DNA of 64,000 bases, taken from NCBI GenBank assembly GCA_963920765.1, contig OY987244.1, forward strand, positions 32,371,678 through 32,435,677, in the 5' to 3' direction. Under the pieces are notes generated by a model, which saw nothing but the letters and a program-made list of their open reading frames with translations, did not search any database and was not told the origin of the DNA. Made by a program: the position numbers and the translations under genes. Within the stretch, counting starts at the first letter, position 1, and each line of letters starts with the position of its first letter. Source of the stretch: Ulota crispa. Its lineage: Eukaryota; Streptophyta; Bryopsida; Orthotrichales; Orthotrichaceae. Below are positions 1 through 64,000 of this stretch, piece by piece.

Positions 1-66
1 TGATCACCTAAAACCTTCAGAAGTCCCAAAATGTACTGTTTTTCCCAATTTAACAAATATGGTGTT
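1..66. repeat. Right end of a MITE of the ATTCGTTAATTTGGG family, cut by the window edge
   Basis: The last bases, read on the other strand, give AACACCATATTTGTTAA followed by TTGGGAAAAA. This matches the ends of the copies at 1628-1925, 3340-3598 and 57310-57532. The left part lies outside the window. The copies also share an internal phrase around GTAC and CACCTTAA. Confidence 0.7.
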
Positions 67-326
67 TTTGGTTCTTCCTTTTTCAGGTCAAAAACCCTAA
101 ATATGCCCTTTAAAAACAAGAGATAACAAACACATCCGTTTGAGTAATGTATTTTGTGTATCTGCTTGTGTTGTTCAAGAGCCAAATCTTGCCCAACCAT
201 ATTTCCAAGTACTCTTTCCAATTGTTTCTAGTATATTTTTTAGTGTGGAAGAATGGATGTGTCTTTGTAAGTTCTGATTTTATCAATGAACAACATGCCT
301 ACTTCTTTTTAAATGAACAAATAGTT
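67..326. other. Unassigned intergenic DNA
   Basis: AT-rich, with no convincing gene. The short open frame across it runs into the next repeat and has no recognisable features. Confidence 0.5.
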
Positions 327-753
327 AAGGTAGGAGCACCCATGGGTGTCACGTCCCCATGAGCATGACCTGACTAAAAACACATCTCTGCTGGTTTCAT
401 TCCCAACTCCGCAGCTTGAGTTCCTTGTTTTGTTAGAACAGAAAAGTGATAGTGCTTGGTGGCAGTAGATTGGCCAGGTTGTAAATATCAAGGCTTTGGT
501 TTTGATAATAATTACAGGTAGTAAGGGACTCCATGATTCATGGTTTAAGCTCCCTCTGTCAACACCCATGGGTAAGAAACTATTTAACACTGTGAATAAA
601 TCGCACAAATAAATAGCCGTGTAAGCAAGTTTTTTAACAAACCCAATATTTTTTATTTCCTTTCCCTAACCTAAAAATATGAATTTCAACTCTATTTCAT
701 AAACTTAGATACCCTAAAATAGAAAGTTTCTTGGTTATGGGTGCTCCTACCTT
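327..753. repeat. MITE, AAGGTAGGAGCACCCAT family, copy 1
   Basis: It starts with AAGGTAGGAGCACCCAT and ends with the reverse complement, ATGGGTGCTCCTACCTT. Three more copies occur at 12371-12595, 55098-55496 and 55873-56184. No clean target duplication could be read, so the superfamily is unassigned. Confidence 0.75.
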
Positions 754-1627
754 ATAACCTTTGTAGTCTTCCAATAGCGCTGACATTGCATAGAATTTTG
801 TGAATAGGCCAAATTGTGCATAATTGTACTTATTCTTCCGTCTCACAAGTAAGTCCAAGACTCAAGAAACATTAGTATTGATTATTTGCTGAGTTCGTTA
901 CGTTTCCCGAAGCCTTTAGAGACTTTGCAAACCTACAGACTTGACGGATCTGCACTACTCTGAACTTAGGTGCTGTGATCTCAAGCAGGAAATTTAAGTT
1001 TTTTTGCTTGAACCTCAGGGTCAAAATTCGTGGATAATACTGGATCTGAACAATCTTATAACGATTGAATTCAACCAAGTGAAAGGAGCAACATTGCTAA
1101 AAAAAAAATTTGTTGATCACTTTCCATGTGAGTAGAGAGGCAATAAGCCAATAAGTGATGGGTTTGGGTTTTGTCGGATTGCTTTGTTGTCGGATGAATT
1201 TGAAATGTGTTGATATTCACAACGTGGTGCTAATTTGCTATTGTTTTTTTTCATAGAGTCCCAAAGGTGGAGCTTTTATTGATCTAATTCAGTGCTTGGT
1301 ATGTTGTTGGAAAGCTTTCAAAGCAACAAATTTGAGCCCTTGAAGAGTTCCATAATGTTTGAAAAATCAAGCTATTAATTTGCTAGCTTTGAGTACAAGA
1401 ATAGGGCACTCATATTTATGGTTATTTTGTATGAAGGACCTAAGCCACATGCACAATCCAAAATAATAATAAAAAGACATTGCACTCACCAAATATGTAA
1501 ACCTACTCACTAGTTATTATCCAATTATTTCACTTATCTATTCAAAAACTTAGAGTAACGTTAGATTTATGGTCCTATTGTACAATTGTACCCAAAGTTT
1601 TTGTCCAATTGGGATAACATAATAATG
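754..1627. other. Intergenic DNA, nothing identified
   Basis: AT-rich sequence with short homopolymer runs and no supported gene or repeat boundary. Confidence 0.5.
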
Positions 1628-1925
1628 TCATATTCATTAATTTGGGAAAATGATGGGCACCATTTTGTACATCACCTTAATTCAAAATAGCCACCTTAAT
1701 TTAATTAAGGAGGTCACCTTAAACCTAGTTAATGAACTTTTGTCCAAAATTTTAGAAGTTAATGAACTTTCTGTCCGAAAAGAGCGTACTTTTGGAAGAT
1801 GTATATCATTGGAAAACACTCAATGGACTCCCAATTCAATGAATAAGGCATTGAATATGCAGTTCTCTAGAAAAAAAAGCCAAAAGTCCCACTTTGTACG
1901 CTTTTTCCCATATTTACAAATATGA
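1628..1925. repeat. MITE, ATTCGTTAATTTGGG family, copy 2
   Basis: The left end reads TCATATTCATTAATTTGGGA. The right end, read in reverse complement, gives ATCATATTTGTAAATATGGG followed by AAAAA. The element is about 298 bp, AT-rich, and contains a 91-residue open frame that is not protein-like. Confidence 0.7.
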
Positions 1926-2019
1926 TTTTTAATAAGATAATTTTCATGATTGCATTGACTTCAAAGGATGAGCAAAAATAGGGGATTACTGATTTTGTTT
2001 GTTGTAGTAAGTAAATATT

Positions 2020-2932
2020 TTAACATTTAAAGGACTAAGCAAAGTTTTCACCAAAAACTCTTCGAAATTGCCATTTTTAGAGCATCAACCAAATTTGAAT
2101 ACAAAAAAAATTTATGCATATGTGACCATAGGCTTTGTAGAAGAATGGTTTTAGAGGATGCGGAAAAAAATTTAGAGTTTTCCATTGTGTGGATTGGAAT
2201 GGTTTGAATATTCAAAAACATCTTGTGAAAAACCGGGCAGATACCCTTCAGAAGGTGAAATTCCTAAGGAAAAAAGGCCATGTGGGTGGTGCTTCTCTAA
2301 ATTCCTTATTCCAACTAAGTAAAGTACATGTGAAAAAAGTTTCAAATCATTTGGAGTTGTATAACATATGGAAAAAAATTAGTAAGTAAAAAGAAGTAGA
2401 GAATGATTTAAAACACTAAATTGATAAGAATTTAATTATGGAAATGAAAAATGCCAATCCCAATGGTCATAATGTTTTCATAAACAATCTTTATACTTTG
2501 GTTTTGCTTTTTTTCCAAAATGTTACAAATTGAGTGAAATAAAGGACTTCAAAGTTTATTTTGGAGTAGAGAATCCATAATTGCCCGCAAACAAAAAATC
2601 CTCACAACTTTCATCTTGTTGATCCAAACGGAATGATTTGAAGCTTCCTACATTCACATAAACCTCCTAAACCAGTTTAAAATTTTGGTTTTTGGAAAAA
2701 GTGATTTTTGAAAATCTGCCTAGGCTGCCCGATGAACATAAAAAACAACATATTAGGTCGTAACTTTTTACTCATAATTCCAAATGTCATAAAATTTAGT
2801 GCATATGAAAGATAAACCTTGTCCCCACATTGTGTTAAAATTTCAGCTTAAAATATGAAAAGCTCCAATCATAGGTACGTGCCCAAAATTACTATGTTTC
2901 TAAAAAAGAGAATCTGGTCCTTTAGGGGTTAA
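2020..2932. mobile_element. TTAA-ended non-autonomous DNA transposon, copy 1 (long subfamily)
   Basis: The left end is TTAACATTTAAAGGACTAAG. The right end, in reverse complement, is TTAACCCCTAAAGGACCAGA. At 913 bp it matches the length of the copies at 47260-48221 and 49943-50866. Its right part resembles the left part of the element at 56934 in inverted orientation. It has no transposase. TTAA on both ends followed by CCCCTA is the arrangement seen in piggyBac and some Sola elements; the class is inferred from the ends only. Confidence 0.75.
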
Positions 2933-3339
2933 GATCCGTTTAGAAACTTTGAAGGGGGCTCTTGGAGGGCTCCAATTTTCCCTTGTATACCAATAGCTTT
3001 TCATACCCTATGACATTGTGACATACCCCATTTGGAATTAAATTGTGATTATCAACATTGGTTCTACGTCATATACTCATAATGACCCTTTACTACAAGT
3101 CAAATTCAATTATTAAATTTAGACAAAATTTTCTTCAATACAAATTCTTTAAAACACAAATTTTGTTCTTAAATCATGTTAGCCAAGTTTTTCAACTATA
3201 CTTTTGCCACTTAGTCACATTTTGTGCATTTATGTCGATCTATTACCTACCTTTTCTATACTTTATCGAACTGGCCGTATGTGCAAGTCTGCTAAAAAGT
3301 CCACATTCAGGATCTGCTTCCAAAATATTCAGAGCCTTT
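2933..3339. other. Intergenic DNA, nothing identified
   Basis: An AT-rich spacer between two repeat elements. A 103-residue open frame spans the boundary into the next MITE and is not credible as a gene. Confidence 0.5.
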
Positions 3340-3598
3340 AACACTATATTCGTTAATTTGGAAAAATAGATGTCCCACTTTGTACTCCACCTTAAACCCA
3401 AAAAGTTACCTTAAACCAGATTCAAAGGTATCAAATTTAGTTTGACTCAATAAGATTTTTTCCTTCGCAAATTTCTCTTCTCAAGAGAGGAAATGTGTAA
3501 ATTTTAGGTGATCATCTAAAACTTTCACCTCAAAATTTGAAAATTCCAAAATGTACCGTTTTTCCCAAATTAACGAATATGGTGTTCTTTGAACTTTG
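3340..3598. repeat. MITE, ATTCGTTAATTTGGG family, copy 3
   Basis: This is the cleanest copy. The left end is AACACTATATTCGTTAATTT, and the right end in reverse complement is AACACCATATTCGTTAATTT. The terminal inverted repeats are at least 25 bp in a 259-bp element. No separate direct target duplication is visible. Confidence 0.8.
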
Positions 3599-4874
3599 AA
3601 GGAGCCTATTGTTAACCATGTGTGCCTCAGTCTCAAATATTATTACAATGGTTTGATTGGTCCTTGAATTGCACTGCTACAATACGTTTAATCTCAAAAT
3701 CATCTTCAATACTGGAGTCAAAATGTCATTTAAGTTCAAGCGATATAGGACAATGAAGCATTAAATAAGGAAAATTTGACCCTGTTGGTGATGGATTTGA
3801 TTGTTCATATGAAAATATTTTGAGTTTTTTATATATTTTGAATGCTTTCCATATGAAACTATTTTCCATGAAACTACAATGCACTCCACTCCTTGGGGGT
3901 GCTGTAAGAGGTAGTAGTAGAAAACTATGTGCATACAAATTATAGGGTGTCTTGAAAAATATTTGAGATAAAAATTATGATTTGGTTTTTGATACTATAG
4001 GGTATAAACAAATCATAGGATGTCTTCAAACTACTGTAAGGAATAGAAAAATAGGTACAATTAGAAAAAATATAGACCTAGGATACCCTTTTTTTATTAT
4101 TAGTTTTGGTCAAAAGTTCTAAATGTTGCTGCCTTGCAAGTGGCATATTCAAAGTGTTCAATAATTTTATAGACTTTCCTAATTTCTACAATAGACGTTG
4201 GCTAGCTTTAGGTGGTTATCATTTGATTTTGGAAATTGGATGTTCTTTCTCTAAGCCCTTTGTTTGTTGTTCTAGTTGTTCAAGGTTTAGGGTCCAACTT
4301 GGGATTTGGGAATTGCTCAGTTTGTTTTTTCCATTGTCTTTGTTTTTTGGCTACTATTCAAAAAGTGTTTCTTGTATTTTATTTTGCATATTTTGAAGAC
4401 ATGTACAGCACCTTGAAGCAAACATATGTACCACATGTTTTTACTAATCAAAAATTTTGCACAATATAAATTATATTTGACAATTTCTTGTTGTGCACCA
4501 CAATTTAGTAAAGCATATTATTTTGCATATTGTGAAGACATGCATGTACTATACATTGAATAAAACAATATAGGTTAAAGTAAATTTAATATCACAAATT
4601 GATCTCTTTATCATTCATATTAATCATGTAAAAAGGACCTAAATCTAAAGTTCAATTTATAGCAATCAATGATATGATACCTTTCTAGTAAATGAGCGAC
4701 ATTGACAATTTTTATGGAAGATACAATAGTAGTATTGAATACACTTTTTTGTTAAGTTATAGGTGAAACTTGAAAATAGTCATTAGTAGGGGGGAAATTT
4801 TTTTTTGAAAGAAATTTAATGTCTAACAACAAAAATCATGCAATTAGAAATCCAACAGCTATAAGGTTCTCAAC
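3599..4874. other. Intergenic DNA with a short diverged direct repeat
   Basis: No gene was found. A phrase beginning TTATTTTGCATATT and continuing with GAAGACATG occurs near 4379 and again near 4518. The hydrophobic open frames at 4106-4469 are T-rich noise. Confidence 0.45.
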
Positions 4875-6013
4875 TTAACGCCTAAAGGATGCTACCTACC
4901 AAAAGAGATGTTGTATTCATATAATGACCATTTAACACTTGAAAGAAATAGCACTATGACAAATGTCAAAAAATCCTTTAAAATCCTAATTGACCAATAG
5001 TGTGACTGTGACTAGGCTTGAAATTCAAAACTCCAATAGAATTCATGTACTACCCAAGTGTCCCATTTGTAAGCAACACAAGAAAGCATATACAAAACAA
5101 TAGCATCCTTAAGTCTCAAATGTCCAAGGGTGCTTTTCTTGTTTTTGAAAGGTGGATTTTAAGTTTTTTTATTTGTCATTGTTGCATCATTATTAAACAT
5201 TAAAACAAAAATTGTAATCATAGGTTCTTGAACTCCAAGGCTTCTAGATAATGCTACCATAAAAAGACTCCTAAAATCTATGAAAATTTTAAGAAATTTT
5301 TGATTGAATGTGGATGAGTATGGGATTTTTTGGTTTTTTTGGAGTCGCCTAAAAATTCTTATGCAAAAATGGCAATTTTTTATACAAAATTGGGAAACAA
5401 CCACTTATCATGATTTAGTGTCTATTGTTTTTACTTCAAAACTAATGATCCCCCTTCCAAATCCATGACCACAATTTCATGCATGAGCTTGCAATGCATT
5501 CGCCAAAGAGTTACCACCTAATACAAAGAATTTTTTTAGCTCCAATTATTGACCCAAAGCCATTATGAATGAAAGAGAATTCAATGGCAAATGACTCCTA
5601 ATTTGTATAACAAAGACATTCCAAATGAAATTAGCTCAAAAGCATATTTGAATTTTGTTAGATGATGAAATTTTAATAGGAAGGGCCCTCATTGCCCAAG
5701 GGAGTGCCAAAGGGAGATTTTTCACTTTGTTCTCAACTTATTACTTGTTTTTTTAATGTGGTAGCTTGTCATAGGCTTTTTAGTGACACTATTCATCACA
5801 CTTTTTGGTGCACAAGAGGTATGCTTGCTATTTAGTTTTAACCAAAAAAATTGGAATAAGGTATGGAGAACATTAAAATCAAGTATTAAAGCTAGCTTTG
5901 GACTGCAATTTCTTTAAAAAGCAAGAAACAAAAATGATCAAATCTATGCTTTCAACAAAGTTTTAAAGTTTATTGAACACCAAAATTTGGTACCTTGGGC
6001 ATTTAGGGGTTAA
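4875..6013. mobile_element. TTAA-ended element, diverged copy 2
   Basis: The left end is TTAACGCCTAAAGGATGC. The right end, in reverse complement, is TTAACCCCTAAATGCCCAAG. At 1139 bp it may contain later insertions. The two ends match each other less well than in other copies, so pairing them is an inference. Confidence 0.5.
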
Positions 6014-6741
6014 GGGAAAGGGGATAGGACAGTAGAGAGTGAAACAAGTTGAAAAAGACAAATAGTTGAAAGAGAGGAAAAATAACAAGTGAGTCGGTGC
6101 AAGCGGGGACAATACATACTTGTTGCTATAAAGGACAGATTGTTAATTTAGAAAATTTAAGATGAGAAGTGCGTTGCAAAGTGGGACTCAATCATGTAAT
6201 TTTGTGGTGACCATTGTAAAAAAGCAGTTGTAAACTACAATCTATTCAATGCAATCAAATCAATGAGACTATTGTGAAAAAATATTGTAAACTATAATTC
6301 ATAAATTAGTTCCATATGATAAAATCTATCATTTTGCTCACCAATGCTTGTCAAAAAATACTGAATCAAAAAATTCGAAGTTCTCTCTAAAATAAATTAA
6401 AGATGAAAACTAGTGATTTTTACAAGGTATTTTATGAAATGTAAGTTTGAAATAATTTTTTACTAATCATGATTGTTCATAAAGATTTGTATCTTGCGAT
6501 TATTATTGAAGCCAAATTTGAGGGTCATTTAATTGAACAAGAAAAGTTAATTATTGAGGTGAATGTGCATGTGTCCTTGGAGGAGTTAGAGCCGATGAAT
6601 GGGAGATCCAAGAAACGATAAAAAATAAAAAGTTGGCTAAATGATACGCCAAGAAAGGCAGGTTGAATTTTAACTAAGCTTGATAAAAACCTATCATATA
6701 TCCCAAAAATAATAAACACGTAGGCAGTATTTGGTACATGC
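6014..6741. other. Intergenic DNA, nothing identified
   Basis: AT-rich spacer with no supported gene. Confidence 0.45.
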
Positions 6742-6952
6742 ACTCTAAAACCGGTTCTCTCGGACCTGGTTGGAGGTATAGAATATTTTCAGAGAAGTAC
6801 ATAACATTGTTAACCAGCGTCACGCTGTTCCCCGGAATAATACCCCCAGGAACCTGGGGTATTATTCCGGGGAACAGCATGACGTTGGTTAACAATGTTA
6901 TGTACCTGGAGGACCTACGCTTCCAATCAAATGTGGAGAAAAACCGGTGGTT
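6742..6952. repeat. Probable outer MITE holding the hairpin element
   Basis: Inverted flanks beginning ACCGGTT can be matched on the two sides of the hairpin at 6797-6905. Matching is partial, so the boundaries are approximate. Confidence 0.4.
6797..6905. repeat. Near-perfect 109-bp hairpin MITE, GTACATAACATTGTTAACC family
   Basis: The two halves are reverse complements over almost their full length and meet at the palindrome CAGGAACCTG. Both termini read GTACATAACATTGTTAACC inward. A second member with the same termini lies at 60764-60956. It could fold into a long stem if transcribed. Confidence 0.85.
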
Positions 6953-6969
6953 ACCAAGCTTAGAGCATA

Positions 6970-7286
6970 AGGTAGTTTGCTCATAAACCACCTGGGCATT
7001 AAAATCGTCCACCTTCTCAAATGCATCCGTGATGTACATGTTTTTTTTCATAGGTTTTCAAAATGTACAAGTAATGTATATTTGAGGAGGTGTACGGTTT
7101 TAGAGATCTATGATCTTTCCACTTCAAAATTTCATAATTAATTCCATAAAGTTCCAAATAATATGAAATAACTTGGGTTAGATGTCAAAGAAAAATTTAC
7201 TGAAAAATTGTTCAAGAAGTTTCACCTCCCGAAAATTCAGTTTCAGCCCTTAGATGGGCGGTTTATGAGCAAACTACTGCCTACCT
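6970..7286. repeat. MITE with TAGTTTGCTCATAAACC inverted ends
   Basis: The left side has AAGGTAGTTTGCTCATAAAC. The right side, in reverse complement, has AAGGTAGGCAGTAGTTTGCT, so one end carries an extra 6 bp. About 310 bp, with no coding content. Confidence 0.65.
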
Positions 7287-7299
7287 TGCAGGATAAATA

Positions 7300-7736
7300 A
7301 GAACCCGCGACATTCATCCACTAGACAGAGAGCAGATGTACGTGGACGGGGGTCGGTGTAGACCAGTGGGCCACTTCACCTGCCACACAATCCTCGCATC
7401 TCGACTGACCCGAAAAAACGCCAGGCCATATCGTCCGGCCCGCGTGCCCCTCGCCCAGTCAATCGCCGGGTGTAGGCGTCGCTCATCATTCCCGGAAGAT
7501 CTTTCTCTCTTCCGCCTCCGGACGACGACGAGGACGATCTCACCACCACCACTGGCCTGCGCACCTCTGATTCCAAGCTCCGCACCTGCACACTTGGTCA
7601 CTTCCCCTTTGCGAACTCTCAATCCGCCTAGTTCTCTCACCACCCAATTCCGCTGCAACGTTCCCCTGTTCGGCACACATGCTTTGAGTGAGCAGGTCCC
7701 ACAATTCACGTTTTCAGGCTTTCCAGGTTACAAACC
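7300..7736. promoter_or_regulatory. GC-rich, CT-rich block, possible promoter or untranslated leader
   Basis: Composition changes abruptly here from AT-rich repeats to GC-rich sequence with pyrimidine runs such as TCTTTCTCTCTTCCGCC, typical of plant 5' leaders. Open frames run on both strands, as expected of GC-rich non-coding sequence. At 7737 an ATG opens a frame starting MSSAFTSSSLLM just before GTATAC, a possible donor, so this could be a leader exon of the gene at 10014 or of an unidentified gene. No splice path could be proven. Confidence 0.35.
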
Positions 7737-8020
7737 ATGAGCTCCGCATTCACCAGTAGTTCACTTTTGATGGTATACAGCTGCTTCTGCTTCTGCGTGC
7801 CTGTGTTTGTTGGCCCTAATTGGGTCTTCTGGAAGTTGTGTGAGTTTGGATTTTGGAGTTCCTAGGTAAAACCACGAGCTCCACATTCATTACACGTCGC
7901 TGGAGATAAACCGAAATTTCACTGTGATGGTGTTTGTTGCTGCTGCTCTCCTTCATCGTTTGATGATGTTTATTGGCCCTAATCGGGTATTCTGGGAGTT
8001 TTGTGAGCTTGGAGTTTGGT
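7736..8020. repeat. Diverged tandem duplication, unit about 135 bp
   Basis: Two successive units share, in order, ACCATGAGCTCCGCATTC (second copy ACCACGAGCTCCACATTC), a TGATGGT segment, TTGGCCCTAATTGGGT (second copy TTGGCCCTAATCGGGT), and a TTGTGAGTTTGGA-like end. The first unit starts near 7736 and the second near 7871. The second copy has lost the ATG. Confidence 0.65.
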
Positions 8021-9154
8021 TTTCTTGCAAGTGGAGTCACCGAATTTTTCGCTCTAGGTTTGAATTCGGCATGTGATAATTGAATTCTTCTCGCTGAGCT
8101 GGAGTTTGGGGTCGTGTTTTGTTGCACAGAATGTTAGGTTGACGAGCTCTTTGTAATCTAGGGTTGGCGTTGGTTTGAAATTTTCGCAATTGGCAAAACT
8201 TTAACATGACTTGAATTTTTCATGTATTCTTTGGTCTATATAGATTCATTAATTTCGTTTTGTGAGTTGCTTTGATTATGTTGCTCTACTGTAGTGGGAA
8301 GAGCCATTTTGTCTTTCGGGGAAGTGTGTTGAGTAGTTTTAGCTAATAAGGTATCATTTTAGGGCGAAAATGGTTTTTTTTTTTTGGATTTTTTTTTATT
8401 CTTATTTTATGTGGTGCGGATTTGCGGATGGTGGTGTCCGGACGATGTTCGGACGGTTTTTTCTGTGTATATAGTTTGTTAGTTTTACTGTAGTTTTGGA
8501 CCGATTTTGTTTGTTGCAGTGGAGATCAGTTGTGCGTATTGCATCCATTTTGTTGGGGGGACTCTTGTACGAGTTTTAGTTGTCTGCAGTGGAGTTCTTT
8601 GGGTTAGGGTTCTACAATGTCATTTCATAGGATAGCATTTACAACACTTTAAGAGAGAATTCAACTAATACATAGAATGTGATTTTTGGGAGAATCATTA
8701 TAGAATTTTGGAGAGATCTCTTTGGGTACAAGAGCCAAACTCTCCAGATATCAATTTTTATTCCTTTACGTATGAGTTTCTTGTGCAATTTCAAAGTGGG
8801 TGGTTGAAGTCCGCTTTTACAGAGACAATAGACAGCCCCACTTTTGTTCAAAGAGCAAGGGCCATAGCCACTTCGTCAGGCCTTGCTGACACCATTTTTG
8901 CTGACTGAAAAGCAACCAAGTTTATGAATAGACGAGTTGGGGGCTAGTTTGTAGGTAGACGGGGTCAGTTTTCCAATAGTGTTTGTAACCTCTACCTTAT
9001 TTGTGTTTTCTCTCTTTCTGAGACTAGTGACCGGGGTTTATTAACTAATGCTCTGTAGCCGTTTTTAACTTCCTTGTGGTTGCTTTGTTGTGGTGACAGG
9101 CATTCGGCTGAGCTCATGATTAGTTTGGTGTTGTCCAATTGCAGCAAACGACCT
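8021..9154. other. Moderately GC-rich spacer upstream of the membrane-protein gene
   Basis: T- and G-rich sequence resembling a plant intron or promoter. No open frame resembles a protein. If the 7.3-7.7 kb block is a leader exon, this would be its intron; that is inference. Confidence 0.35.
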
Positions 9155-9870
9155 TTGACCCCTAAGCGCCCAGGCCATTTTCAATGAGAGGTTGGGGAGA
9201 CCTACAACTTTGATGCATTGAAAATAATGGAACACCTACTTAGAGAATGGCTTGCAAATTTTGGGAATAACTGATTGTGGGAGATGGGAGATTATAACAT
9301 TTGATTAAACAATATGTTATGGCAAGATTTCATTTTTTGGCAAGTAGTTGCGTTTCTATAATTTTTACAAATTTCTATAATCCCTTGGTTCATCTCAGTT
9401 TTTGTGAGTAGCAAGATTAGATGTGAATGCACACACTTGCAAATTATTGAAGATTTTATAGCTCTTTATGATAAGTTTTAGGGCTTCAAATTGCTATTGC
9501 ACAAAAAGTGATGACTGACACAATTGGTGAGGCTTGCCACAATAAGGATTTAGAACATGCTTGAACACTTGCCGGCAAATTTCCCACTATCACCACGCAC
9601 ACACAAGGAAGCTTGCAAGGAATATTGACTAGTTGCAATTGCTTATCACCATGCCCCGTATGGTGATTCACCCAATCCAGGCTCTTGAGGCACTTGTACA
9701 ACATTTGACTTGCCTCACCATTACTCCATTTGCATGGGCCACTTGCATACCTTCATAATTATAGTTTATACCAAGATCAAAAACTTAAATCCAATGCCTC
9801 AAACAAGCATCTGAAATCCTTTGAGATCTTATGAGGACACTTTTGGTCCTCTGGGGCGTTCAGGGGTTAA
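9155..9870. mobile_element. TTAA-ended element, GCGCCC subfamily, upstream of the membrane-protein gene
   Basis: The left end is TTGACCCCTAAGCGCCCAGG. The right end, in reverse complement, is TTAACCCCTGAACGCCCCAG. At 716 bp it shares internal sequence with the copy at 46435-47218, for example GAACACCTACTTAGA and ATGGCTTGCAAATTTTGGGA. It ends 143 bp before the ATG of the gene at 10014, so it lies in that gene's promoter or leader. Confidence 0.8.
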
Positions 9871-10013
9871 TGGCCACGTATCCAGTAGCGAGTGAATCTT
9901 TCCTTTACGACTGGATTTTTCAAGAGTCAGAGCTTCTTACACTTACCTGACCAATTACTAGTTCGAAACAACAGTACTGGTTTTCCCAGGCTCATTCTCT
10001 CACAGCCATAATC

Positions 10014-11730
10014 ATGGCACAATTTGCGGGTACCCTCTGGTGCCAAGGCAACCTACAAGGGCTAGTATCATGCGGATTCTTGCGGTCCAAAACGAATGTT
10101 TTATCTACTGTTACTGTCTCTCCCTTTTTTCCACGAGAAGACATGTTGGTGCCTCGCTTTTTTACCGAAGAATCGCCCAGGATGGCTACAACTTATCCGG
10201 CAGTTGTGAGCTATAGAGACGACGATGCCCCCTTACCGGAGTACTTGGTGGAGAAGAACTGGAGTGACATGAGCGCTCGCACCAGTTTAGAGATACGGTA
10301 CAGTCCATGGGCCGTGGAGATGATGAATGGGTATGGAAGAAAAAACGAGAAAGAAATCAAAGAGACCACAGGTATGTGTCATTTTTTAAAGTGTAGAATG
10401 TTTTCGTCTCCGTGTATTCATGTCTCAAAATCCTCTAGCATCTTGAGGATACAGTACCTACTTTCGGGTTAGCATGTTGAATGTGCCGTTCAAAATAAGT
10501 GGTGCAGTTTTTCTGGTTTGTACTTTCTAGATGTATTAGTAGTGCTGCACTAAAGTCCTCCTGATTATGCAGGAGGTCCTCCTAATAATGGCAAGGGCGG
10601 TGATGGTGGAGATGGTAACGGTGGTGGTGGAGGAGACGACGACGATGAAGACCATATATTTTTGTTGCCAATACTCACACTCGCATTCGCAGCTTTCCAT
10701 GTGGGGTACTGCATTGCTGTGTGGGTGAAGGACGATAGTCTGGACTTCGAATTCTTCCGCTCAGCTCTTGCACTTTTTGGCCTCCTTACAATTTCAGCTC
10801 TCCGTCTCAATGCGTAAGTCCTCCCTCCAGCTGATAAAATATTTCTTTGCTCTGTTTTGTTCCAAGTTAACCCCTGAGCGCCCCCTGAGCGCCCCCTGAG
10901 CGCCCAGGCCATATTTACTCAGATCCATACCCTTGTGTACTTAGTTCAATAAAAGTATTATCTAAGTAGAATCAAATAGTTTGAATTTTTTTTGAGTGGT
11001 AGTAGACACATGTCTAAAAGTACATGAAAAAGTACAAGATCTTTTACTTTACCATTAAGAAGAGGATAAAAGTCAAACATGGACATTTTTCAAAACTGAG
11101 CGCCCCATTTTGAGGTCCTGGGGCGCTCGGGGTTAAACCCCAAAGCAGTCACTGAACAAACTTATAAAATATCTCCTTTTATGGTTGCTTGACCATTCCA
11201 TATCTGAACATGGTTATTTTCACATGCAGACGGACCGGTATAGATGCCTACATTCTTGGGCTTGGAGCATCTGTGGGCGTTATGGTCTGGACAGGTATGC
11301 AATGGGTCCAAAACTTATCTGCTCTCTCTCTATTTGGTCAATTATCTGGAGCATACTATTTGCAACGTGCTGTTACTGAGAATTCGCGATTATGTGGCAA
11401 CATGGACTAGGGTATCACAAAAGCCCCTATTTACTAATTGTCGACTGTCTTAGTGCTATTTCAATTAGTTGATGACTTAGTACATGAAAGTACTATTTTG
11501 GTGCTATTTCAATCATAGATTTTGGTCCATTTTGGTGCTTTTTCAGATTGTGGTCTTGACCACACTGAACAGGATCTGGTTCTGATTTCCTCATTGCATT
11601 GTATTCTTGTTATTTTGGAGCAGGGGAACGTTGTCTTGTGAAACGTGAAGGAAGTCCAGCGGGTGTGGTGGTTCTTTTTGCAGCTTGCATGGCTGTAATG
11701 TTCACAGCCGCTCTCTACCATACAATTTGA
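10014..11730 (+). CDS. Four-exon gene, predicted plastid-targeted membrane protein, 256 residues
   Basis: I do not recognise the family. The exons are 10014-10371, 10573-10813, 11230-11294 and 11624-11730. All junctions are GT-AG (donors GTATGT, GTAAGT and GTATGC; acceptors ATGCAG, ATGCAG and GAGCAG). The frame is kept across every junction and closes at TGA 11728-11730, giving 257 codons. The ATG is the first after an in-frame TGA at 9948. The N-terminus (MAQFAGTLWCQG, rich in S, T, R and K up to about residue 50) resembles a chloroplast transit peptide. Residues 120-147 form a glycine-rich then acidic loop (GGDGGDGNGGGGGDDDDED). Four hydrophobic segments follow at about 148-171, 183-199, 206-221 and 234-252, and the protein ends in YHTI. 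It is probably a small plastid membrane protein. A TTAA transposon sits in intron 2 and another lies immediately upstream. The gene structure is strong; the function is unknown. Confidence 0.8.
10867..11136. mobile_element. TTAA-ended element inside intron 2
   Basis: The left end is TTAACCCCTGAGCGCCCC and the right end, in reverse complement, is TTAACCCCGAGCGCCCCAGG. It is 270 bp and lies wholly within the intron at 10814-11229. The left terminus carries three tandem copies of a 10-bp unit, CCCCTGAGCG. The element makes up most of this intron. Confidence 0.85.
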
Positions 11731-12370
11731 ATTGGAACCAGCAAAGTTGTTCACCATTACTTCTTCATGCATTAGAGTTTTAATCTTGAGGAGCTGCAAA
11801 TGGCGATATTGCCTTGCAAATATCAAATTCTTAAGATTTATGGTTTCGGAAGACGATACCTAGCTATAGTCTAGGATATTTGTAAGCAGCTCCATGTCGT
11901 GAAAGCTGCCGCTGCTGCTACTTCTTCTTTTGTCAGCGGTTCTTTCTGAGAGAACGTAGACCTGGGGATGCAACAACCTCAGGCAACACCCCAAATGTGA
12001 GATTTCTTGAAGGCCAGCTCTGGTGATGTAAATACATCAGTATCTGGATGCTCAGACGGAGAGACCGCCATTAAAGACATATTTGTATATATCATTTTTG
12101 ATAAATTCAAGATACGAGAGTGCACTACCGGTCTCTGAGATGAGAAGAAGAAACAATGTTTGTTCTTTTTAAATTTGTGTGCGCCTGTGTCTGTTGGAAA
12201 CACCCTTGTCAACCTTGCTAAACTGGAATTTCAAGGAAAAGTGATATGAGGCTAAACCCTCACCTTGCTGGGTATCTCAAAAAAGTATGGCACCTGCTGT
12301 GAGGGTGGGATCAAAGTGCAGGATTTTTCAGATAAATTGAGTTGGATCAATGTGGATTTCTACTTGACAT
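11731..12370. other. 3' flank of the membrane-protein gene
   Basis: This probably contains the 3' untranslated region. No further coding exon is evident. The minus-strand open frames at 11509-11826 and 11979-12212 have no recognisable features. Confidence 0.4.
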
Positions 12371-12595
12371 AAGGTAGGAGCACCCATTGCTAACAGCTAG
12401 TGTACCTAATGGCATTACTTTTTGCACATAGTGGTTATTTTAGAACTTAAATCTAGGTACACCATAGATAGTTTATCATTTTGGTCAACAACAATAAGCT
12501 ATCTACAGTTTTTTTAGATATAAGTTCTAGAATGACCACCTCGTGTAAAGAGTGGCGCCATTGGGTACATTGTTGGTTTTGGGTGTTCCTACCTT
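12371..12595. repeat. MITE, AAGGTAGGAGCACCCAT family, copy 2
   Basis: The ends are AAGGTAGGAGCACCCATT and, in reverse complement, AAGGTAGGAACACCCAAA. The 225-bp interior is itself inverted: GTACCTAATGG near the left matches CCATTGGGTAC near the right. The right flank (12596-12680) resembles sequence at 55694-55760. Confidence 0.75.
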
Positions 12596-12678
12596 ATGGA
12601 ATGTATTTAGACTAATGGAATGTCCACATACACTCCATATATAATGTACAACTCCACATTGATCAAAATTCAATTTGG

Positions 12679-13077
12679 GGGAATTGATATGTGTACCACA
12701 CCCTTTGAACTATTGTACCACACCCTTTGAACTATTGTACCACACCTCTAGGGTAAATTTTAGATTTCTACCATCAAAAAGCTAAATTTGAGAATTTTGA
12801 ATTCAAATTTAGACTTAGAGACCATGATTTGGTTTAGAACCATAAAAGAAGTTACAATTCAACAACACCCCATGAAAAAGTTTATTTTTTTTACAAACAA
12901 AAGTAAAAGTAATGTTTTTCTCCCTAGCTAAACTTTTTCATTGGGTGTTGTTTTTGTATGGTTTTAAACTAAATCATGGTCTCCAAGTCCAAATCTAAAT
13001 TCAAAATTCTCGAATTTAGCTTTTTGATGGTAGAAATCTAAAATTTGCCCTAAGGTGTGGTACACATATCAATTCCC
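12679..13077. repeat. Foldback MITE, GGGAATTGATATGTGTACC ends
   Basis: Both ends read GGGAATTGATATGTGTACCA inward. The arms continue in register through the phrase TTTCTACCATCAAAAAGCTA and its complement. The left arm carries two tandem copies of a 23-bp unit containing CTTTGAACTATTG, missing from the right arm. Confidence 0.8.
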
Positions 13078-13274
13078 AATCACACGCCCCTAGGCAAGAG
13101 GCCCAGGGTGAAGGGACTCCTTGTTGCCCTCCCACTTGGATAAATGGGTCTTGGAGCTTCGACAGTTGCAAATCCATGATTTTGGGCTTGGGTATAAAAG
13201 CTCCACCAGGCAAGGATAAAAGTAATAATTTGTCCAGTATTTTGACGTTGTTCAAGTGTATCTGTGGTTCAAGA

Positions 13275-14219
13275 CTAAGGGCCGTGTCACACTATGGCTG
13301 AAGGTCAAGAGTTCGTTGGTTTCCAACAATCAAATTGTAAGAAGTTAAGAGTTTGGCCTCTTGACCCTTCACATTAGAGGTCAAACTCCAAAGGTCATCA
13401 TCCTTCAAATGCCTACATGGTAACATCTTATCATCCAAAGCGACGGTTTTTCAAGAAAAGTTTGGGTTAAGCAAAAATGGAGACCCAAACTGATAGGCTG
13501 TCACATTGTTTTCATAAAATAATTAAAAGCCGACAAGATCTTGGCTATTAGATTTGGAAGGTCTAATAAATGCTATGGCTTTGGACTTTAGGCTTAGGGC
13601 AACTTCACACTATGACCGGCCAAGTCGAGAGGCTGTCAAATTGAGTGGCCAAACTTTGTTGAGAGGCCAAGAAAATATGCTAAAAATAGACAATAAATGC
13701 TGAAACTAACAGCAATAAATGCTGAAACTGACAGCAATAAATGCTGATATTAATGGCCTCTTGCACATAGTTTGGGTCTTCATTTTTTGCTAAACCCAAA
13801 CTTCCCTTTGAGAGGCTGTCAACCTTGGATGATAAAGTGCCGCCATGTAGGCAAATGGGGGATGATGGCCTTTGGAGTTTGGCCTCTAGTGTGCAGGATT
13901 GAGCAGCCGGACTTTCGATTTTGTGCAATCTGATTGGTGCAAACCGACGGCCTCTTGACCTTTGGCCATAGTGTGAAGCCACCCTTAGCCTTTGGAGGTT
14001 TCACACTATGGCCATTCAAGTTGAGAAACCATGGAAACTCATTGCCAAGAGTTTGGCCTTTGAACTAGGCCTTTGGAGACTTCACACCAAGGGCAGCCAA
14101 AGGTGTCAAAACAATCTTTTATTACCTATTTTCAGCATATTTCTATGGCCTCTCAATAAAGTTTGACCACTCAATTCCACTGCCTCTTGACTTTGTTAAC
14201 CATAATGTAAAGCTGCCCG
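13275..14219. repeat. Overlapping foldback repeats, TCACACTATGGCC family
   Basis: One inverted pair spans 13275-13988, with both ends CTAAGGG followed by TCACACTATGGC. A second spans about 13598-14219, with diverged ends around TCACACTATGACC and the complement of GGTTAACAAAGTC. They interlock rather than nest. Between them, 13692-13757 holds three tandem copies of a 22-bp unit containing AATAAATGCTGA. The open frames on the minus strand are repeat-derived. Confidence 0.65.
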
Positions 14220-16200
14220 AAATGGGATCTTTTGAACCCAAATGTCATAATTTCACATTTTCAAACTCTCAGAACTTTTGAGATGTGAAAACGTATTTTC
14301 ACCTGGACCCTGCAAACTCATAAAATAGTGGATCGAGTTCCCGGCCCCATTCATCCAGGGCAGGGGCAATGAGGGGATCAGTTCACCCTGACCCTCACTC
14401 TATGCTATGAAAGAATTTCTAACATGTTTTCAAACAATAACCATTGTTTGCCGATGCACTCAGCGTAGCACACCTTTGCAATCCCATTCAATCATGCTAA
14501 ATTTTGTTTTTTGAAAAAGCCCAAAGCTCCAATCATGCTGAAGATTTTCATTTGTTTTCATTGTTTTATGGAAAAATCAATCAACAAATATTGGTGACGA
14601 GCTTCCTTGACCATGATTGCCCAAACATGTAGAAAATTATCAAAGCACGCATTTTTGGTGACACCAAAATCTAAAAGAAAATTACGAAATTCTCTTAGTG
14701 ACCAATTCAATGCATCAATGTTCTGTACACAACCTTTTAAAAATAGATATCTTTAATAACCTTGGTTAAATTCTTGGAAGCTAATACCATAATCATAGTC
14801 TAAAGCACAAAATTGATCTTGCCAAAAAATATATCTACTAGAATCTAACTAATTTTTTGGATTGCTTATTTTTAAAGATTTAGACAAGTAACATGAAAAC
14901 ATCCAACTGCTTATTAGGAGATAATTACTACACGGGTTGTTTCAATTAATGTGCTCCGCATTAATAACACTAGTTCACATTAATTCAAAAAACAAGCAAA
15001 ATTGCAAGGCGCACAAGTAATGTAGTCCATATTTTTTTTGTTTAAATAGGCATAGTGTGAGCAATACTCTTTAAATGTCATCTCAAATAACGTGACCAAG
15101 AATGTGACTGAAGTGGCCAAAATTCAAGGCCGTTTGTCAAGCATATATTTCAACTTGAAACTTATGAAGAATGCCTTGTTATAGAGGGTGTGCCACTAAG
15201 TTGGTCTTTACAAGGTTGCAAAGGATTATGACAATCCCTACTTGGAGAAAAAGGCTTGGAGATAAGACATATTTCACACTTATTAGACAAAATTCAATAA
15301 AATTAGTGTGAAATGGTTTGTTGGTATTCAAGATCTTGCACTTATTGAAATAACTTGTCTATAATTAATTTTGAAGTGTTATATTAAAAAAAAATGTGCT
15401 TGCATTGATGATTTTTACATGTTTGGGAAATCAAGTTAAAAAAACTTATTGCTAATATTTTGAACAACGCTATGTTGTGAGCGCAAAATGGTGAGCATAT
15501 GAGTGGTGAACCAAGATTTAGTGAGCAAGAATCATTTTTGAGCTCAAAATTAATGAAAAAACTAAAAAAAACATGTTGTTCAAAAGATAAAAATTTAAAT
15601 GCACGATTATAGAGCTCATGTACACAAGTATAGGTGAAATTGAATATTTTGACAAAAATATAGGCTCACAGCTCAGGGATCTAGGCCCTGCTCACGATAT
15701 AGCATTCCCCATTGCATAAGCATGCAATATTGATTGTGTACTGGTAAATAATGGTTACTGTTTGGAAACATGTTGGGATTTCTTTCATACAACAGAGTGA
15801 GAGGGGCGTGTGTGATTATTGATGGGTACCATCAATATGAAGTTGAATAACGAATGTATGCAAACATGTCCCATACATATATAGCTGATATTTTTTAATC
15901 AAAATCTTGTCAGACTATTGTGTTAGTTTTCTTTTCATAAAACTTGTTTTTCAAATGTGTTATTGTGCAACTAGTATAGGCATCCGTTGGTCCAACGGGA
16001 CGTAAAACAAGACCAAGCCCACTTAGATAAAATATTTTTTCTGCTAAATAATAATTTTTACTTTTTGTCAACGCACTCCAATTTCAAATTTTACCCCATG
16101 CACTAAACATTTGTTTTTGTTTACAAAATATTCCTTTGTAATAAAGCATTTTTTGTTCTATACCCATAGAGTTTTTTACGCACGCAATAAAAGGAACATC
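14220..16200. other. AT-rich intergenic DNA, nothing identified
   Basis: About 2 kb with no supported gene, inverted repeat or known transposon end. Confidence 0.45.
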
Positions 16201-16735
16201 AAAAGTTTTTGTGCAAAAAAATATTATTTATTTTCTACCAATAGAATTTTTTTACCCACATAGTAATTATTTACACAATTTTTTTATATACGTTTGTTTT
16301 TCACCCACGCAATTTTGTTATTTTTTGTTGTTTAAAGCATTTTTTTACACATACAAATTTTTACACATACTTTTTTTTAACCCATACCTTTTTTCTCATG
16401 TAAGTTTTTACCTATGCAGATTTTTACCTATGCAATTTTTGTACACAACCAAGTTTTTACCCATGCAAGTTTATTTATCCACATAGTAAAAAATATCTCA
16501 ATAAAAGAATCGCCAAATGGGTAAATCAAATTCTATTATATAGATAGCATGCAAGTTTTTACCTACGCAGATTTTTACCTATACAAATTTTTACCTATGC
16601 AAATTTTTACCTATGCAACTTTTTTACCCAACCAATTTTTTACCCATGCAAGTTTATTTATTCACACAGTAAAAAAATCCTAGTAAAAGAATCACCAAAT
16701 GAGTAAATTGAATTTTGTTACATAGATAGATGATA
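16201..16735. repeat. Degenerate tandem array of a TTTTTACCYATGCAA motif in a larger duplication
   Basis: A roughly 16-bp unit of the form TTTTTACCYATGCAAG recurs many times at 16310-16465 and 16550-16650. Each block is followed by a copy of a segment containing TTATTTATYCACA, AGTAAAA, AGAATCRCCAAATG and TACATAGATAG-like sequence, so the array is also duplicated at about 170 bp. Confidence 0.65.
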
Positions 16736-17588
16736 GCGAGCAATGTTTTTTTAGGCCTCATGAGGCCACCATGTTAGAAATTCAGCCAATGTGCTTGCCT
16801 GCCCTCTCACAAAACTCTCCATTCTTAGAGGGCAAGCAGGTGGTGTTAAAACCAAACAAAAAAAACCAAAAAAAAACACACTAATAACAAGTATGTTCCA
16901 ATTTGAAAAGTGGCTTTTCAAGTCAAACCATAAGTACTCATTGCATAATTGATATTAGAAAGGGTTTTAAAATTTTGGTTATAAATTTTATTGATATATA
17001 TTTTGTTTATTGTAATGATAATGATACAATTGACACACAATTCCCAATTTTTGCACTAGGTCAAGAGCAATAAATCTAGGGCATAATAGGCACCAAAAAA
17101 CCAAAGCTGATTTGTTTATTTTTTAAAATAGTCAGTGAATTTTATCCAAATGAAGGAGCATATTACTTGAAAACATCAAACTTATTTGTTTTTGCTATAA
17201 ATGATAAAAAAAACATGTTTTGGAATCGAGCATATTTTTCTAAAAAACGATGAAGCTCCAAAGTGTTTTAGCAATCATCTAGGAATCATCCGAAATTTAT
17301 CTGAATTTTTTCTTTTTTCGCTCCTCCAAACTACAAACACATATATATTTAATATATATTTATGTAACACGATGTTTCAAATGCATGTAAAATAACTCAA
17401 TCCTATATATGTATATATAACGAAAACAAAAATTACAGTATAGAATTACATACTCACGCTCTCAAATGCATGAATAAAAATGAATACACACATCTTGAAA
17501 TTCCACCTAGTACGGTACAAGTGGAAAGTTTGTCATATTTTCATAATGATTGCATTCCCTCCACATGACTGTTTATCAACGAGTACAA
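16736..17588. other. Intergenic DNA with AT-rich simple sequence
   Basis: No gene was found. TA-rich simple sequence lies at about 17338-17420. Confidence 0.45.
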
Positions 17589-18460
17589 TGGGGGGACAAA
17601 AAGATTGGGAACACCATGTTAGACCATTCAAAGATCTGTGCCTAACATACAGAATACAATTGATATTTTGTTGTCTTGCATCATTGGTATTGAGTTCTTA
17701 TGCAACCCCCAATCAAGCATACCAAATTTCAGCTCCTAAAAATCAAGACTCTATTTTTGGTGAATTATTTTATACAAAATTCACGGTTTTACATGATAAT
17801 TAATTAAAAAATATTGGTGATGAATTTTTGAGATTGGATTGCATGGGGATGTAAGAAACATCCATACACACATCTTTTCTTCCAACAAGCATCTCCAAAA
17901 AGCTACAAAATTTCTTCTATAGAGGTTTTAATGTTGGGATGATTATGACCAAATTTTGTAAAATAGATATAATCAAATTTTAATAAGATTTTGGCAAATA
18001 AACATATTTTCATGCTCAAAGTTACAAATTTAGTCATAATGGACAAGTCAAATTGCAAAATCTGATTACCATACAATTATATCTATTTTACAAAATTTAG
18101 TGATTATCATCCTAACATTAAAACCTCTATGAAATAAATTTTGTAGCTTTTTGGAGATGCTTTTTGGAAGAAAAGATGTGTGTATGGATGTTTCTTACAT
18201 CCCCATGCAATCCAATCTCAAAAATTCACCACCAATATTTTTTAATTAATTATCATGTAAAACCGTGAATTTTGTATAAAATAATTCACCAAAAATAGAG
18301 TCTTGATTTTTAGGAGCTGAAATTTGGTATGCTTGATTGGGGGTTGCATAAGAACTCAATACCAATGATGCAAGACAACAAAATATCAATTGTATTATGT
18401 ATGTTAGGCACAGATCTTTGAATGGCCTAACAGGGTGTTCCCAATCTTTTTGTCCCCCCA
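17589..18460. mobile_element. Foldback transposon, copy F1, arms about 375 bp
   Basis: Both ends read TGGGGGGACAAAAAGATTGG inward, and the two arms are reverse complements over about 375 bp around a loop near 18000. Each arm carries a phrase common to the family, CAATCAAGCATACCAAATTT. The same open frame therefore appears in both arms on opposite strands. Length 872 bp, no transposase, no clear target duplication. Confidence 0.85.
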
Positions 18461-18468
18461 CTAGACAG

Positions 18469-19799
18469 TGCCCTTGCATATCTTTCCACCCACCCTATTC
18501 TACCATTACAAGAACTTACCATTTTGTAAAGTACAATTGGCATTTTTGTATTTTGTATCATTTGCCTATAATTCTTACACAATCCCAATCAAGTATACCA
18601 AATTTTGAGTTCCAAAAGTCAAAACCATGTGTTTGGTGACATATTTTAGATAAAATTCATGGTTTTACTTGATAATTGATTTAAAAACATTAGTGATGCA
18701 TTTTTGAGATTTGATTGCATGGATATGTAGGAATCATCCATATGCACATCTTTTCTTCCAAAAAGAATCTCCAAAAAGTTTCAAATTCTTTCTACAAAGA
18801 TTTTAGTGTTAGGCCAATCATGACCAAATTTAGTATAATACTAGTATACAAGCACACGCTTTGCGTGAGTTGGACATGTATGAGTAATGCAACATTCAAC
18901 TTTCTAGAATTGAATCTGTTTGTCTAGAATGTACTTTACAAAAAAGCAATATCTCACAATTGGTTCAAAATCTAACTATGATGTACAGTCATTTTGGTGT
19001 TGTTTTTAAACCAAAAATAGCAATTGTCTTCATCACAATGCTATTCTTTAATACTTTGCTAGGGGAAATTGGTGTTTTGTTGATTTTCTAACACATGATT
19101 GTAGGGCGTTTGGTGTTTTATATTTGGAGCATCTTTTTTGTTTCAACTTCCACCAAAAAGATTTAGAAGATTTTGGAAAAGGACTTGGTTGGGGGGCTCT
19201 TGGTGTTCTATATTTAAGGAGTCCTTTGTTGCTTCAACTTACACCAAAAAGTTCTATAAGGTTTTAGAAAAGGGCACGGAGTCCAAATCCTCCCACTTAG
19301 TAGTATAGATGTATCTCCATTTTTAATTATTTTTTGGAAAAATGAATGTATTATCATGCTCAAAGGTATACAATTAGTCACAATGTATGAGTCAAATATT
19401 AAAATCTAATTACCATATGTAGATATATATTATACTAAATTTGGTCATGATTGGCCTAACACTAAAATCTTTGTAGAAAGAATTTGAAACTTTTTGGAGA
19501 TTCTTTTTGGAAGAAAAGATGTGCATATGGATGATTCCTACATATCCATGCAATCAAATCTCAAAAATGCATCACTAATGTTTTTAAATCAATTATCAAG
19601 TAAAACCATGAATTTTATCTAAAATATGTCACCAAACACATGGTTTTGACTTTTGGAACTCAAAATTTGGTACACTTGATTGGGATTGTGTAAGAATTAT
19701 AGGCAAATGATACAAAATACAAAAACGCCAATTGTACTTTACAAAATGGTAAGTTCTTGTAATGGTAGAATAGGGTGGGTGTAAAGATATGCAAGGGCA
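18469..19799. mobile_element. Foldback transposon, copy F2, interrupted by a Helitron
   Basis: Both ends read TGCCCTTGCATATCTTT inward. The arms pair from 18469-18840 and 19311-19799. Removing the 469-bp Helitron leaves 862 bp, close to F1 at 872 bp. It lies only 8 bp from F1. Confidence 0.85.
18841..19309 (-). mobile_element. Non-autonomous Helitron, 469 bp
   Basis: On the minus strand it starts TCTATACTACTAAGTGGGAG and ends with the stem CACGC-AAA-GCGTG, a short spacer, then CTAG. It sits between A (18840) and T (19310) with no target duplication. These are the four hallmarks of plant Helitrons: 5' TC, 3' hairpin, CTRR end, A/T insertion. The interior has two diverged copies of an approximately 80-bp segment containing CACCAAAAAG. 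No Rep/helicase is present. Confidence 0.9.
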
Positions 19800-20650
19800 T
19801 TCTAATGTACAATACCAAGAAGTATTGTTGTATAGGCCCACTTTTGGCATTCCAAAGAAGTTTGTATAATAAAGAACATAAATGACATTTTATTCTCATA
19901 TTCTTGGTATCCAATCATTATGTAATCCCAATCAAGCATACCAAAATTTGGTTACCAAAATCAAAAATCCTATTTTTAGTGATTTATTTTCATTAAAATT
20001 CATGGTTTTACATGATAATTGATTGAAAAAAGTAGTAATGAATTCTTGAGATTTGATTCCATGGATATGTAGGACAAATCTATATGCACAACTTCCATGC
20101 TAAAGAACATCCCCTTAAGTAACAAAAATTTGATCTACAAAAGATTCAATGAAACTTATGATAGGCCCAAATTTTGTAGAATATATATATTTTTTCTATG
20201 AGTATAAAATTTTGTTGCTTGACTCCAATATTTTCACTGAGTTTGTTTCTCTAAGCATAATGTTTTGTTTCCTTGATGAAAAGCTAGTTTAAAATAAAAA
20301 TATATATTTCACAAAATTTAACTCTATCACAAGTTTCATTGAATCCTTTGTAGGTCAAATTTTTGTTACTTAAAGGGATGTTTTTTTAGCATGGAAGATG
20401 TGTGTATGGATGTGTCCTACATATCCATGCAATCAAATCTCAAAAATATATTGCCAATTTTTTTTAATCAATTATCAAGTAAAACCATGAATTTTATCTA
20501 AAATAATTCACCAAAAACATGGTTTTGACATTTGGAACTCAAATTTGGCATACTTGATTGGGATTGCACAAGGATGCAATGATTTTTTTGACAAAAACAT
20601 ACCAATTATACTCCACGTTTCACCAAAGAAACTAAATGGCTAATATAGGT
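19800..20650. mobile_element. Foldback transposon, copy F3, ends uncertain
   Basis: The arms pair between about 19920-20170 and 20330-20590 and carry the shared phrases CAATCAAGCATACCAAAA and AAAACCATGAATTTTA (reverse complemented in one arm). The outermost ends could not be matched confidently. Confidence 0.6.
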
Positions 20651-21029
20651 AGTTTGGTAGATTAGTGTACCCCACTGGATAATGGTGCTTGGATATATAA
20701 GGTCAACACTATGGGCTAGAAAAGAATGTTAACCATATCCAAACATTGATCACAAACAAGCACTCCATTTGCATTACTTCCTTTTATTATGGTGGTTGCA
20801 ACTTTGGACATGCTTTTCCACCAGTGTTTCTAGTATACTATTGAAATGCCTTTCTAACTAATGAGTTAGAATGGGCATTGACCAAAAGCAAACATTGATC
20901 ATACGCAAGCACTTGACCTTAACCAAGCCCATAATACACGCTTTTGGCAAAAGGGAGTGGGATTGTGATCTTATCCAATTGTTTCAATTACAAAAGTTGA
21001 CATCAACCACGCACCAATGTAGTTGCTCT
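20651..21029. other. Intergenic DNA, nothing identified
   Basis: No gene or repeat boundary was recognised. A 75-residue open frame runs into the next element. Confidence 0.4.
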
Positions 21030-21179
21030 TTAACCCTTGAACAGCCCTTAAGAGCTAAGCTACGGGATTGTATTTTTGGAAAATACCCTTGCAATTGAAT
21101 TGCTAAGCAATGCGTTTTGTTAGATCAGTATACAGTGGACATACGGCCACAAAGGGCGTTTGGGACGTTTAAGGGTTAA
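21030..21179. mobile_element. Short TTAA-ended element, 150 bp
   Basis: The left end is TTAACCCTTGAACAGCCC and the right end, in reverse complement, is TTAACCCTTAAACGTCCC. It is the smallest copy in the window and a probable deletion derivative. Confidence 0.65.
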
Positions 21180-22395
21180 GTTTAAAACAAACGTTAAGAG
21201 GATTCTCACCATTCATAGATTCCAATGCTTGAGTAACCATGATGTTTCCTATTAGAAAAGTACATAACATGATTGTGAAATGATCTTTAGTAAAAACCAC
21301 AATTTATTCACACATTCAAGGCACATGCATTGGAATATATGTCTAGCATTGAAAAAAATAACGATTTTTTGATACATCCTAAGAGCTTAGGCACTCAACG
21401 TGTCTTTTCTAAGCTTACAAAGATATTAGAAAAAGGATCTTAAAACAAAAATTCTGATTGGATAAAGGGTCATGTAGATTCTATTGAGAAGTGAGTTCAA
21501 ATCATATACTAGTAATAAAACTCAAGTAGTATCAAGACTTTTGAATGAGTCAAGAAGAAGTCTTTTAAGGCAAGGAAATGACCTTTGTCCAATATTGTGC
21601 ATACTACAGCAAAACAACTCTATCAAAGGCAACTCTATCAAAGGCTTGTAACCAAAGGTAATTTAATTCTCAATTTCTAAAAAGAGTCAAATAGAACACA
21701 ATCAACAAGAAAAGGTTGCTCTCAAGTCAATAATATAACAACAAACAACAATTTAAGAATTCATAAGCTTCTTAGAGCAATGTTTAGGGAGAGTAGGTTG
21801 AGGGAAGTAGAGCAAAGCTTGGACTTGGCAATTTCTCCAAGAGAATATGGACCTTATTTGTGCCCATCCCAAGAACAAAACAAGCCAATGTTTAGTTAGT
21901 GAGAACACACAAGATATCTTCAACCCATAATACATGTTATAGCTTTCACAAAGAGAAAATAATCAAACAAAGCAATTTGCTACAAAATAACCACTCAAAA
22001 AAATAGAACACCTGTGTAGCATTAGAAAATAAGATTGTGACAAAGCCATGACTGTGAGATCCCCACTAGAGAGTCAATTCCATCAAAAGAGAAAACACCA
22101 GTACATACGCTGTGCTTGGGTCTTTGAGTAACTGTCGAAGCAGGTTGCTCAAAAAATTGTTGTAATAATTGTCTCAGCTAAACTGAGGAAAAATTTGAGA
22201 GAGCAAAGAGAAGAGCAAAGACTAAACTCATGAGGTGAGATTGAAATCAGTCTAAGTGAGAAGGCAGGTAAGCCAATATCATGGCCTGGGGAAAAAATAT
22301 ATATTAAATTCCCACTATCTAGGACTCTGGGAGGTCTAGTTAAGCCTTAATTTGGTCATAAGTGTTATAGATCCGCTGCTATCTTAGTAATGCAA
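21180..22395. other. Intergenic DNA, nothing identified
   Basis: Mostly AT-rich, with a short tandem GGCAACTCTATCAAA near 21615-21645. No gene was recognised. Confidence 0.4.
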
Positions 22396-23500
22396 GACGT
22401 TAAACCGGGCAGTGGAAGTGGGCCCCATCCGACGTGGCCCCGCTTGTTAAGCCGTGATCTGGCCCCGCTCTCAAGCCCCGCTTGCCCACAAAAAAATTCT
22501 TCCCTCCCTTGCCCGGGCACCCACAAAACTTGCCTCCGACAGAGCACGACAACGATTTACAAGAATTTGGTGTCAACGCCTGCTCGCGGAAGTCGACGGA
22601 GGCCTCTTCAGAGAGCTAGTTTAAGATTGCGCTTGTGCAAAAAGGCATGTTGGGCGCTCTCCGCAGGCGCCGGTGTGCACAAAAAAACGCGTGGAGGCTT
22701 CATGTTTACTAGGGTTTAGGGGCTCGCTTTTGTGTGGAGAGGGATCACGCGCCCTCCTATGCACCGGTGTGAAGAGCAAATGAGCGGAGGGTTTTTAAAG
22801 AGACTTGGGGTTTTAGGTTTAGGGTTTTTTGCGGCATCACGCCCCACACGCCAATGTGAATTGAGTTTGCCCTCTTTGCAACATCGACACAACGGCTTCT
22901 TGGAACAGAAGTTGACTTCAGGCATTCAAAGTTTTGCTTGGTTTTTGATTTTGCAATAACTATACTACTCAGCTACTTCTGAGATTACAACAGTTTTAGG
23001 GTTTAGAGTTTAGGGTGCAGGAATTCTTGGCTTCTTGTTGTTGTTCACAATCCAAGCTTGTGTTTAGTAGTTTTCTTGAGTTTAGTTCAATGTCCAACTC
23101 TAGATTGCTTGTCATGAAGTAGTTTTGCTCCCTTTTAGGCCTTTTTCCTTCAATTCAAATTTGCATGTTGATGCTAATCACAAACCTAGCTATTTTTTCT
23201 TGTTTTGTTAAGTATGATTTAGTTTTCATGTCTAAATTGCTTGTTGTGAAGCAATATTTATGTCATTTTTCTTCATTTTGATTTTGCAGGACAATGCTTG
23301 AGGGTGTATATTGTAAGAAATTCGTGACATTTTAGTCTTGTACATGTCGCGCTAAACCTCATCAATTGCTTTTTACTACTCTTAACTTTGCTTCAAAGTT
23401 TAGGTTCACATTCTTTGCCACAAAGTGTCTATGTTTTCTTATTTACTCATTGTATTAGTGCAAGATACTATAGTCATTCTAGTACAAAAATTGCATAATA
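22396..23500 (+). repeat. Left terminal inverted repeat of the MULE
   Basis: About 1105 bp, matched almost base for base by 26449-27552 on the other strand. Open frames of 60-110 residues recur in both arms because the DNA is duplicated, and none looks like a protein. In MULEs this region carries the outward or inward promoter and the transposase binding sites. Confidence 0.85.
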
Positions 23501-24129
23501 AACCTCCGCTACTACCAATTTAATTGGTGATAATGAAATACTACATAAATTAGTATTTAGTGTGTATAAACTTCACATCTAGGTATGCAAAATTTCAATG
23601 GAAGAACATAGAAATCTAAGGCTATGGTTTTCTATTTTGTATTGGTGCATCATGTTATTTGGTAATTGAACAGTGAGTCAATAGTCCTAAATATTTATTG
23701 TGAACAATCACGTTTCTACATACATCATTGATTATGATGACGTGCAGTTCACGTAGGGAGTGTTTGCAAGTGGGAAATGATTGACATCTGTAATATAGTT
23801 AGGATGATTAAGATGGATTGGGAAGGATTTTTTTAAAGGGCTGAAGGGGTCAAAAAAGCAAAACACATATAGTACATCATATAATGAAGAACATATTGAA
23901 GTGCTCATGCATGCATTTTTAATATGTTAGCAAGAAAGACAATTATTCTTTACATATGTTAGTGAAGGCTCTTAGCACTTTACAAAATGTCGCTGATGCA
24001 AGCATATGTACTAAAATGAAGAAAAATGTTGATAAAAAGAATCTAGAATTGCAGACATTCTTAATGCAGCACACAATGGACTGCAATCTGTCATGTTGTA
24101 GATACAGAGGATTACAGTAAGAGAGGAGG

Positions 24130-26221
24130 TCACTTCCATCCCTTTCCACATTTAGGCTCTAAAAATCTATGGTACCACTTCAAAGATTTATCACCAGGTA
24201 ATTCCAGGAGAAGACGTAGACATGCAGGGTGTTCTACACCAAGTGCACCTTGAGCAAGTATGACATTATGCTTTCCTTGGGTCATCTTCAAATCAGATAT
24301 GAAATGGTTGAATAGTTGGAGATGTTCCTCAGCCGTGTGAACGATGTCTTTGCAAAGCTTTCCCACAATAGTCTTCGGGTCCTGCTTTTGTTGAGTACTC
24401 TTTAGCTCACCAATGTCAACTAGGCCTTCTTCAAGAGGTTCTACATTGGGATATTCTAGGCCATAGCCAACATTGTCTTGCTAGCAAATTTGAGAAGTCT
24501 CTGCTTGGCTACTTACTTTGGAAAAAGATTGTGACAAAGGCAGGACCTTGTTGACACCTTCTAAGGAACCTACTTCCCACATAATGAGTCCTTCACTTAA
24601 ATCCAGATAGAAGAGGCAAAATACCTTCATGATAGTGTGCTTGTAGATCAGAGCTTATAAACCTAACGGACAATCACACTGTGCCCACTTTGAGTCTCGA
24701 TTGTGGATTGTCCATACTTGGGGCCAATGGTCTTTGCCCTCGGAAAATAAGCAAACGGCGCAGTCAGGAATTCCTCTTACTTGAACAATTGCGGTTGCCT
24801 CTATGTGCTCCTGAGCAATATTTTGCACAAACCCAAACAACTTGCACTATACTGCATACTAGTAGTAAGTGACTTTGTCTCCAACTAGATGATAAACAAG
24901 CTAGTCTAATCATTTTCCATCAAAAAACTGATGCAAACTCTTCAATATATTCTTCAAGTTCTTGTGGTAACTCTCAATTGTTGCATTTGTGTTTTGTCTT
25001 GCGTGAGGAATCTTCTATTACTGACACACCACATGCTAGCCTTTGTCAACCACTGTTCTTTAAAGTATTTAGCAAAACAGCAATAGCAAAATGATCTTCC
25101 AATGCCATTTGCAGCTATTCCCTAGCCCATTGAACATGGTCATCTTCAATACCAAGATCTTTACCATACATGATGTCCCCTAATGCCCGCAATACACAAG
25201 AATGTTCTGTGCCATGTGGAATTTTCTTGATTGCATTTTTGTGCCAGAGCTTCTATACATGCCACAAGCACAAAAAGATGTTGCTGCTAGGCTAGAGTTT
25301 CCTATTTGCAAGAAAAGAACATGACATAGATGTACAAGTTTGTATTATAGTGTAGCAGTACCTTTACTGAATGAAAAGTATCGCGTCAATCACATTATAA
25401 TACTTCTTGAAATGATCTAAAACCACTATAGGATGCTATAACTAATGTTGAAAACATGGGAGGCAAAATTGCTTAAAAAGTGAACCAAAAATCGTACACG
25501 CAAGTGGAAATTTTGTAGAGACATTTGATGAACTCTCACCTCAGCACATTTATTTCTGCTTGAGCATTGTCAACTATGATTGACAAAGGTGTCCAATTGG
25601 CACGGACCGCTTTTGCTGTCTTTTGCAACTCCAATAGAACATGTTGCAGATCTTTCTCAAAATGCAACGGGGATATCAATCCTCCATTTGTCAAAGACCA
25701 TCATTGTATACAGTGGGTATTGCACATGAAATAAAAATCAGTTTGCAACCAAGCTATACTAGGGCCCTTGTTCTAGCAGGGCATGTATTCAAAATTTGAA
25801 AAAATGTTTTGCAATACAGTACCATAGTTTCTGAAGTATCGAAAGTAGCGTCGAAGGACAATGCGCTATTGTGGCCAAATTGAATGAGCATATAAAATTG
25901 CCAAGGTGTTTGTACCCTCAATGTGAAAGGTGTATTGTCCTGCCTCATATCATTTAGATCTAGCATCATGTGTTCTCTGTAGTAGAATACATAATTTGGA
26001 TTTTCATCCACCAACATCTTCACACTCTTTGGATCACTCGGATGCTTTTGCCATAATGCCTCATGGAGAGTCTTGGCCAAATTTCTAACATTTTGTGGTT
26101 GAAGGAACGTGTCGCGCGTGACACATCCATTCTTCAAGGACACGTCCTTCACAATTGCTTTGTGCTGCATCATATTTTGAGATGGAGATAACTCCATCCA
26201 TAGCAAAATAGGAAGGCCCAA
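24130..26221 (-). pseudogene. Decayed MULE transposase with DDE residues and SWIM zinc-finger remnant
   Basis: The transposase cuts and moves the element in the nucleus. In transcription order: 26221-25754 is an open segment containing FYYREH, TPFTLRVQTPWQF and LSFDATF, where D (near 25852) is the first catalytic residue. Next comes SIIVDNAQAEINV (near 25570), with the second D. Then CLWHV-stop-KLWHKNAIKKI (near 25250), matching the conserved CLWH region. NATIESYHKNL (near 24975) carries the third catalytic residue, E. A SWIM finger follows at 24690-24620, reading CDCPLGL, a stop, then IYKHTIMKVF; the third cysteine is replaced by Y. The last segment, 24366-24130, ends the protein. Frames are broken by stops, shifts and possibly introns, so no functional protein is made. 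All three catalytic positions are still recognisable. Confidence 0.85.
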
Positions 26222-26448
26222 TGCACATTCACTTCAAAGAAACAAAAAATCTGGTTGGAAGGTATTTACATCATAGATTTGGAAGTGACAAGCAAAAAAG
26301 TATGGTACACTAACATTTGCTAATCTTAGAATAAAGCATTCAATATTCCCGCTTAATGATACAAAAGAAACTTTGTCCACAAGCTAAGAACTTGATTTTG
26401 TTTGATCATCTCTACCCAAAAGCAATATGTAGGATATAATTGCACCAT

Positions 26449-27552
26449 ATTATGCAATTTTTGTACTAGAATGACTATAGTGTCTTGCACTAATACAATG
26501 AGTAAATAAGAAAACATAGACACTTTGTGGCAAAGAATGTGAACCTAAACTTTGAAGCAAAGTTAAGAGTAGTAAAAAGCAATTGACGAGGTTTAGCGCG
26601 ACATGTACAAGACTAAAATGTCACGAATTTCTTACAATATACACCCTCAAGCATTGTCCTGCAAAATCAAAATGAAGAAAAATGACATAAATATTGCTTC
26701 ACAACAAGCAATTTAGACATGAAAACTAAATCATACTTAACAAAACAAGAAAAAATAGCTAGGTTTGTGATTAGCATCAACATGCAAATTTGAATTGAAG
26801 GAAAAAGGCCTAAAAGGGAGCAAAACTACTTCATGACAAGCAATCTAGAGTTGGACATTGAACTAAACTCAAGAAAACTACTAAACACAAGCTTGGATTG
26901 TGAACAACAACAAGAAGCCAAGAATTCCTGCACCCTAAACTCTAAACCCTAAAACTGTTGTAATCTCAGAAGTAGCTGAGTAGTATAGTTATTGCAAAAT
27001 CAAAAACCAAGCAAAACTTTGAATGCCTGAAGTCAACTTCTGTTCCAAGAAGCCGTTGTGTCGATGTTGCAAAGAGGGCAAACTCAATTCACATTGGCGT
27101 GTGGGGCGTGATGCCGCAAAAAACCCTAAACCTAAAACCCCAAGTCTCTTTAAAAACCCTCCGCTCATTTGCTCTTCACACCGGTGCATAGGAGGGCGCG
27201 TGATCCCTCTCCACACAAAAGCGAGCCCCTAAACCCTAGTAAACATGAAGCCTCCACGCGTTTTTTTGTGCACACCGGCGCCTGCGGAGAGCGCCCAACA
27301 TGCCTTTTTGCACAAGCGCAATCTTAAACTAGCTCTCTGAAGAGGCCTCCGTCGACTTCCGCGAGCAGGCGTTGACACCAAATTCTTGTAAATCGTTGTC
27401 ATGCTCCGTCGGAGGCAAGTTTCGTGGGTGCCCGGGCAAGGGAGGGAAGAATTTTTTTGTGGGCAAGCGGGGCTTGAGAGCGGGGCCGGATCACGGCTTA
27501 ACAAGCGGGGCCACGTCGGATGGGGCCCACTTCCACTGCCTAGTTTAACGTC
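26449..27552 (-). repeat. Right terminal inverted repeat of the MULE
   Basis: The mirror copy of 22396-23500, with only scattered single-base and small differences. The high similarity contrasts with the decayed transposase between the arms. Confidence 0.85.
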
Positions 27553-28531
27553 CCGCCTCAATAATCAACCTTTGGTTTATGTTACTGTTTAACTAACTAT
27601 CTTGATCAAAGCAGGATCAGAAAAAATAATAATAATAATAATAATAATTTATAGTTAGTAAGTTAGCTCACAATTTTTTTTAAACAAAAAAACAAAAAAA
27701 AACTGAAATAGAATTCAGAGGTAATATAGAGAGCTTTATTCTATCTTACTATCTATAACCCTATATTAGGGTGTATTACCTCATTTCAAGTGTATAGCAT
27801 GGAAAGGAACCCAAAAATTTGAAGGTAAACCAGCTTACTTTTTAGTCTTCTTAGATTTTTACAAACATTTTTTTTAGGTAAACATAGGAATATGATCATA
27901 GGTATACTCACTCCAAATCTAATATATCAAATCAATTGCAGGTGTGACCTAAAAACAGCCATTAGGATAGGTAAAAGCATCAAATGTTTTATGTGTTTTT
28001 AAAGAAAAAGCACCCTATGTACCTTTTTAGATTAGATGGTTTTATAGTAGGATTTTCTTTGGAAAGAGATCATTGGAACATATAGTATGATTTCTATGAG
28101 TTGGCTTATTGTGATGCCAACCAGTTGGCAAGATATCCACAAACAATTGTAAATTCCATATGTGGCTATAAGAAGTGTAAAATAAAAAAAGCATTGCTAC
28201 TATGCTTTGCTTAGATCCCTAGTCTTTTAAGTGCAACTTATTAGGTTTTATTGCTTGCATAGAAGATTGGAAAAAAGGAAAAAGAAAATAAGAATGATTT
28301 CTTGTCAACATCTAAGTAAAAAATCCTAAATGCTTGAACTCCTTCAGTGCCTTGGACAAAAATCTACATATTTTTGATTGAATTAGAGCTTCTTTTTGAA
28401 AATTTGCAAATTTTGTCTCATTTAAAATTCCTAGTGAAACAACCTATGAAATTCTAGGTTTAGGGTTAATCACATAAAAACTAAAGAAAACTTTCTTTTT
28501 ATATGTTTTTATGTTATCCAATATAATCTTA
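27553..28531. other. Intergenic DNA with an (AAT)n microsatellite
   Basis: A run of eight AAT units lies at about 27625-27648. The rest is AT-rich without recognised features. Confidence 0.6.
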
Positions 28532-28640
28532 CACTACAAGAAACCATGGTATTTTTGACATAAAAATGTGACCTAATCTACAATTCATTGTAGATTAGGT
28601 CACATTTTTTTGTCAAAAAGACCATGGTTTCCCCGTAGTG
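28532..28640. mobile_element. CACTA-type miniature element, 109 bp, with TTA target duplication
   Basis: It starts CACTACAAGAAACCATGG and ends CCATGGTTTCCCCGTAGTG. The whole element is a near-perfect hairpin. The flanks are TTA (28529-28531) and TTA (28641-28643), the 3-bp duplication expected for CACTA/EnSpm. CACTACAAGAAA is the usual CACTA terminus in plants. Coding capacity is nil. Confidence 0.9.
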
Positions 28641-28643
28641 TTA

Positions 28644-29187
28644 CAACTGTTAGCATGTTAGATTGCTAAGTAGCTATACATAGTTTTTGGTTTGAAAATT
28701 GTTTACTTCTTAGTTGGCATCCTTTTATGCAATAATATACCTATTAGATATGTTTTTTAATGTTAGTTTTTCTAATATAAAGAAGCGACAAACTAAAAAG
28801 TTTATAGCAAAACTACTCAATTTTTAAATATTCATTTCAATTTTGAAAACCAAGGTTTTCATTGTTTAAGGGACAAAATACATCTCAAAATTTGGAGGCT
28901 TAAAATGCTCCAATATTTTCCAACCAAAAGTTCTTGAGTTCTTTGAAACTCAGCTAGACATCTAACTACTAGTTAAGAACAACAATTAAACACTTCCAAT
29001 CTAATTAAATCCCACAACACAATATGCTAGCAATAAGCAATCTCAAACCACATTTCTCAAATCTTAGTAATTAAATACTAGTGGGGCTACGACAAGGGCT
29101 ATGAGACTTTATATTGTTCAACAAAGTTGAAATAATGGCTAGTGGAGTTTCAAAGAGTTTAAGAATTTGTTGAAGGGCATTACATTT
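28644..29187. other. Intergenic DNA, nothing identified
   Basis: AT-rich sequence without supported features. Confidence 0.45.
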
Positions 29188-30006
29188 TATCCTTTCAGAT
29201 TGTTCAAAGAATTTTGCAAAATATACAATAAATTTGGCAATTTGTTGTCTTGCATCATTGATGCTTAATTCTTATATAATCCCAATGAAGCATACCAAAT
29301 TTCAAATTCAAAAAACTAGAACCTTGTTTTTGGTGATTTGTTTTACATAATATTTATGCTTATATGTGACAACTGATTAAAATCCATAGCTAATGAATTT
29401 TTGAGACTTGATTACATGGATATGTAGGGAACATCCATAGGCACTCTCTCTTTTAAGAGGCATCTCTAAAATGCTTTAGAATTCCTTTCTTAGAGATTTC
29501 AATGTTGGGATGACCATATCCAAATTTTGTAAAATAAGTATTCTTTTCCGGTTTTTATATTTTGACGTTTGAGTCTACAATTAAGTTTGTGCCTTTGAGC
29601 ATGATGACACATTTACTTTGTCAAAAACTAGTCAAAAAATGAAGATATTTATTTTACAAAGTTTGTTCATACCACAACTCACGTTGAAATTTTCACAAAC
29701 CATACTTTTGTTACTTTATGAAAAAAATTTAACATAGAAGATGTGCATATGGATGTCTTCTACATATTTATGTAATCAAATCTCAATATTTTATCATTAA
29801 TTTTTTTAATCAATGATCATGAGAAACCATAAATATCATGTAAAACAACTCACCAAAAATGGGGTTTTGGTTTTTTGGAACTGAAACTTTGATATGCTTT
29901 AGTAGGTGAGTGAGATACGTAAGAGTTAAGCATCAAAGGTGCAAGACAACAAAATGCCAATTTATTCTATATTGTGCAAAATTCTGTGAATGGCATTGAA
30001 GGATAA
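29188..30006. mobile_element. Foldback transposon, copy F4
   Basis: The arms pair at about 29188-29540 and 29640-30006, with ends TTATCCTT. The shared family phrases TTGTTGTCTTGCATCATTG and CAATGAAGCATACCAAATTT are present. Length 819 bp, close to F1 and F2. Confidence 0.75.
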
Positions 30007-31842
30007 ACTCAGACTCAAGCTCAGATTTTCTTCCGGTGATTAAACTTTGACCAATAGAAAATTTCAATATTTTGAAAGTTTAGGATTAATTTTGAATTCT
30101 AAATTGGTTTCACCGAAGGTGAATGAAAATCAAGCCCTAGTTCAACATTCGATACTTTTAAATGAAAATGGTAATTGTTGAGAGTGCTAATGTTTTGGGT
30201 ATAAATCAAATGAAAATGATATTTAAAATGTTAACCACAAGGAAATTATACCACTTAAAACTATACTAGAATCATTTGATTTTTGCAAAAATTGACGGTC
30301 AGTTTGTAAAACAATTACATGTAACTTGAACTAAAGGACATGGGTTCAAAATAAAAACTCAAACGAAAAACACAAAACAATGCATGATATGGGATTTTTC
30401 ACATAGACCATAAAAAAGCAATGATTCATTGAGTTTTCAAGATTTAAAGCTACCAAATAGAGCTAAGAAGAAACATGACATGCTTCAATTGTTAGTTTGA
30501 ACCAGAGAATAATAATAAACAGGCATCTATGATTCTATGCAGCTATGGAATTTCACCAGGAAAATGTATATATATTTTATTTGATGCACCAACCTTTGAA
30601 GATTTTTTAATCGGTTTTCCATGAGCTATCATTTTAGCAATCACATAAATCAACATAGTAGAAAAAAGAAATCCATATTGAGTAATAGAATTATTAGGTT
30701 CTTTAATAGAAAAAAAGAATAATTTACAAAATTTATATTGCCCAAATCTGATTATTCAGAAAATGTGAAATTTTGGCGTGGTTGACCCAATTTTAGTCGA
30801 AACTAAATATGTGTACTAACATATTTGACGTTGAAGCTTAAAGAATATTGAAAAGAATCAATATTTATGAGTATATTCTAAGTTTTCCTCATAGAGTTTA
30901 TTGAATGTAGGTAATGATTTATCTTTGCCTAATTTGAATCAGAGATAATTTGTTGGGACCAAATTAGTTGTATCTTATTTCATTGAACAAAAAATACACA
31001 GGTGAAATATAATTTTAATTCGTACATTCCACCAAAACTGAATTAACTTGTGGTATAGAAATATTTGGTAAATAACCTGTCAAATTCTCGACATGTCTCT
31101 TACTCTAAATGATGCTCTGATAGGGAAACTCTTAAACTTGTATTAATTCAAATTAAAGGGCAAAAGCATGTTCTTAAAAACGCTTGCTGACGTAGCTGGA
31201 CAGCTATTGCTTGTTTTGTTTAATAGGACACAAAATGTATTGTGTATTTGCAAAAATGTAAGAAAAAAAAATTGGTCTGAACTATTGAAACACTAAATAC
31301 GAACTCAGGCTAATAATTCCATGAAGCATTATTCACGTCTGTGTGTTTATTTAATAATAATTGAAACCAAAATTCTTTAGGAAAGATAGAAAAATCTAAA
31401 ATCACCTACAAGTTACTCCATTATCAAGGCACCTTTGCAATTTGCACCCTTGATTGGTTTAGATTGCTTCAAAAGACAAGTCGCTAGAATTACAAATTGG
31501 ATATGCCAAGATTGAGTGTGAAATGTATACTTTGCTACTCGAATTTATAATCAATTTCTTAATAGGACATATGAACTTGTAGCTTTGTTTCAATTCTTGA
31601 GTGTCAAAGATGTTGTATAAGCTAGTTTTGTCTCTCAAAAATAGATTTTAAAATTAGATGTTTTAAGTATGTGTGGAATTGACACTAGGGCTTATTTTTG
31701 GGATTTCAAGTTGTACAACGTTTTCAAAGCTCGAGTTAAAGCAAAGGTAAATGCTTGTACATGTTTTCAAAGATTGGCCAAAACTTGGAGGGACAAAGAT
31801 GAGATTTGGAATGCAAACATTGTGATTATTGCCACAATGGAC
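30007..31842. other. Intergenic DNA, nothing identified
   Basis: About 1.8 kb of AT-rich sequence without a credible gene. A 92-residue open frame at 31669-31947 runs into the TTAA element. Confidence 0.45.
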
Positions 31843-32092
31843 TTAACCCTTGAGCGAGCAATCCCAAATTCATGCCGTGTTGGACCTCATTGCAAACAAT
31901 CTGGTGCCGCAAGTTCAAAAACAATATCTAGAAGAGTTAGCCATTGATACTGCACAAGGCTTAGGGTCTGCAAATGTATGAAAAATTTGGTAAGCATTCA
32001 TTCCACGGATCATAAGGTTATGACGGTCAAAGTTAACAAATTGTTGAATATGGAAAGGCTAGATTTGGGGAATTGGGGCGCTCAAGAGTTAA
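31843..32092. mobile_element. TTAA-ended element, GCGCCC subfamily, 250 bp
   Basis: The left end is TTAACCCTTGAGCGAGCA and the right end, in reverse complement, is TTAACTCTTGAGCGCCCC. Confidence 0.7.
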
Positions 32093-34375
32093 GGAGTGCT
32101 AACTCGTGACCATACTCAACATGTTGTTGAATGTTGTTAATGATTAATAGTTCAATTGACTCTTGATATATTTTTGGGCTTTGTATACTGCTCAAATGTA
32201 ATTGTAGGTTTTGGTGGAAAAGCTCAATTTTCACACTGCAAAATCCATTGGTTTTTGAAATTTAGATTTTTGAAATTTACCAATTATAAACTTTTGAAAT
32301 TTGAATTTACGTTTGGATTTCAATACCCTCATTTGATCTTAAACCACAAAAACATACAAAATTGACTAATTCAAAAATAGGGCTCGAAATAGGGGCATAT
32401 TCTTGCTTTTATCTTTGTATGCTAAAAAACCCATGAGGTTTTCTTTACCATGGCACCACAAATATGACAACTTGATGAATATAAGGGTATTTGCATGGTT
32501 GAGTGGACCAAAAACGGCAAATAAAACGCCATAAAAAGTTCATAATTCTGAGATTTTTGCAAGTATGGATCATAAAGTGTTTGTTTTCCTTTATAAAATA
32601 CATGCATTATAAATAATAAGACCAAGCCCATGTAGCCATTAGGAAGGCTTTTGCAAAAGAAAAATAAATAAACTAAAAAAATGTTCAAGTCATTAAGATA
32701 TTGCCGCCTAAACATTCAGCCTTAATTTGGGCACTAAAAAGTCCATAGCTTTTTTTGTATATCACTTCTCTAAAATTATAACACATTTTTGAAATACTTA
32801 AAAGATGCTAAATCACATATGTAGTCCCTATGTACGCATTATAGCTAACTTGATACATTATGTCTATCATTTTCATAGGATGTTGTGAATGAGACAGTCC
32901 AAAAATATGCATTGGAAAGTCCCTTATTTCTTATATTATCAAATTTAACAAACGTTGATTACATATTTTGTTTTATGAACAAGTATAGAATAGATTCACT
33001 AATTTAGGATGTTTCCAAGCTCTTTCTTCTATAAGAAATAAGCCATGCAATCAAAGATGTTCTTGAAAATTAAATGGGACACGAATTTTGATCTACCCAA
33101 CCATGCATCCACCCATAAGCCACAATATTGTACAAATATGGCACCCAGATAGGAGGTTTGATTGAGAAAAGTTAAAAAATATCATGAAACAATTCTTACC
33201 GGCTTTTTGGCCTATCCACTTTATACCAAAATGAATATTTTTAGTCTGTAGCTAGCCAAATGCATTTTGCATTGGATTTATTTTACACAAACCTGTATAA
33301 CTTTTGAATAATAACTTGAAGACTGAGATAATTTTGATTATTACTATATTCAACATCATTTTTCTTTTATGATCCATGAATTTTATTTTATTTTAAATCG
33401 AATTTTTGAATTTTATTTTTCCAACCATGTTATAAGAAACAATAACTAAGTGTGTGATTAGTAGTCCAAGTGCAAAATCTCAGTTTTGGTGTTTATTTTT
33501 CATATATTTTCATCTTTATTTATTAAAATAAATTCAAATGCTATAAACCAAAACAAGCCACTTTCATGTTCATCCAACATATGCAAGATCTTTCAAAATA
33601 GTACTCTATCCCTGTAAAGAGAGTCTAGAAAATTTTCAGAGACCCTTCCATCAAACCATTTTGAGGTTGAAAATTTATCATTCCACCATCATTCATTTTT
33701 AATTTAAGATAAAGCTTTTGGTATAAAGAAGATCACTAGATTGTACTTAATTTTATTTAGTTCCACTTGATGAGCAATCAAGCACATACAAACAATCTTC
33801 TAAATGATTTACATCTTTAAATGACTACCCTTGAAAAGACACTTCGACACCTTATGTTTGCAACAATTGTAAATTTGAGCGATAATTTTCATTCACATAA
33901 GACACAATTTTCTATTCAAGATTAGCAAAGCATTTGAGAATGATGTATCCAAAATTGATATGTGTACTGATCCAAATGCTCAATGATTTAGGACCCTTAG
34001 TTATGACTAGACCTCATTACTTGAGTTGAGTTTACAGCTTGGAACCAAGGTCCAGGAAGAATCAATCTCTAGTTCAATGCTAGCCAAGTGAAATGAGAAA
34101 AATCCATTTGCAATCTATAAACTTTGGCTAAAAATCGGTCAAAAATCTTTAAAAAAATTACGTATAATGTGAAATAGAGAAAATTACCAAAAGAGCTCCT
34201 TGATAAACCGGTTCAATACAAGAATTGAAGGAAATTTATTGAAAAATCTCAAATATTTCCCAGACTTGGTTGTTACTTTAGTCCAATTCATGTTTGGACT
34301 TGGTTGCTATTAGTTGTACACTTGTATAGAGTAATATAGTAAGGACAAAGACATTTTACAATTTGGAAATTTTGA
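32093..34375. other. Intergenic DNA, nothing identified
   Basis: About 2.3 kb of AT-rich DNA. Short open frames at 32156-32365 and 32422-32715 are low-complexity and not supported. Confidence 0.45.
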
Positions 34376-34439
34376 TAGATACTCTTGTATTTTGCAATAT
34401 TTTGATGGATATCCTTGACTCTTTGAAAATTACAAGAAT

Positions 34440-35165
34440 GGGTGATTGCAAGAAATACTTGTACTATTTTTGTCCCTTTCACCTTGTGCAAGTGCTTTTT
34501 GGCTTGTAACTTTTACGCGGCAAGTTCTTTTGAGCTAAAATTTCAGAAGAAGGTACATGTCATAGTTACAGACCTTCCATAATTTTTGCAGTTTTTTTAA
34601 AATTATTTTACTATTTTTGAACAGCCCCCAAACAAGTGTCTACCTTAGCCATTTGGGGGTTTTTAGTACTATTTTGGGTTCAAAAAAACTTTTCTAGGGC
34701 TAAAAATCAGGGATGTTGTTTATGGAGCATGCTTACATGCATTTATAGAAAGGTTTTGCAAAATTATAAATTTCATGGCATCTACATTGTGTCAAAGTGG
34801 GCATCCTATCTCCCTTCATTGGCAAAATACGAAGAAATTCCTTAGCAAAGAAATTGTACCATGTGAATGCGTTTCAAGGGTTCTCAAATTTCCAATTTTT
34901 ATTTTATTTTATTGAATTATTTTACTATTTTCTAAAAAGCAAGAAAGAAATTGGCTTTTTGTTGGTGATTTTGTTTTGTGCATAACTTTTAGAATAAAGT
35001 TTTTCTAGATCTGAATGTTCATGAGTATGCTATTTCAAGTGCTTTACAAATTTTCCATATTTTATTTTTATTTTTTTAAAACTCCAAAAGCTCATAGTAC
35101 AACATAGTACTACCAGTTTTAAGGGTGTTTGAGACAAAACGGTGAAGTGTTTCTTGCAATTACCC
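34440..35165. mobile_element. DNA transposon, GGGTRATTGCAAGAAA family, copy 1
   Basis: The left end is GGGTGATTGCAAGAAATACT and the right end, in reverse complement, is GGGTAATTGCAAGAAACACT. It is 726 bp, and an inverted relative lies at 50907-51641. A GGG-start terminus is compatible with PIF/Harbinger, but flanks do not give a clean 3-bp duplication at this copy. Confidence 0.75.
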
Positions 35166-35432
35166 GGATACATTTGAAAAAGCCCCTTGCAGGGAATAAA
35201 ACTGGGTCATCCGGAGACGTCGGGTGCTATAGTAAAAAGCAAGATATATGAAAAAACCCCTTAGAAGGGGAAAAAACCCGGAAGCCCCATTGCAAGATGA
35301 AAATCAGATGCCTCAACTCTCAAGGAGGTCTTAAGTGTGGAACCCTAAGGTGGTACAAAGTATCGTGGTGGCTCATAGCGCCAACTAATGGTGCTGCCGT
35401 CTAGAGTGCAAAAGATACAAGGATACATTTGA
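35166..35432. mobile_element. Small insertion flanked by 12-bp direct repeats
   Basis: GGATACATTTGA occurs at 35166-35177 and again at 35421-35432. The 243 bp between are unlike the surroundings, GC-richer, and contain paired motifs AAAAGCCCCTTGCAGGG and AAAACCCCTTAGAAGGGG. The long direct repeat suggests a target-primed (SINE-like) insertion; motifs like these also occur in plant Copia LTRs. Class unresolved. Confidence 0.55.
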
Positions 35433-35838
35433 GAGTACAAGGATTGCAAAGAGCTCAAGAAACACATGCTTGAAATTTTGGCTTTGACTTTCTTGGCCAA
35501 ATTGTTCTCAGTTCCTTTTGTTTGGCACTAGACAACATTGACAATATGACACACATGCATCACAACATTAGCACACATGCATCATGACATCAAAGCTATG
35601 TCCTTTGCACACCCAAACCTTAAGAATTGCTTGTTTTGTAGCATTTAGTGCAATCCAAACAATTCTTGTAGCCATACTATACTGCATCACTATGTTGCAA
35701 CTCACTCAAATAAGCAACATGTTTTGTGACAAATAGAAGAATTCATAACTATCTTCCCTCCAAAACCCCTATAAGAGTATCCTTGTATTTTCCAAAAAGT
35801 CAAGTATATCCATCAAAATATTGCAAAATATAAGAAAC

Positions 35839-36390
35839 ATTTATTGGATTTTCAATTTCACTTTACAATGTTAGATTTCAAAAGTTACAACTTATTCTTA
35901 TCAACTCCACACATATTAGAATCACTTGCATTTCCTATATGAATTCAGGGTCAATCAAAATACTAAATAGTATAATATTACATTACATTTAGTACTTTCA
36001 AAGCTTATGTGATACACACTCAGTCACTCACTGAGTCATTCTATAAAAAATAAAAAAATCAAGCTTCGTTTTTGAAAGGGTAGGCATGAATGAAGAACTT
36101 ATTAGACACTAAAATCTAGTTATGCAGTTCAAGAGAGCCATCCAGACATGGATTGATATTATTTTTAGCAATGTATCACAAAAGCAATAATACACTGAAA
36201 AGTGCATTTAAGTTGCCTTGGCAATTAGGTTGTCTTATCCTAAAAAGTTACCGTATGACTCATAGCTTGGCCACTTGGAGGGATATACAACTCTTTAAAT
36301 TCTAGAATTTTATGGGGTTTACAACCTCAATGCTGCTTATTTGTTTTTTTATAACGTTCTCGTTACCAAGTCTTCATTGTTGTTAAAACT
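35839..36390. other. Intergenic DNA, nothing identified
   Basis: AT-rich spacer without supported features. Confidence 0.45.
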
Positions 36391-36392
36391 TA

Positions 36393-36975
36393 CTCCCTCT
36401 GTCCCAATATAAAGCTCCAAATTAGGCATAGTTCTTGTCCCACTATAAAGCTTCCTTTTGCTAATTTCAATTGCTGAGAAAGCATTTGTCATGTCCAATG
36501 ATCTCATGGGGGCAAGTTAAGCAACTAGAGAGCATTCCTCTGCTAACAAGCTTGGCCTTGCCCATATGAGGTACCATTGTTGCTACTAATCTTTAAATCA
36601 TCAATAATGAGGAGCTAGCAACATGTACAAATATGGTACTTTTGGCATGGAATTTAGGTGCCTGAACGACAACATCAAAGCCAGAGATTTTGCACACATT
36701 TGGTAGATGGTATATTGATTTCTAGAATGCATGTGTCATTAGTACAAAGGCAAAAATAATGAGGAGCCGGCAGCCTTCATAAACTATGCACAAATATGGT
36801 ACTTTTTGCATGGAATTTGGGTGTCCAAATGGCAACATAAAAACTTGAGATTTTGCAGATATTTGATAGGTGGTATATTGATTCTAGAATGCATTTGTCA
36901 CTAGCATAATGACTAAAAATACAGTTAATCCCTCATGGAGAAGTTTTTTGGAACTTTATATTGGGACAAAGGGGG
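36393..36975. mobile_element. Stowaway-like MITE (Tc1/mariner), 583 bp, with TA duplication
   Basis: The left end is CTCCCTCTGTCCCAATATAA after TA (36391-36392). The right end, in reverse complement, is CCCCCTTTGTCCCAATATAA before TA (36976-36977). CTCCCTC at the end and a TA target are the Stowaway signature. The interior holds two diverged direct copies of an approximately 150-bp unit (about 36600-36745 and 36760-36905) containing ACAAATATGGTACTTTT. Confidence 0.9.
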
Positions 36976-36977
36976 TA

Positions 36978-39186
36978 TTTATTACATCAATTATTGATAA
37001 AAGCGTTGTAGTATCAATAAATATTTGTATTAATAGTGTAAAATGTCAAGAAATTAGTATGGGGCAACCTAAATGCAATATTTAGTGTAGTCAGCTTGAG
37101 ATGTACATTATAGGAAGAATTATTTGGCCGGCTTTCCCCATTTCAAAGTGCTCCAAAATGCTAATTTGCTTCCTCTTTTGGACACATTATCCTACTAGTC
37201 TACTACTAGGGGGCAATAGTACATGTTTTAGATGAATAAATAACATGTCCCCCTCCATTACCCATAAGTTTCGTCCATATCAGTGAATGTGTGTACCTTC
37301 GTAGTTGCATTATTATCTTGAGTACATCATTTCAGTCAAGACCAACAAGATTGAATTTGAAATCCCCGCGAAGCATATCACTTAAGTGGGATAACTGGGA
37401 TTCATCTATGTCTAACAAGCAAAGCAATACGTACATGTGAGTGAGACATTGCTGTAATGCAGGATTGGGCTTGACACATAATCATGCATTGGGGTGGCAA
37501 ACGTTAATGCCAGTACACCCAAATCTGGGTTTCTGCTGAAGGATATGTGAGGAAGTGACAGGCTAGGATGAAATGAGACATTAAGTTACAGGTGAAAGAA
37601 GCCTGCTGAGTGCTGAGCTGAACATGATGATGCGTGGGGGCAGTCATCGCTCTCTGCAGCATCACCATCATTGACTGTTTTCATTTTGTGCCGTCTCTTG
37701 CACTCCATTTCTATTACCCTCCTTTTTGTTTTGTTTTTGTTGCCTTTTGTGCCTTTCCTTGCAGTCACTCTTGCCCTGTTTGGTCCATTTGCAGAATTCA
37801 GGGGCTGTAGAGTAGAGTGTGTAGAGAGTGGTACCTGTTGTGGCCCTCAAGTGCCTGCCTGCACAGTTCTCAGGACAGACAAGGAGGCCTCTGCTCAGCA
37901 ATCTCGCAAGTTTGCATGTCTTTGTCATCTATCAACCGACAAGGGGCTTCAAGTACAAATTTATGGAGGATTTGTGTGCATGAACTTTCTTTGTTGTCAA
38001 AACAAAAACTGAAAGGTTCAGAGCTTTATCAAATCCCAATGGAACTGTGGAACTCTTCATGGGACCTTTAATCAAACCTTCACTTATTTCCTGGTCATAC
38101 TGTATTAATTTTATATCATTGCTAAACCAAATTCTCAACATGGCACTTTTTTGGCTTGGATGGTAATAGTACTGTGGACTTGGCTACAGTGGATGTACAA
38201 AAGGGTATCTTAGTGGGGCCAGTCTGCAACTGGTTTGAAGACTACATGGAGTGCTCTACCAGAAACTGATAATTTCTTCTGTAAGAATAGAGCAACCGTA
38301 ACCATTTTCTGAGCTGTGAGGTGCATTCCCTCTTCGTCACTCTGTCAGTACTATCAGCTTTGCAGTCAACATACAATATTGTACAAGCAACTGAAATTTG
38401 TCTAGAGTAATTAAGCTACTTCTGTACCAAAATACACCCATACACTGCAAACAAGAGCCCAATATAGACGTGCTTTAATAATTAACCCCAGTTGAGGGCC
38501 TGTGTACTATAGTACTACGGTGTTATTTGTTTTATAATTATGTTTTGTACACTAATCATGTCACAGATGTCTAAATGGATATCTAGAAACGAAAAGAAAA
38601 AGTAGGGGTCTGCCCAGATAATAATCAAAATATTCGGAGCCAAAGAAAGTCATATTATATGTACCCTCCAAGATCTAACCCTGACCACTGTAGTTCTTCA
38701 TTGTCTCGATAACTACTTCAAGTACTATGACATGAAACAATTAATGCAATTCCTGGAATGAACGGAACGAAATGCATAATTACAAAATTCTCCGTCTGGC
38801 AGTCCCACGTCCACTGCAATAACATTCCTCATGAGGTCTTTTACAGTTTGCTTCAATCATCGACGTCATCAATGGCTAATCATTAGTCTAAACATCTGAA
38901 CGTCGCTGCAGAAACAGCCCTGCCCACTCCACATTATGCCAGTTCCAGCGTTCTGAGAATCTGGTGCACGGTGAATGCAAGCGAGTGCTGATGCCAGACT
39001 GCAAGCTCAGCCAGAAATTTTTGCCAGGAAGAAATTAACAAACATTCAATTCAGAGACAGACTTGTTGTCGATCCATAATGAAATTCATTTGTTTAGTCC
39101 AGGGAGATGAGCGTACTCCCACATCATTCTGTCCGTGTACTACAACGTACTAGCAGGGTTGTGTCAGCTACACTTGCACATGGTAA
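36978..39186. other. Region downstream of the TPD1-like exons, moderately GC-rich
   Basis: Composition rises toward genic values from about 37.5 kb. The part nearest 39187 probably includes a 3' untranslated region for the minus-strand exon. Apart from the uncertain small open frame at 37671, no coding exon was recognised. Confidence 0.4.
37671..38012 (+). CDS. Uncertain small cysteine-rich open frame, 113 residues
   Basis: Not recognised. Residues 10-42 are strongly hydrophobic (ISITLLFVLFLLPFVPFLAV) and could be a signal peptide. The rest has paired cysteines: GCRVECVESGTCCG, then CLC and FLCC. The layout resembles secreted cysteine-rich peptides, but the hydrophobic part could be an artefact of T-rich DNA, and another frame and strand are also open here. 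Confidence 0.2.
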   Translation: MTVFILCRLLHSISITLLFVLFLLPFVPFLAVTLALFGPFAEFRGCRVECVESGTCCGPQVPACTVLRTDKEASAQQSRKFACLCHLSTDKGLQVQIYGGFVCMNFLCCQNKN

Positions 39187-39491
39187 TCATCTACAGAACC
39201 TGGCTGATCGGAACCAGATTGGATACATAAAGGAGTTAGAATACTGGAACTGAATGATGGCTCCATGCTCCAGGGGACGGCCCCCATTCACAAGGCAGTC
39301 ATTGTAAGAAACTCGCTGAAAGGTGTTGGGGTTGGGAGGAGGGGATGAGGCAAACCAGCCACAATAGACGTGAATTTCAGCTGGGGCACAATCTGAAACA
39401 CACGTATTGACTATCTGAACACTGAATCGAGGGATTCCTGGTGAGCCGTCTCGTCTTTGAGTTATGCTAATGTCTTTATTCGTGCATTCAT
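39187..39491 (-). CDS. TPD1-like terminal exon A
   Basis: TPD1 proteins are small secreted ligands; in Arabidopsis TPD1 acts with the EMS1/EXS receptor kinase in anther cell fate. This exon follows an acceptor (ATATTGCAG) at 39492 and encodes 100 residues ending in a stop. All of the family's motifs are present: ECTNKDI, NTCVSDC, YCGWFAS, YNDCLVNGG, YSNSFMYPI and FC near the end, giving six cysteines. Its phase (two bases complete the first codon) and its length of 305 nt equal those of exon B. No upstream exon of its own could be found between 39492 and 40038. It may be an alternative last exon of the locus above, or a paralogue that has lost its 5' exons. Confidence 0.75.
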
Positions 39492-40038
39492 CTGCAATAT
39501 CCACCACAAACATGAGCACTCGATTAAATATTCCTTCGGTCAATAATGAGCACAAGGTTCTGCCCTTATAATAATCTCTCAAATCAAAATCGAGATCGAG
39601 CAATCGAATTCGTGATCGTAGCCGTAACACGTAGGTTTCTGAAGGAACTAAAGAATCACCAGCGTAAAATCATGAATTAGACAAGTCAAGCATGAAACAA
39701 CAAAGAACAAGAAAATCATTTGTAATAATTCCACTGAATAGAAGTGTCCCTCCAACAGTAGCTCTCACGTACTAGAATTGCCATCACCTCTCTCAACATG
39801 TACGTGACTGATTTCGGCTGCAACTACATATAACATATCTACTATCTGCACAAAGGGCCGGGATTAGTGAACTCGCTACTTGAGCCAGCAGGACGCTTGG
39901 GCCCGACCTTAAAACCAACTTAGCCTCAAAATGCGCACGAAAGACGACGTTACGATCTAGCATTCTATAACGTCGACAGTCAAAATCGAGTGTTCCTCGT
40001 GATCATCTGCTCTTGATGTACAGGGAATTACAGGGAGT
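39492..40038. other. Spacer between the two TPD1-like exons
   Basis: No exon with a suitable phase-1 donor was found on the minus strand. The open frame that continues from exon A up to 39630 crosses the splice acceptor and is not protein-like. Confidence 0.4.
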
Positions 40039-41981
40039 TTATCTGCAAAAGCTAGCAGATTTAAATCTGATAGGATACATGAAGGAATTGGCATATGTAA
40101 ATCTCACAATCTCCCCGTACTTAAGAGGTTTCCCTCCATTAACGAGGCAGTCGTTATATGCTAATCGTCTAAAGGTATTAGGGTTGACTAACAAGGCTGA
40201 TGCAAACCAACCACAGAATACACGGACTTGTGATGGAGCACAGTCAGACATGCAAGTGTTTACTATCTGCACGAAATAGCGTGGAATGCCAGAAGAACCA
40301 TCAGGTCCCTGGGAAATGCTAATGTCTTTGTTGGTGCACACATCTGCAATAACGCCACACATGCACCAACATTATTCATGTGCTCACGTGTAGCCGCCCC
40401 ATAGCCGTCAAACAGAGTTCTAGATTTCTCGCTTTGACAAACAACTCTCTACCTCTGACCCAAACGCATTCAGAAGGGTGGTAATCTTACTGGTGGGTCA
40501 GAAGGGTGGTAATCTTACTGGTAGCCGGGATTAAAATTCGTCGGTAAGGAAAATCTGAGTGTCGTTCTAGGAACTTGCCACCTTCTGAACCAAGCAAGGC
40601 CCCCTTCGGTGAAAGGTCAACCAGCTCTAGGTTCGATTCGTTTCCAAAATTATTCGAGCTGTCAGTATCTGCATGCCAGTCGAGCACGGATGAGCTGGTC
40701 AGTCTAACACTGTTCCCGAAAAACGCACTCATTAGACCATTCTTTCACATAAGGGTGCAAGAGGAAAAGTAACTTGTCGACTACAGGTGGCTCCAGCTCA
40801 AAAATACTTGTAAAAGATTAGGATTCCTTCCACGCACTCTCAGAAGTTACATAATTTCGAGGACGGAATACACTGATTGGAAGCAGTATCCATGGACATC
40901 TGGCTGATAACTAAACAATTCTCGTCACATTGTCAGGGCTAACACTGGTGGTCTAATCTTTTCAAGCCAAGATAAAGAACGATTTGTGGAATAACACGTC
41001 AAACTTTAAATCACCGACGTTGGAAATGAACCTTTCTATATCCCCATCTGGTATGAACTCGCTCACGAATCTTTTCGGAATTGCTGTTGGATTTACAGCC
41101 GAACTGAATGTCAACTCTAACATGATGAGCCATCCTTTTCTGATACCCGTATGCACATGGAGTGAGAAAGAATGACTAGAAATATCTGTGATCAATTCCA
41201 CGCTCCATCATGAAATATGCACCTAATCGATCTACACGAAGGTCAGGACTCGTTTGAGAGCTCACGGAGTCGTTTAGGGAGAAATTCTTCACATACTGTA
41301 CTCAAGCGACCATGGTGTATCTGTGCGATAGGAAGACGTTTTATCATGATATTGATCCCACTCGAGAATATTATTTTTTGACAGAACCTCTTCATAAAAT
41401 GCGATCAAGAATCGTGAGTCTTGTGCGCCTCAACATAAGATGTTCAACAAAATCTGGATAGCGCAATAATAGCTAACACGATCCTACGATTTGATTAAAA
41501 GTAAGCATGAAGAGCTAATTTCTCAAACCGCGCTCATCCTGGAATGTACAAGGTGCAAGCCGCCAATGTTGAGGTCAGAATTTTGATAATACCTTGACGG
41601 AGGAACTTGCGATTGCAAAACTTTGATAAGCTCCTGGCAGTTCTCTTCTGCACATTATCAGTGAGGAGTTTCTTCGAGTGTAGAACTTCCTCGGCTCTTT
41701 CATGATGATACTCGACAAGAAAAGTGTCGAAACCTGCAGCACCAAGATTTGTTGACAATGCATCAGTCGGAGGGACGACTAACCAAGTTGTCACTTATTA
41801 AGCCCATCCTCCACTGCAACTACGGTCTCAAGACTGTGCCGTTGAGCACTCCTACAGAGAGATCATGTAAGTAGGATCTAACCTGCTTGTGCTTCTGCAT
41901 ACACCAAGAGAGGCCAAGAAACAAGCATAATGCAAACGATTGCCAGAACAAAAGCCCGCCGAGTACACAGTAGCGAAACAT
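40039..41981 (-). CDS. TPD1-like secreted protein, multi-exon model with exon B
   Basis: Last exon 40343-40039 (acceptor TTATTGCAG) encodes CTNKDISISQG, NTCMSDC, FCGWFAS, YNDCLVNGG, YANSFMYPI and FCR, the TPD1 signature with six cysteines. The preceding exon, 40668-40519, is bounded by a GCAG acceptor and a GTAAGATT donor; its phase joins exactly to the last exon and gives a propeptide-like FPYRRILIPAT just before the domain. Farther upstream, 41733-41593 is a candidate 47-codon exon (CTGCAG acceptor, GTATTATC donor). Exon 41981-41883 encodes a signal peptide (MFRYCVLGGLLFWQSFALCL) and ends at CAG before GTTAGATC. The phase between 41593 and 40668 does not match directly, so one exon is missing or wrong. 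The domain exons are secure; the 5' part is tentative. Confidence 0.6.
40471..40523. repeat. 28-bp tandem duplication of a splice-donor region
   Basis: CAGAAGGGTGGTAATCTTAC and the bases after it occur at 40471 and 40499. On the minus strand each copy presents CCAGTAAGATTACC, so two donor sites lie 28 bp apart. Only the first (40518/40517) keeps the frame into the TPD1 exon; use of the second would shift it. Confidence 0.7.
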
Positions 41982-42720
41982 TATTCTTGGCGCAGTGCAA
42001 CAATGACTCCACCGACTTTGATGTGTAAGCAATCAGGCCGCAAGCGCATGGCATGCTGCAGTAGATTTTGAAGCATGTTCATACTCTCGTTAAATTCCTC
42101 TTATCTCGATCGTCGAGCGCACACAAATACAACACATACAAGCAAACAATGCTCCGCTCTTACAGAGCCGAGACCTCTTCTACTCGTCCAAACAGAGCCT
42201 TGCACAGACCTGACAACGCAACCTAAGCTTAGTACCTACTTGCCAACAGGTAGGCTGCAAAGTGAGGGAGGGACTCCACAACCTCTAAGCTTAATTTACT
42301 GAGAGCGAGTTCCAAGAGCATTTTATAATTGGATTTCACAGGGCCCTGGCTGTGACACGACCAGAACAACCTGTTCACAATGCTCCTTCTACCGGTTCCG
42401 GTGCGGCTGCCTACAACATTTCCCGAAGCTAGCTCTAAGTAATGCAAATTTGTCAAACATGCAATTCTCTCGTTTCTACGCAGCTTGACTATTCCGTCAC
42501 TTAAAGCCCCGGCCAAAATCTCCGACCTCTGTCACACTGCCGGCGTCCGTGCTCAAGCAAATAGGCTGAAAAGCACATTCACACTCAGATAAGTTACACC
42601 AGATCACGCCGAGGTGAAAGGGCTGGGTAGAATGGGTGGTAGAAGGCGACGACAACGTCGACGCTTGAGGACCGGCCGGGTGCACATCCCGCGGGTACGG
42701 GTACGGGTACGGCCTGACCC
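41982..42720 (-). promoter_or_regulatory. Probable 5' leader and promoter side of the TPD1-like locus
   Basis: GC-richer sequence with two unremarkable minus-strand open frames (42229-42516 and 42497-42685). It stops abruptly near 42720, where the AT-rich spacer begins. It fits an upstream leader or promoter; no TATA element could be fixed. Confidence 0.35.
42693..42710. repeat. Three tandem GGGTAC units
   Basis: The hexamer GGGTAC is repeated three times at the outer edge of the GC-rich block, in an otherwise unique sequence. Confidence 0.7.
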
Positions 42721-45700
42721 GCCTCCAATATGCAGTGAAGCCATTAATTTGTACTCCGTTTGCTTAATTTAGTGCACCCGCAATCAAGTTTATCACAGCA
42801 TAATACAACTTAGCCTTGGGATCTGCTCAATAAAGGCAGAGATCGGGATGAATGTAGTAAAAGGACCCATTTGCAACCGTCGTTTTGTGGATTTGTTAGA
42901 TGTGAGATTTTATTTTTGTGAGCCCCCTTTTTTTACGCACAGAAGTATCATAAATTGAAAAGATTTGTAGTTGTGGATTGATCTAAATGATCTTCATTTA
43001 TGCTTTTCCAAATCAAAACCTATATAGAAACAACAAAGATAAGTAGTGATTTGATTTGCAGTAAGAGCGGCCTCAATAATTGTGCCATGTAGGAGTAGAA
43101 ATTGTAAGATGGAGGTGGATACGGAAACAAGGAACCCAATGTGAATTATAACAAGTGCTTCTAATTGAGATGCACTTCAATTGAAATTTTTGAAGTAATT
43201 TTTTGCAACTAGTTGTTGCGCATGCTAAGTGAAGCAAGAAGTGTGGTTGACAACATAGTGACAACAAGTGGGGCCCAAATCTCAATACTATTAAGGGTAC
43301 TACACAGTCAATTGCCTCAACCAACAACCCAAGTTCCCTATTTGGCAAGTTTATTGGGTCTTTCCACCCCAAATCTTGCACTTCAAGCATAGGAGCCCAA
43401 ACTTCAATGCTAATTAATTTAATCAATGCCACATATTGCATGGCTATTGAGGTAGCTCTAAAAGCATTCTTAATTCAACTTGTTATATCTATGTTTTGTT
43501 TGTTGAGGTAAGGAACAATGGTGATTTTAAGAATACTACCTTTTAAAAAAGTGTGATTCTTGCACACTGATAAAAACATAGTTTTTATCAATTAAGCTTT
43601 AAGACACACACTTAATTTAACTAATCATTTTTATAAAAAGTTAAATGAAGTGTATGACTTAAAGCTTAGTGTACAAAGTTCATACTTCTAACCAATATTG
43701 GTTCAATGAATGTACCCACCAAAGTCACAGTGCTTACTTTAAACTCACTTGAAAAGTTTTAAGCTCTAGAAGCAATAAAATTTTATGCCAATATCAACAA
43801 ATTTTCTGCACCCCTATTTTTTGTTGCTTCTATTATTGCTATCATTATGTTTTTTGAAGTTTGAAGAAAATATCTTTTGTTGTTTTAGATCCAACTAGTA
43901 TATTGTTATCTCCATCAAGTATCATTTGTTAGTACTTCCTAAAATTTGCAATTTTTTTATCATTAGGCAGTGAATTGACTTCAAATTACATGTGTTGTAA
44001 TAATTATTAATATTGTAAAAACTATAGATATTGTGATTTTGGTCAAAATGTAAATCTTTGCATGCCCTAATTAAATTACAAAATCCACTTTAAAAGCTAA
44101 ACTATCACATGCTAAGTTTAGTTCCCAAATTTTGTAAGAATCATTCTATTCTTACATCATCGTAGAATACAAGTCAAATCATTTAGATCAATTTGTATTG
44201 AAATGATATTTCATACCACAACCAATATAGTGTCATTAAGTTACTTAGTTATCTAAACTTGTCACTGTACTTCCAAATGTGTGGAAAGATATAAACTTAC
44301 CTTCTTTTAATTTCAATTTATTGAATCTTTTTTCATGCTTATCATTAAAATATTGTTTTGTTTCAATTAGACTAGAAAGAATATAAAGTATTAGTCATAT
44401 ACAATCAATCTATTTATTTTAATTTTCTCTTATTCACCTTCAAGGATATTTTTTGAAAATATTTTATATTTTTGTTAGTTATTGATGTCATAAATATTTT
44501 TGAAAATGAAATGTATCAAATTTTTACCAAGATTAATGAGAAAGGTTAAAATAACGTGTGAAAAAAATACCAATAAGGATGAATACTGATTGATAAATAT
44601 AATGTACATACATTTATGCATGTGTAATCATATGTACGTACCCATACACATTGGTGATCATATTTCAAAATAGATGAAATTAGCATAATTTTCTAATAAT
44701 TTGAACTTGAAACAACAAAAAGTGACTCATTGGTATAATGAACATCAATCATTGGTACTTCAAGCGAAAGGCTTGCAGGTCATGGACTTATGACAAATGC
44801 ACAATTGTCCAAACAATTACACCAAAATTATTGTTTAGTACCGTTCCTTTTAGGATACATACTTAATTTTCAACTGTAATATTTAATTGTAGAATTTAAT
44901 ACATATATTCTCAAATTACAAAAAATATTGAGGATGTAGACGTTCTTTTTGTAAAGATCATGGGCAACGACCAATTAAAGTTGGATTACTTTTCATGACC
45001 TCTTAATTCAATTCCAACTTTCTTAAAATTTAAGTGTCCATAAAAAAATCAATAATAGATGAGTTGCTACTCATGTAGATGACATTCATTCAATTCTCTA
45101 ATACATAAAATATAGGTGAAAAAACGCGTTGATGATATGATGTATTGAAAATATTTTTGTTAATATCAATGTTGTGAATCTTTGCTTATTTCACAAAACA
45201 TAAACATAGGGTTCCATTTTAAATTCTCAATGACCCCATTCAAGTAATCACAAACTAGTAATGCACCATTGATGCAAAACTCATGTGCAAAGCTATGTAA
45301 TGACTTCCTCTCAGAAAATTGACACTAGATGATGTAGTCATTTGTAAATCATCATTTGCTCAATGTTTACCATTAGATGCTTTACAAGTTAAATTGATAC
45401 TGTGAACATTTGGGAAGTTTGACTTAAATGTTAGGTTGACTCAACTCTATGATTATTTGTTGTATTAGTAAATCTTTTGACATGAAAATATTTAGATGAT
45501 TTAGATTGAACATAAGATTTCTTTATGAAAATTGAAGCCAAGATTAAAATCTAATACTATGTGACACATCTAAAGTGACACAAATTGTAATCTAAATTTT
45601 GCTTTGTAAATTTTAAAATATAAGCCAGTTTTTTGACAACAAACCAGTTATCCATATTAAGTAATTTGGTGCAGACAATCCCAAAAAGTCAAAGGATATA

Positions 45701-46434
45701 TATGTAGAAGTTGTTTTGTAATGCTTTGCAATATATTATGTCAAACTCTCATATACACTAGTGATTCAAATTGCCAAAAGCAATACCAAGGTTAAATGAG
45801 CAATTATTTTTCAATGACAAATTATACTAGAAATTCCAATAGTGTTTTTTTTAATTGGAGATTCTTTTTTAAGTGGAATAAGTAGCTTGAAATGTTTGGT
45901 GGAACGATAAAGATATTCATATTCTATCTCATGACAAAATGTAACTTACTCGTCTAAAATATGCACATTCATCCCAACTTAAGCTATGTCATTCTCTTTT
46001 GAGAAAATTCACATGATTTTCAATGATTCCTTCAATTGGTTTAATAGAAAATAATTTGGAAGCTGTTTTCTAAGTTTGTATATAAATATTTACAATGACG
46101 TGCATGACTACAATTAATGTTTGATTTTTTGTAACTTAATCCTTGGATGTCTTGAGATTTGAATATAATTTGCATGCGCTCGGATTTCTTTTTACACTTT
46201 TTTTAAATATTATAATGGTAGTAGAGTTGAAATAATCATACATGTTTTGAGGAGGTTATCTACATATTTAAGCTTACGAATGTCTAGACATATCATTGAA
46301 ATATTGTCTTAAAAATATTCTGATTCAAGAAATTTTCCAAAGACATAATTTTTTTAAAGACTTTTGTTTAGGCAAAATAAGATAAAATTACAAAGTTCTT
46401 TGTATGGCATAAAGAGGGATAATATTAATTTTTC
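42721..46434. other. 3.7-kb AT-rich spacer, largely featureless
   Basis: No gene was recognised. A 122-residue minus-strand open frame at 43073-43441 is without features. Two small hairpins lie at 43568-43592 and 43594-43667. The rest shows no terminal repeats or coding signal. Confidence 0.5.
43594..43667. repeat. Small hairpin
   Basis: AAGCTTTAAGACACACACTT on the left pairs with the complement AAGCTTTAAGTCATACACTT from the right, with a loop of about 16 bp. A second mini-hairpin, GATAAAAAC-ATA-GTTTTTATC, lies just before it. Confidence 0.7.
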
Positions 46435-47218
46435 TTATCCCTTGAGCATCCAGGTTAATTTCACCAAATTCAAGGTTTTTGGAGACCAACAACTTTGATG
46501 CATTTATCTCAATCAATGGGATTATTCATAAAAAGTGATCATTGAAAATAGTGGAACACCTACTTAGAAAATGGCTTGCAAATTTTGGGAACAACTGATC
46601 ATGGGAGATGGGAGATTATAACATTTGATCACACAACATGTGATGACAAAATCTCTTTTTTTGGTAGGTAGTTGCTATTTGATAATTTTTACAAAATTCT
46701 ATAAGCCCCTGATTCATCTTAAATTTTATGAGTAGCAAGATCAAATTTGAATGCACAAATTTATAAATTATTGAATATTGCACTTTTTTTTATGTCAAGT
46801 TTTAGGGCTTCAAGTGGCTATTGCAGTGAAAACAATGACTGGCACAGTCAATGACAGTTGCCATAACAAGGGTCTAGAACATGCTTGAACCCTTGCCAAC
46901 AACTTTTTCACTACCACAAAGCTTACTCAAGGAAGCTTGCAAGGAATATTGACCAGTTGCAGCCTGTAAAACACTGCTTGCCACCACGCCCTTGTCACCT
47001 CCTACGGTGTTTCACCCAATCAAATATCTTGCAAAACTTGTACAACATATGGCTTTCCTCGCCATTACTCCATTGGCATGGATAACTTGAATGCTTTAAT
47101 AATTGTAATTTATAGCAAGATCAAAAAGTTAGATCCACTGCCTCAAAATAAGGCTTTAAAACAAGGCTTTAAAATCATAGGAGGCGATATATGAGGGGCT
47201 CGGGCGCTCAAGGGTTAA
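46435..47218. mobile_element. TTAA-ended element, GCGCCC subfamily, 784 bp
   Basis: The left end is TTATCCCTTGAGCATCCAGG and the right end, in reverse complement, is TTAACCCTTGAGCGCCCGAG. It is colinear with the copy at 9155-9870 (shared GAACACCTACTTAGA and GGGAGATGGGAGATTATAAC). Confidence 0.8.
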
Positions 47219-47259
47219 ATACCATGAAACACCAAAATCTTTTATATAATTTGACCATT

Positions 47260-48221
47260 TTAACCCCTAAAGGACCAAGGGTGTTTTTTGAGAAAAGATC
47301 TCAGAAACTACCAACTTTTAGTGCATTGTCTAAAATTGAAATTAAAAACCTTTTTTCTCAATTTCAATTGTACAAAAGTGTGCAAAACATATAAAATAAT
47401 ATGTGCAAAAAAATTCAGCCCATTTGACCATGTGGATTGTAAGATTATAATGTTTGAAGTGAGAAAAACTACTTTTCTTTGTTCCTACAAAACAAGGTCA
47501 GCAGACTTTGACCCTTCCTAGATTAAATTTTTTGCTTTACACAAATTTGAGCTTTTTGACCATTCACAAGCATATGATGTTAGGTTCACTCACAAAAAAT
47601 TTCAAATGCAAAAATAGAATCTAGCTTGTTCAAAATCATCCTCCAATGCAAGGAGGTTTAGTGAATTAGCAATGCATTAGTCATTCTTTCATGATTTCTT
47701 GTGCAATGAGGAAGTTTTTTATTTGAAATCTGAATGGTGGAAAATTAGAGACAAACATTTGAAACATACAAAAAAAAGTTTGAAGAGCTTTGAATTTATA
47801 TATAGAAAGATAACTTGGGTTGAAGTTAGAGGATTTTTTTTTCTTGAAACTGCCCAAACATAGTTAACAAAGTTTGACTCCCTTCAAAATGTGATCTAAG
47901 AGCTCTATTTTTTATTTATTTTTTGCAATTGTACACCATTTTTTTTTTTAGTAACATGCTTGCCAAATTTCAAATGTTGATGAAAGTTTTAGCATAAGAT
48001 TCTCCAAAGATGCCCAAATTGCCCAAATTGCCCAATTTCTTTGGGCAACATAACATTTGAACTAGGCATCTAGTTGGGGAAAAAATTACATTCCCACTTA
48101 GGGAATACTTATCTCCACCTTGTGTAACAATTTTGAGAACATCTAATAAAATTAACTCCATATGACCCTACCGGAGTTCTCAAGTGGCTGTTGAACAGCC
48201 ACTTGGTCCTTTAGGGGTTAA
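47260..48221. mobile_element. TTAA-ended element, long subfamily, 962 bp
   Basis: Both ends read TTAACCCCTAAAGGACCAAG inward, a perfect 20-bp match. This is the best-preserved pair of ends in the window. No transposase. It lies 41 bp from the preceding TTAA element. Confidence 0.9.
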
Positions 48222-49942
48222 TAATAAACAAATAAAATAAACTGGCTATTAATACTTTTGATATTGAACATAATGCACATCAATAAGAATGCATTGACAT
48301 TTTAGACTAGATAGGTCTCTTGCTCATTCAACAATGTCCATCATTACTTTCCTACAATTTAACAAAAAACAACAACTTTCAAGAGGACAAATGCTGTTTA
48401 TAAGTAGCTTACAACAACAAGGTTTTATATAATAAAAGGTATAAGATGATACAATTGCACACCATATAGAGGCAAAGTAGAAGCAAAAGTGTCATTACTA
48501 TGATAAAAAGTTGTGGTTTTGTAATAGTTGATATTCACTTATCAAGGTTACACACTTGGGTTACTTTTCTGAATGTTATAATTGAACAATTGTTGCACTA
48601 ATATAAAATGCTTGAAAAGGGCATCAACAATCACTTCATATTGTCCACAATGGAAAGCATTAAATTTTTACTATGACTGCTTACAAGATACCAGTGCTTT
48701 TTGCAAAGGAACCATTTTTTTTATGGACAATTGCTAGTGTGTTACTAAATTGCAAAAAAAAAATGGTGATTCATTAAATCTCAACATTTATAATGATCAA
48801 TTTTATAAAAGTGATCATAAATACATGGTGCATCATGGAAGGCAAAAAAACAACCTCACCAAATGCACTGTTATTTTTAAGTAATTCAAATTGTGAGAAG
48901 ATTCACAACAATGTATTAGGTCCCATACTGTAATTTTCAAGAGGTCAACATGTATTGTTGGCTTTTGCAGCTTTTGGAAATAATATTATAATTGTTGGGC
49001 ACTTGCCACACCAATGAAGCAGTGACACCACTAAAAATCATTGTAGAATCATTGTAGAATCACTATAGTCTGGCTAGTCGTGGTGACCAGCCCAGCATTT
49101 AAGGTTAATCACTTTATTTTTGCATCTTTATTGTAGATCATTTATTTACTTGGTTAATTATTGCTCAATTTAGCCATGTGCAATAACATTTTGCATTCAC
49201 TTCAAAAAAAGTTTAAATTTTTTTGGAAAGAAATAATAAGTTCAAAAATATTTCAATCAAACACCCGTAAGAGTTAAGGTTTAGGAGCAGAAATTTGTAA
49301 CATTGAGACATGGTATATACACATTTAAAAAGTACCTCTTGTGAAAAAATATTTTGAACTAAAATTAACAATACCAAACATGAACTTAGCAACAAATTCT
49401 TGCACTTAAATTTGATATTTTAATTGAGAAATCATCAATTCTAATATTGATGACTTTTTTTTAGAAATTTATAAAACCGTAGATTCTAGTTTGATGAAAA
49501 TGACCAATTCAAACTGACAAACTCAAGCTTTTCATGTGCACCATGTCACTTTGTAGATAGAATAAAACTTTGTGCATATAGCATAATTTTTGTTTGTTTG
49601 TATCAAAGTTAAAATGAAATTCAAATAATTTAACAATCCACGTTGAACTTTTGTTACAATGAAACAATACTTTTTCAAGTTGTCAACAAATAAGAAATTG
49701 ATATGAATTAACAAATTTGAATTTATTTAAAAGATTGAGTGAGGGAAAACAGCAACTATAAACTTACATGTTTTGCAAGATGTTCTCTTCTTATAGGAAT
49801 GGCATGGCTTGCTTTTTTGAGTAGCCTCAACCCTACCAAGTTTCTTATTTACTATAGACAAACCTTTCATTAAAAATCATTTGCTACTTGCTATAAATTA
49901 CTAATCACTTGCTCACATCCATAATAAAGTTTACATTCAACA
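48222..49942. other. Intergenic DNA, nothing identified
   Basis: About 1.7 kb of AT-rich DNA with no supported features. Confidence 0.45.
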
Positions 49943-50866
49943 TTAACCCCTAAAATTCTTTTGTGTTTAGAAGCCCAAAAGTGTTCCAGAATACTAGTCC
50001 CCAAACCACGGTCAAAATCTTCATTGAAACTTACTTTTTAACAAATCCAACTATAGGATCCTTTAGTTGACTTGCACAAGTACATTGTCCCAAAATTTTA
50101 GAATGAATGTCCTCACCAATTACAAGATCAATGTGCCTAAACCTTAAAATGTAGGCTTTTCTAGTCCTTCCAAAAGGTGAAGTTTTGTTTTTCAAACTTT
50201 TTAGAAAAAAACATATATGTTGTATTTCTTGTGCAATTTTTGCAATATGTTGGAAAATGGGTTGAAAGCATATATAAAAAGATTTAACCAAAAAAATTGG
50301 ATTCATTTTTACAAAAATTGTAAAGTGAAAGGTATTGATGAATGAAAGATATAACTAATATGCTAAGAAGTTTTGGAAGGATTTGAAATTTTTTAATTCC
50401 AATGGTGAGAATGCTCTAACAAACAATTAGAAACTTTATTTTTCATTTTCATTTGAAAGTTTTCAAAATTGAGAGTAAAAGATAACTTTATATGTTTTTT
50501 CTACCCTCTTCCTACCTTCATTGCCTGCAAAAGAAAACTCCTTTTAACTCTTACCTCATCATTTGGAATTGAGTGATTCAATATTTTTTAAGTAGGTATC
50601 AATCTATACAATTCTATTAAAAATAATAATAATAATAATAATTTAGAATATATTTTTTGCTACTCGGTTTGACATTGAAATTGAAAAAACCGTCTAACTT
50701 TTGCATTACTTATTGGAATGACATGAAATGAAGCTTCACATGTAGATTATGATGAGTAGCATCCATCCTAAAAATTTCATGGACTTTTTTCAAATTATGA
50801 AGTCAATAGAGCATGCTTGAGTTCTCATAAAGCCCAAAGTGGGCTCCTTGGTCCTTTAGGGGTTAA
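49943..50866. mobile_element. TTAA-ended element, long subfamily, 924 bp
   Basis: The left end is TTAACCCCTAAAATTCTTTT and the right end, in reverse complement, is TTAACCCCTAAAGGACCAAG. It contains an (AAT)n run near 50623-50642. Confidence 0.75.
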
Positions 50867-50906
50867 ATATCAACAACAACTAATGTTTTCATTGTCTTTT
50901 TGCATA

Positions 50907-51641
50907 GGGTAGTTGCAAGAAACACTTGCTAGTTTTGTCTCAAACAACCTTAAAAAGCCTTAGTACGTGTAGTACTATGAGCTTTTGGAATATTTTTTTA
51001 AATAAAATAAAATATGGATAATTTGTAAAGCACTTAAACAAGCACACTTGTGAAAATTCAAACCTAGAAAAAAAATTCTAAAAGTTATGCACAAAATTAG
51101 AGAGACCAAAAACACCAAGAAAAAGGACATTTTGTTTTTTGCTTTTTTGAAAATAGTAAAAAAATTCAAAAAAAAACTAAAATATGGCCATTTTTCTTAA
51201 CTTGAAGGTGCTCCTTTTCCATCAAATCAATTTTTGGAGAAAAACAAATTTTGTTATGTGCACTTGCGCAAAAGTAGTGCACTTTGAGCACATGTAGAAG
51301 GTGGATATTTTACTATATTTGAAAAATCTTTTGCAAAATTGTGTAACTTTAGTACAAGAACTTGTTTGTGAATTTTGGCCTTCAAATTTGCATTTCAGGG
51401 TCAAAAATAGTACTCAAAACCCCCAAAATAGCCAAAGTAGACACCTAATTGGGGGCTATTCAAAAGTAGCAAATTAATTTTATAAATATTCAAAAAATCA
51501 GTAAATATTTGTGACTATTATACGTACCTTCAATTCAAATTTCAATAAGAGAAAATTTATCACGCAAAAGTTATAGCCCAAAAACCACTCACCAAAGACC
51601 AAGGGGACAAAAAATAGTGCAAGTGTTTCTTGCAATCACCC
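50907..51641. mobile_element. DNA transposon, GGGTRATTGCAAGAAA family, copy 2
   Basis: The left end is GGGTAGTTGCAAGAAACACT and the right end, in reverse complement, is GGGTGATTGCAAGAAACACT. It is 735 bp and runs opposite to the copy at 34440-35165, sharing the phrase GTACTATGAGCTTTTGGA. Flanks ATA and ATA could be a 3-bp duplication, as in PIF/Harbinger. Confidence 0.75.
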
Positions 51642-52398
51642 ATAGTACTTAGTAGAACCACCTTGAAAAGTAATTTGTGGATGTAAGACCTACATCATTG
51701 TTCTCTTCCTTCCTCAAATTCTGGTGCAAAGCCTCATGGCTTTTGGTCTAGAGTTAATATATATGTGATAAATGTCATTTGTTGTATTTATTATATGATA
51801 CAAGATGACTCATAAGGAGATCTCTTTACAATATTTCACTACAAATAAGAGTTTTCAAAAAACATGGGATTGGATGGTCTATCACCTCATATTATAATAG
51901 TGATAAGTGCCAAGGATTTAACAAAAATCAAAATATATTTCTCTCCAAGATACCTGAACAAGCTTACATTCAAATTTTTGGTTCATTTTATTAGCAATTC
52001 AACTCCTACATTTTTGTGCTAGAGCATGATATTCTTCTCCTCCACCTTTATCATGGTCAAGGATGAGATTGGAGGTCCCATTTGCTCTTGGTACTAGGAA
52101 TAATTTGAATAAAGTATATTGTGGTATATGTTGTACTTAAATTCCTTTTTACACCTCTACTAATGCTATTCCCAATATTGAAAGTATAAATGGACTTTAG
52201 GTTCATCCCTATACAAGAATGAGTTCATGGCTTTGCCAACATCTATACTACTAGATAGGAGCTTCCTTCCTCTTTGCCCTTTTCTCAAGCCTTCCAAAAC
52301 TTTGAAGTAGGTTGTAAGGATAAAGGGCGCCTCCCAAGTATAAAAGCAGCCCCTTACAATTGCCACATGATTTTGCTTGCGCAAAGCTTGTGGTTGTG
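51642..52398. other. Intergenic DNA, nothing identified
   Basis: No supported features. Confidence 0.4.
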
Positions 52399-53290
52399 CA
52401 CTAAGGTAGGTATATCCATTCCCGATCATTGAACCTAATGCCGCTCATATGTACATAAGACGTACAGTCAGGTTCATTAATCTTACAAATTGCCTTATTG
52501 AGGCATTTAGTTTTTTCAATGAAACATGGAGTATAATTGGTATATTCTTGTTAGAAAGATCACTATTGCATTTTTATGCAATCCCAATCAAGCATACCAA
52601 ATATCAATTTCAAAAAAGCAAAACTTCATTTGTGGTGAAATTTTTGAAGTAAAATTTTACAATTTTACATGGTATTTAATTAAGAGATTTTAGTGACAGA
52701 GGGACAATGTCTGAATTTTGTAAAAATTGATATTTCTTTGTTATAATTAGATTTTTTTAATTTTCACCTCACATGGTATCTAATTTTTTACATTTGAGCA
52801 TGATGGTACAATTAATTTGCCAAAATCTAATTAACTTATATAAGGGAAATTATTGTCCAAAGTTTAGGCATTGTCCTTTTGACATTGAAAAAAATCTCTA
52901 TGGAAAGCATTGTGAAACTTTTTTGGGTATGCTTGTTGAAGAGAAGATGCACGTATGGATGTTCTCTACACATCTCCTTAATCAATTAAAAATAATTATT
53001 CACCAATTATTTTTAATTAAATACCATGTAAAACTGTGAAATTTCACTTCAAAAATTCACCACAAATGAAGTTTTGCTTCTTTGAAATTGATATTTGGTA
53101 TACTTGATTAGGATTGCACAAGGATGCAATGGTCATTTTTCCAAACAATAATGTACCTATTTATACTCCATGTTTCATTGAAAAAAATTGAATGTCTCAA
53201 GAATGCAATTTGTAAGATTAATGGACGCAACTAGACATATGAGCAACATTAGGTTCAATGATCAAGAATGGCTATACCTACCTTTAGTGA
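52399..53290. mobile_element. Foldback transposon, copy F5, 892 bp
   Basis: Arms pair from CACTAAGGTAGGTATATCC at the left to its complement CACTAAAGGTAGGTATAGCC at the right. Shared inner phrases are GATCATTGAACCTAATG and CAATCAAGCATACCAAATAT. Confidence 0.8.
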
Positions 53291-53394
53291 TGTAAGAAAA
53301 CTAAGTCATAGAAAATAGTATAATTTTAATTTTGATTTTTTTAAATCTTTTCATACAAATGGAATTTGACAGTAACAAGCAAAAACATAATTCA

Positions 53395-53660
53395 GTTGTG
53401 GAGACCACAGCCTCCACAGCCTCAGGAGTTGGTTACACTGGGTAGGAGCTCCAATTTCCACTGCACAATTGCTTCCAGAAGCCTTCCTTCCAAGGACATT
53501 GATCGCCTGCTTTGATAATTCACCACATGCAAGGGGCGATCATGAGCTATGACCAGAGTCCAGAGCCCATAGTAGACTTTACTTGCTCCACCATGGGTTC
53601 TCTTCAACCATTGTCTGCAACACACACCGCAAACGCTAAGTAACTTAGTACTGCAGTGGA
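53395..53660 (-). pseudogene. Unrecognised GC-richer segment, possible gene fragment
   Basis: It stands out in base composition between two foldback elements (F5 and F6). A 67-residue minus-strand open frame (53625-53422) includes KVYYGLWTLVIAHD and LLEAIVQWKL. There is a loose resemblance to a cystatin core, too weak to call. It could be a captured or relic exon. Confidence 0.25.
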
Positions 53661-53720
53661 CAAACTCAATCCCTATAGCTTACACAAAAATTGACTTCCA
53701 CGAACACTAACATAATTGTA

Positions 53721-54614
53721 CTTGTACAGTGCCTTCAAGAAAGTCTTGCAACCCCTTTGGGAAGCCTTGCAAAATTTCTCATTTATTTCCATTGTAAAAG
53801 TGATTCTATAAAACTATCCTGTCAAATGTATTGCTTTTTAGAACCTTCACCAACATATGAAATTTCAATGTTTAAAAATAAAAACTTTATTTTTGGCAAA
53901 TTATTTTATTTTATTTTCTTGACTTCACATAAAAATTAATTGAAAAATATGTGTGATGATTTTTTAACATTTGATTGCACAAATATATAGGAAATGTCAT
54001 TGCTCACATCTTTTGTTTTACAAAAATGCACACTATGTAGGTAGAATTTTCCTCTATGTGGCTATAAAGCTTATAATTTGTTTTCCAATTTTCTTTCATA
54101 AAAAATTAAGGCTAAAGAAGTCAAACTCATGTTATAGTAAGCTTCTACATTTCTATAGCTTTCTAATGATACCTTATTTGACTATGTTTGTTCAAGTTCT
54201 AACCTACTATAACATGAGTTTGATTTCCATAGCCTCAAATTTGTATGAAAGAAAATTAGAAAACACATTATAGCCACATAGAGGAAAATTCTACCTACAT
54301 AGTGTGCATCTTTGTAAAACAAAAGATGTGAGCAATGACATTTCCTATATATTTGTGCAATGAAATGTTAAAAAATCATCACACATATTTTTCAATTAAT
54401 TTTTATGTGAAGCTAAGAAAATAAAACAAAATAATTCACCAAAAATAAAGTTTTTATTTTTAGACATTGAAATTTCATATATTGGTGAAGGTTCTATAAA
54501 CCAATACATTTGATAGGATGGTTTTATAAAATCACTTTTACAATGGAAATAAATGAGAAATTTTACAAGGCTTCCCAAAGGGATTGCAAGACTTTCTTGA
54601 GGGCATTGTACAAG
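53721..54614. mobile_element. Foldback transposon, copy F6, 894 bp
   Basis: Arms of about 370 bp pair from CTTGTACAGTGCCTTCAAGA to the complement CTTGTACAATGCCCTCAAGA. Because the arms are mirrored, the same hydrophobic open frame appears once on each strand. Confidence 0.85.
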
Positions 54615-55097
54615 GAGACTAGTCTAGAAGGTTCCAATCTACTTGAAACTTTGGAAAACTTCCCACCTTTTTCGGTTTCCAAATTATGTTTTGTGTATAA
54701 CTTTTTATTTTAGGTATTACCCCTTCATTTGTAATTGATTTCTGCACATCAATGTCACTTTACTTTTTAGAATCATTGGACAACTTGGACTCACTAGATA
54801 TTGCATTAAAGATTACAAGTAATCCTTCAATAGCTGAGAAGACCTAGTGAAGCCTAGAGTTTAGAATTTCAAACATTTTATACACACTTGTGAAAGGATG
54901 GAACTAAACGTAATAATGAATAGTGTACATGTGTCTCCATGCCACCCAGTTTGAATAACACATAAAATTGCTTACATATACACCCATACTTACATCCATG
55001 AATACATTTCACCATAAAGCACACATGTACATATTTGTTTTATTTCTTTTTTTGAAGCAAACCATACATGCCGACCTTGTTTCACGCATTTGGTGGT
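54615..55097. other. Intergenic DNA, nothing identified
   Basis: AT-rich spacer. Confidence 0.4.
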
Positions 55098-55496
55098 AAG
55101 GCAGGAGCACCCATTCTTGTGAGGGTCTGCATAAGCGTGACCTCTGAAATCTTGGAAATTTATGGAAGTAGATAGATGTAATAACAAGGATGTACAACAT
55201 GTGAACAAGGATGTACAACATGTGAACAAGGATGTACAACATGTGAACAAGGATGTACAACATGTGAACAAGGATGTACAACATGTGAACATGAAATCTT
55301 AATAGTGGTTATGGGTGCAATGGCAGTTTGTTCTTTAAAAATTCACAACTTACTCTTGCAGTATCCAAATAATAAATTTGAATGTGCAAACTCATTATTT
55401 TTCTGTTGCTAATAGGATCCTATAATTTGCTAGATGTTTACTAATAGTCATCATGTTCAAAACCCTTAAACTCATGCTTATTGGTGCTCCTACCTT
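55098..55496. repeat. MITE, AAGGTAGGAGCACCCAT family, copy 3, with internal minisatellite
   Basis: The ends are AAGGCAGGAGCACCCATT and, in reverse complement, AAGGTAGGAGCACCAATA. It is the inverted partner of 55873-56184 over nearly its full length and contains the 21-bp tandem array at 55183-55287. Confidence 0.8.
55183..55287. repeat. 21-bp minisatellite, five copies
   Basis: Five identical units containing AAGGATGTACAACATGTG. Since 21 is divisible by 3, both minus-strand frames stay open and give repetitive peptides; these are not proteins. The sister MITE at 55873-56184 has a single unit. Confidence 0.9.
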
Positions 55497-55872
55497 ATGA
55501 GTTGAAGGTTTCAAAAGATCTTTATCATTGGTATGTAATTTGAAAGAGATTTAAGAACTCTATGCTTAATTCACTTATGTGTAGTGCTGCAAAGATTTAA
55601 TCTTCTAGTGTTTGTGGTTGAGGTGTTTTCAAGCTCAAAACCTCTATTTTGCTCAATATGAAGTTGCATGTTATATATGAAGTGTATCTAGACCACTGTA
55701 ATGTCCAAATAGACTCCATATATAACATGCAACTCCATATTGATTGAAATTTATGTTTCAAGCTCAATTATGTCAACACTCAATAATTAAGACATTGTCT
55801 CAACTTCATGCAAAAATTAGTTGGTAAGTTGTCCATACCTTAAAATTGAATGATTTAGCCAAAAAAATCCAT
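55497..55872. repeat. Spacer between inverted MITEs, with a hairpin at 55654-55743
   Basis: AATATGAAGTTGCATGTTAT on the left pairs with AATATGGAGTTGCATGTTAT from the right. The right half and its flank resemble 12596-12680, next to another MITE of the same family. Confidence 0.6.
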
Positions 55873-56184
55873 AAGATAGGAGCACTCATAACGTCAAACT
55901 AAGGGTTTTGAACATGATGACTATTAATACAACTAGCAAACTATAGGCTCCTATTAGGAACAAAAAAAAACAAGTTTGCACTTTCAAATGTATTATTTGG
56001 ATACTATGAGAATAAGCTGTGAATTTTTAAAGAGCAAACTGGCGTTGCACCCATAACCAACACTAAGGTTTCATGTTCACGTGTTGTACATCCTTGTAAT
56101 TACATCTATTCATTTCCACATATTTTCCAAGATTTCAGAGGTGACGGTTATGGGGACATTGACGCTTATGGGTGTTTCTACCTT
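55873..56184. repeat. MITE, AAGGTAGGAGCACCCAT family, copy 4, inverted partner of copy 3
   Basis: The ends are AAGATAGGAGCACTCATA and, in reverse complement, AAGGTAGAAACACCCATA. Internal phrases match copy 3 in reverse (for example GAACATGATGACTATTA). Confidence 0.75.
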
Positions 56185-56933
56185 AGTTCCTTTAGGTAAT
56201 GTATATTATGTCATGTTCTTTTTTGCTCTAGAAACTTGTCCAGGGAGAACCAACTTTTTGTTACAAGTTAGCTATTTATTTTTTAGAATTGTCAAAATAA
56301 AATGAAAGTTGGTAGATTTGTTTTCAACCATACAAACATGGTTTCAAGAATCAGCCAAGTTACAATTTCATCTTCAAGAAATTTAGCCAACCTTGCACAT
56401 GTAGATGAGGAATTGGGCCAAACAAAATTTGAAATTGTGGGAAATCAACCTATGAACTTTTCCATGATAAGGAAATTTTCCTACCTTCTAAACACAAACC
56501 AAACATTTTTTGAGCATGTGAAAATAACATCTTCACTTCCCAAATGTTAAAATGAGGATAGAATCTATCAAAATCTTGCCAAGCCCAAAATTTACCTCAC
56601 TCTCAAAAGCAGTTACACTGTGCTAAAGTTCAAAAAACTTAAAAAGCAAGAAATAAAGGTGAGGTGACTAGGTAAGCGTTTGAGTGAGTAAGTGAGAAGG
56701 TGAGTGGGTTGATGGGAAAAGAGGTGCACTTGATGCTCCAATCTTTGGAGGACATGTGGCGCTTAAGTGTAAACCCTAACTTTAGAAGCCCAAGTCTTGA
56801 CTCTCAACTCATGTACTACTAGACTCCAAAAAATTTGTGGACTTCCAATTTATAATCCAAACATTTTTTGAAGAGTGAATATTTGGTCCCAAGATGATGG
56901 GACTTAACCTAATTCAAATCTAGGCAAGGATAC
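56185..56933. other. Intergenic DNA, nothing identified
   Basis: Open frames at 56302-56550 are isolated and without features. Confidence 0.4.
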
Positions 56934-57309
56934 TTAACCCCTAAAGGACCATTGTCCCTTCAGGGAACATGTTGGACTTTGGGCATGTACCTATGGCTAA
57001 ACTACTTTGTGTGATTTCATGAAACTTTTATTGGCAGTGGGGAATTCAAAGATATAGTGAGCATCTATATTTTTCTTCATTTCAACATTTGATGAAGAAT
57101 TTATGCATGAATTTATGAAAATTTGGGGAGGATTGTTGATCCGGGCAGCCCAAAAGATTTCTTTAAAAATTATGTTTTTCTAAAATAAAAATTTGAAATT
57201 GGTTCTTTAGATTTTTTCCTACATGAGAAGCTTTGAATTATTCAATTTTAGTCAATGAGACAAAAGTTATGTGGAGTTTTTGTTTGCGGGCAGTTATGGA
57301 TAATGCGTT

Positions 57310-57532
57310 ATTCATTAATCTAGTAAAAAACTTACATTTTGGGACTTTCAGGAGGCCTCCTGAAATCAAGCTCAATGTTTTTTTGTACACGTGTCCTCAC
57401 TTGAGAGGAGGAATTTGCAAGGAAAAATTCTTAGTGGTTCAAACTAAATTTGATACCTTTGAATCTGGTTTAAGATGACTTTTTGGGTTTAAGGTGGAGT
57501 ACAGAATGGTACCTTCATTTTTACCAATGAAT
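57310..57532. repeat. Nested MITE, ATTCGTTAATTTGGG family, with 8-bp flanking duplication
   Basis: AATGCGTT lies at 57302-57309 and 57533-57540. The ends read ATTCATT on the left and, in reverse complement, ATTCATT on the right. The interior resembles 3340-3598 in reverse (GGTGGAGTACA, GAATCTGGTTTAAG). Confidence 0.75.
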
Positions 57533-57749
57533 AATGCGTTGGATCCTCTACTCTAACATAAACTTTGAAGTCCTTTATTTTACTCAATTTTCAATATTTT
57601 GGAAAAAAAGAAAAACCAAAGGAAGTAGATTGTTTATCACAACATTATAGCAATTGGGATTTGCATTTTTCATTTCAATACATAAATTCTTAAAAATTTA
57701 GTGTTTTGACTCATTCTCAACTTCCTTTTACTTACTATATTTTTCTCAT

Positions 57750-58464
57750 AACACCATATTCTTTAGGGAATTACTAAATTGACACCCTAAATTGCTAACA
57801 GGACACCCCCTTTGAGCATGAAAATTGATAATTTAGTGCTATTTTTGATTTATTAAGTGGTCCATCATTCATTCAATCACAACATTATCATGTTCTTGAA
57901 AGAAAACATGACAAATACAAAAAAATTGAAATATTATTGCACCAATACTATCTTTTGATATATTTTGCTTTAGATAACTCAAAAGTCCTATATTTTTAGT
58001 TTGAAATTCAAGCACACCTTTTTTTTTTAGTATAACCTTAGAATGATAAAAGAGAAACAAATCTTTTGATCCAAATTAAAAAATTAGCAAAATCAACATT
58101 AAAAATCACATTTTCATGCTCAGAGGGGGTGTCCCGTTAGCAATTTAGGGTGTTGCTATAGTAATTCCCTATTCTTTATGATGAGAGAATGAGAACCTCT
58201 CAATAATTATGTTAGATTTTGACCAAAATCATCAATTTCCATCCAAAATCACCAATTTTCATTAAAATGAGAGTTTTCAGCTTGAATTGAGTTGAAATGA
58301 CATAAAATCTTTCAATTATAGGTCAAATTTGAAAGGTTTTGTGTCAATTCAGCTCAATTTGAGCTAAATTGAACTAAAACTTTTTGTCAAGTTGACCTTT
58401 TTTAATTTTGGGTATTTTACCTCTCATTTCACTGGAATACTCTCATTATAACAAATATGGTGTT
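57750..58464. repeat. MITE with AACACCATATT ends, interrupted by a second MITE
   Basis: Once the inner element is removed, the left end reads AACACCATATTCTTTATGAT and the right end in reverse complement reads AACACCATATTTGTTATAAT, then GAGAG. The termini resemble those of the ATTCGTTAATTTGGG family. Confidence 0.7.
57766..58169. mobile_element. Mutator-type MITE, 404 bp, with perfect 9-bp target duplication
   Basis: TATTCTTTA flanks both sides (57757-57765 and 58170-58178). The inverted ends start GGGAATTACTA and extend about 60 bp, through ACACCCTAAATTGCTAAC and GGACACCCCCT. A 9-bp duplication with long inverted ends indicates the Mutator superfamily. It inserted into an existing MITE and is the youngest layer here. 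Confidence 0.9.
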
Positions 58465-58857
58465 TCATGTATTGTATAGTTCCAACTGATTTGAAAATTC
58501 TCCCATGCATACCTAACTTGATCTCCTACATGGAAAAATAAAGTGCAACTTTGGGGAGAGCAATTTTTTTGTTATAAGAGTAGTCAAAGGCTTCTGAAAT
58601 TTTCGGGCAGCATGGAAAAAAACTTTTTTTTTGCTTTAGATGAAACATCTTGTTCCTTTCCATCTAGAATGAGCTGATTTTTTTCCTGTAAGTACCTCTT
58701 CTAGTCTGGGGCATGATCCTATGGTTGGATTTCTCAAAAATAAAACACAAAATCCCTTTTTACTAAACCTCCTAGAAGTGGTAGGTTTTAGTGATTTTCA
58801 CATAAAAAAGGCTTGGTCCTTTAGGAGTTAAGCAACAAAAATAAATGATAAATCTTT

Positions 58858-59398
58858 TTAACCCCTAAACGCCCAAGGGGGTAAGGGCAAAACATAAATG
58901 CATTGAAAAATAATACTCTTGTAACTATAATGAAGTATGTTTCAAAAGAGAAAATAAGAATTATGATATTTAGCAATTATCCATATGGTCAAATATTCAA
59001 AAAAAGCTTTTGTACTCTTATTTAATGACTTTAGAAGCATTTACCATTTAATATTCACCAAAATTACAAATTTTACACATAGATTTCAAAATTTGGTATG
59101 ATTGGTTAAAAATAGACATTCTACTTCAAAAATGCTATCTTTTGAAAGGAGGGAACATCATTAGTTTCCCGAAATAGTAAATTCTACAACAGTAACAAAT
59201 ATTGAAGTGTTTGTCTTTGAAAAATTCTCCTTGGAGGAGTTTAATTTGGATTGACATGATTCAAGTTACGTTGGAAAGTAGACTTGATTTTCAATTATAA
59301 GAAAAAATGTTTTTCTAAAAAATGATTTTTTAATTCTTGGGCAGCCCAAAAAAATAGGCAGCAACCAGAAAATGGTCAATTGGGTGCTTAGGGGTTAA
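58858..59398. mobile_element. TTAA-ended element, 541 bp
   Basis: The left end is TTAACCCCTAAACGCCCAAG and the right end, in reverse complement, is TTAACCCCTAAGCACCCAAT. It begins 26 bp after the previous TTAA element. Confidence 0.8.
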
Positions 59399-59810
59399 GT
59401 ATAATGTACTTTGCATTGGTTGGAACTTGGGGATAACTTGATTGTTAGGTTGTTGTTGCCTTGATCATTGTCTTGTTTTGATGTGCAATGCACATGGTAA
59501 GCAAAATGTGGATCTTTTTGCAGTACTTGTAAGAAGAAAGAAATTGGATATAATGTAATACATTGAAATTTAGATTTCAACAAGACTAATTTTCTCAACT
59601 TAGGAAATCAACTAAGTGAACAAAAATGAAGTGTTATTGGCCAACCAAAAAATACATGTATAGATTATGACCATTAAAAAAAAAAACCAAAAGAGCAAGA
59701 AATGTACCGAGTTTTTTTAAAAACCTCGGCGGCTTGTGGAAACAAAGGTGTACCAAATCCGGCTTAAACGATATTTCATTATTGTTCTTGTTAACACTTA
59801 ATAGCATTCT

Positions 59811-60463
59811 ATAACCCCTAAATGCCCAAGCCCTATCTGAGCTTCTTGAACTTTCCACAAAACTAAACAATCAATCAACCTTTTCAACAATTCCATCAAT
59901 TTTTATACTATTGTAACCATACAAATTTAAACTAAACATGTTAGAGATTACATGGAAAAAGAAAACACAACAATATCACTTATAGTTTGAAAGATTATAA
60001 CGTTTGAACATGAGGGTGTTAAAACTGCAAAAGTGACTTAAAGTCTTCTAATCCTCATTTCACATGTCAAATCTAAAAAGTTGGTCACTAAAAAAATATG
60101 AGGTTTAAGGTCATTACATGTTTAACTCTAATCAATTTACGGTTTTAGAAATCTACTCCTACATTTTTTTTAAATGGATTTCTAATGTGGAATTTTCTCC
60201 AAGTTCTAGTGTATTTGAGGTTCATTTTCAAGATCTTCCAACACTAAAAAACTCAAGATTGCAGTGGACACACTTGTACAAAATCTTAAGTTTAAACATC
60301 ATCAATTTTCATTTTCACAATCAGATTTTTGATGTTGAAAGTAAACTTCAAAACAAACTTATATTGAAAAAAAAATACTGAAAATGATGATTTGATAAGG
60401 TTTTATTCATCTTCAAAGTTTTGTTGTGACCCAAATCTGGTCGCTTGGGCATGTAGGGGTTAA
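59811..60463. mobile_element. TTAA-ended element, 653 bp
   Basis: The left end is ATAACCCCTAAATGCCCAAG and the right end, in reverse complement, is TTAACCCCTACATGCCCAAG. The left TTAA has mutated to ATAA. Confidence 0.8.
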
Positions 60464-60466
60464 AAC

Positions 60467-60697
60467 TTCAAAAGAACTGCTGCAACTAGACCTCCAAGTG
60501 TAAACAGAACCAGGTCCTTTTCAGCCTCCCTGGCTTTTGTGGCTTTTGCGGTTGTATGTACAAAAGTGTTCATTAGGAGCATGTGGATTGCTCAAAGTTT
60601 CTTTGGGGTGAGTCAGTTACGTCAGTATGTCACAACCTGTGCTGGTAATATCAATGAGGAACCCCCACCTAAATCCATTCCCACTAGTCAACGATGA
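60467..60697 (+). pseudogene. Unrecognised coding-like segment, about 76 codons, possible relic exon
   Basis: The frame from 60467 stays open to TGA near 60697 without an ATG at its start. It encodes a basic stretch (RPPSVNRTRSFSAS), a hydrophobic segment (LAFVAFAVVCTKVFI) and a polar tail (NINEEPPPKSIP). A possible acceptor (AACAG) lies at about 60505. It directly abuts a TTAA element, which may have cut a gene or captured an exon. Family unknown. Confidence 0.3.
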
Positions 60698-60763
60698 AGT
60701 TCTCACTCATCAACTTTCACTAGCTTAGAGAAACATTTATTTTGAACTTTGTCCACAACGGCT

Positions 60764-60956
60764 TTACATAACATTGTTTACCAGGTCTAAACCCTCCCTT
60801 GATAGAGGGATATTCGACCCCGGATACCTGGGCTTGAGTTTAGTTAAAGATCTCCATTTGTGTTGGTCTAAAGCTTGGGAATGGCATTGGTTGGGGATCC
60901 TCATATTGGGGGAACAAAAGGGAACCCCCCTAGTGAAAGTTAACAATGTTTTGTAA
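60764..60956. repeat. MITE, GTACATAACATTGTTAACC family, copy 2
   Basis: The left end is TTACATAACATTGTTTACC and the right end, in reverse complement, is TTACAAAACATTGTTAAC. Diverged and 193 bp, with an inner pair GGGATATTCGACCCC and complements. Confidence 0.65.
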
Positions 60957-61075
60957 TCCCTAAAGGGTCAAGTAAAGGTTTTCACCAAAAACTCTTCAAA
61001 ACTACCATTTTTAGAGCATCAATCAAATTTGAATACAAAAACATTTTTATGCATATGCGACCGTAGGATCTTGAA
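60957..61075. mobile_element. Truncated left end of a long-subfamily TTAA element
   Basis: TCCCTAAAGGGTCAAGTAAA is followed by TTTTCACCAAAAACTCTTC, as in the first 110 bp of the copy at 2020-2932. The left TTAA is replaced by the adjoining MITE, and the rest is missing where the LINE begins. Confidence 0.7.
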
Positions 61076-61388
61076 AAGCAAATATAATAGCCGCTTGCGT
61101 CGAGGTGAGCTCTGGAGCCCTTGGAACTCACAGAAAGAAGAATTTCTTATTGTGATTGAGGACAAATGCTCGTGCAGACTTGCAAATCACTCCACTAGTC
61201 AAAACTAGAAATCTTTTTGTACCTAGTGTCCAAAGGTAGAGAGAACTAGAGCTGAAAAGGGGAGAGAGAGAAAGTCTTAGTCAGTTAGGGTTCCTGAGCT
61301 GGAATCCCCTTCCGCAAGGGCGCGGCTACTCGAGAAACCTGACAACGACACTATAGTCACTTTCCGTATCGCACACTGCCAGAAGCGA

Positions 61389-63414
61389 GTGGAGCCGCTT
61401 AGACACAAGGCATTGCATTCTGGAAATGGAACAAGAGCCGCTGTCACCACGCGCGTGGAACACGGAGGACGAAAACTTGCACGGTATTGCAGTTACAAAG
61501 ACATGACAATTGCTAGCAACCCCTCTCCAAGGGAATATGAGGTACACTTACCACACTTGACGGGAGTAGGCTGGGCGTCTGACGACTTGCCAGGGACCAC
61601 TCCACAAGGCACAAAGGGAGATAGTGGATAGCTCTAGGACCACATCAACAAAGCAGAGCCACAGCAGCAAAAGATAGCGACAACTCAGGTGGTGAAAATG
61701 CCCAAGCGGCCCTACATTAATCCAAAACTGAAGGTAAAGCTAGAGATCCCAGTGCCAAAATTGAAAGAAATGCAAAAGAAGAGAATGGAGAAAGCCTAGA
61801 GGATGGTACTCGGACGCATCCCCGGCTCCTCCCCAGGTTTCCCTAACCTACTCAGCTTCTTTAAATTGCACTTAGCAGATGCTATTTCATCACTGCAAAT
61901 TTTACCGTGGGGCTTCTTTCGCATAGAATTTCCAGATAAGGAAGGGGCCTAGCTGTGCATAGAAACTGCAAACCTGGATTGGGGTGGAAGATTGATCAAC
62001 CTCCAAAAATGGACGGACAAATTCTCCACATCACCCCACTAGAAGAAACCTAGATCAGGCTCCAATTCCCCAAATGGAGGATTGGTTACGTAGAATAGGA
62101 GCCATGCTAGGCAAGGTCCAAGCCATAGAAGGCTCCTCCTCCTTGAGCAAACGACCCTCAGGACCCATTGTACACATCACCCCAAAATCATTAGAAGAAC
62201 TGCCAAGGTTCATACAAATCCCGGTGATGCATGAAGGATTGGAAGAGGTACAAATCATTGATCAACAAGTGGAATACTCAAGGCTCCCAGATCAATGCAA
62301 CAAATGCAAAAAATATGGTCATGACCCAATAACATGCTCGCTAGCAAGGAAGAGAGCAAACCTAGTAAAACCTCCAAAAGCATTGAGGAAAGCTGAAAAA
62401 GAACAAGAAGACACAAAGGGCTTCAAGAAAGCCAAGTAGAAGAAGAAAAAGAAGAAGAGCGGCCCAACACTCACATTCATGAAGCAAATAGCGGACAGGG
62501 AACCATTACACAACCCACCACGGCCACACCCGGTAAATTCATAGACGGGCATCAAGGTAGCAGAGAAGGCACCAGCCTACCCATCTCTAGCAGCATCTCA
62601 ATGGGGCACCCCGAAGGCACTTGAGAAATCCACAAAAGAAGCAATAGGTTCAAGCCACTATGAAAACAACTTCCCCACCCTCAAAACACCCCAATCTAAG
62701 TCACACACAATAGGGACACCAAGGAGAGTTTCAATCCTCTGCCGGCAAGAAATAGCCTACAGCATGGCAATAAACAAGACCCCAGCATCAAGACCTAGAA
62801 CGGGAGGGGAGAACATGGAACAGCCCCTCGAGACCCTGCACAACAAAAACCGCTAGCATAAGGAAGAAAGGTCATCAACACACCCCATGGTAGACCTATG
62901 GAACACATTCCTATCCAATGAAGTCACAGCAGCTTTCAATATAGGGCAAGAGGAGCTCCCACCGCAAGGAATCATATTCTTCACAATTTGGCCGCTCTTC
63001 TACAAGCAAAATGTGGACACCCACCTGCTATTAGATTGCAACGGAGCCGCTCTAGGGCTGCTAGAACCAATCCAAGTGGCATTCTCACCTAAGGATAAGA
63101 CCTTTCCAAACATACAGCAAAACATCCTTGCTAGCGTGAGAGACAACCTAGCAAACCACATTAAAAAACCTCCAAGACTAAAAAGCTAGGATGCCGTCTC
63201 CTAGCGTGGTAGGTGGAACAAACAAGGTGGAGTTCACAAACTCTCAGTTCCGGCCATCATAAACAAACATAGCCAAGAAAAAAAGCAAATCTCGCCTCTC
63301 CTGGATAAACTAGAACGAGCTAAAGCGCCTCGCCACCAGGAGAGGATGGTTGAAAGCCAATCAGCTGTTTCTAGACTGGGCAGGCCTACTCAATGTGACC
63401 GAACTGCCAGCTGA
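61389..63414 (+). pseudogene. LINE ORF1, DUF4283-like region plus CCHC knuckle, interrupted mainly by TAG codons
   Basis: ORF1 proteins bind element RNA during retrotransposition. Translation of 61389-62037 gives a lysine-rich region (PKLKVKLEIPVPKLKE) and a DUF4283-like segment (PWGFFRIEFPDKEG, then RLINLQKWTDKF). After a one-base frame change near 62035, 62074 onward gives DWLRRIGAMLGK, then a zinc knuckle CNKCKKYGHDPITC, a basic tail, and a long low-complexity region up to TGA 63412-63414. In-frame stops at 61629, 61635, 61797, 61950, 62437, 62542, 62854, 63187 and 63202 are all TAG. The protein cannot be made intact. Family assignment rests on the knuckle and its position before an endonuclease ORF. 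Confidence 0.75.
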
Positions 63415-63528
63415 GTGGCAGCTAGGCATGAATGCCTTGCCATGTCAAGCACATAAGAAAACAAAGAATGGGAAAGCGTCCTCCAACATGGAAGATCTTG
63501 ACAGCTCACTAGACGCACAATACAAGCC

Positions 63529-64000
63529 ATGTTTGAAGCAAAGCCACAGATGGAAGCTGTTATAGGTATATGCTTGTTGAACATACGCAGCATAGGCAGT
63601 GGCCCACAAGGAGCCAACAAACAAGTCCACATTTGGCGAATAACAGAGAGAATGGACAAGCTCCCCCAAGTAGTTCTAATCCAAGAACATTGGATGAACA
63701 AAGCTAGGTGCAAAAACCACACCAGGAGCTTCCCCTTTAGAGGAGGAATGAGAGCGTGGAATCCAGCAGTGAAAGAAAGAAATTAGGTGGCGGGCAAGAA
63801 CAAGGATCCTCCTAGCACTAAACATTGCATACCCGATGATAGATGAACTCATCCTAGTGCCAAGCAGAGCGCAAATTGTGCGACTAGCGGTGGACGGAAA
63901 CACTACACTAGTCATCATGAACATTTACGCTCCAACCTCCTCATCCAATAGAAAGAACCTATGGGAGACACTAGTACACGCAAATGTCAGAGGCGACTCA
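63529..64000 (+). pseudogene. LINE ORF2, apurinic-type endonuclease domain, 5' part only
   Basis: ORF2 carries an endonuclease that nicks target DNA and a reverse transcriptase. Here 63529-63783 gives LLNIRSIGSG and PQVVLIQEHW, the first two conserved blocks of the endonuclease. A TAG at 63784 and a one-base shift follow. From about 63788 another frame continues with IDELILVPSRAQ and VIMNIYAPTSSS, the NIYAP block, and stays open to the window end. The reverse transcriptase would lie beyond 64000. Confidence 0.75.

What the first reader, a model, noticed from the sequence alone, without database searches (positions are those of the whole stretch)
2020..60463. High-copy family of TTAA-ended DNA elements in a land plant
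At least twelve element pairs end in TTAACCCC/T followed by either AAAGGACCAAG or GAGCGCCC-like sequence, read inward from both ends. Sizes run from 150 bp to about 1.1 kb. TTAA at both junctions with CCCT immediately inside is the piggyBac arrangement; Sola3-type elements also use TTAA. To my knowledge piggyBac is rarely or never described in land plants. No copy here encodes a transposase, so the class rests on ends alone.
Basis: partly seen in the sequence, partly recalled or inferred. Interest (0 to 1): 0.7.

Follow-up and report, generated by a model that had tools for sequence, protein, structure and literature searches.

The report
piggyBac jumping genes in a plant
The repeated TTAA-ended elements are short, non-coding relatives of piggyBac, a cut-and-paste jumping gene best known from animals; the same plant genome holds thousands of such ends and about a hundred copies, mostly broken, of piggyBac-type transposase genes.

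Summary
Twelve element pairs with TTAA + CCC-type ends lie in the window. Searched without TTAA, 19 separate ends appear: 15 carry TTAA exactly, 4 differ by one base. The window's own unnamed 275-Mb genome has 3038 exact copies of one 20-nt end, its reversed control 0, and 120 matches to PF13843, the piggyBac transposase domain, best E 1.3e-73. Four of 12 transposase loci examined lie between the same kind of ends; one window element is an internally deleted relative of one of them. Paralogous sites lacking three window elements were found: one exact TTAA, TTAA in 12 of 16 copies, and CTAA. A second mark: right-hand ends carry a palindrome centred on element bp 25 whose letters vary while pairing is kept (51 of 96 pairs, about 25 expected; left ends 26), the position where piggyBac's C-terminal domain binds (PMC7351741). 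The kind is known; host and scale are unusual. Activity was not tested, and the host lineage is not named.

The parts
2020..2932 (.). TTAA element, GGACC-type ends; sits in a high-copy repeat
   Evidence: ends; 16 of 32 listed junction-spanning paralogues fetched: single TTAA in 12, GTAA 2, TTGG 1, TGAA 1
5109..6013 (.). TTAA element, looks like an internal-deletion derivative of an L043-type transposase element
   Evidence: bp 1-589 match L043 1767-2352 (77.5%), bp 614-905 match L043 7223-7512 (60.5%)
9155..9870 (.). TTAA element, GCCC-type ends (left junction now TTGA)
   Evidence: paralogous segment L068 on contig C6 lacks it, single exact TTAA
10867..11136 (.). short TTAA element with tandemly repeated left end
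   Evidence: same C6 segment lacks it; site reads CTAA with a 3-nt gap; inner TIR only 7 of 16
21030..21179 (.). 150-bp TTAA element
   Evidence: 11 of 16 inner TIR bases; no junction-spanning paralogue reported
31843..32092 (.). 250-bp TTAA element
   Evidence: 11 of 16; right-end 49 bp match the left end of transposase element L041 at 77.6%; no junction-spanning paralogue reported
46435..47218 (.). TTAA element, kin of 9155-9870 (left junction TTAT)
   Evidence: 78.6% over 613 bp to 9211-9803; (12 of 16)
47260..48221 (.). TTAA element, perfect 16 of 16 inner TIR
   Evidence: full-length copies at L042 917-1842 (70.8%) and L047 5849-6815 (89.2%)
48185..48201 (-). subterminal palindrome centred on element bp 25, clearest example
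   Evidence: all 8 inner pairs form; statistics
49943..50866 (.). TTAA element, GGACC-type right end, left TIR partly degenerate
   Evidence: 9 of 16; 91% over 623 bp to part of locus L051
56934..58831 (.). TTAA element in reverse orientation to 2020-2932, holding a nested insertion of about 240 bp
58858..59398 (.). TTAA element, GCCC-type ends
   Evidence: 13 of 16
59811..60463 (.). TTAA element (left junction ATAA)
   Evidence: 15 of 16; near full-length relative at L040 8803-9454, 78%
60953..61067 (.). orphan left end, kin of 2020 (junction GTAA), partner not found
   Evidence: 86.9% to 2028-2132

Best explanation
The elements are non-autonomous piggyBac-superfamily transposons (piggyBac MITEs). 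Transposases encoded by larger relatives elsewhere in the same genome recognise the CCC-type terminal repeats, cut the element out, and insert it at TTAA, which ends up at both sides. Elements without a gene arise when the middle of a transposase-bearing copy is lost. Shown here: TTAA target, same kind of ends around transposase genes, piggyBac-type catalytic domain, one-sided palindrome at bp 25, high copy number. Inferred: that the palindrome binds the transposase's C-terminal cysteine-rich domain as in insect piggyBac, hairpin-intermediate cut and paste, seamless excision, and which transposase lineage moves which element.
For: Ends far above chance; 3038 exact 20-nt ends genome-wide, control 0; PF13843 120 matches, best 1.3e-73, none in 14 control genomes; 4 of 12 examined transposase loci bounded by TTAA-CCC inverted ends: L040, L041, L043, L051; 8 of 10 ORFs scanned from these loci hit PF13843 and no other Pfam family, the other two (not transposase frames) hit nothing; PDB matches piggyBac 6x67 (L042 ORF, 1.8e-17) and piggyBat 9c0f (L043 ORF, 1.7e-16), the aspartates at D268, D346 and D447 of piggyBac being kept in the L042 alignment; window 5109-6013 resembles an L043-type element without its middle; empty sites; termini start CC, as in piggyBac, not RR as in Kolobok; the 12 right ends as they lie pair at 51 of 96 positions around element bp 25, 24-26 expected, 0 of 20000 in each of two nulls, left ends 26 of 96, matching piggyBac's palindrome in bp 17-33 centred at about bp 25 (PMC7351741, passages).
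Against: No transposase-encoding copy was found in the window. Clear end pairs were found for only 4 of 12 examined transposase loci; L042 and L047 looked partly paired at first, but those ends belong to nested complete MITEs. Of 19 joined flanks searched (12 outside, 7 window), 15 had no junction-spanning match reported, and 5 window elements were not searched; the search scores only its best candidates. In 14 of 16 fetched paralogues of the L034 site the junction reads TTGG, with TTAA in one (L057) and TTGA in one. The CCCC ends, the majority, depart from the CCYT rule at the fourth base. L041 shows no clear palindrome and, if any, at the wrong end (2 and 4 of 8 pairs); in L037 neither end has it. 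Only 10 of the 120 PF13843 rows are free of stops.
Confidence: 0.95

Rival explanations
1. A Tc1/mariner-like element with a TA duplication that prefers TTAA targets and whose own ends start with A; the letters at the junction would look the same.
For: With target TTAA, a TA duplication plus ends A...T gives the same string, so empty sites alone cannot exclude it; ATAA and GTAA junctions exist.
Against: The outer T is kept in 17 of 19 ends; the transposases found between such ends are PF13843, piggyBac type.
Confidence: 0.02
2. Kolobok or Sola3 elements, other superfamilies that use TTAA.
For: TTAA duplication is shared (Kolobok: PMC9587614, passages; Sola3: recalled).
Against: Kolobok ends are 5'-RR, these are 5'-CC; PF13843 transposases lie between such ends. 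Sola3 end letters and Sola transposases were not tested here.
Confidence: 0.02
3. Helentron-like rolling-circle elements, suggested by the one-sided subterminal palindrome plus inverted ends.
For: One-sided hairpin-like palindrome.
Against: A T|T insertion without duplication (recalled rule) predicts a fixed outer T; the base outside TTAA is mixed. Empty sites have one TTAA where the occupied site has two. The position matches piggyBac's CRD site.
Confidence: 0.01
4. The elements are piggyBac MITEs, but the varying palindrome is not a transposase site; it is an RNA hairpin, for instance a terminator or small-RNA source.
For: Pairing is kept while letters change (17-nt block identity 0.37 between right-type ends, near the 0.31 background).
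Against: Its centre is exactly bp 25, as in piggyBac, and it is absent at the other end; transposase-bearing copies L040, L043 and L051 have it on the 5' side of the gene.
Confidence: 0.15

Closest known systems
piggyBac of Trichoplusia ni (transposase structures 6x67, 6x68)
   Same: TTAA target, CCC-type ends, DDE_Tnp_1_7-like domain with three catalytic aspartates, one end with a palindrome within bp 17-33 centred at about bp 25
   Different: Host is a plant; ends read CCCCTAAAGGACC, CCCCTAAACGCCC or CCCTTGAGCGCCC types; palindrome letters differ between subfamilies; a displaced palindrome at the second end, as piggyBac's right end has, was not found with significance (z 1.9 at nt 57.5)
Coral CMITEs and AmiPB piggyBac elements (PMC2872659, abstract, Results part 1)
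   Same: TTAA-flanked MITEs with CCC-type ends next to piggyBac transposase copies; end letters of the same style (for instance CCCTTTAACGCCC, and CCCCTCAGTGTCCG in family III)
   Different: CMITEs are about 100 bp with a conserved core; window spans are 150-1898 bp and alike mainly at the ends
PiggyBac repeats listed for Ceratopteris richardii (PMC6890710, table passage)
   Same: piggyBac labelled in a land plant
   Different: There 1230 repeatmasked pieces, 0.00% of the assembly; the passages seen give no ends, targets or genes

Membership tests
piggyBac superfamily | TTAA target duplicated on insertion | tested here: met
   empty sites of 9155-9870 (one exact TTAA) and 2020-2932 (TTAA in 12 of 16), 10867-11136 reads CTAA; L034 site TTAA in 1, TTGA in 1, TTGG in 14 of 16; TTAA exact at 15 of 19 ends. 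A TA duplication inside TTAA cannot be told apart by letters alone
piggyBac superfamily | 12-19 bp inverted ends starting CCYT | tested here: inconclusive
   inverted ends met (7 to 16 of 16 inner bases); CCCT starts meet the motif, the commoner CCCC starts differ at base 4, as does coral CMITE family III; rule from PMC10175614 and PMC2872659
piggyBac superfamily | DDE_Tnp_1_7 transposase between the ends | tested here: met
   L040, L041, L043, L051 of 12 loci examined; Pfam; PDB
piggyBac superfamily | C-terminal cysteine-rich zinc domain | tested here: inconclusive
   C-x2-C...C-x2-C...C pattern downstream of the DDE part on the same strand in L041, L043, L045, L047, L049, L051 (6 of 12; a 7th in L044 contains a stop); reading frame not checked
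piggyBac superfamily | asymmetric ends, palindrome in bp 17-33 of one end | tested here: met
   outside the window, 17 complete elements: at the script's threshold of 6 pairs 9 have one such end, none both, 8 neither; at 5 pairs (chosen afterwards) 15 have one end at 5 or more and the other at 4 or fewer
piggyBac superfamily | seamless excision through TTAA hairpins | not testable with these tools
   needs an excision assay
Kolobok | 5'-RR...YY-3' termini with TTAA duplication | tested here: not met
   ends are 5'-CC; rule from PMC9587614
Sola3 | Sola transposase and Sola3 termini | not tested
   no Sola model was run; Bao 2009 not held
Helentron | T|T insertion without target duplication | tested here: not met
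   outer base mixed; one TTAA in empty sites, two in occupied; rule recalled

The most novel reading that the evidence does not exclude
A land-plant lineage hosts a large piggyBac radiation: over three thousand element ends of one exact type alone plus further subfamilies, and about a hundred transposase loci. In it the bp-25 palindrome of one end changes letters by compensatory substitution in step with diverging transposase C-terminal domains, giving a natural series of paired DNA sites and binding domains.
Probability: 0.45. Interest if true: 0.72.

Novelty: new member of a known kind. Interest (0 to 1): 0.6.

Why it matters
A 2022 review of land-plant transposable elements speaks of six TIR superfamilies and does not use the word piggyBac (PMC9033089, passages). 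Here piggyBac is a high-copy component of a plant genome, which bears on how it is distributed and transferred across eukaryotes and on how repeat annotation may miss it. The set of differing palindromes and transposases offers material to test end recognition, and natural plant copies could inform seamless-excision tools in plants.

Tried and rejected
Considered and dropped: Helentron (after seeing a one-sided hairpin), Kolobok, mariner with TA; see rivals. The in-window search for empty sites gave only self matches or short weak hits across a junction. Rfam (gathering threshold) and tRNA scans of the window were empty. The 20-nt end pattern gave 0 matches in viral contigs and 1 in bacterial genomes, about what chance would give by my own estimate. 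A proposed conserved subterminal motif at left ends was not supported: apart from the element it was taken from, scores were within the null. A displaced palindrome at left-type ends near nt 57 had z 1.9 only. Ends first assigned to L042 and L047 were withdrawn because they belong to nested complete MITEs. The 4875 left end was replaced by 5109. I first split ends by the look of the palindrome and then repeated the test on all 12 right ends as they lie, to avoid that selection. In one search locus L031 was left out because its partner end is doubtful (listed). My notebook calls L057 the closest empty paralogue of L034; that holds for the bases next to the junction, not for overall identity (89% against 90% for the best).
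Full report
What is there. The window holds a family of elements with TTAA followed by CCC-type inverted ends. The end consensus matches 22 sites with up to 4 mismatches (one a register shift), against none in 20 shuffles or in the reversed sequence. When only the 16 bases inside TTAA are searched, 19 separate ends are found (22 hits minus three register shifts); 15 have TTAA exactly and 4 have one change. Twelve pairs span 150 to 1898 bp, with no exact flank repeat longer than one base outside TTAA.

Host. An ORF at 39187-39669 (minus strand) matches the TPD1_C (tapetum determinant 1) domain at 1e-31, and a similar stretch lies at 40041-40351. That this domain marks land plants is recalled. 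The window is part of a 34-Mb contig of a 275-Mb assembly without a name. I take it as a land plant on that basis; a further lineage test did not complete by the tool.

Genome-wide. One 20-nt end occurs 3038 times exactly, its backwards control 0 times. PF13843, the piggyBac transposase domain, has 120 matches (116 of 528 candidates scored; a few genes appear as two rows); 10 of the 120 rows have no stop inside, and introns are not regarded. I fetched 12 longer loci around such genes (the four best-scoring, several with few or no stops, and the one nearest the window); four more short loci, L006 to L009, were not examined for ends. Four of the 12 have the gene between inverted TTAA-CCC ends: L040 (12 of 16 inner bases equal), L041 (12), L043 (15) and L051 (11). 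L042 and L047 seemed to qualify in part, but their ends turned out to be those of complete nested MITEs. L049 keeps one clear end. L044, L045, L046, L048 and L050 gave no convincing pair. Window element 5109-6013 matches both end regions of the L043 element (77.5% and 60.5%) and lacks its 4.9-kb middle, where the gene lies. Of 10 ORFs scanned from these loci, 8 hit PF13843 and no other family, and two upstream or unrelated frames hit nothing. Two transposase ORFs (L042, L043) were compared with the PDB; both hit piggyBac and piggyBat transposases and nothing else at E 1.

Empty sites. Joined flanks of 12 outside elements and 7 of the 12 window elements were searched. Junction-spanning matches were reported for one outside element (L034, 41 places) and three window elements (2020, 32 places; 9155 and 10867, one place each); the other 15 had none reported, and the search scores only its best candidates. 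For 2020-2932, the 16 paralogues fetched read TTAA in 12, GTAA in 2, TTGG in 1 and TGAA in 1. For 9155-9870 a duplicated segment on contig C6 has the flanks unbroken around one TTAA. For 10867-11136 the same segment lacks the element, but the site reads CTAA with a 3-nt gap in the alignment. For L034, 14 of 16 fetched paralogues read TTGG, one TTGA, and one TTAA (L057); L057 is not the most similar overall (89% against 90%) but shares the bases next to the junction with the occupied site, so I take its sublineage as the likely target. Another element, L019, sits in what reads as the end TTAA of a further element of this kind.

The palindrome. All 12 right ends taken as they lie pair at 51 of 96 positions around nt 29 from the start of TTAA (element bp 25). 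Shuffles within rows give 24.0 and random window 17-mers 25.9, with 0 of 20000 reaching the observed value in either; left ends give 26 of 96. Taking the best of all tested centres, 0 of 2000 random sets reach the right ends' value. The blocks themselves are only 0.37 identical between right-type ends, near the 0.31 background, while the TIR is 0.68 identical, so pairing is kept while letters change. Outside the window, 17 complete elements were scored with the best of three neighbouring centres: at 6 or more of 8 pairs, 9 have one such end, none both, 8 neither; at 5 or more, a line drawn afterwards (11.4% of random stretches reach it), 15 have one end above and the other at 4 or fewer; L034 and L037 have neither. 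These outside ends come from few subfamilies, so they are not independent. In transposase-bearing L040 (6 and 4 pairs), L043 (6 and 0) and L051 (7 and 0) the better palindrome is on the 5' side of the gene; L049 likewise, but at an end position that I inferred and whose TIR is lost; L041 is unclear (2 and 4, the larger on the other side). In insect piggyBac the left end has a palindrome in bp 17-33 with its axis near bp 25, bound by a dimer of C-terminal cysteine-rich domains (PMC7351741, passages). This match in position supports the superfamily assignment for the gene-less copies too.

How it works. By analogy with piggyBac, the transposase synapses the two unlike ends, cuts, and joins the element at TTAA. 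Shown: ends, target, gene family, asymmetry. Inferred: chemistry, seamless excision, which protein moves which element, present activity.

What is known. Passages seen: six plant TIR superfamilies, without the word piggyBac in the held text, in a 2022 review (PMC9033089); PiggyBac among superfamilies found in all groups studied, land plants included (PMC4438587, Table 2); 1230 PiggyBac pieces in Ceratopteris (PMC6890710). In ten searches of the open library none of the titles and abstract beginnings listed describes a plant piggyBac family; the lists are capped and subscription papers are not held, so this is no proof of absence from print.

Verdict. Confirmed and explained: piggyBac MITEs with their transposase relatives in a plant genome. 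Known kind, unusual host and scale.

Noticed in passing
22384-27564: A 5.2-kb element with 1117-bp inverted arms 99% complementary; ORF 25757-26233 (minus) has no Pfam match. Perhaps Mutator-like, by recall only.
   Followed up: partly
17589-20580, 29203-29993, 52399-54614: A family of large palindromic foldback-like repeats related to each other.
   Followed up: no
57302-57540: A nested insertion of about 240 bp inside 56934-58831 with the letters AACGCATTA near both edges; its kin lies at 3353-3499.
   Followed up: partly
50907-51641 and 34438-35165: Another repeat family with inverted ends, 75-79% alike, next to the right end of 49943-50866.
   Followed up: no
39187-39669 and 40041-40351: Two neighbouring TPD1-like stretches, about 67% alike in DNA.
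   Followed up: partly
61996-63783: Open frames that by eye look like a LINE with a zinc knuckle; the four scanned have no Pfam match at E 1.
   Followed up: no
2020-60463: The palindrome end is the right-hand one in most window elements, 56934-58831 being the exception by kinship to 2020-2932; number too small to call a bias.
   Followed up: no
L019 1501-2436: One element inserted in what reads as the end TTAA of another element of the same kind.
   Followed up: partly
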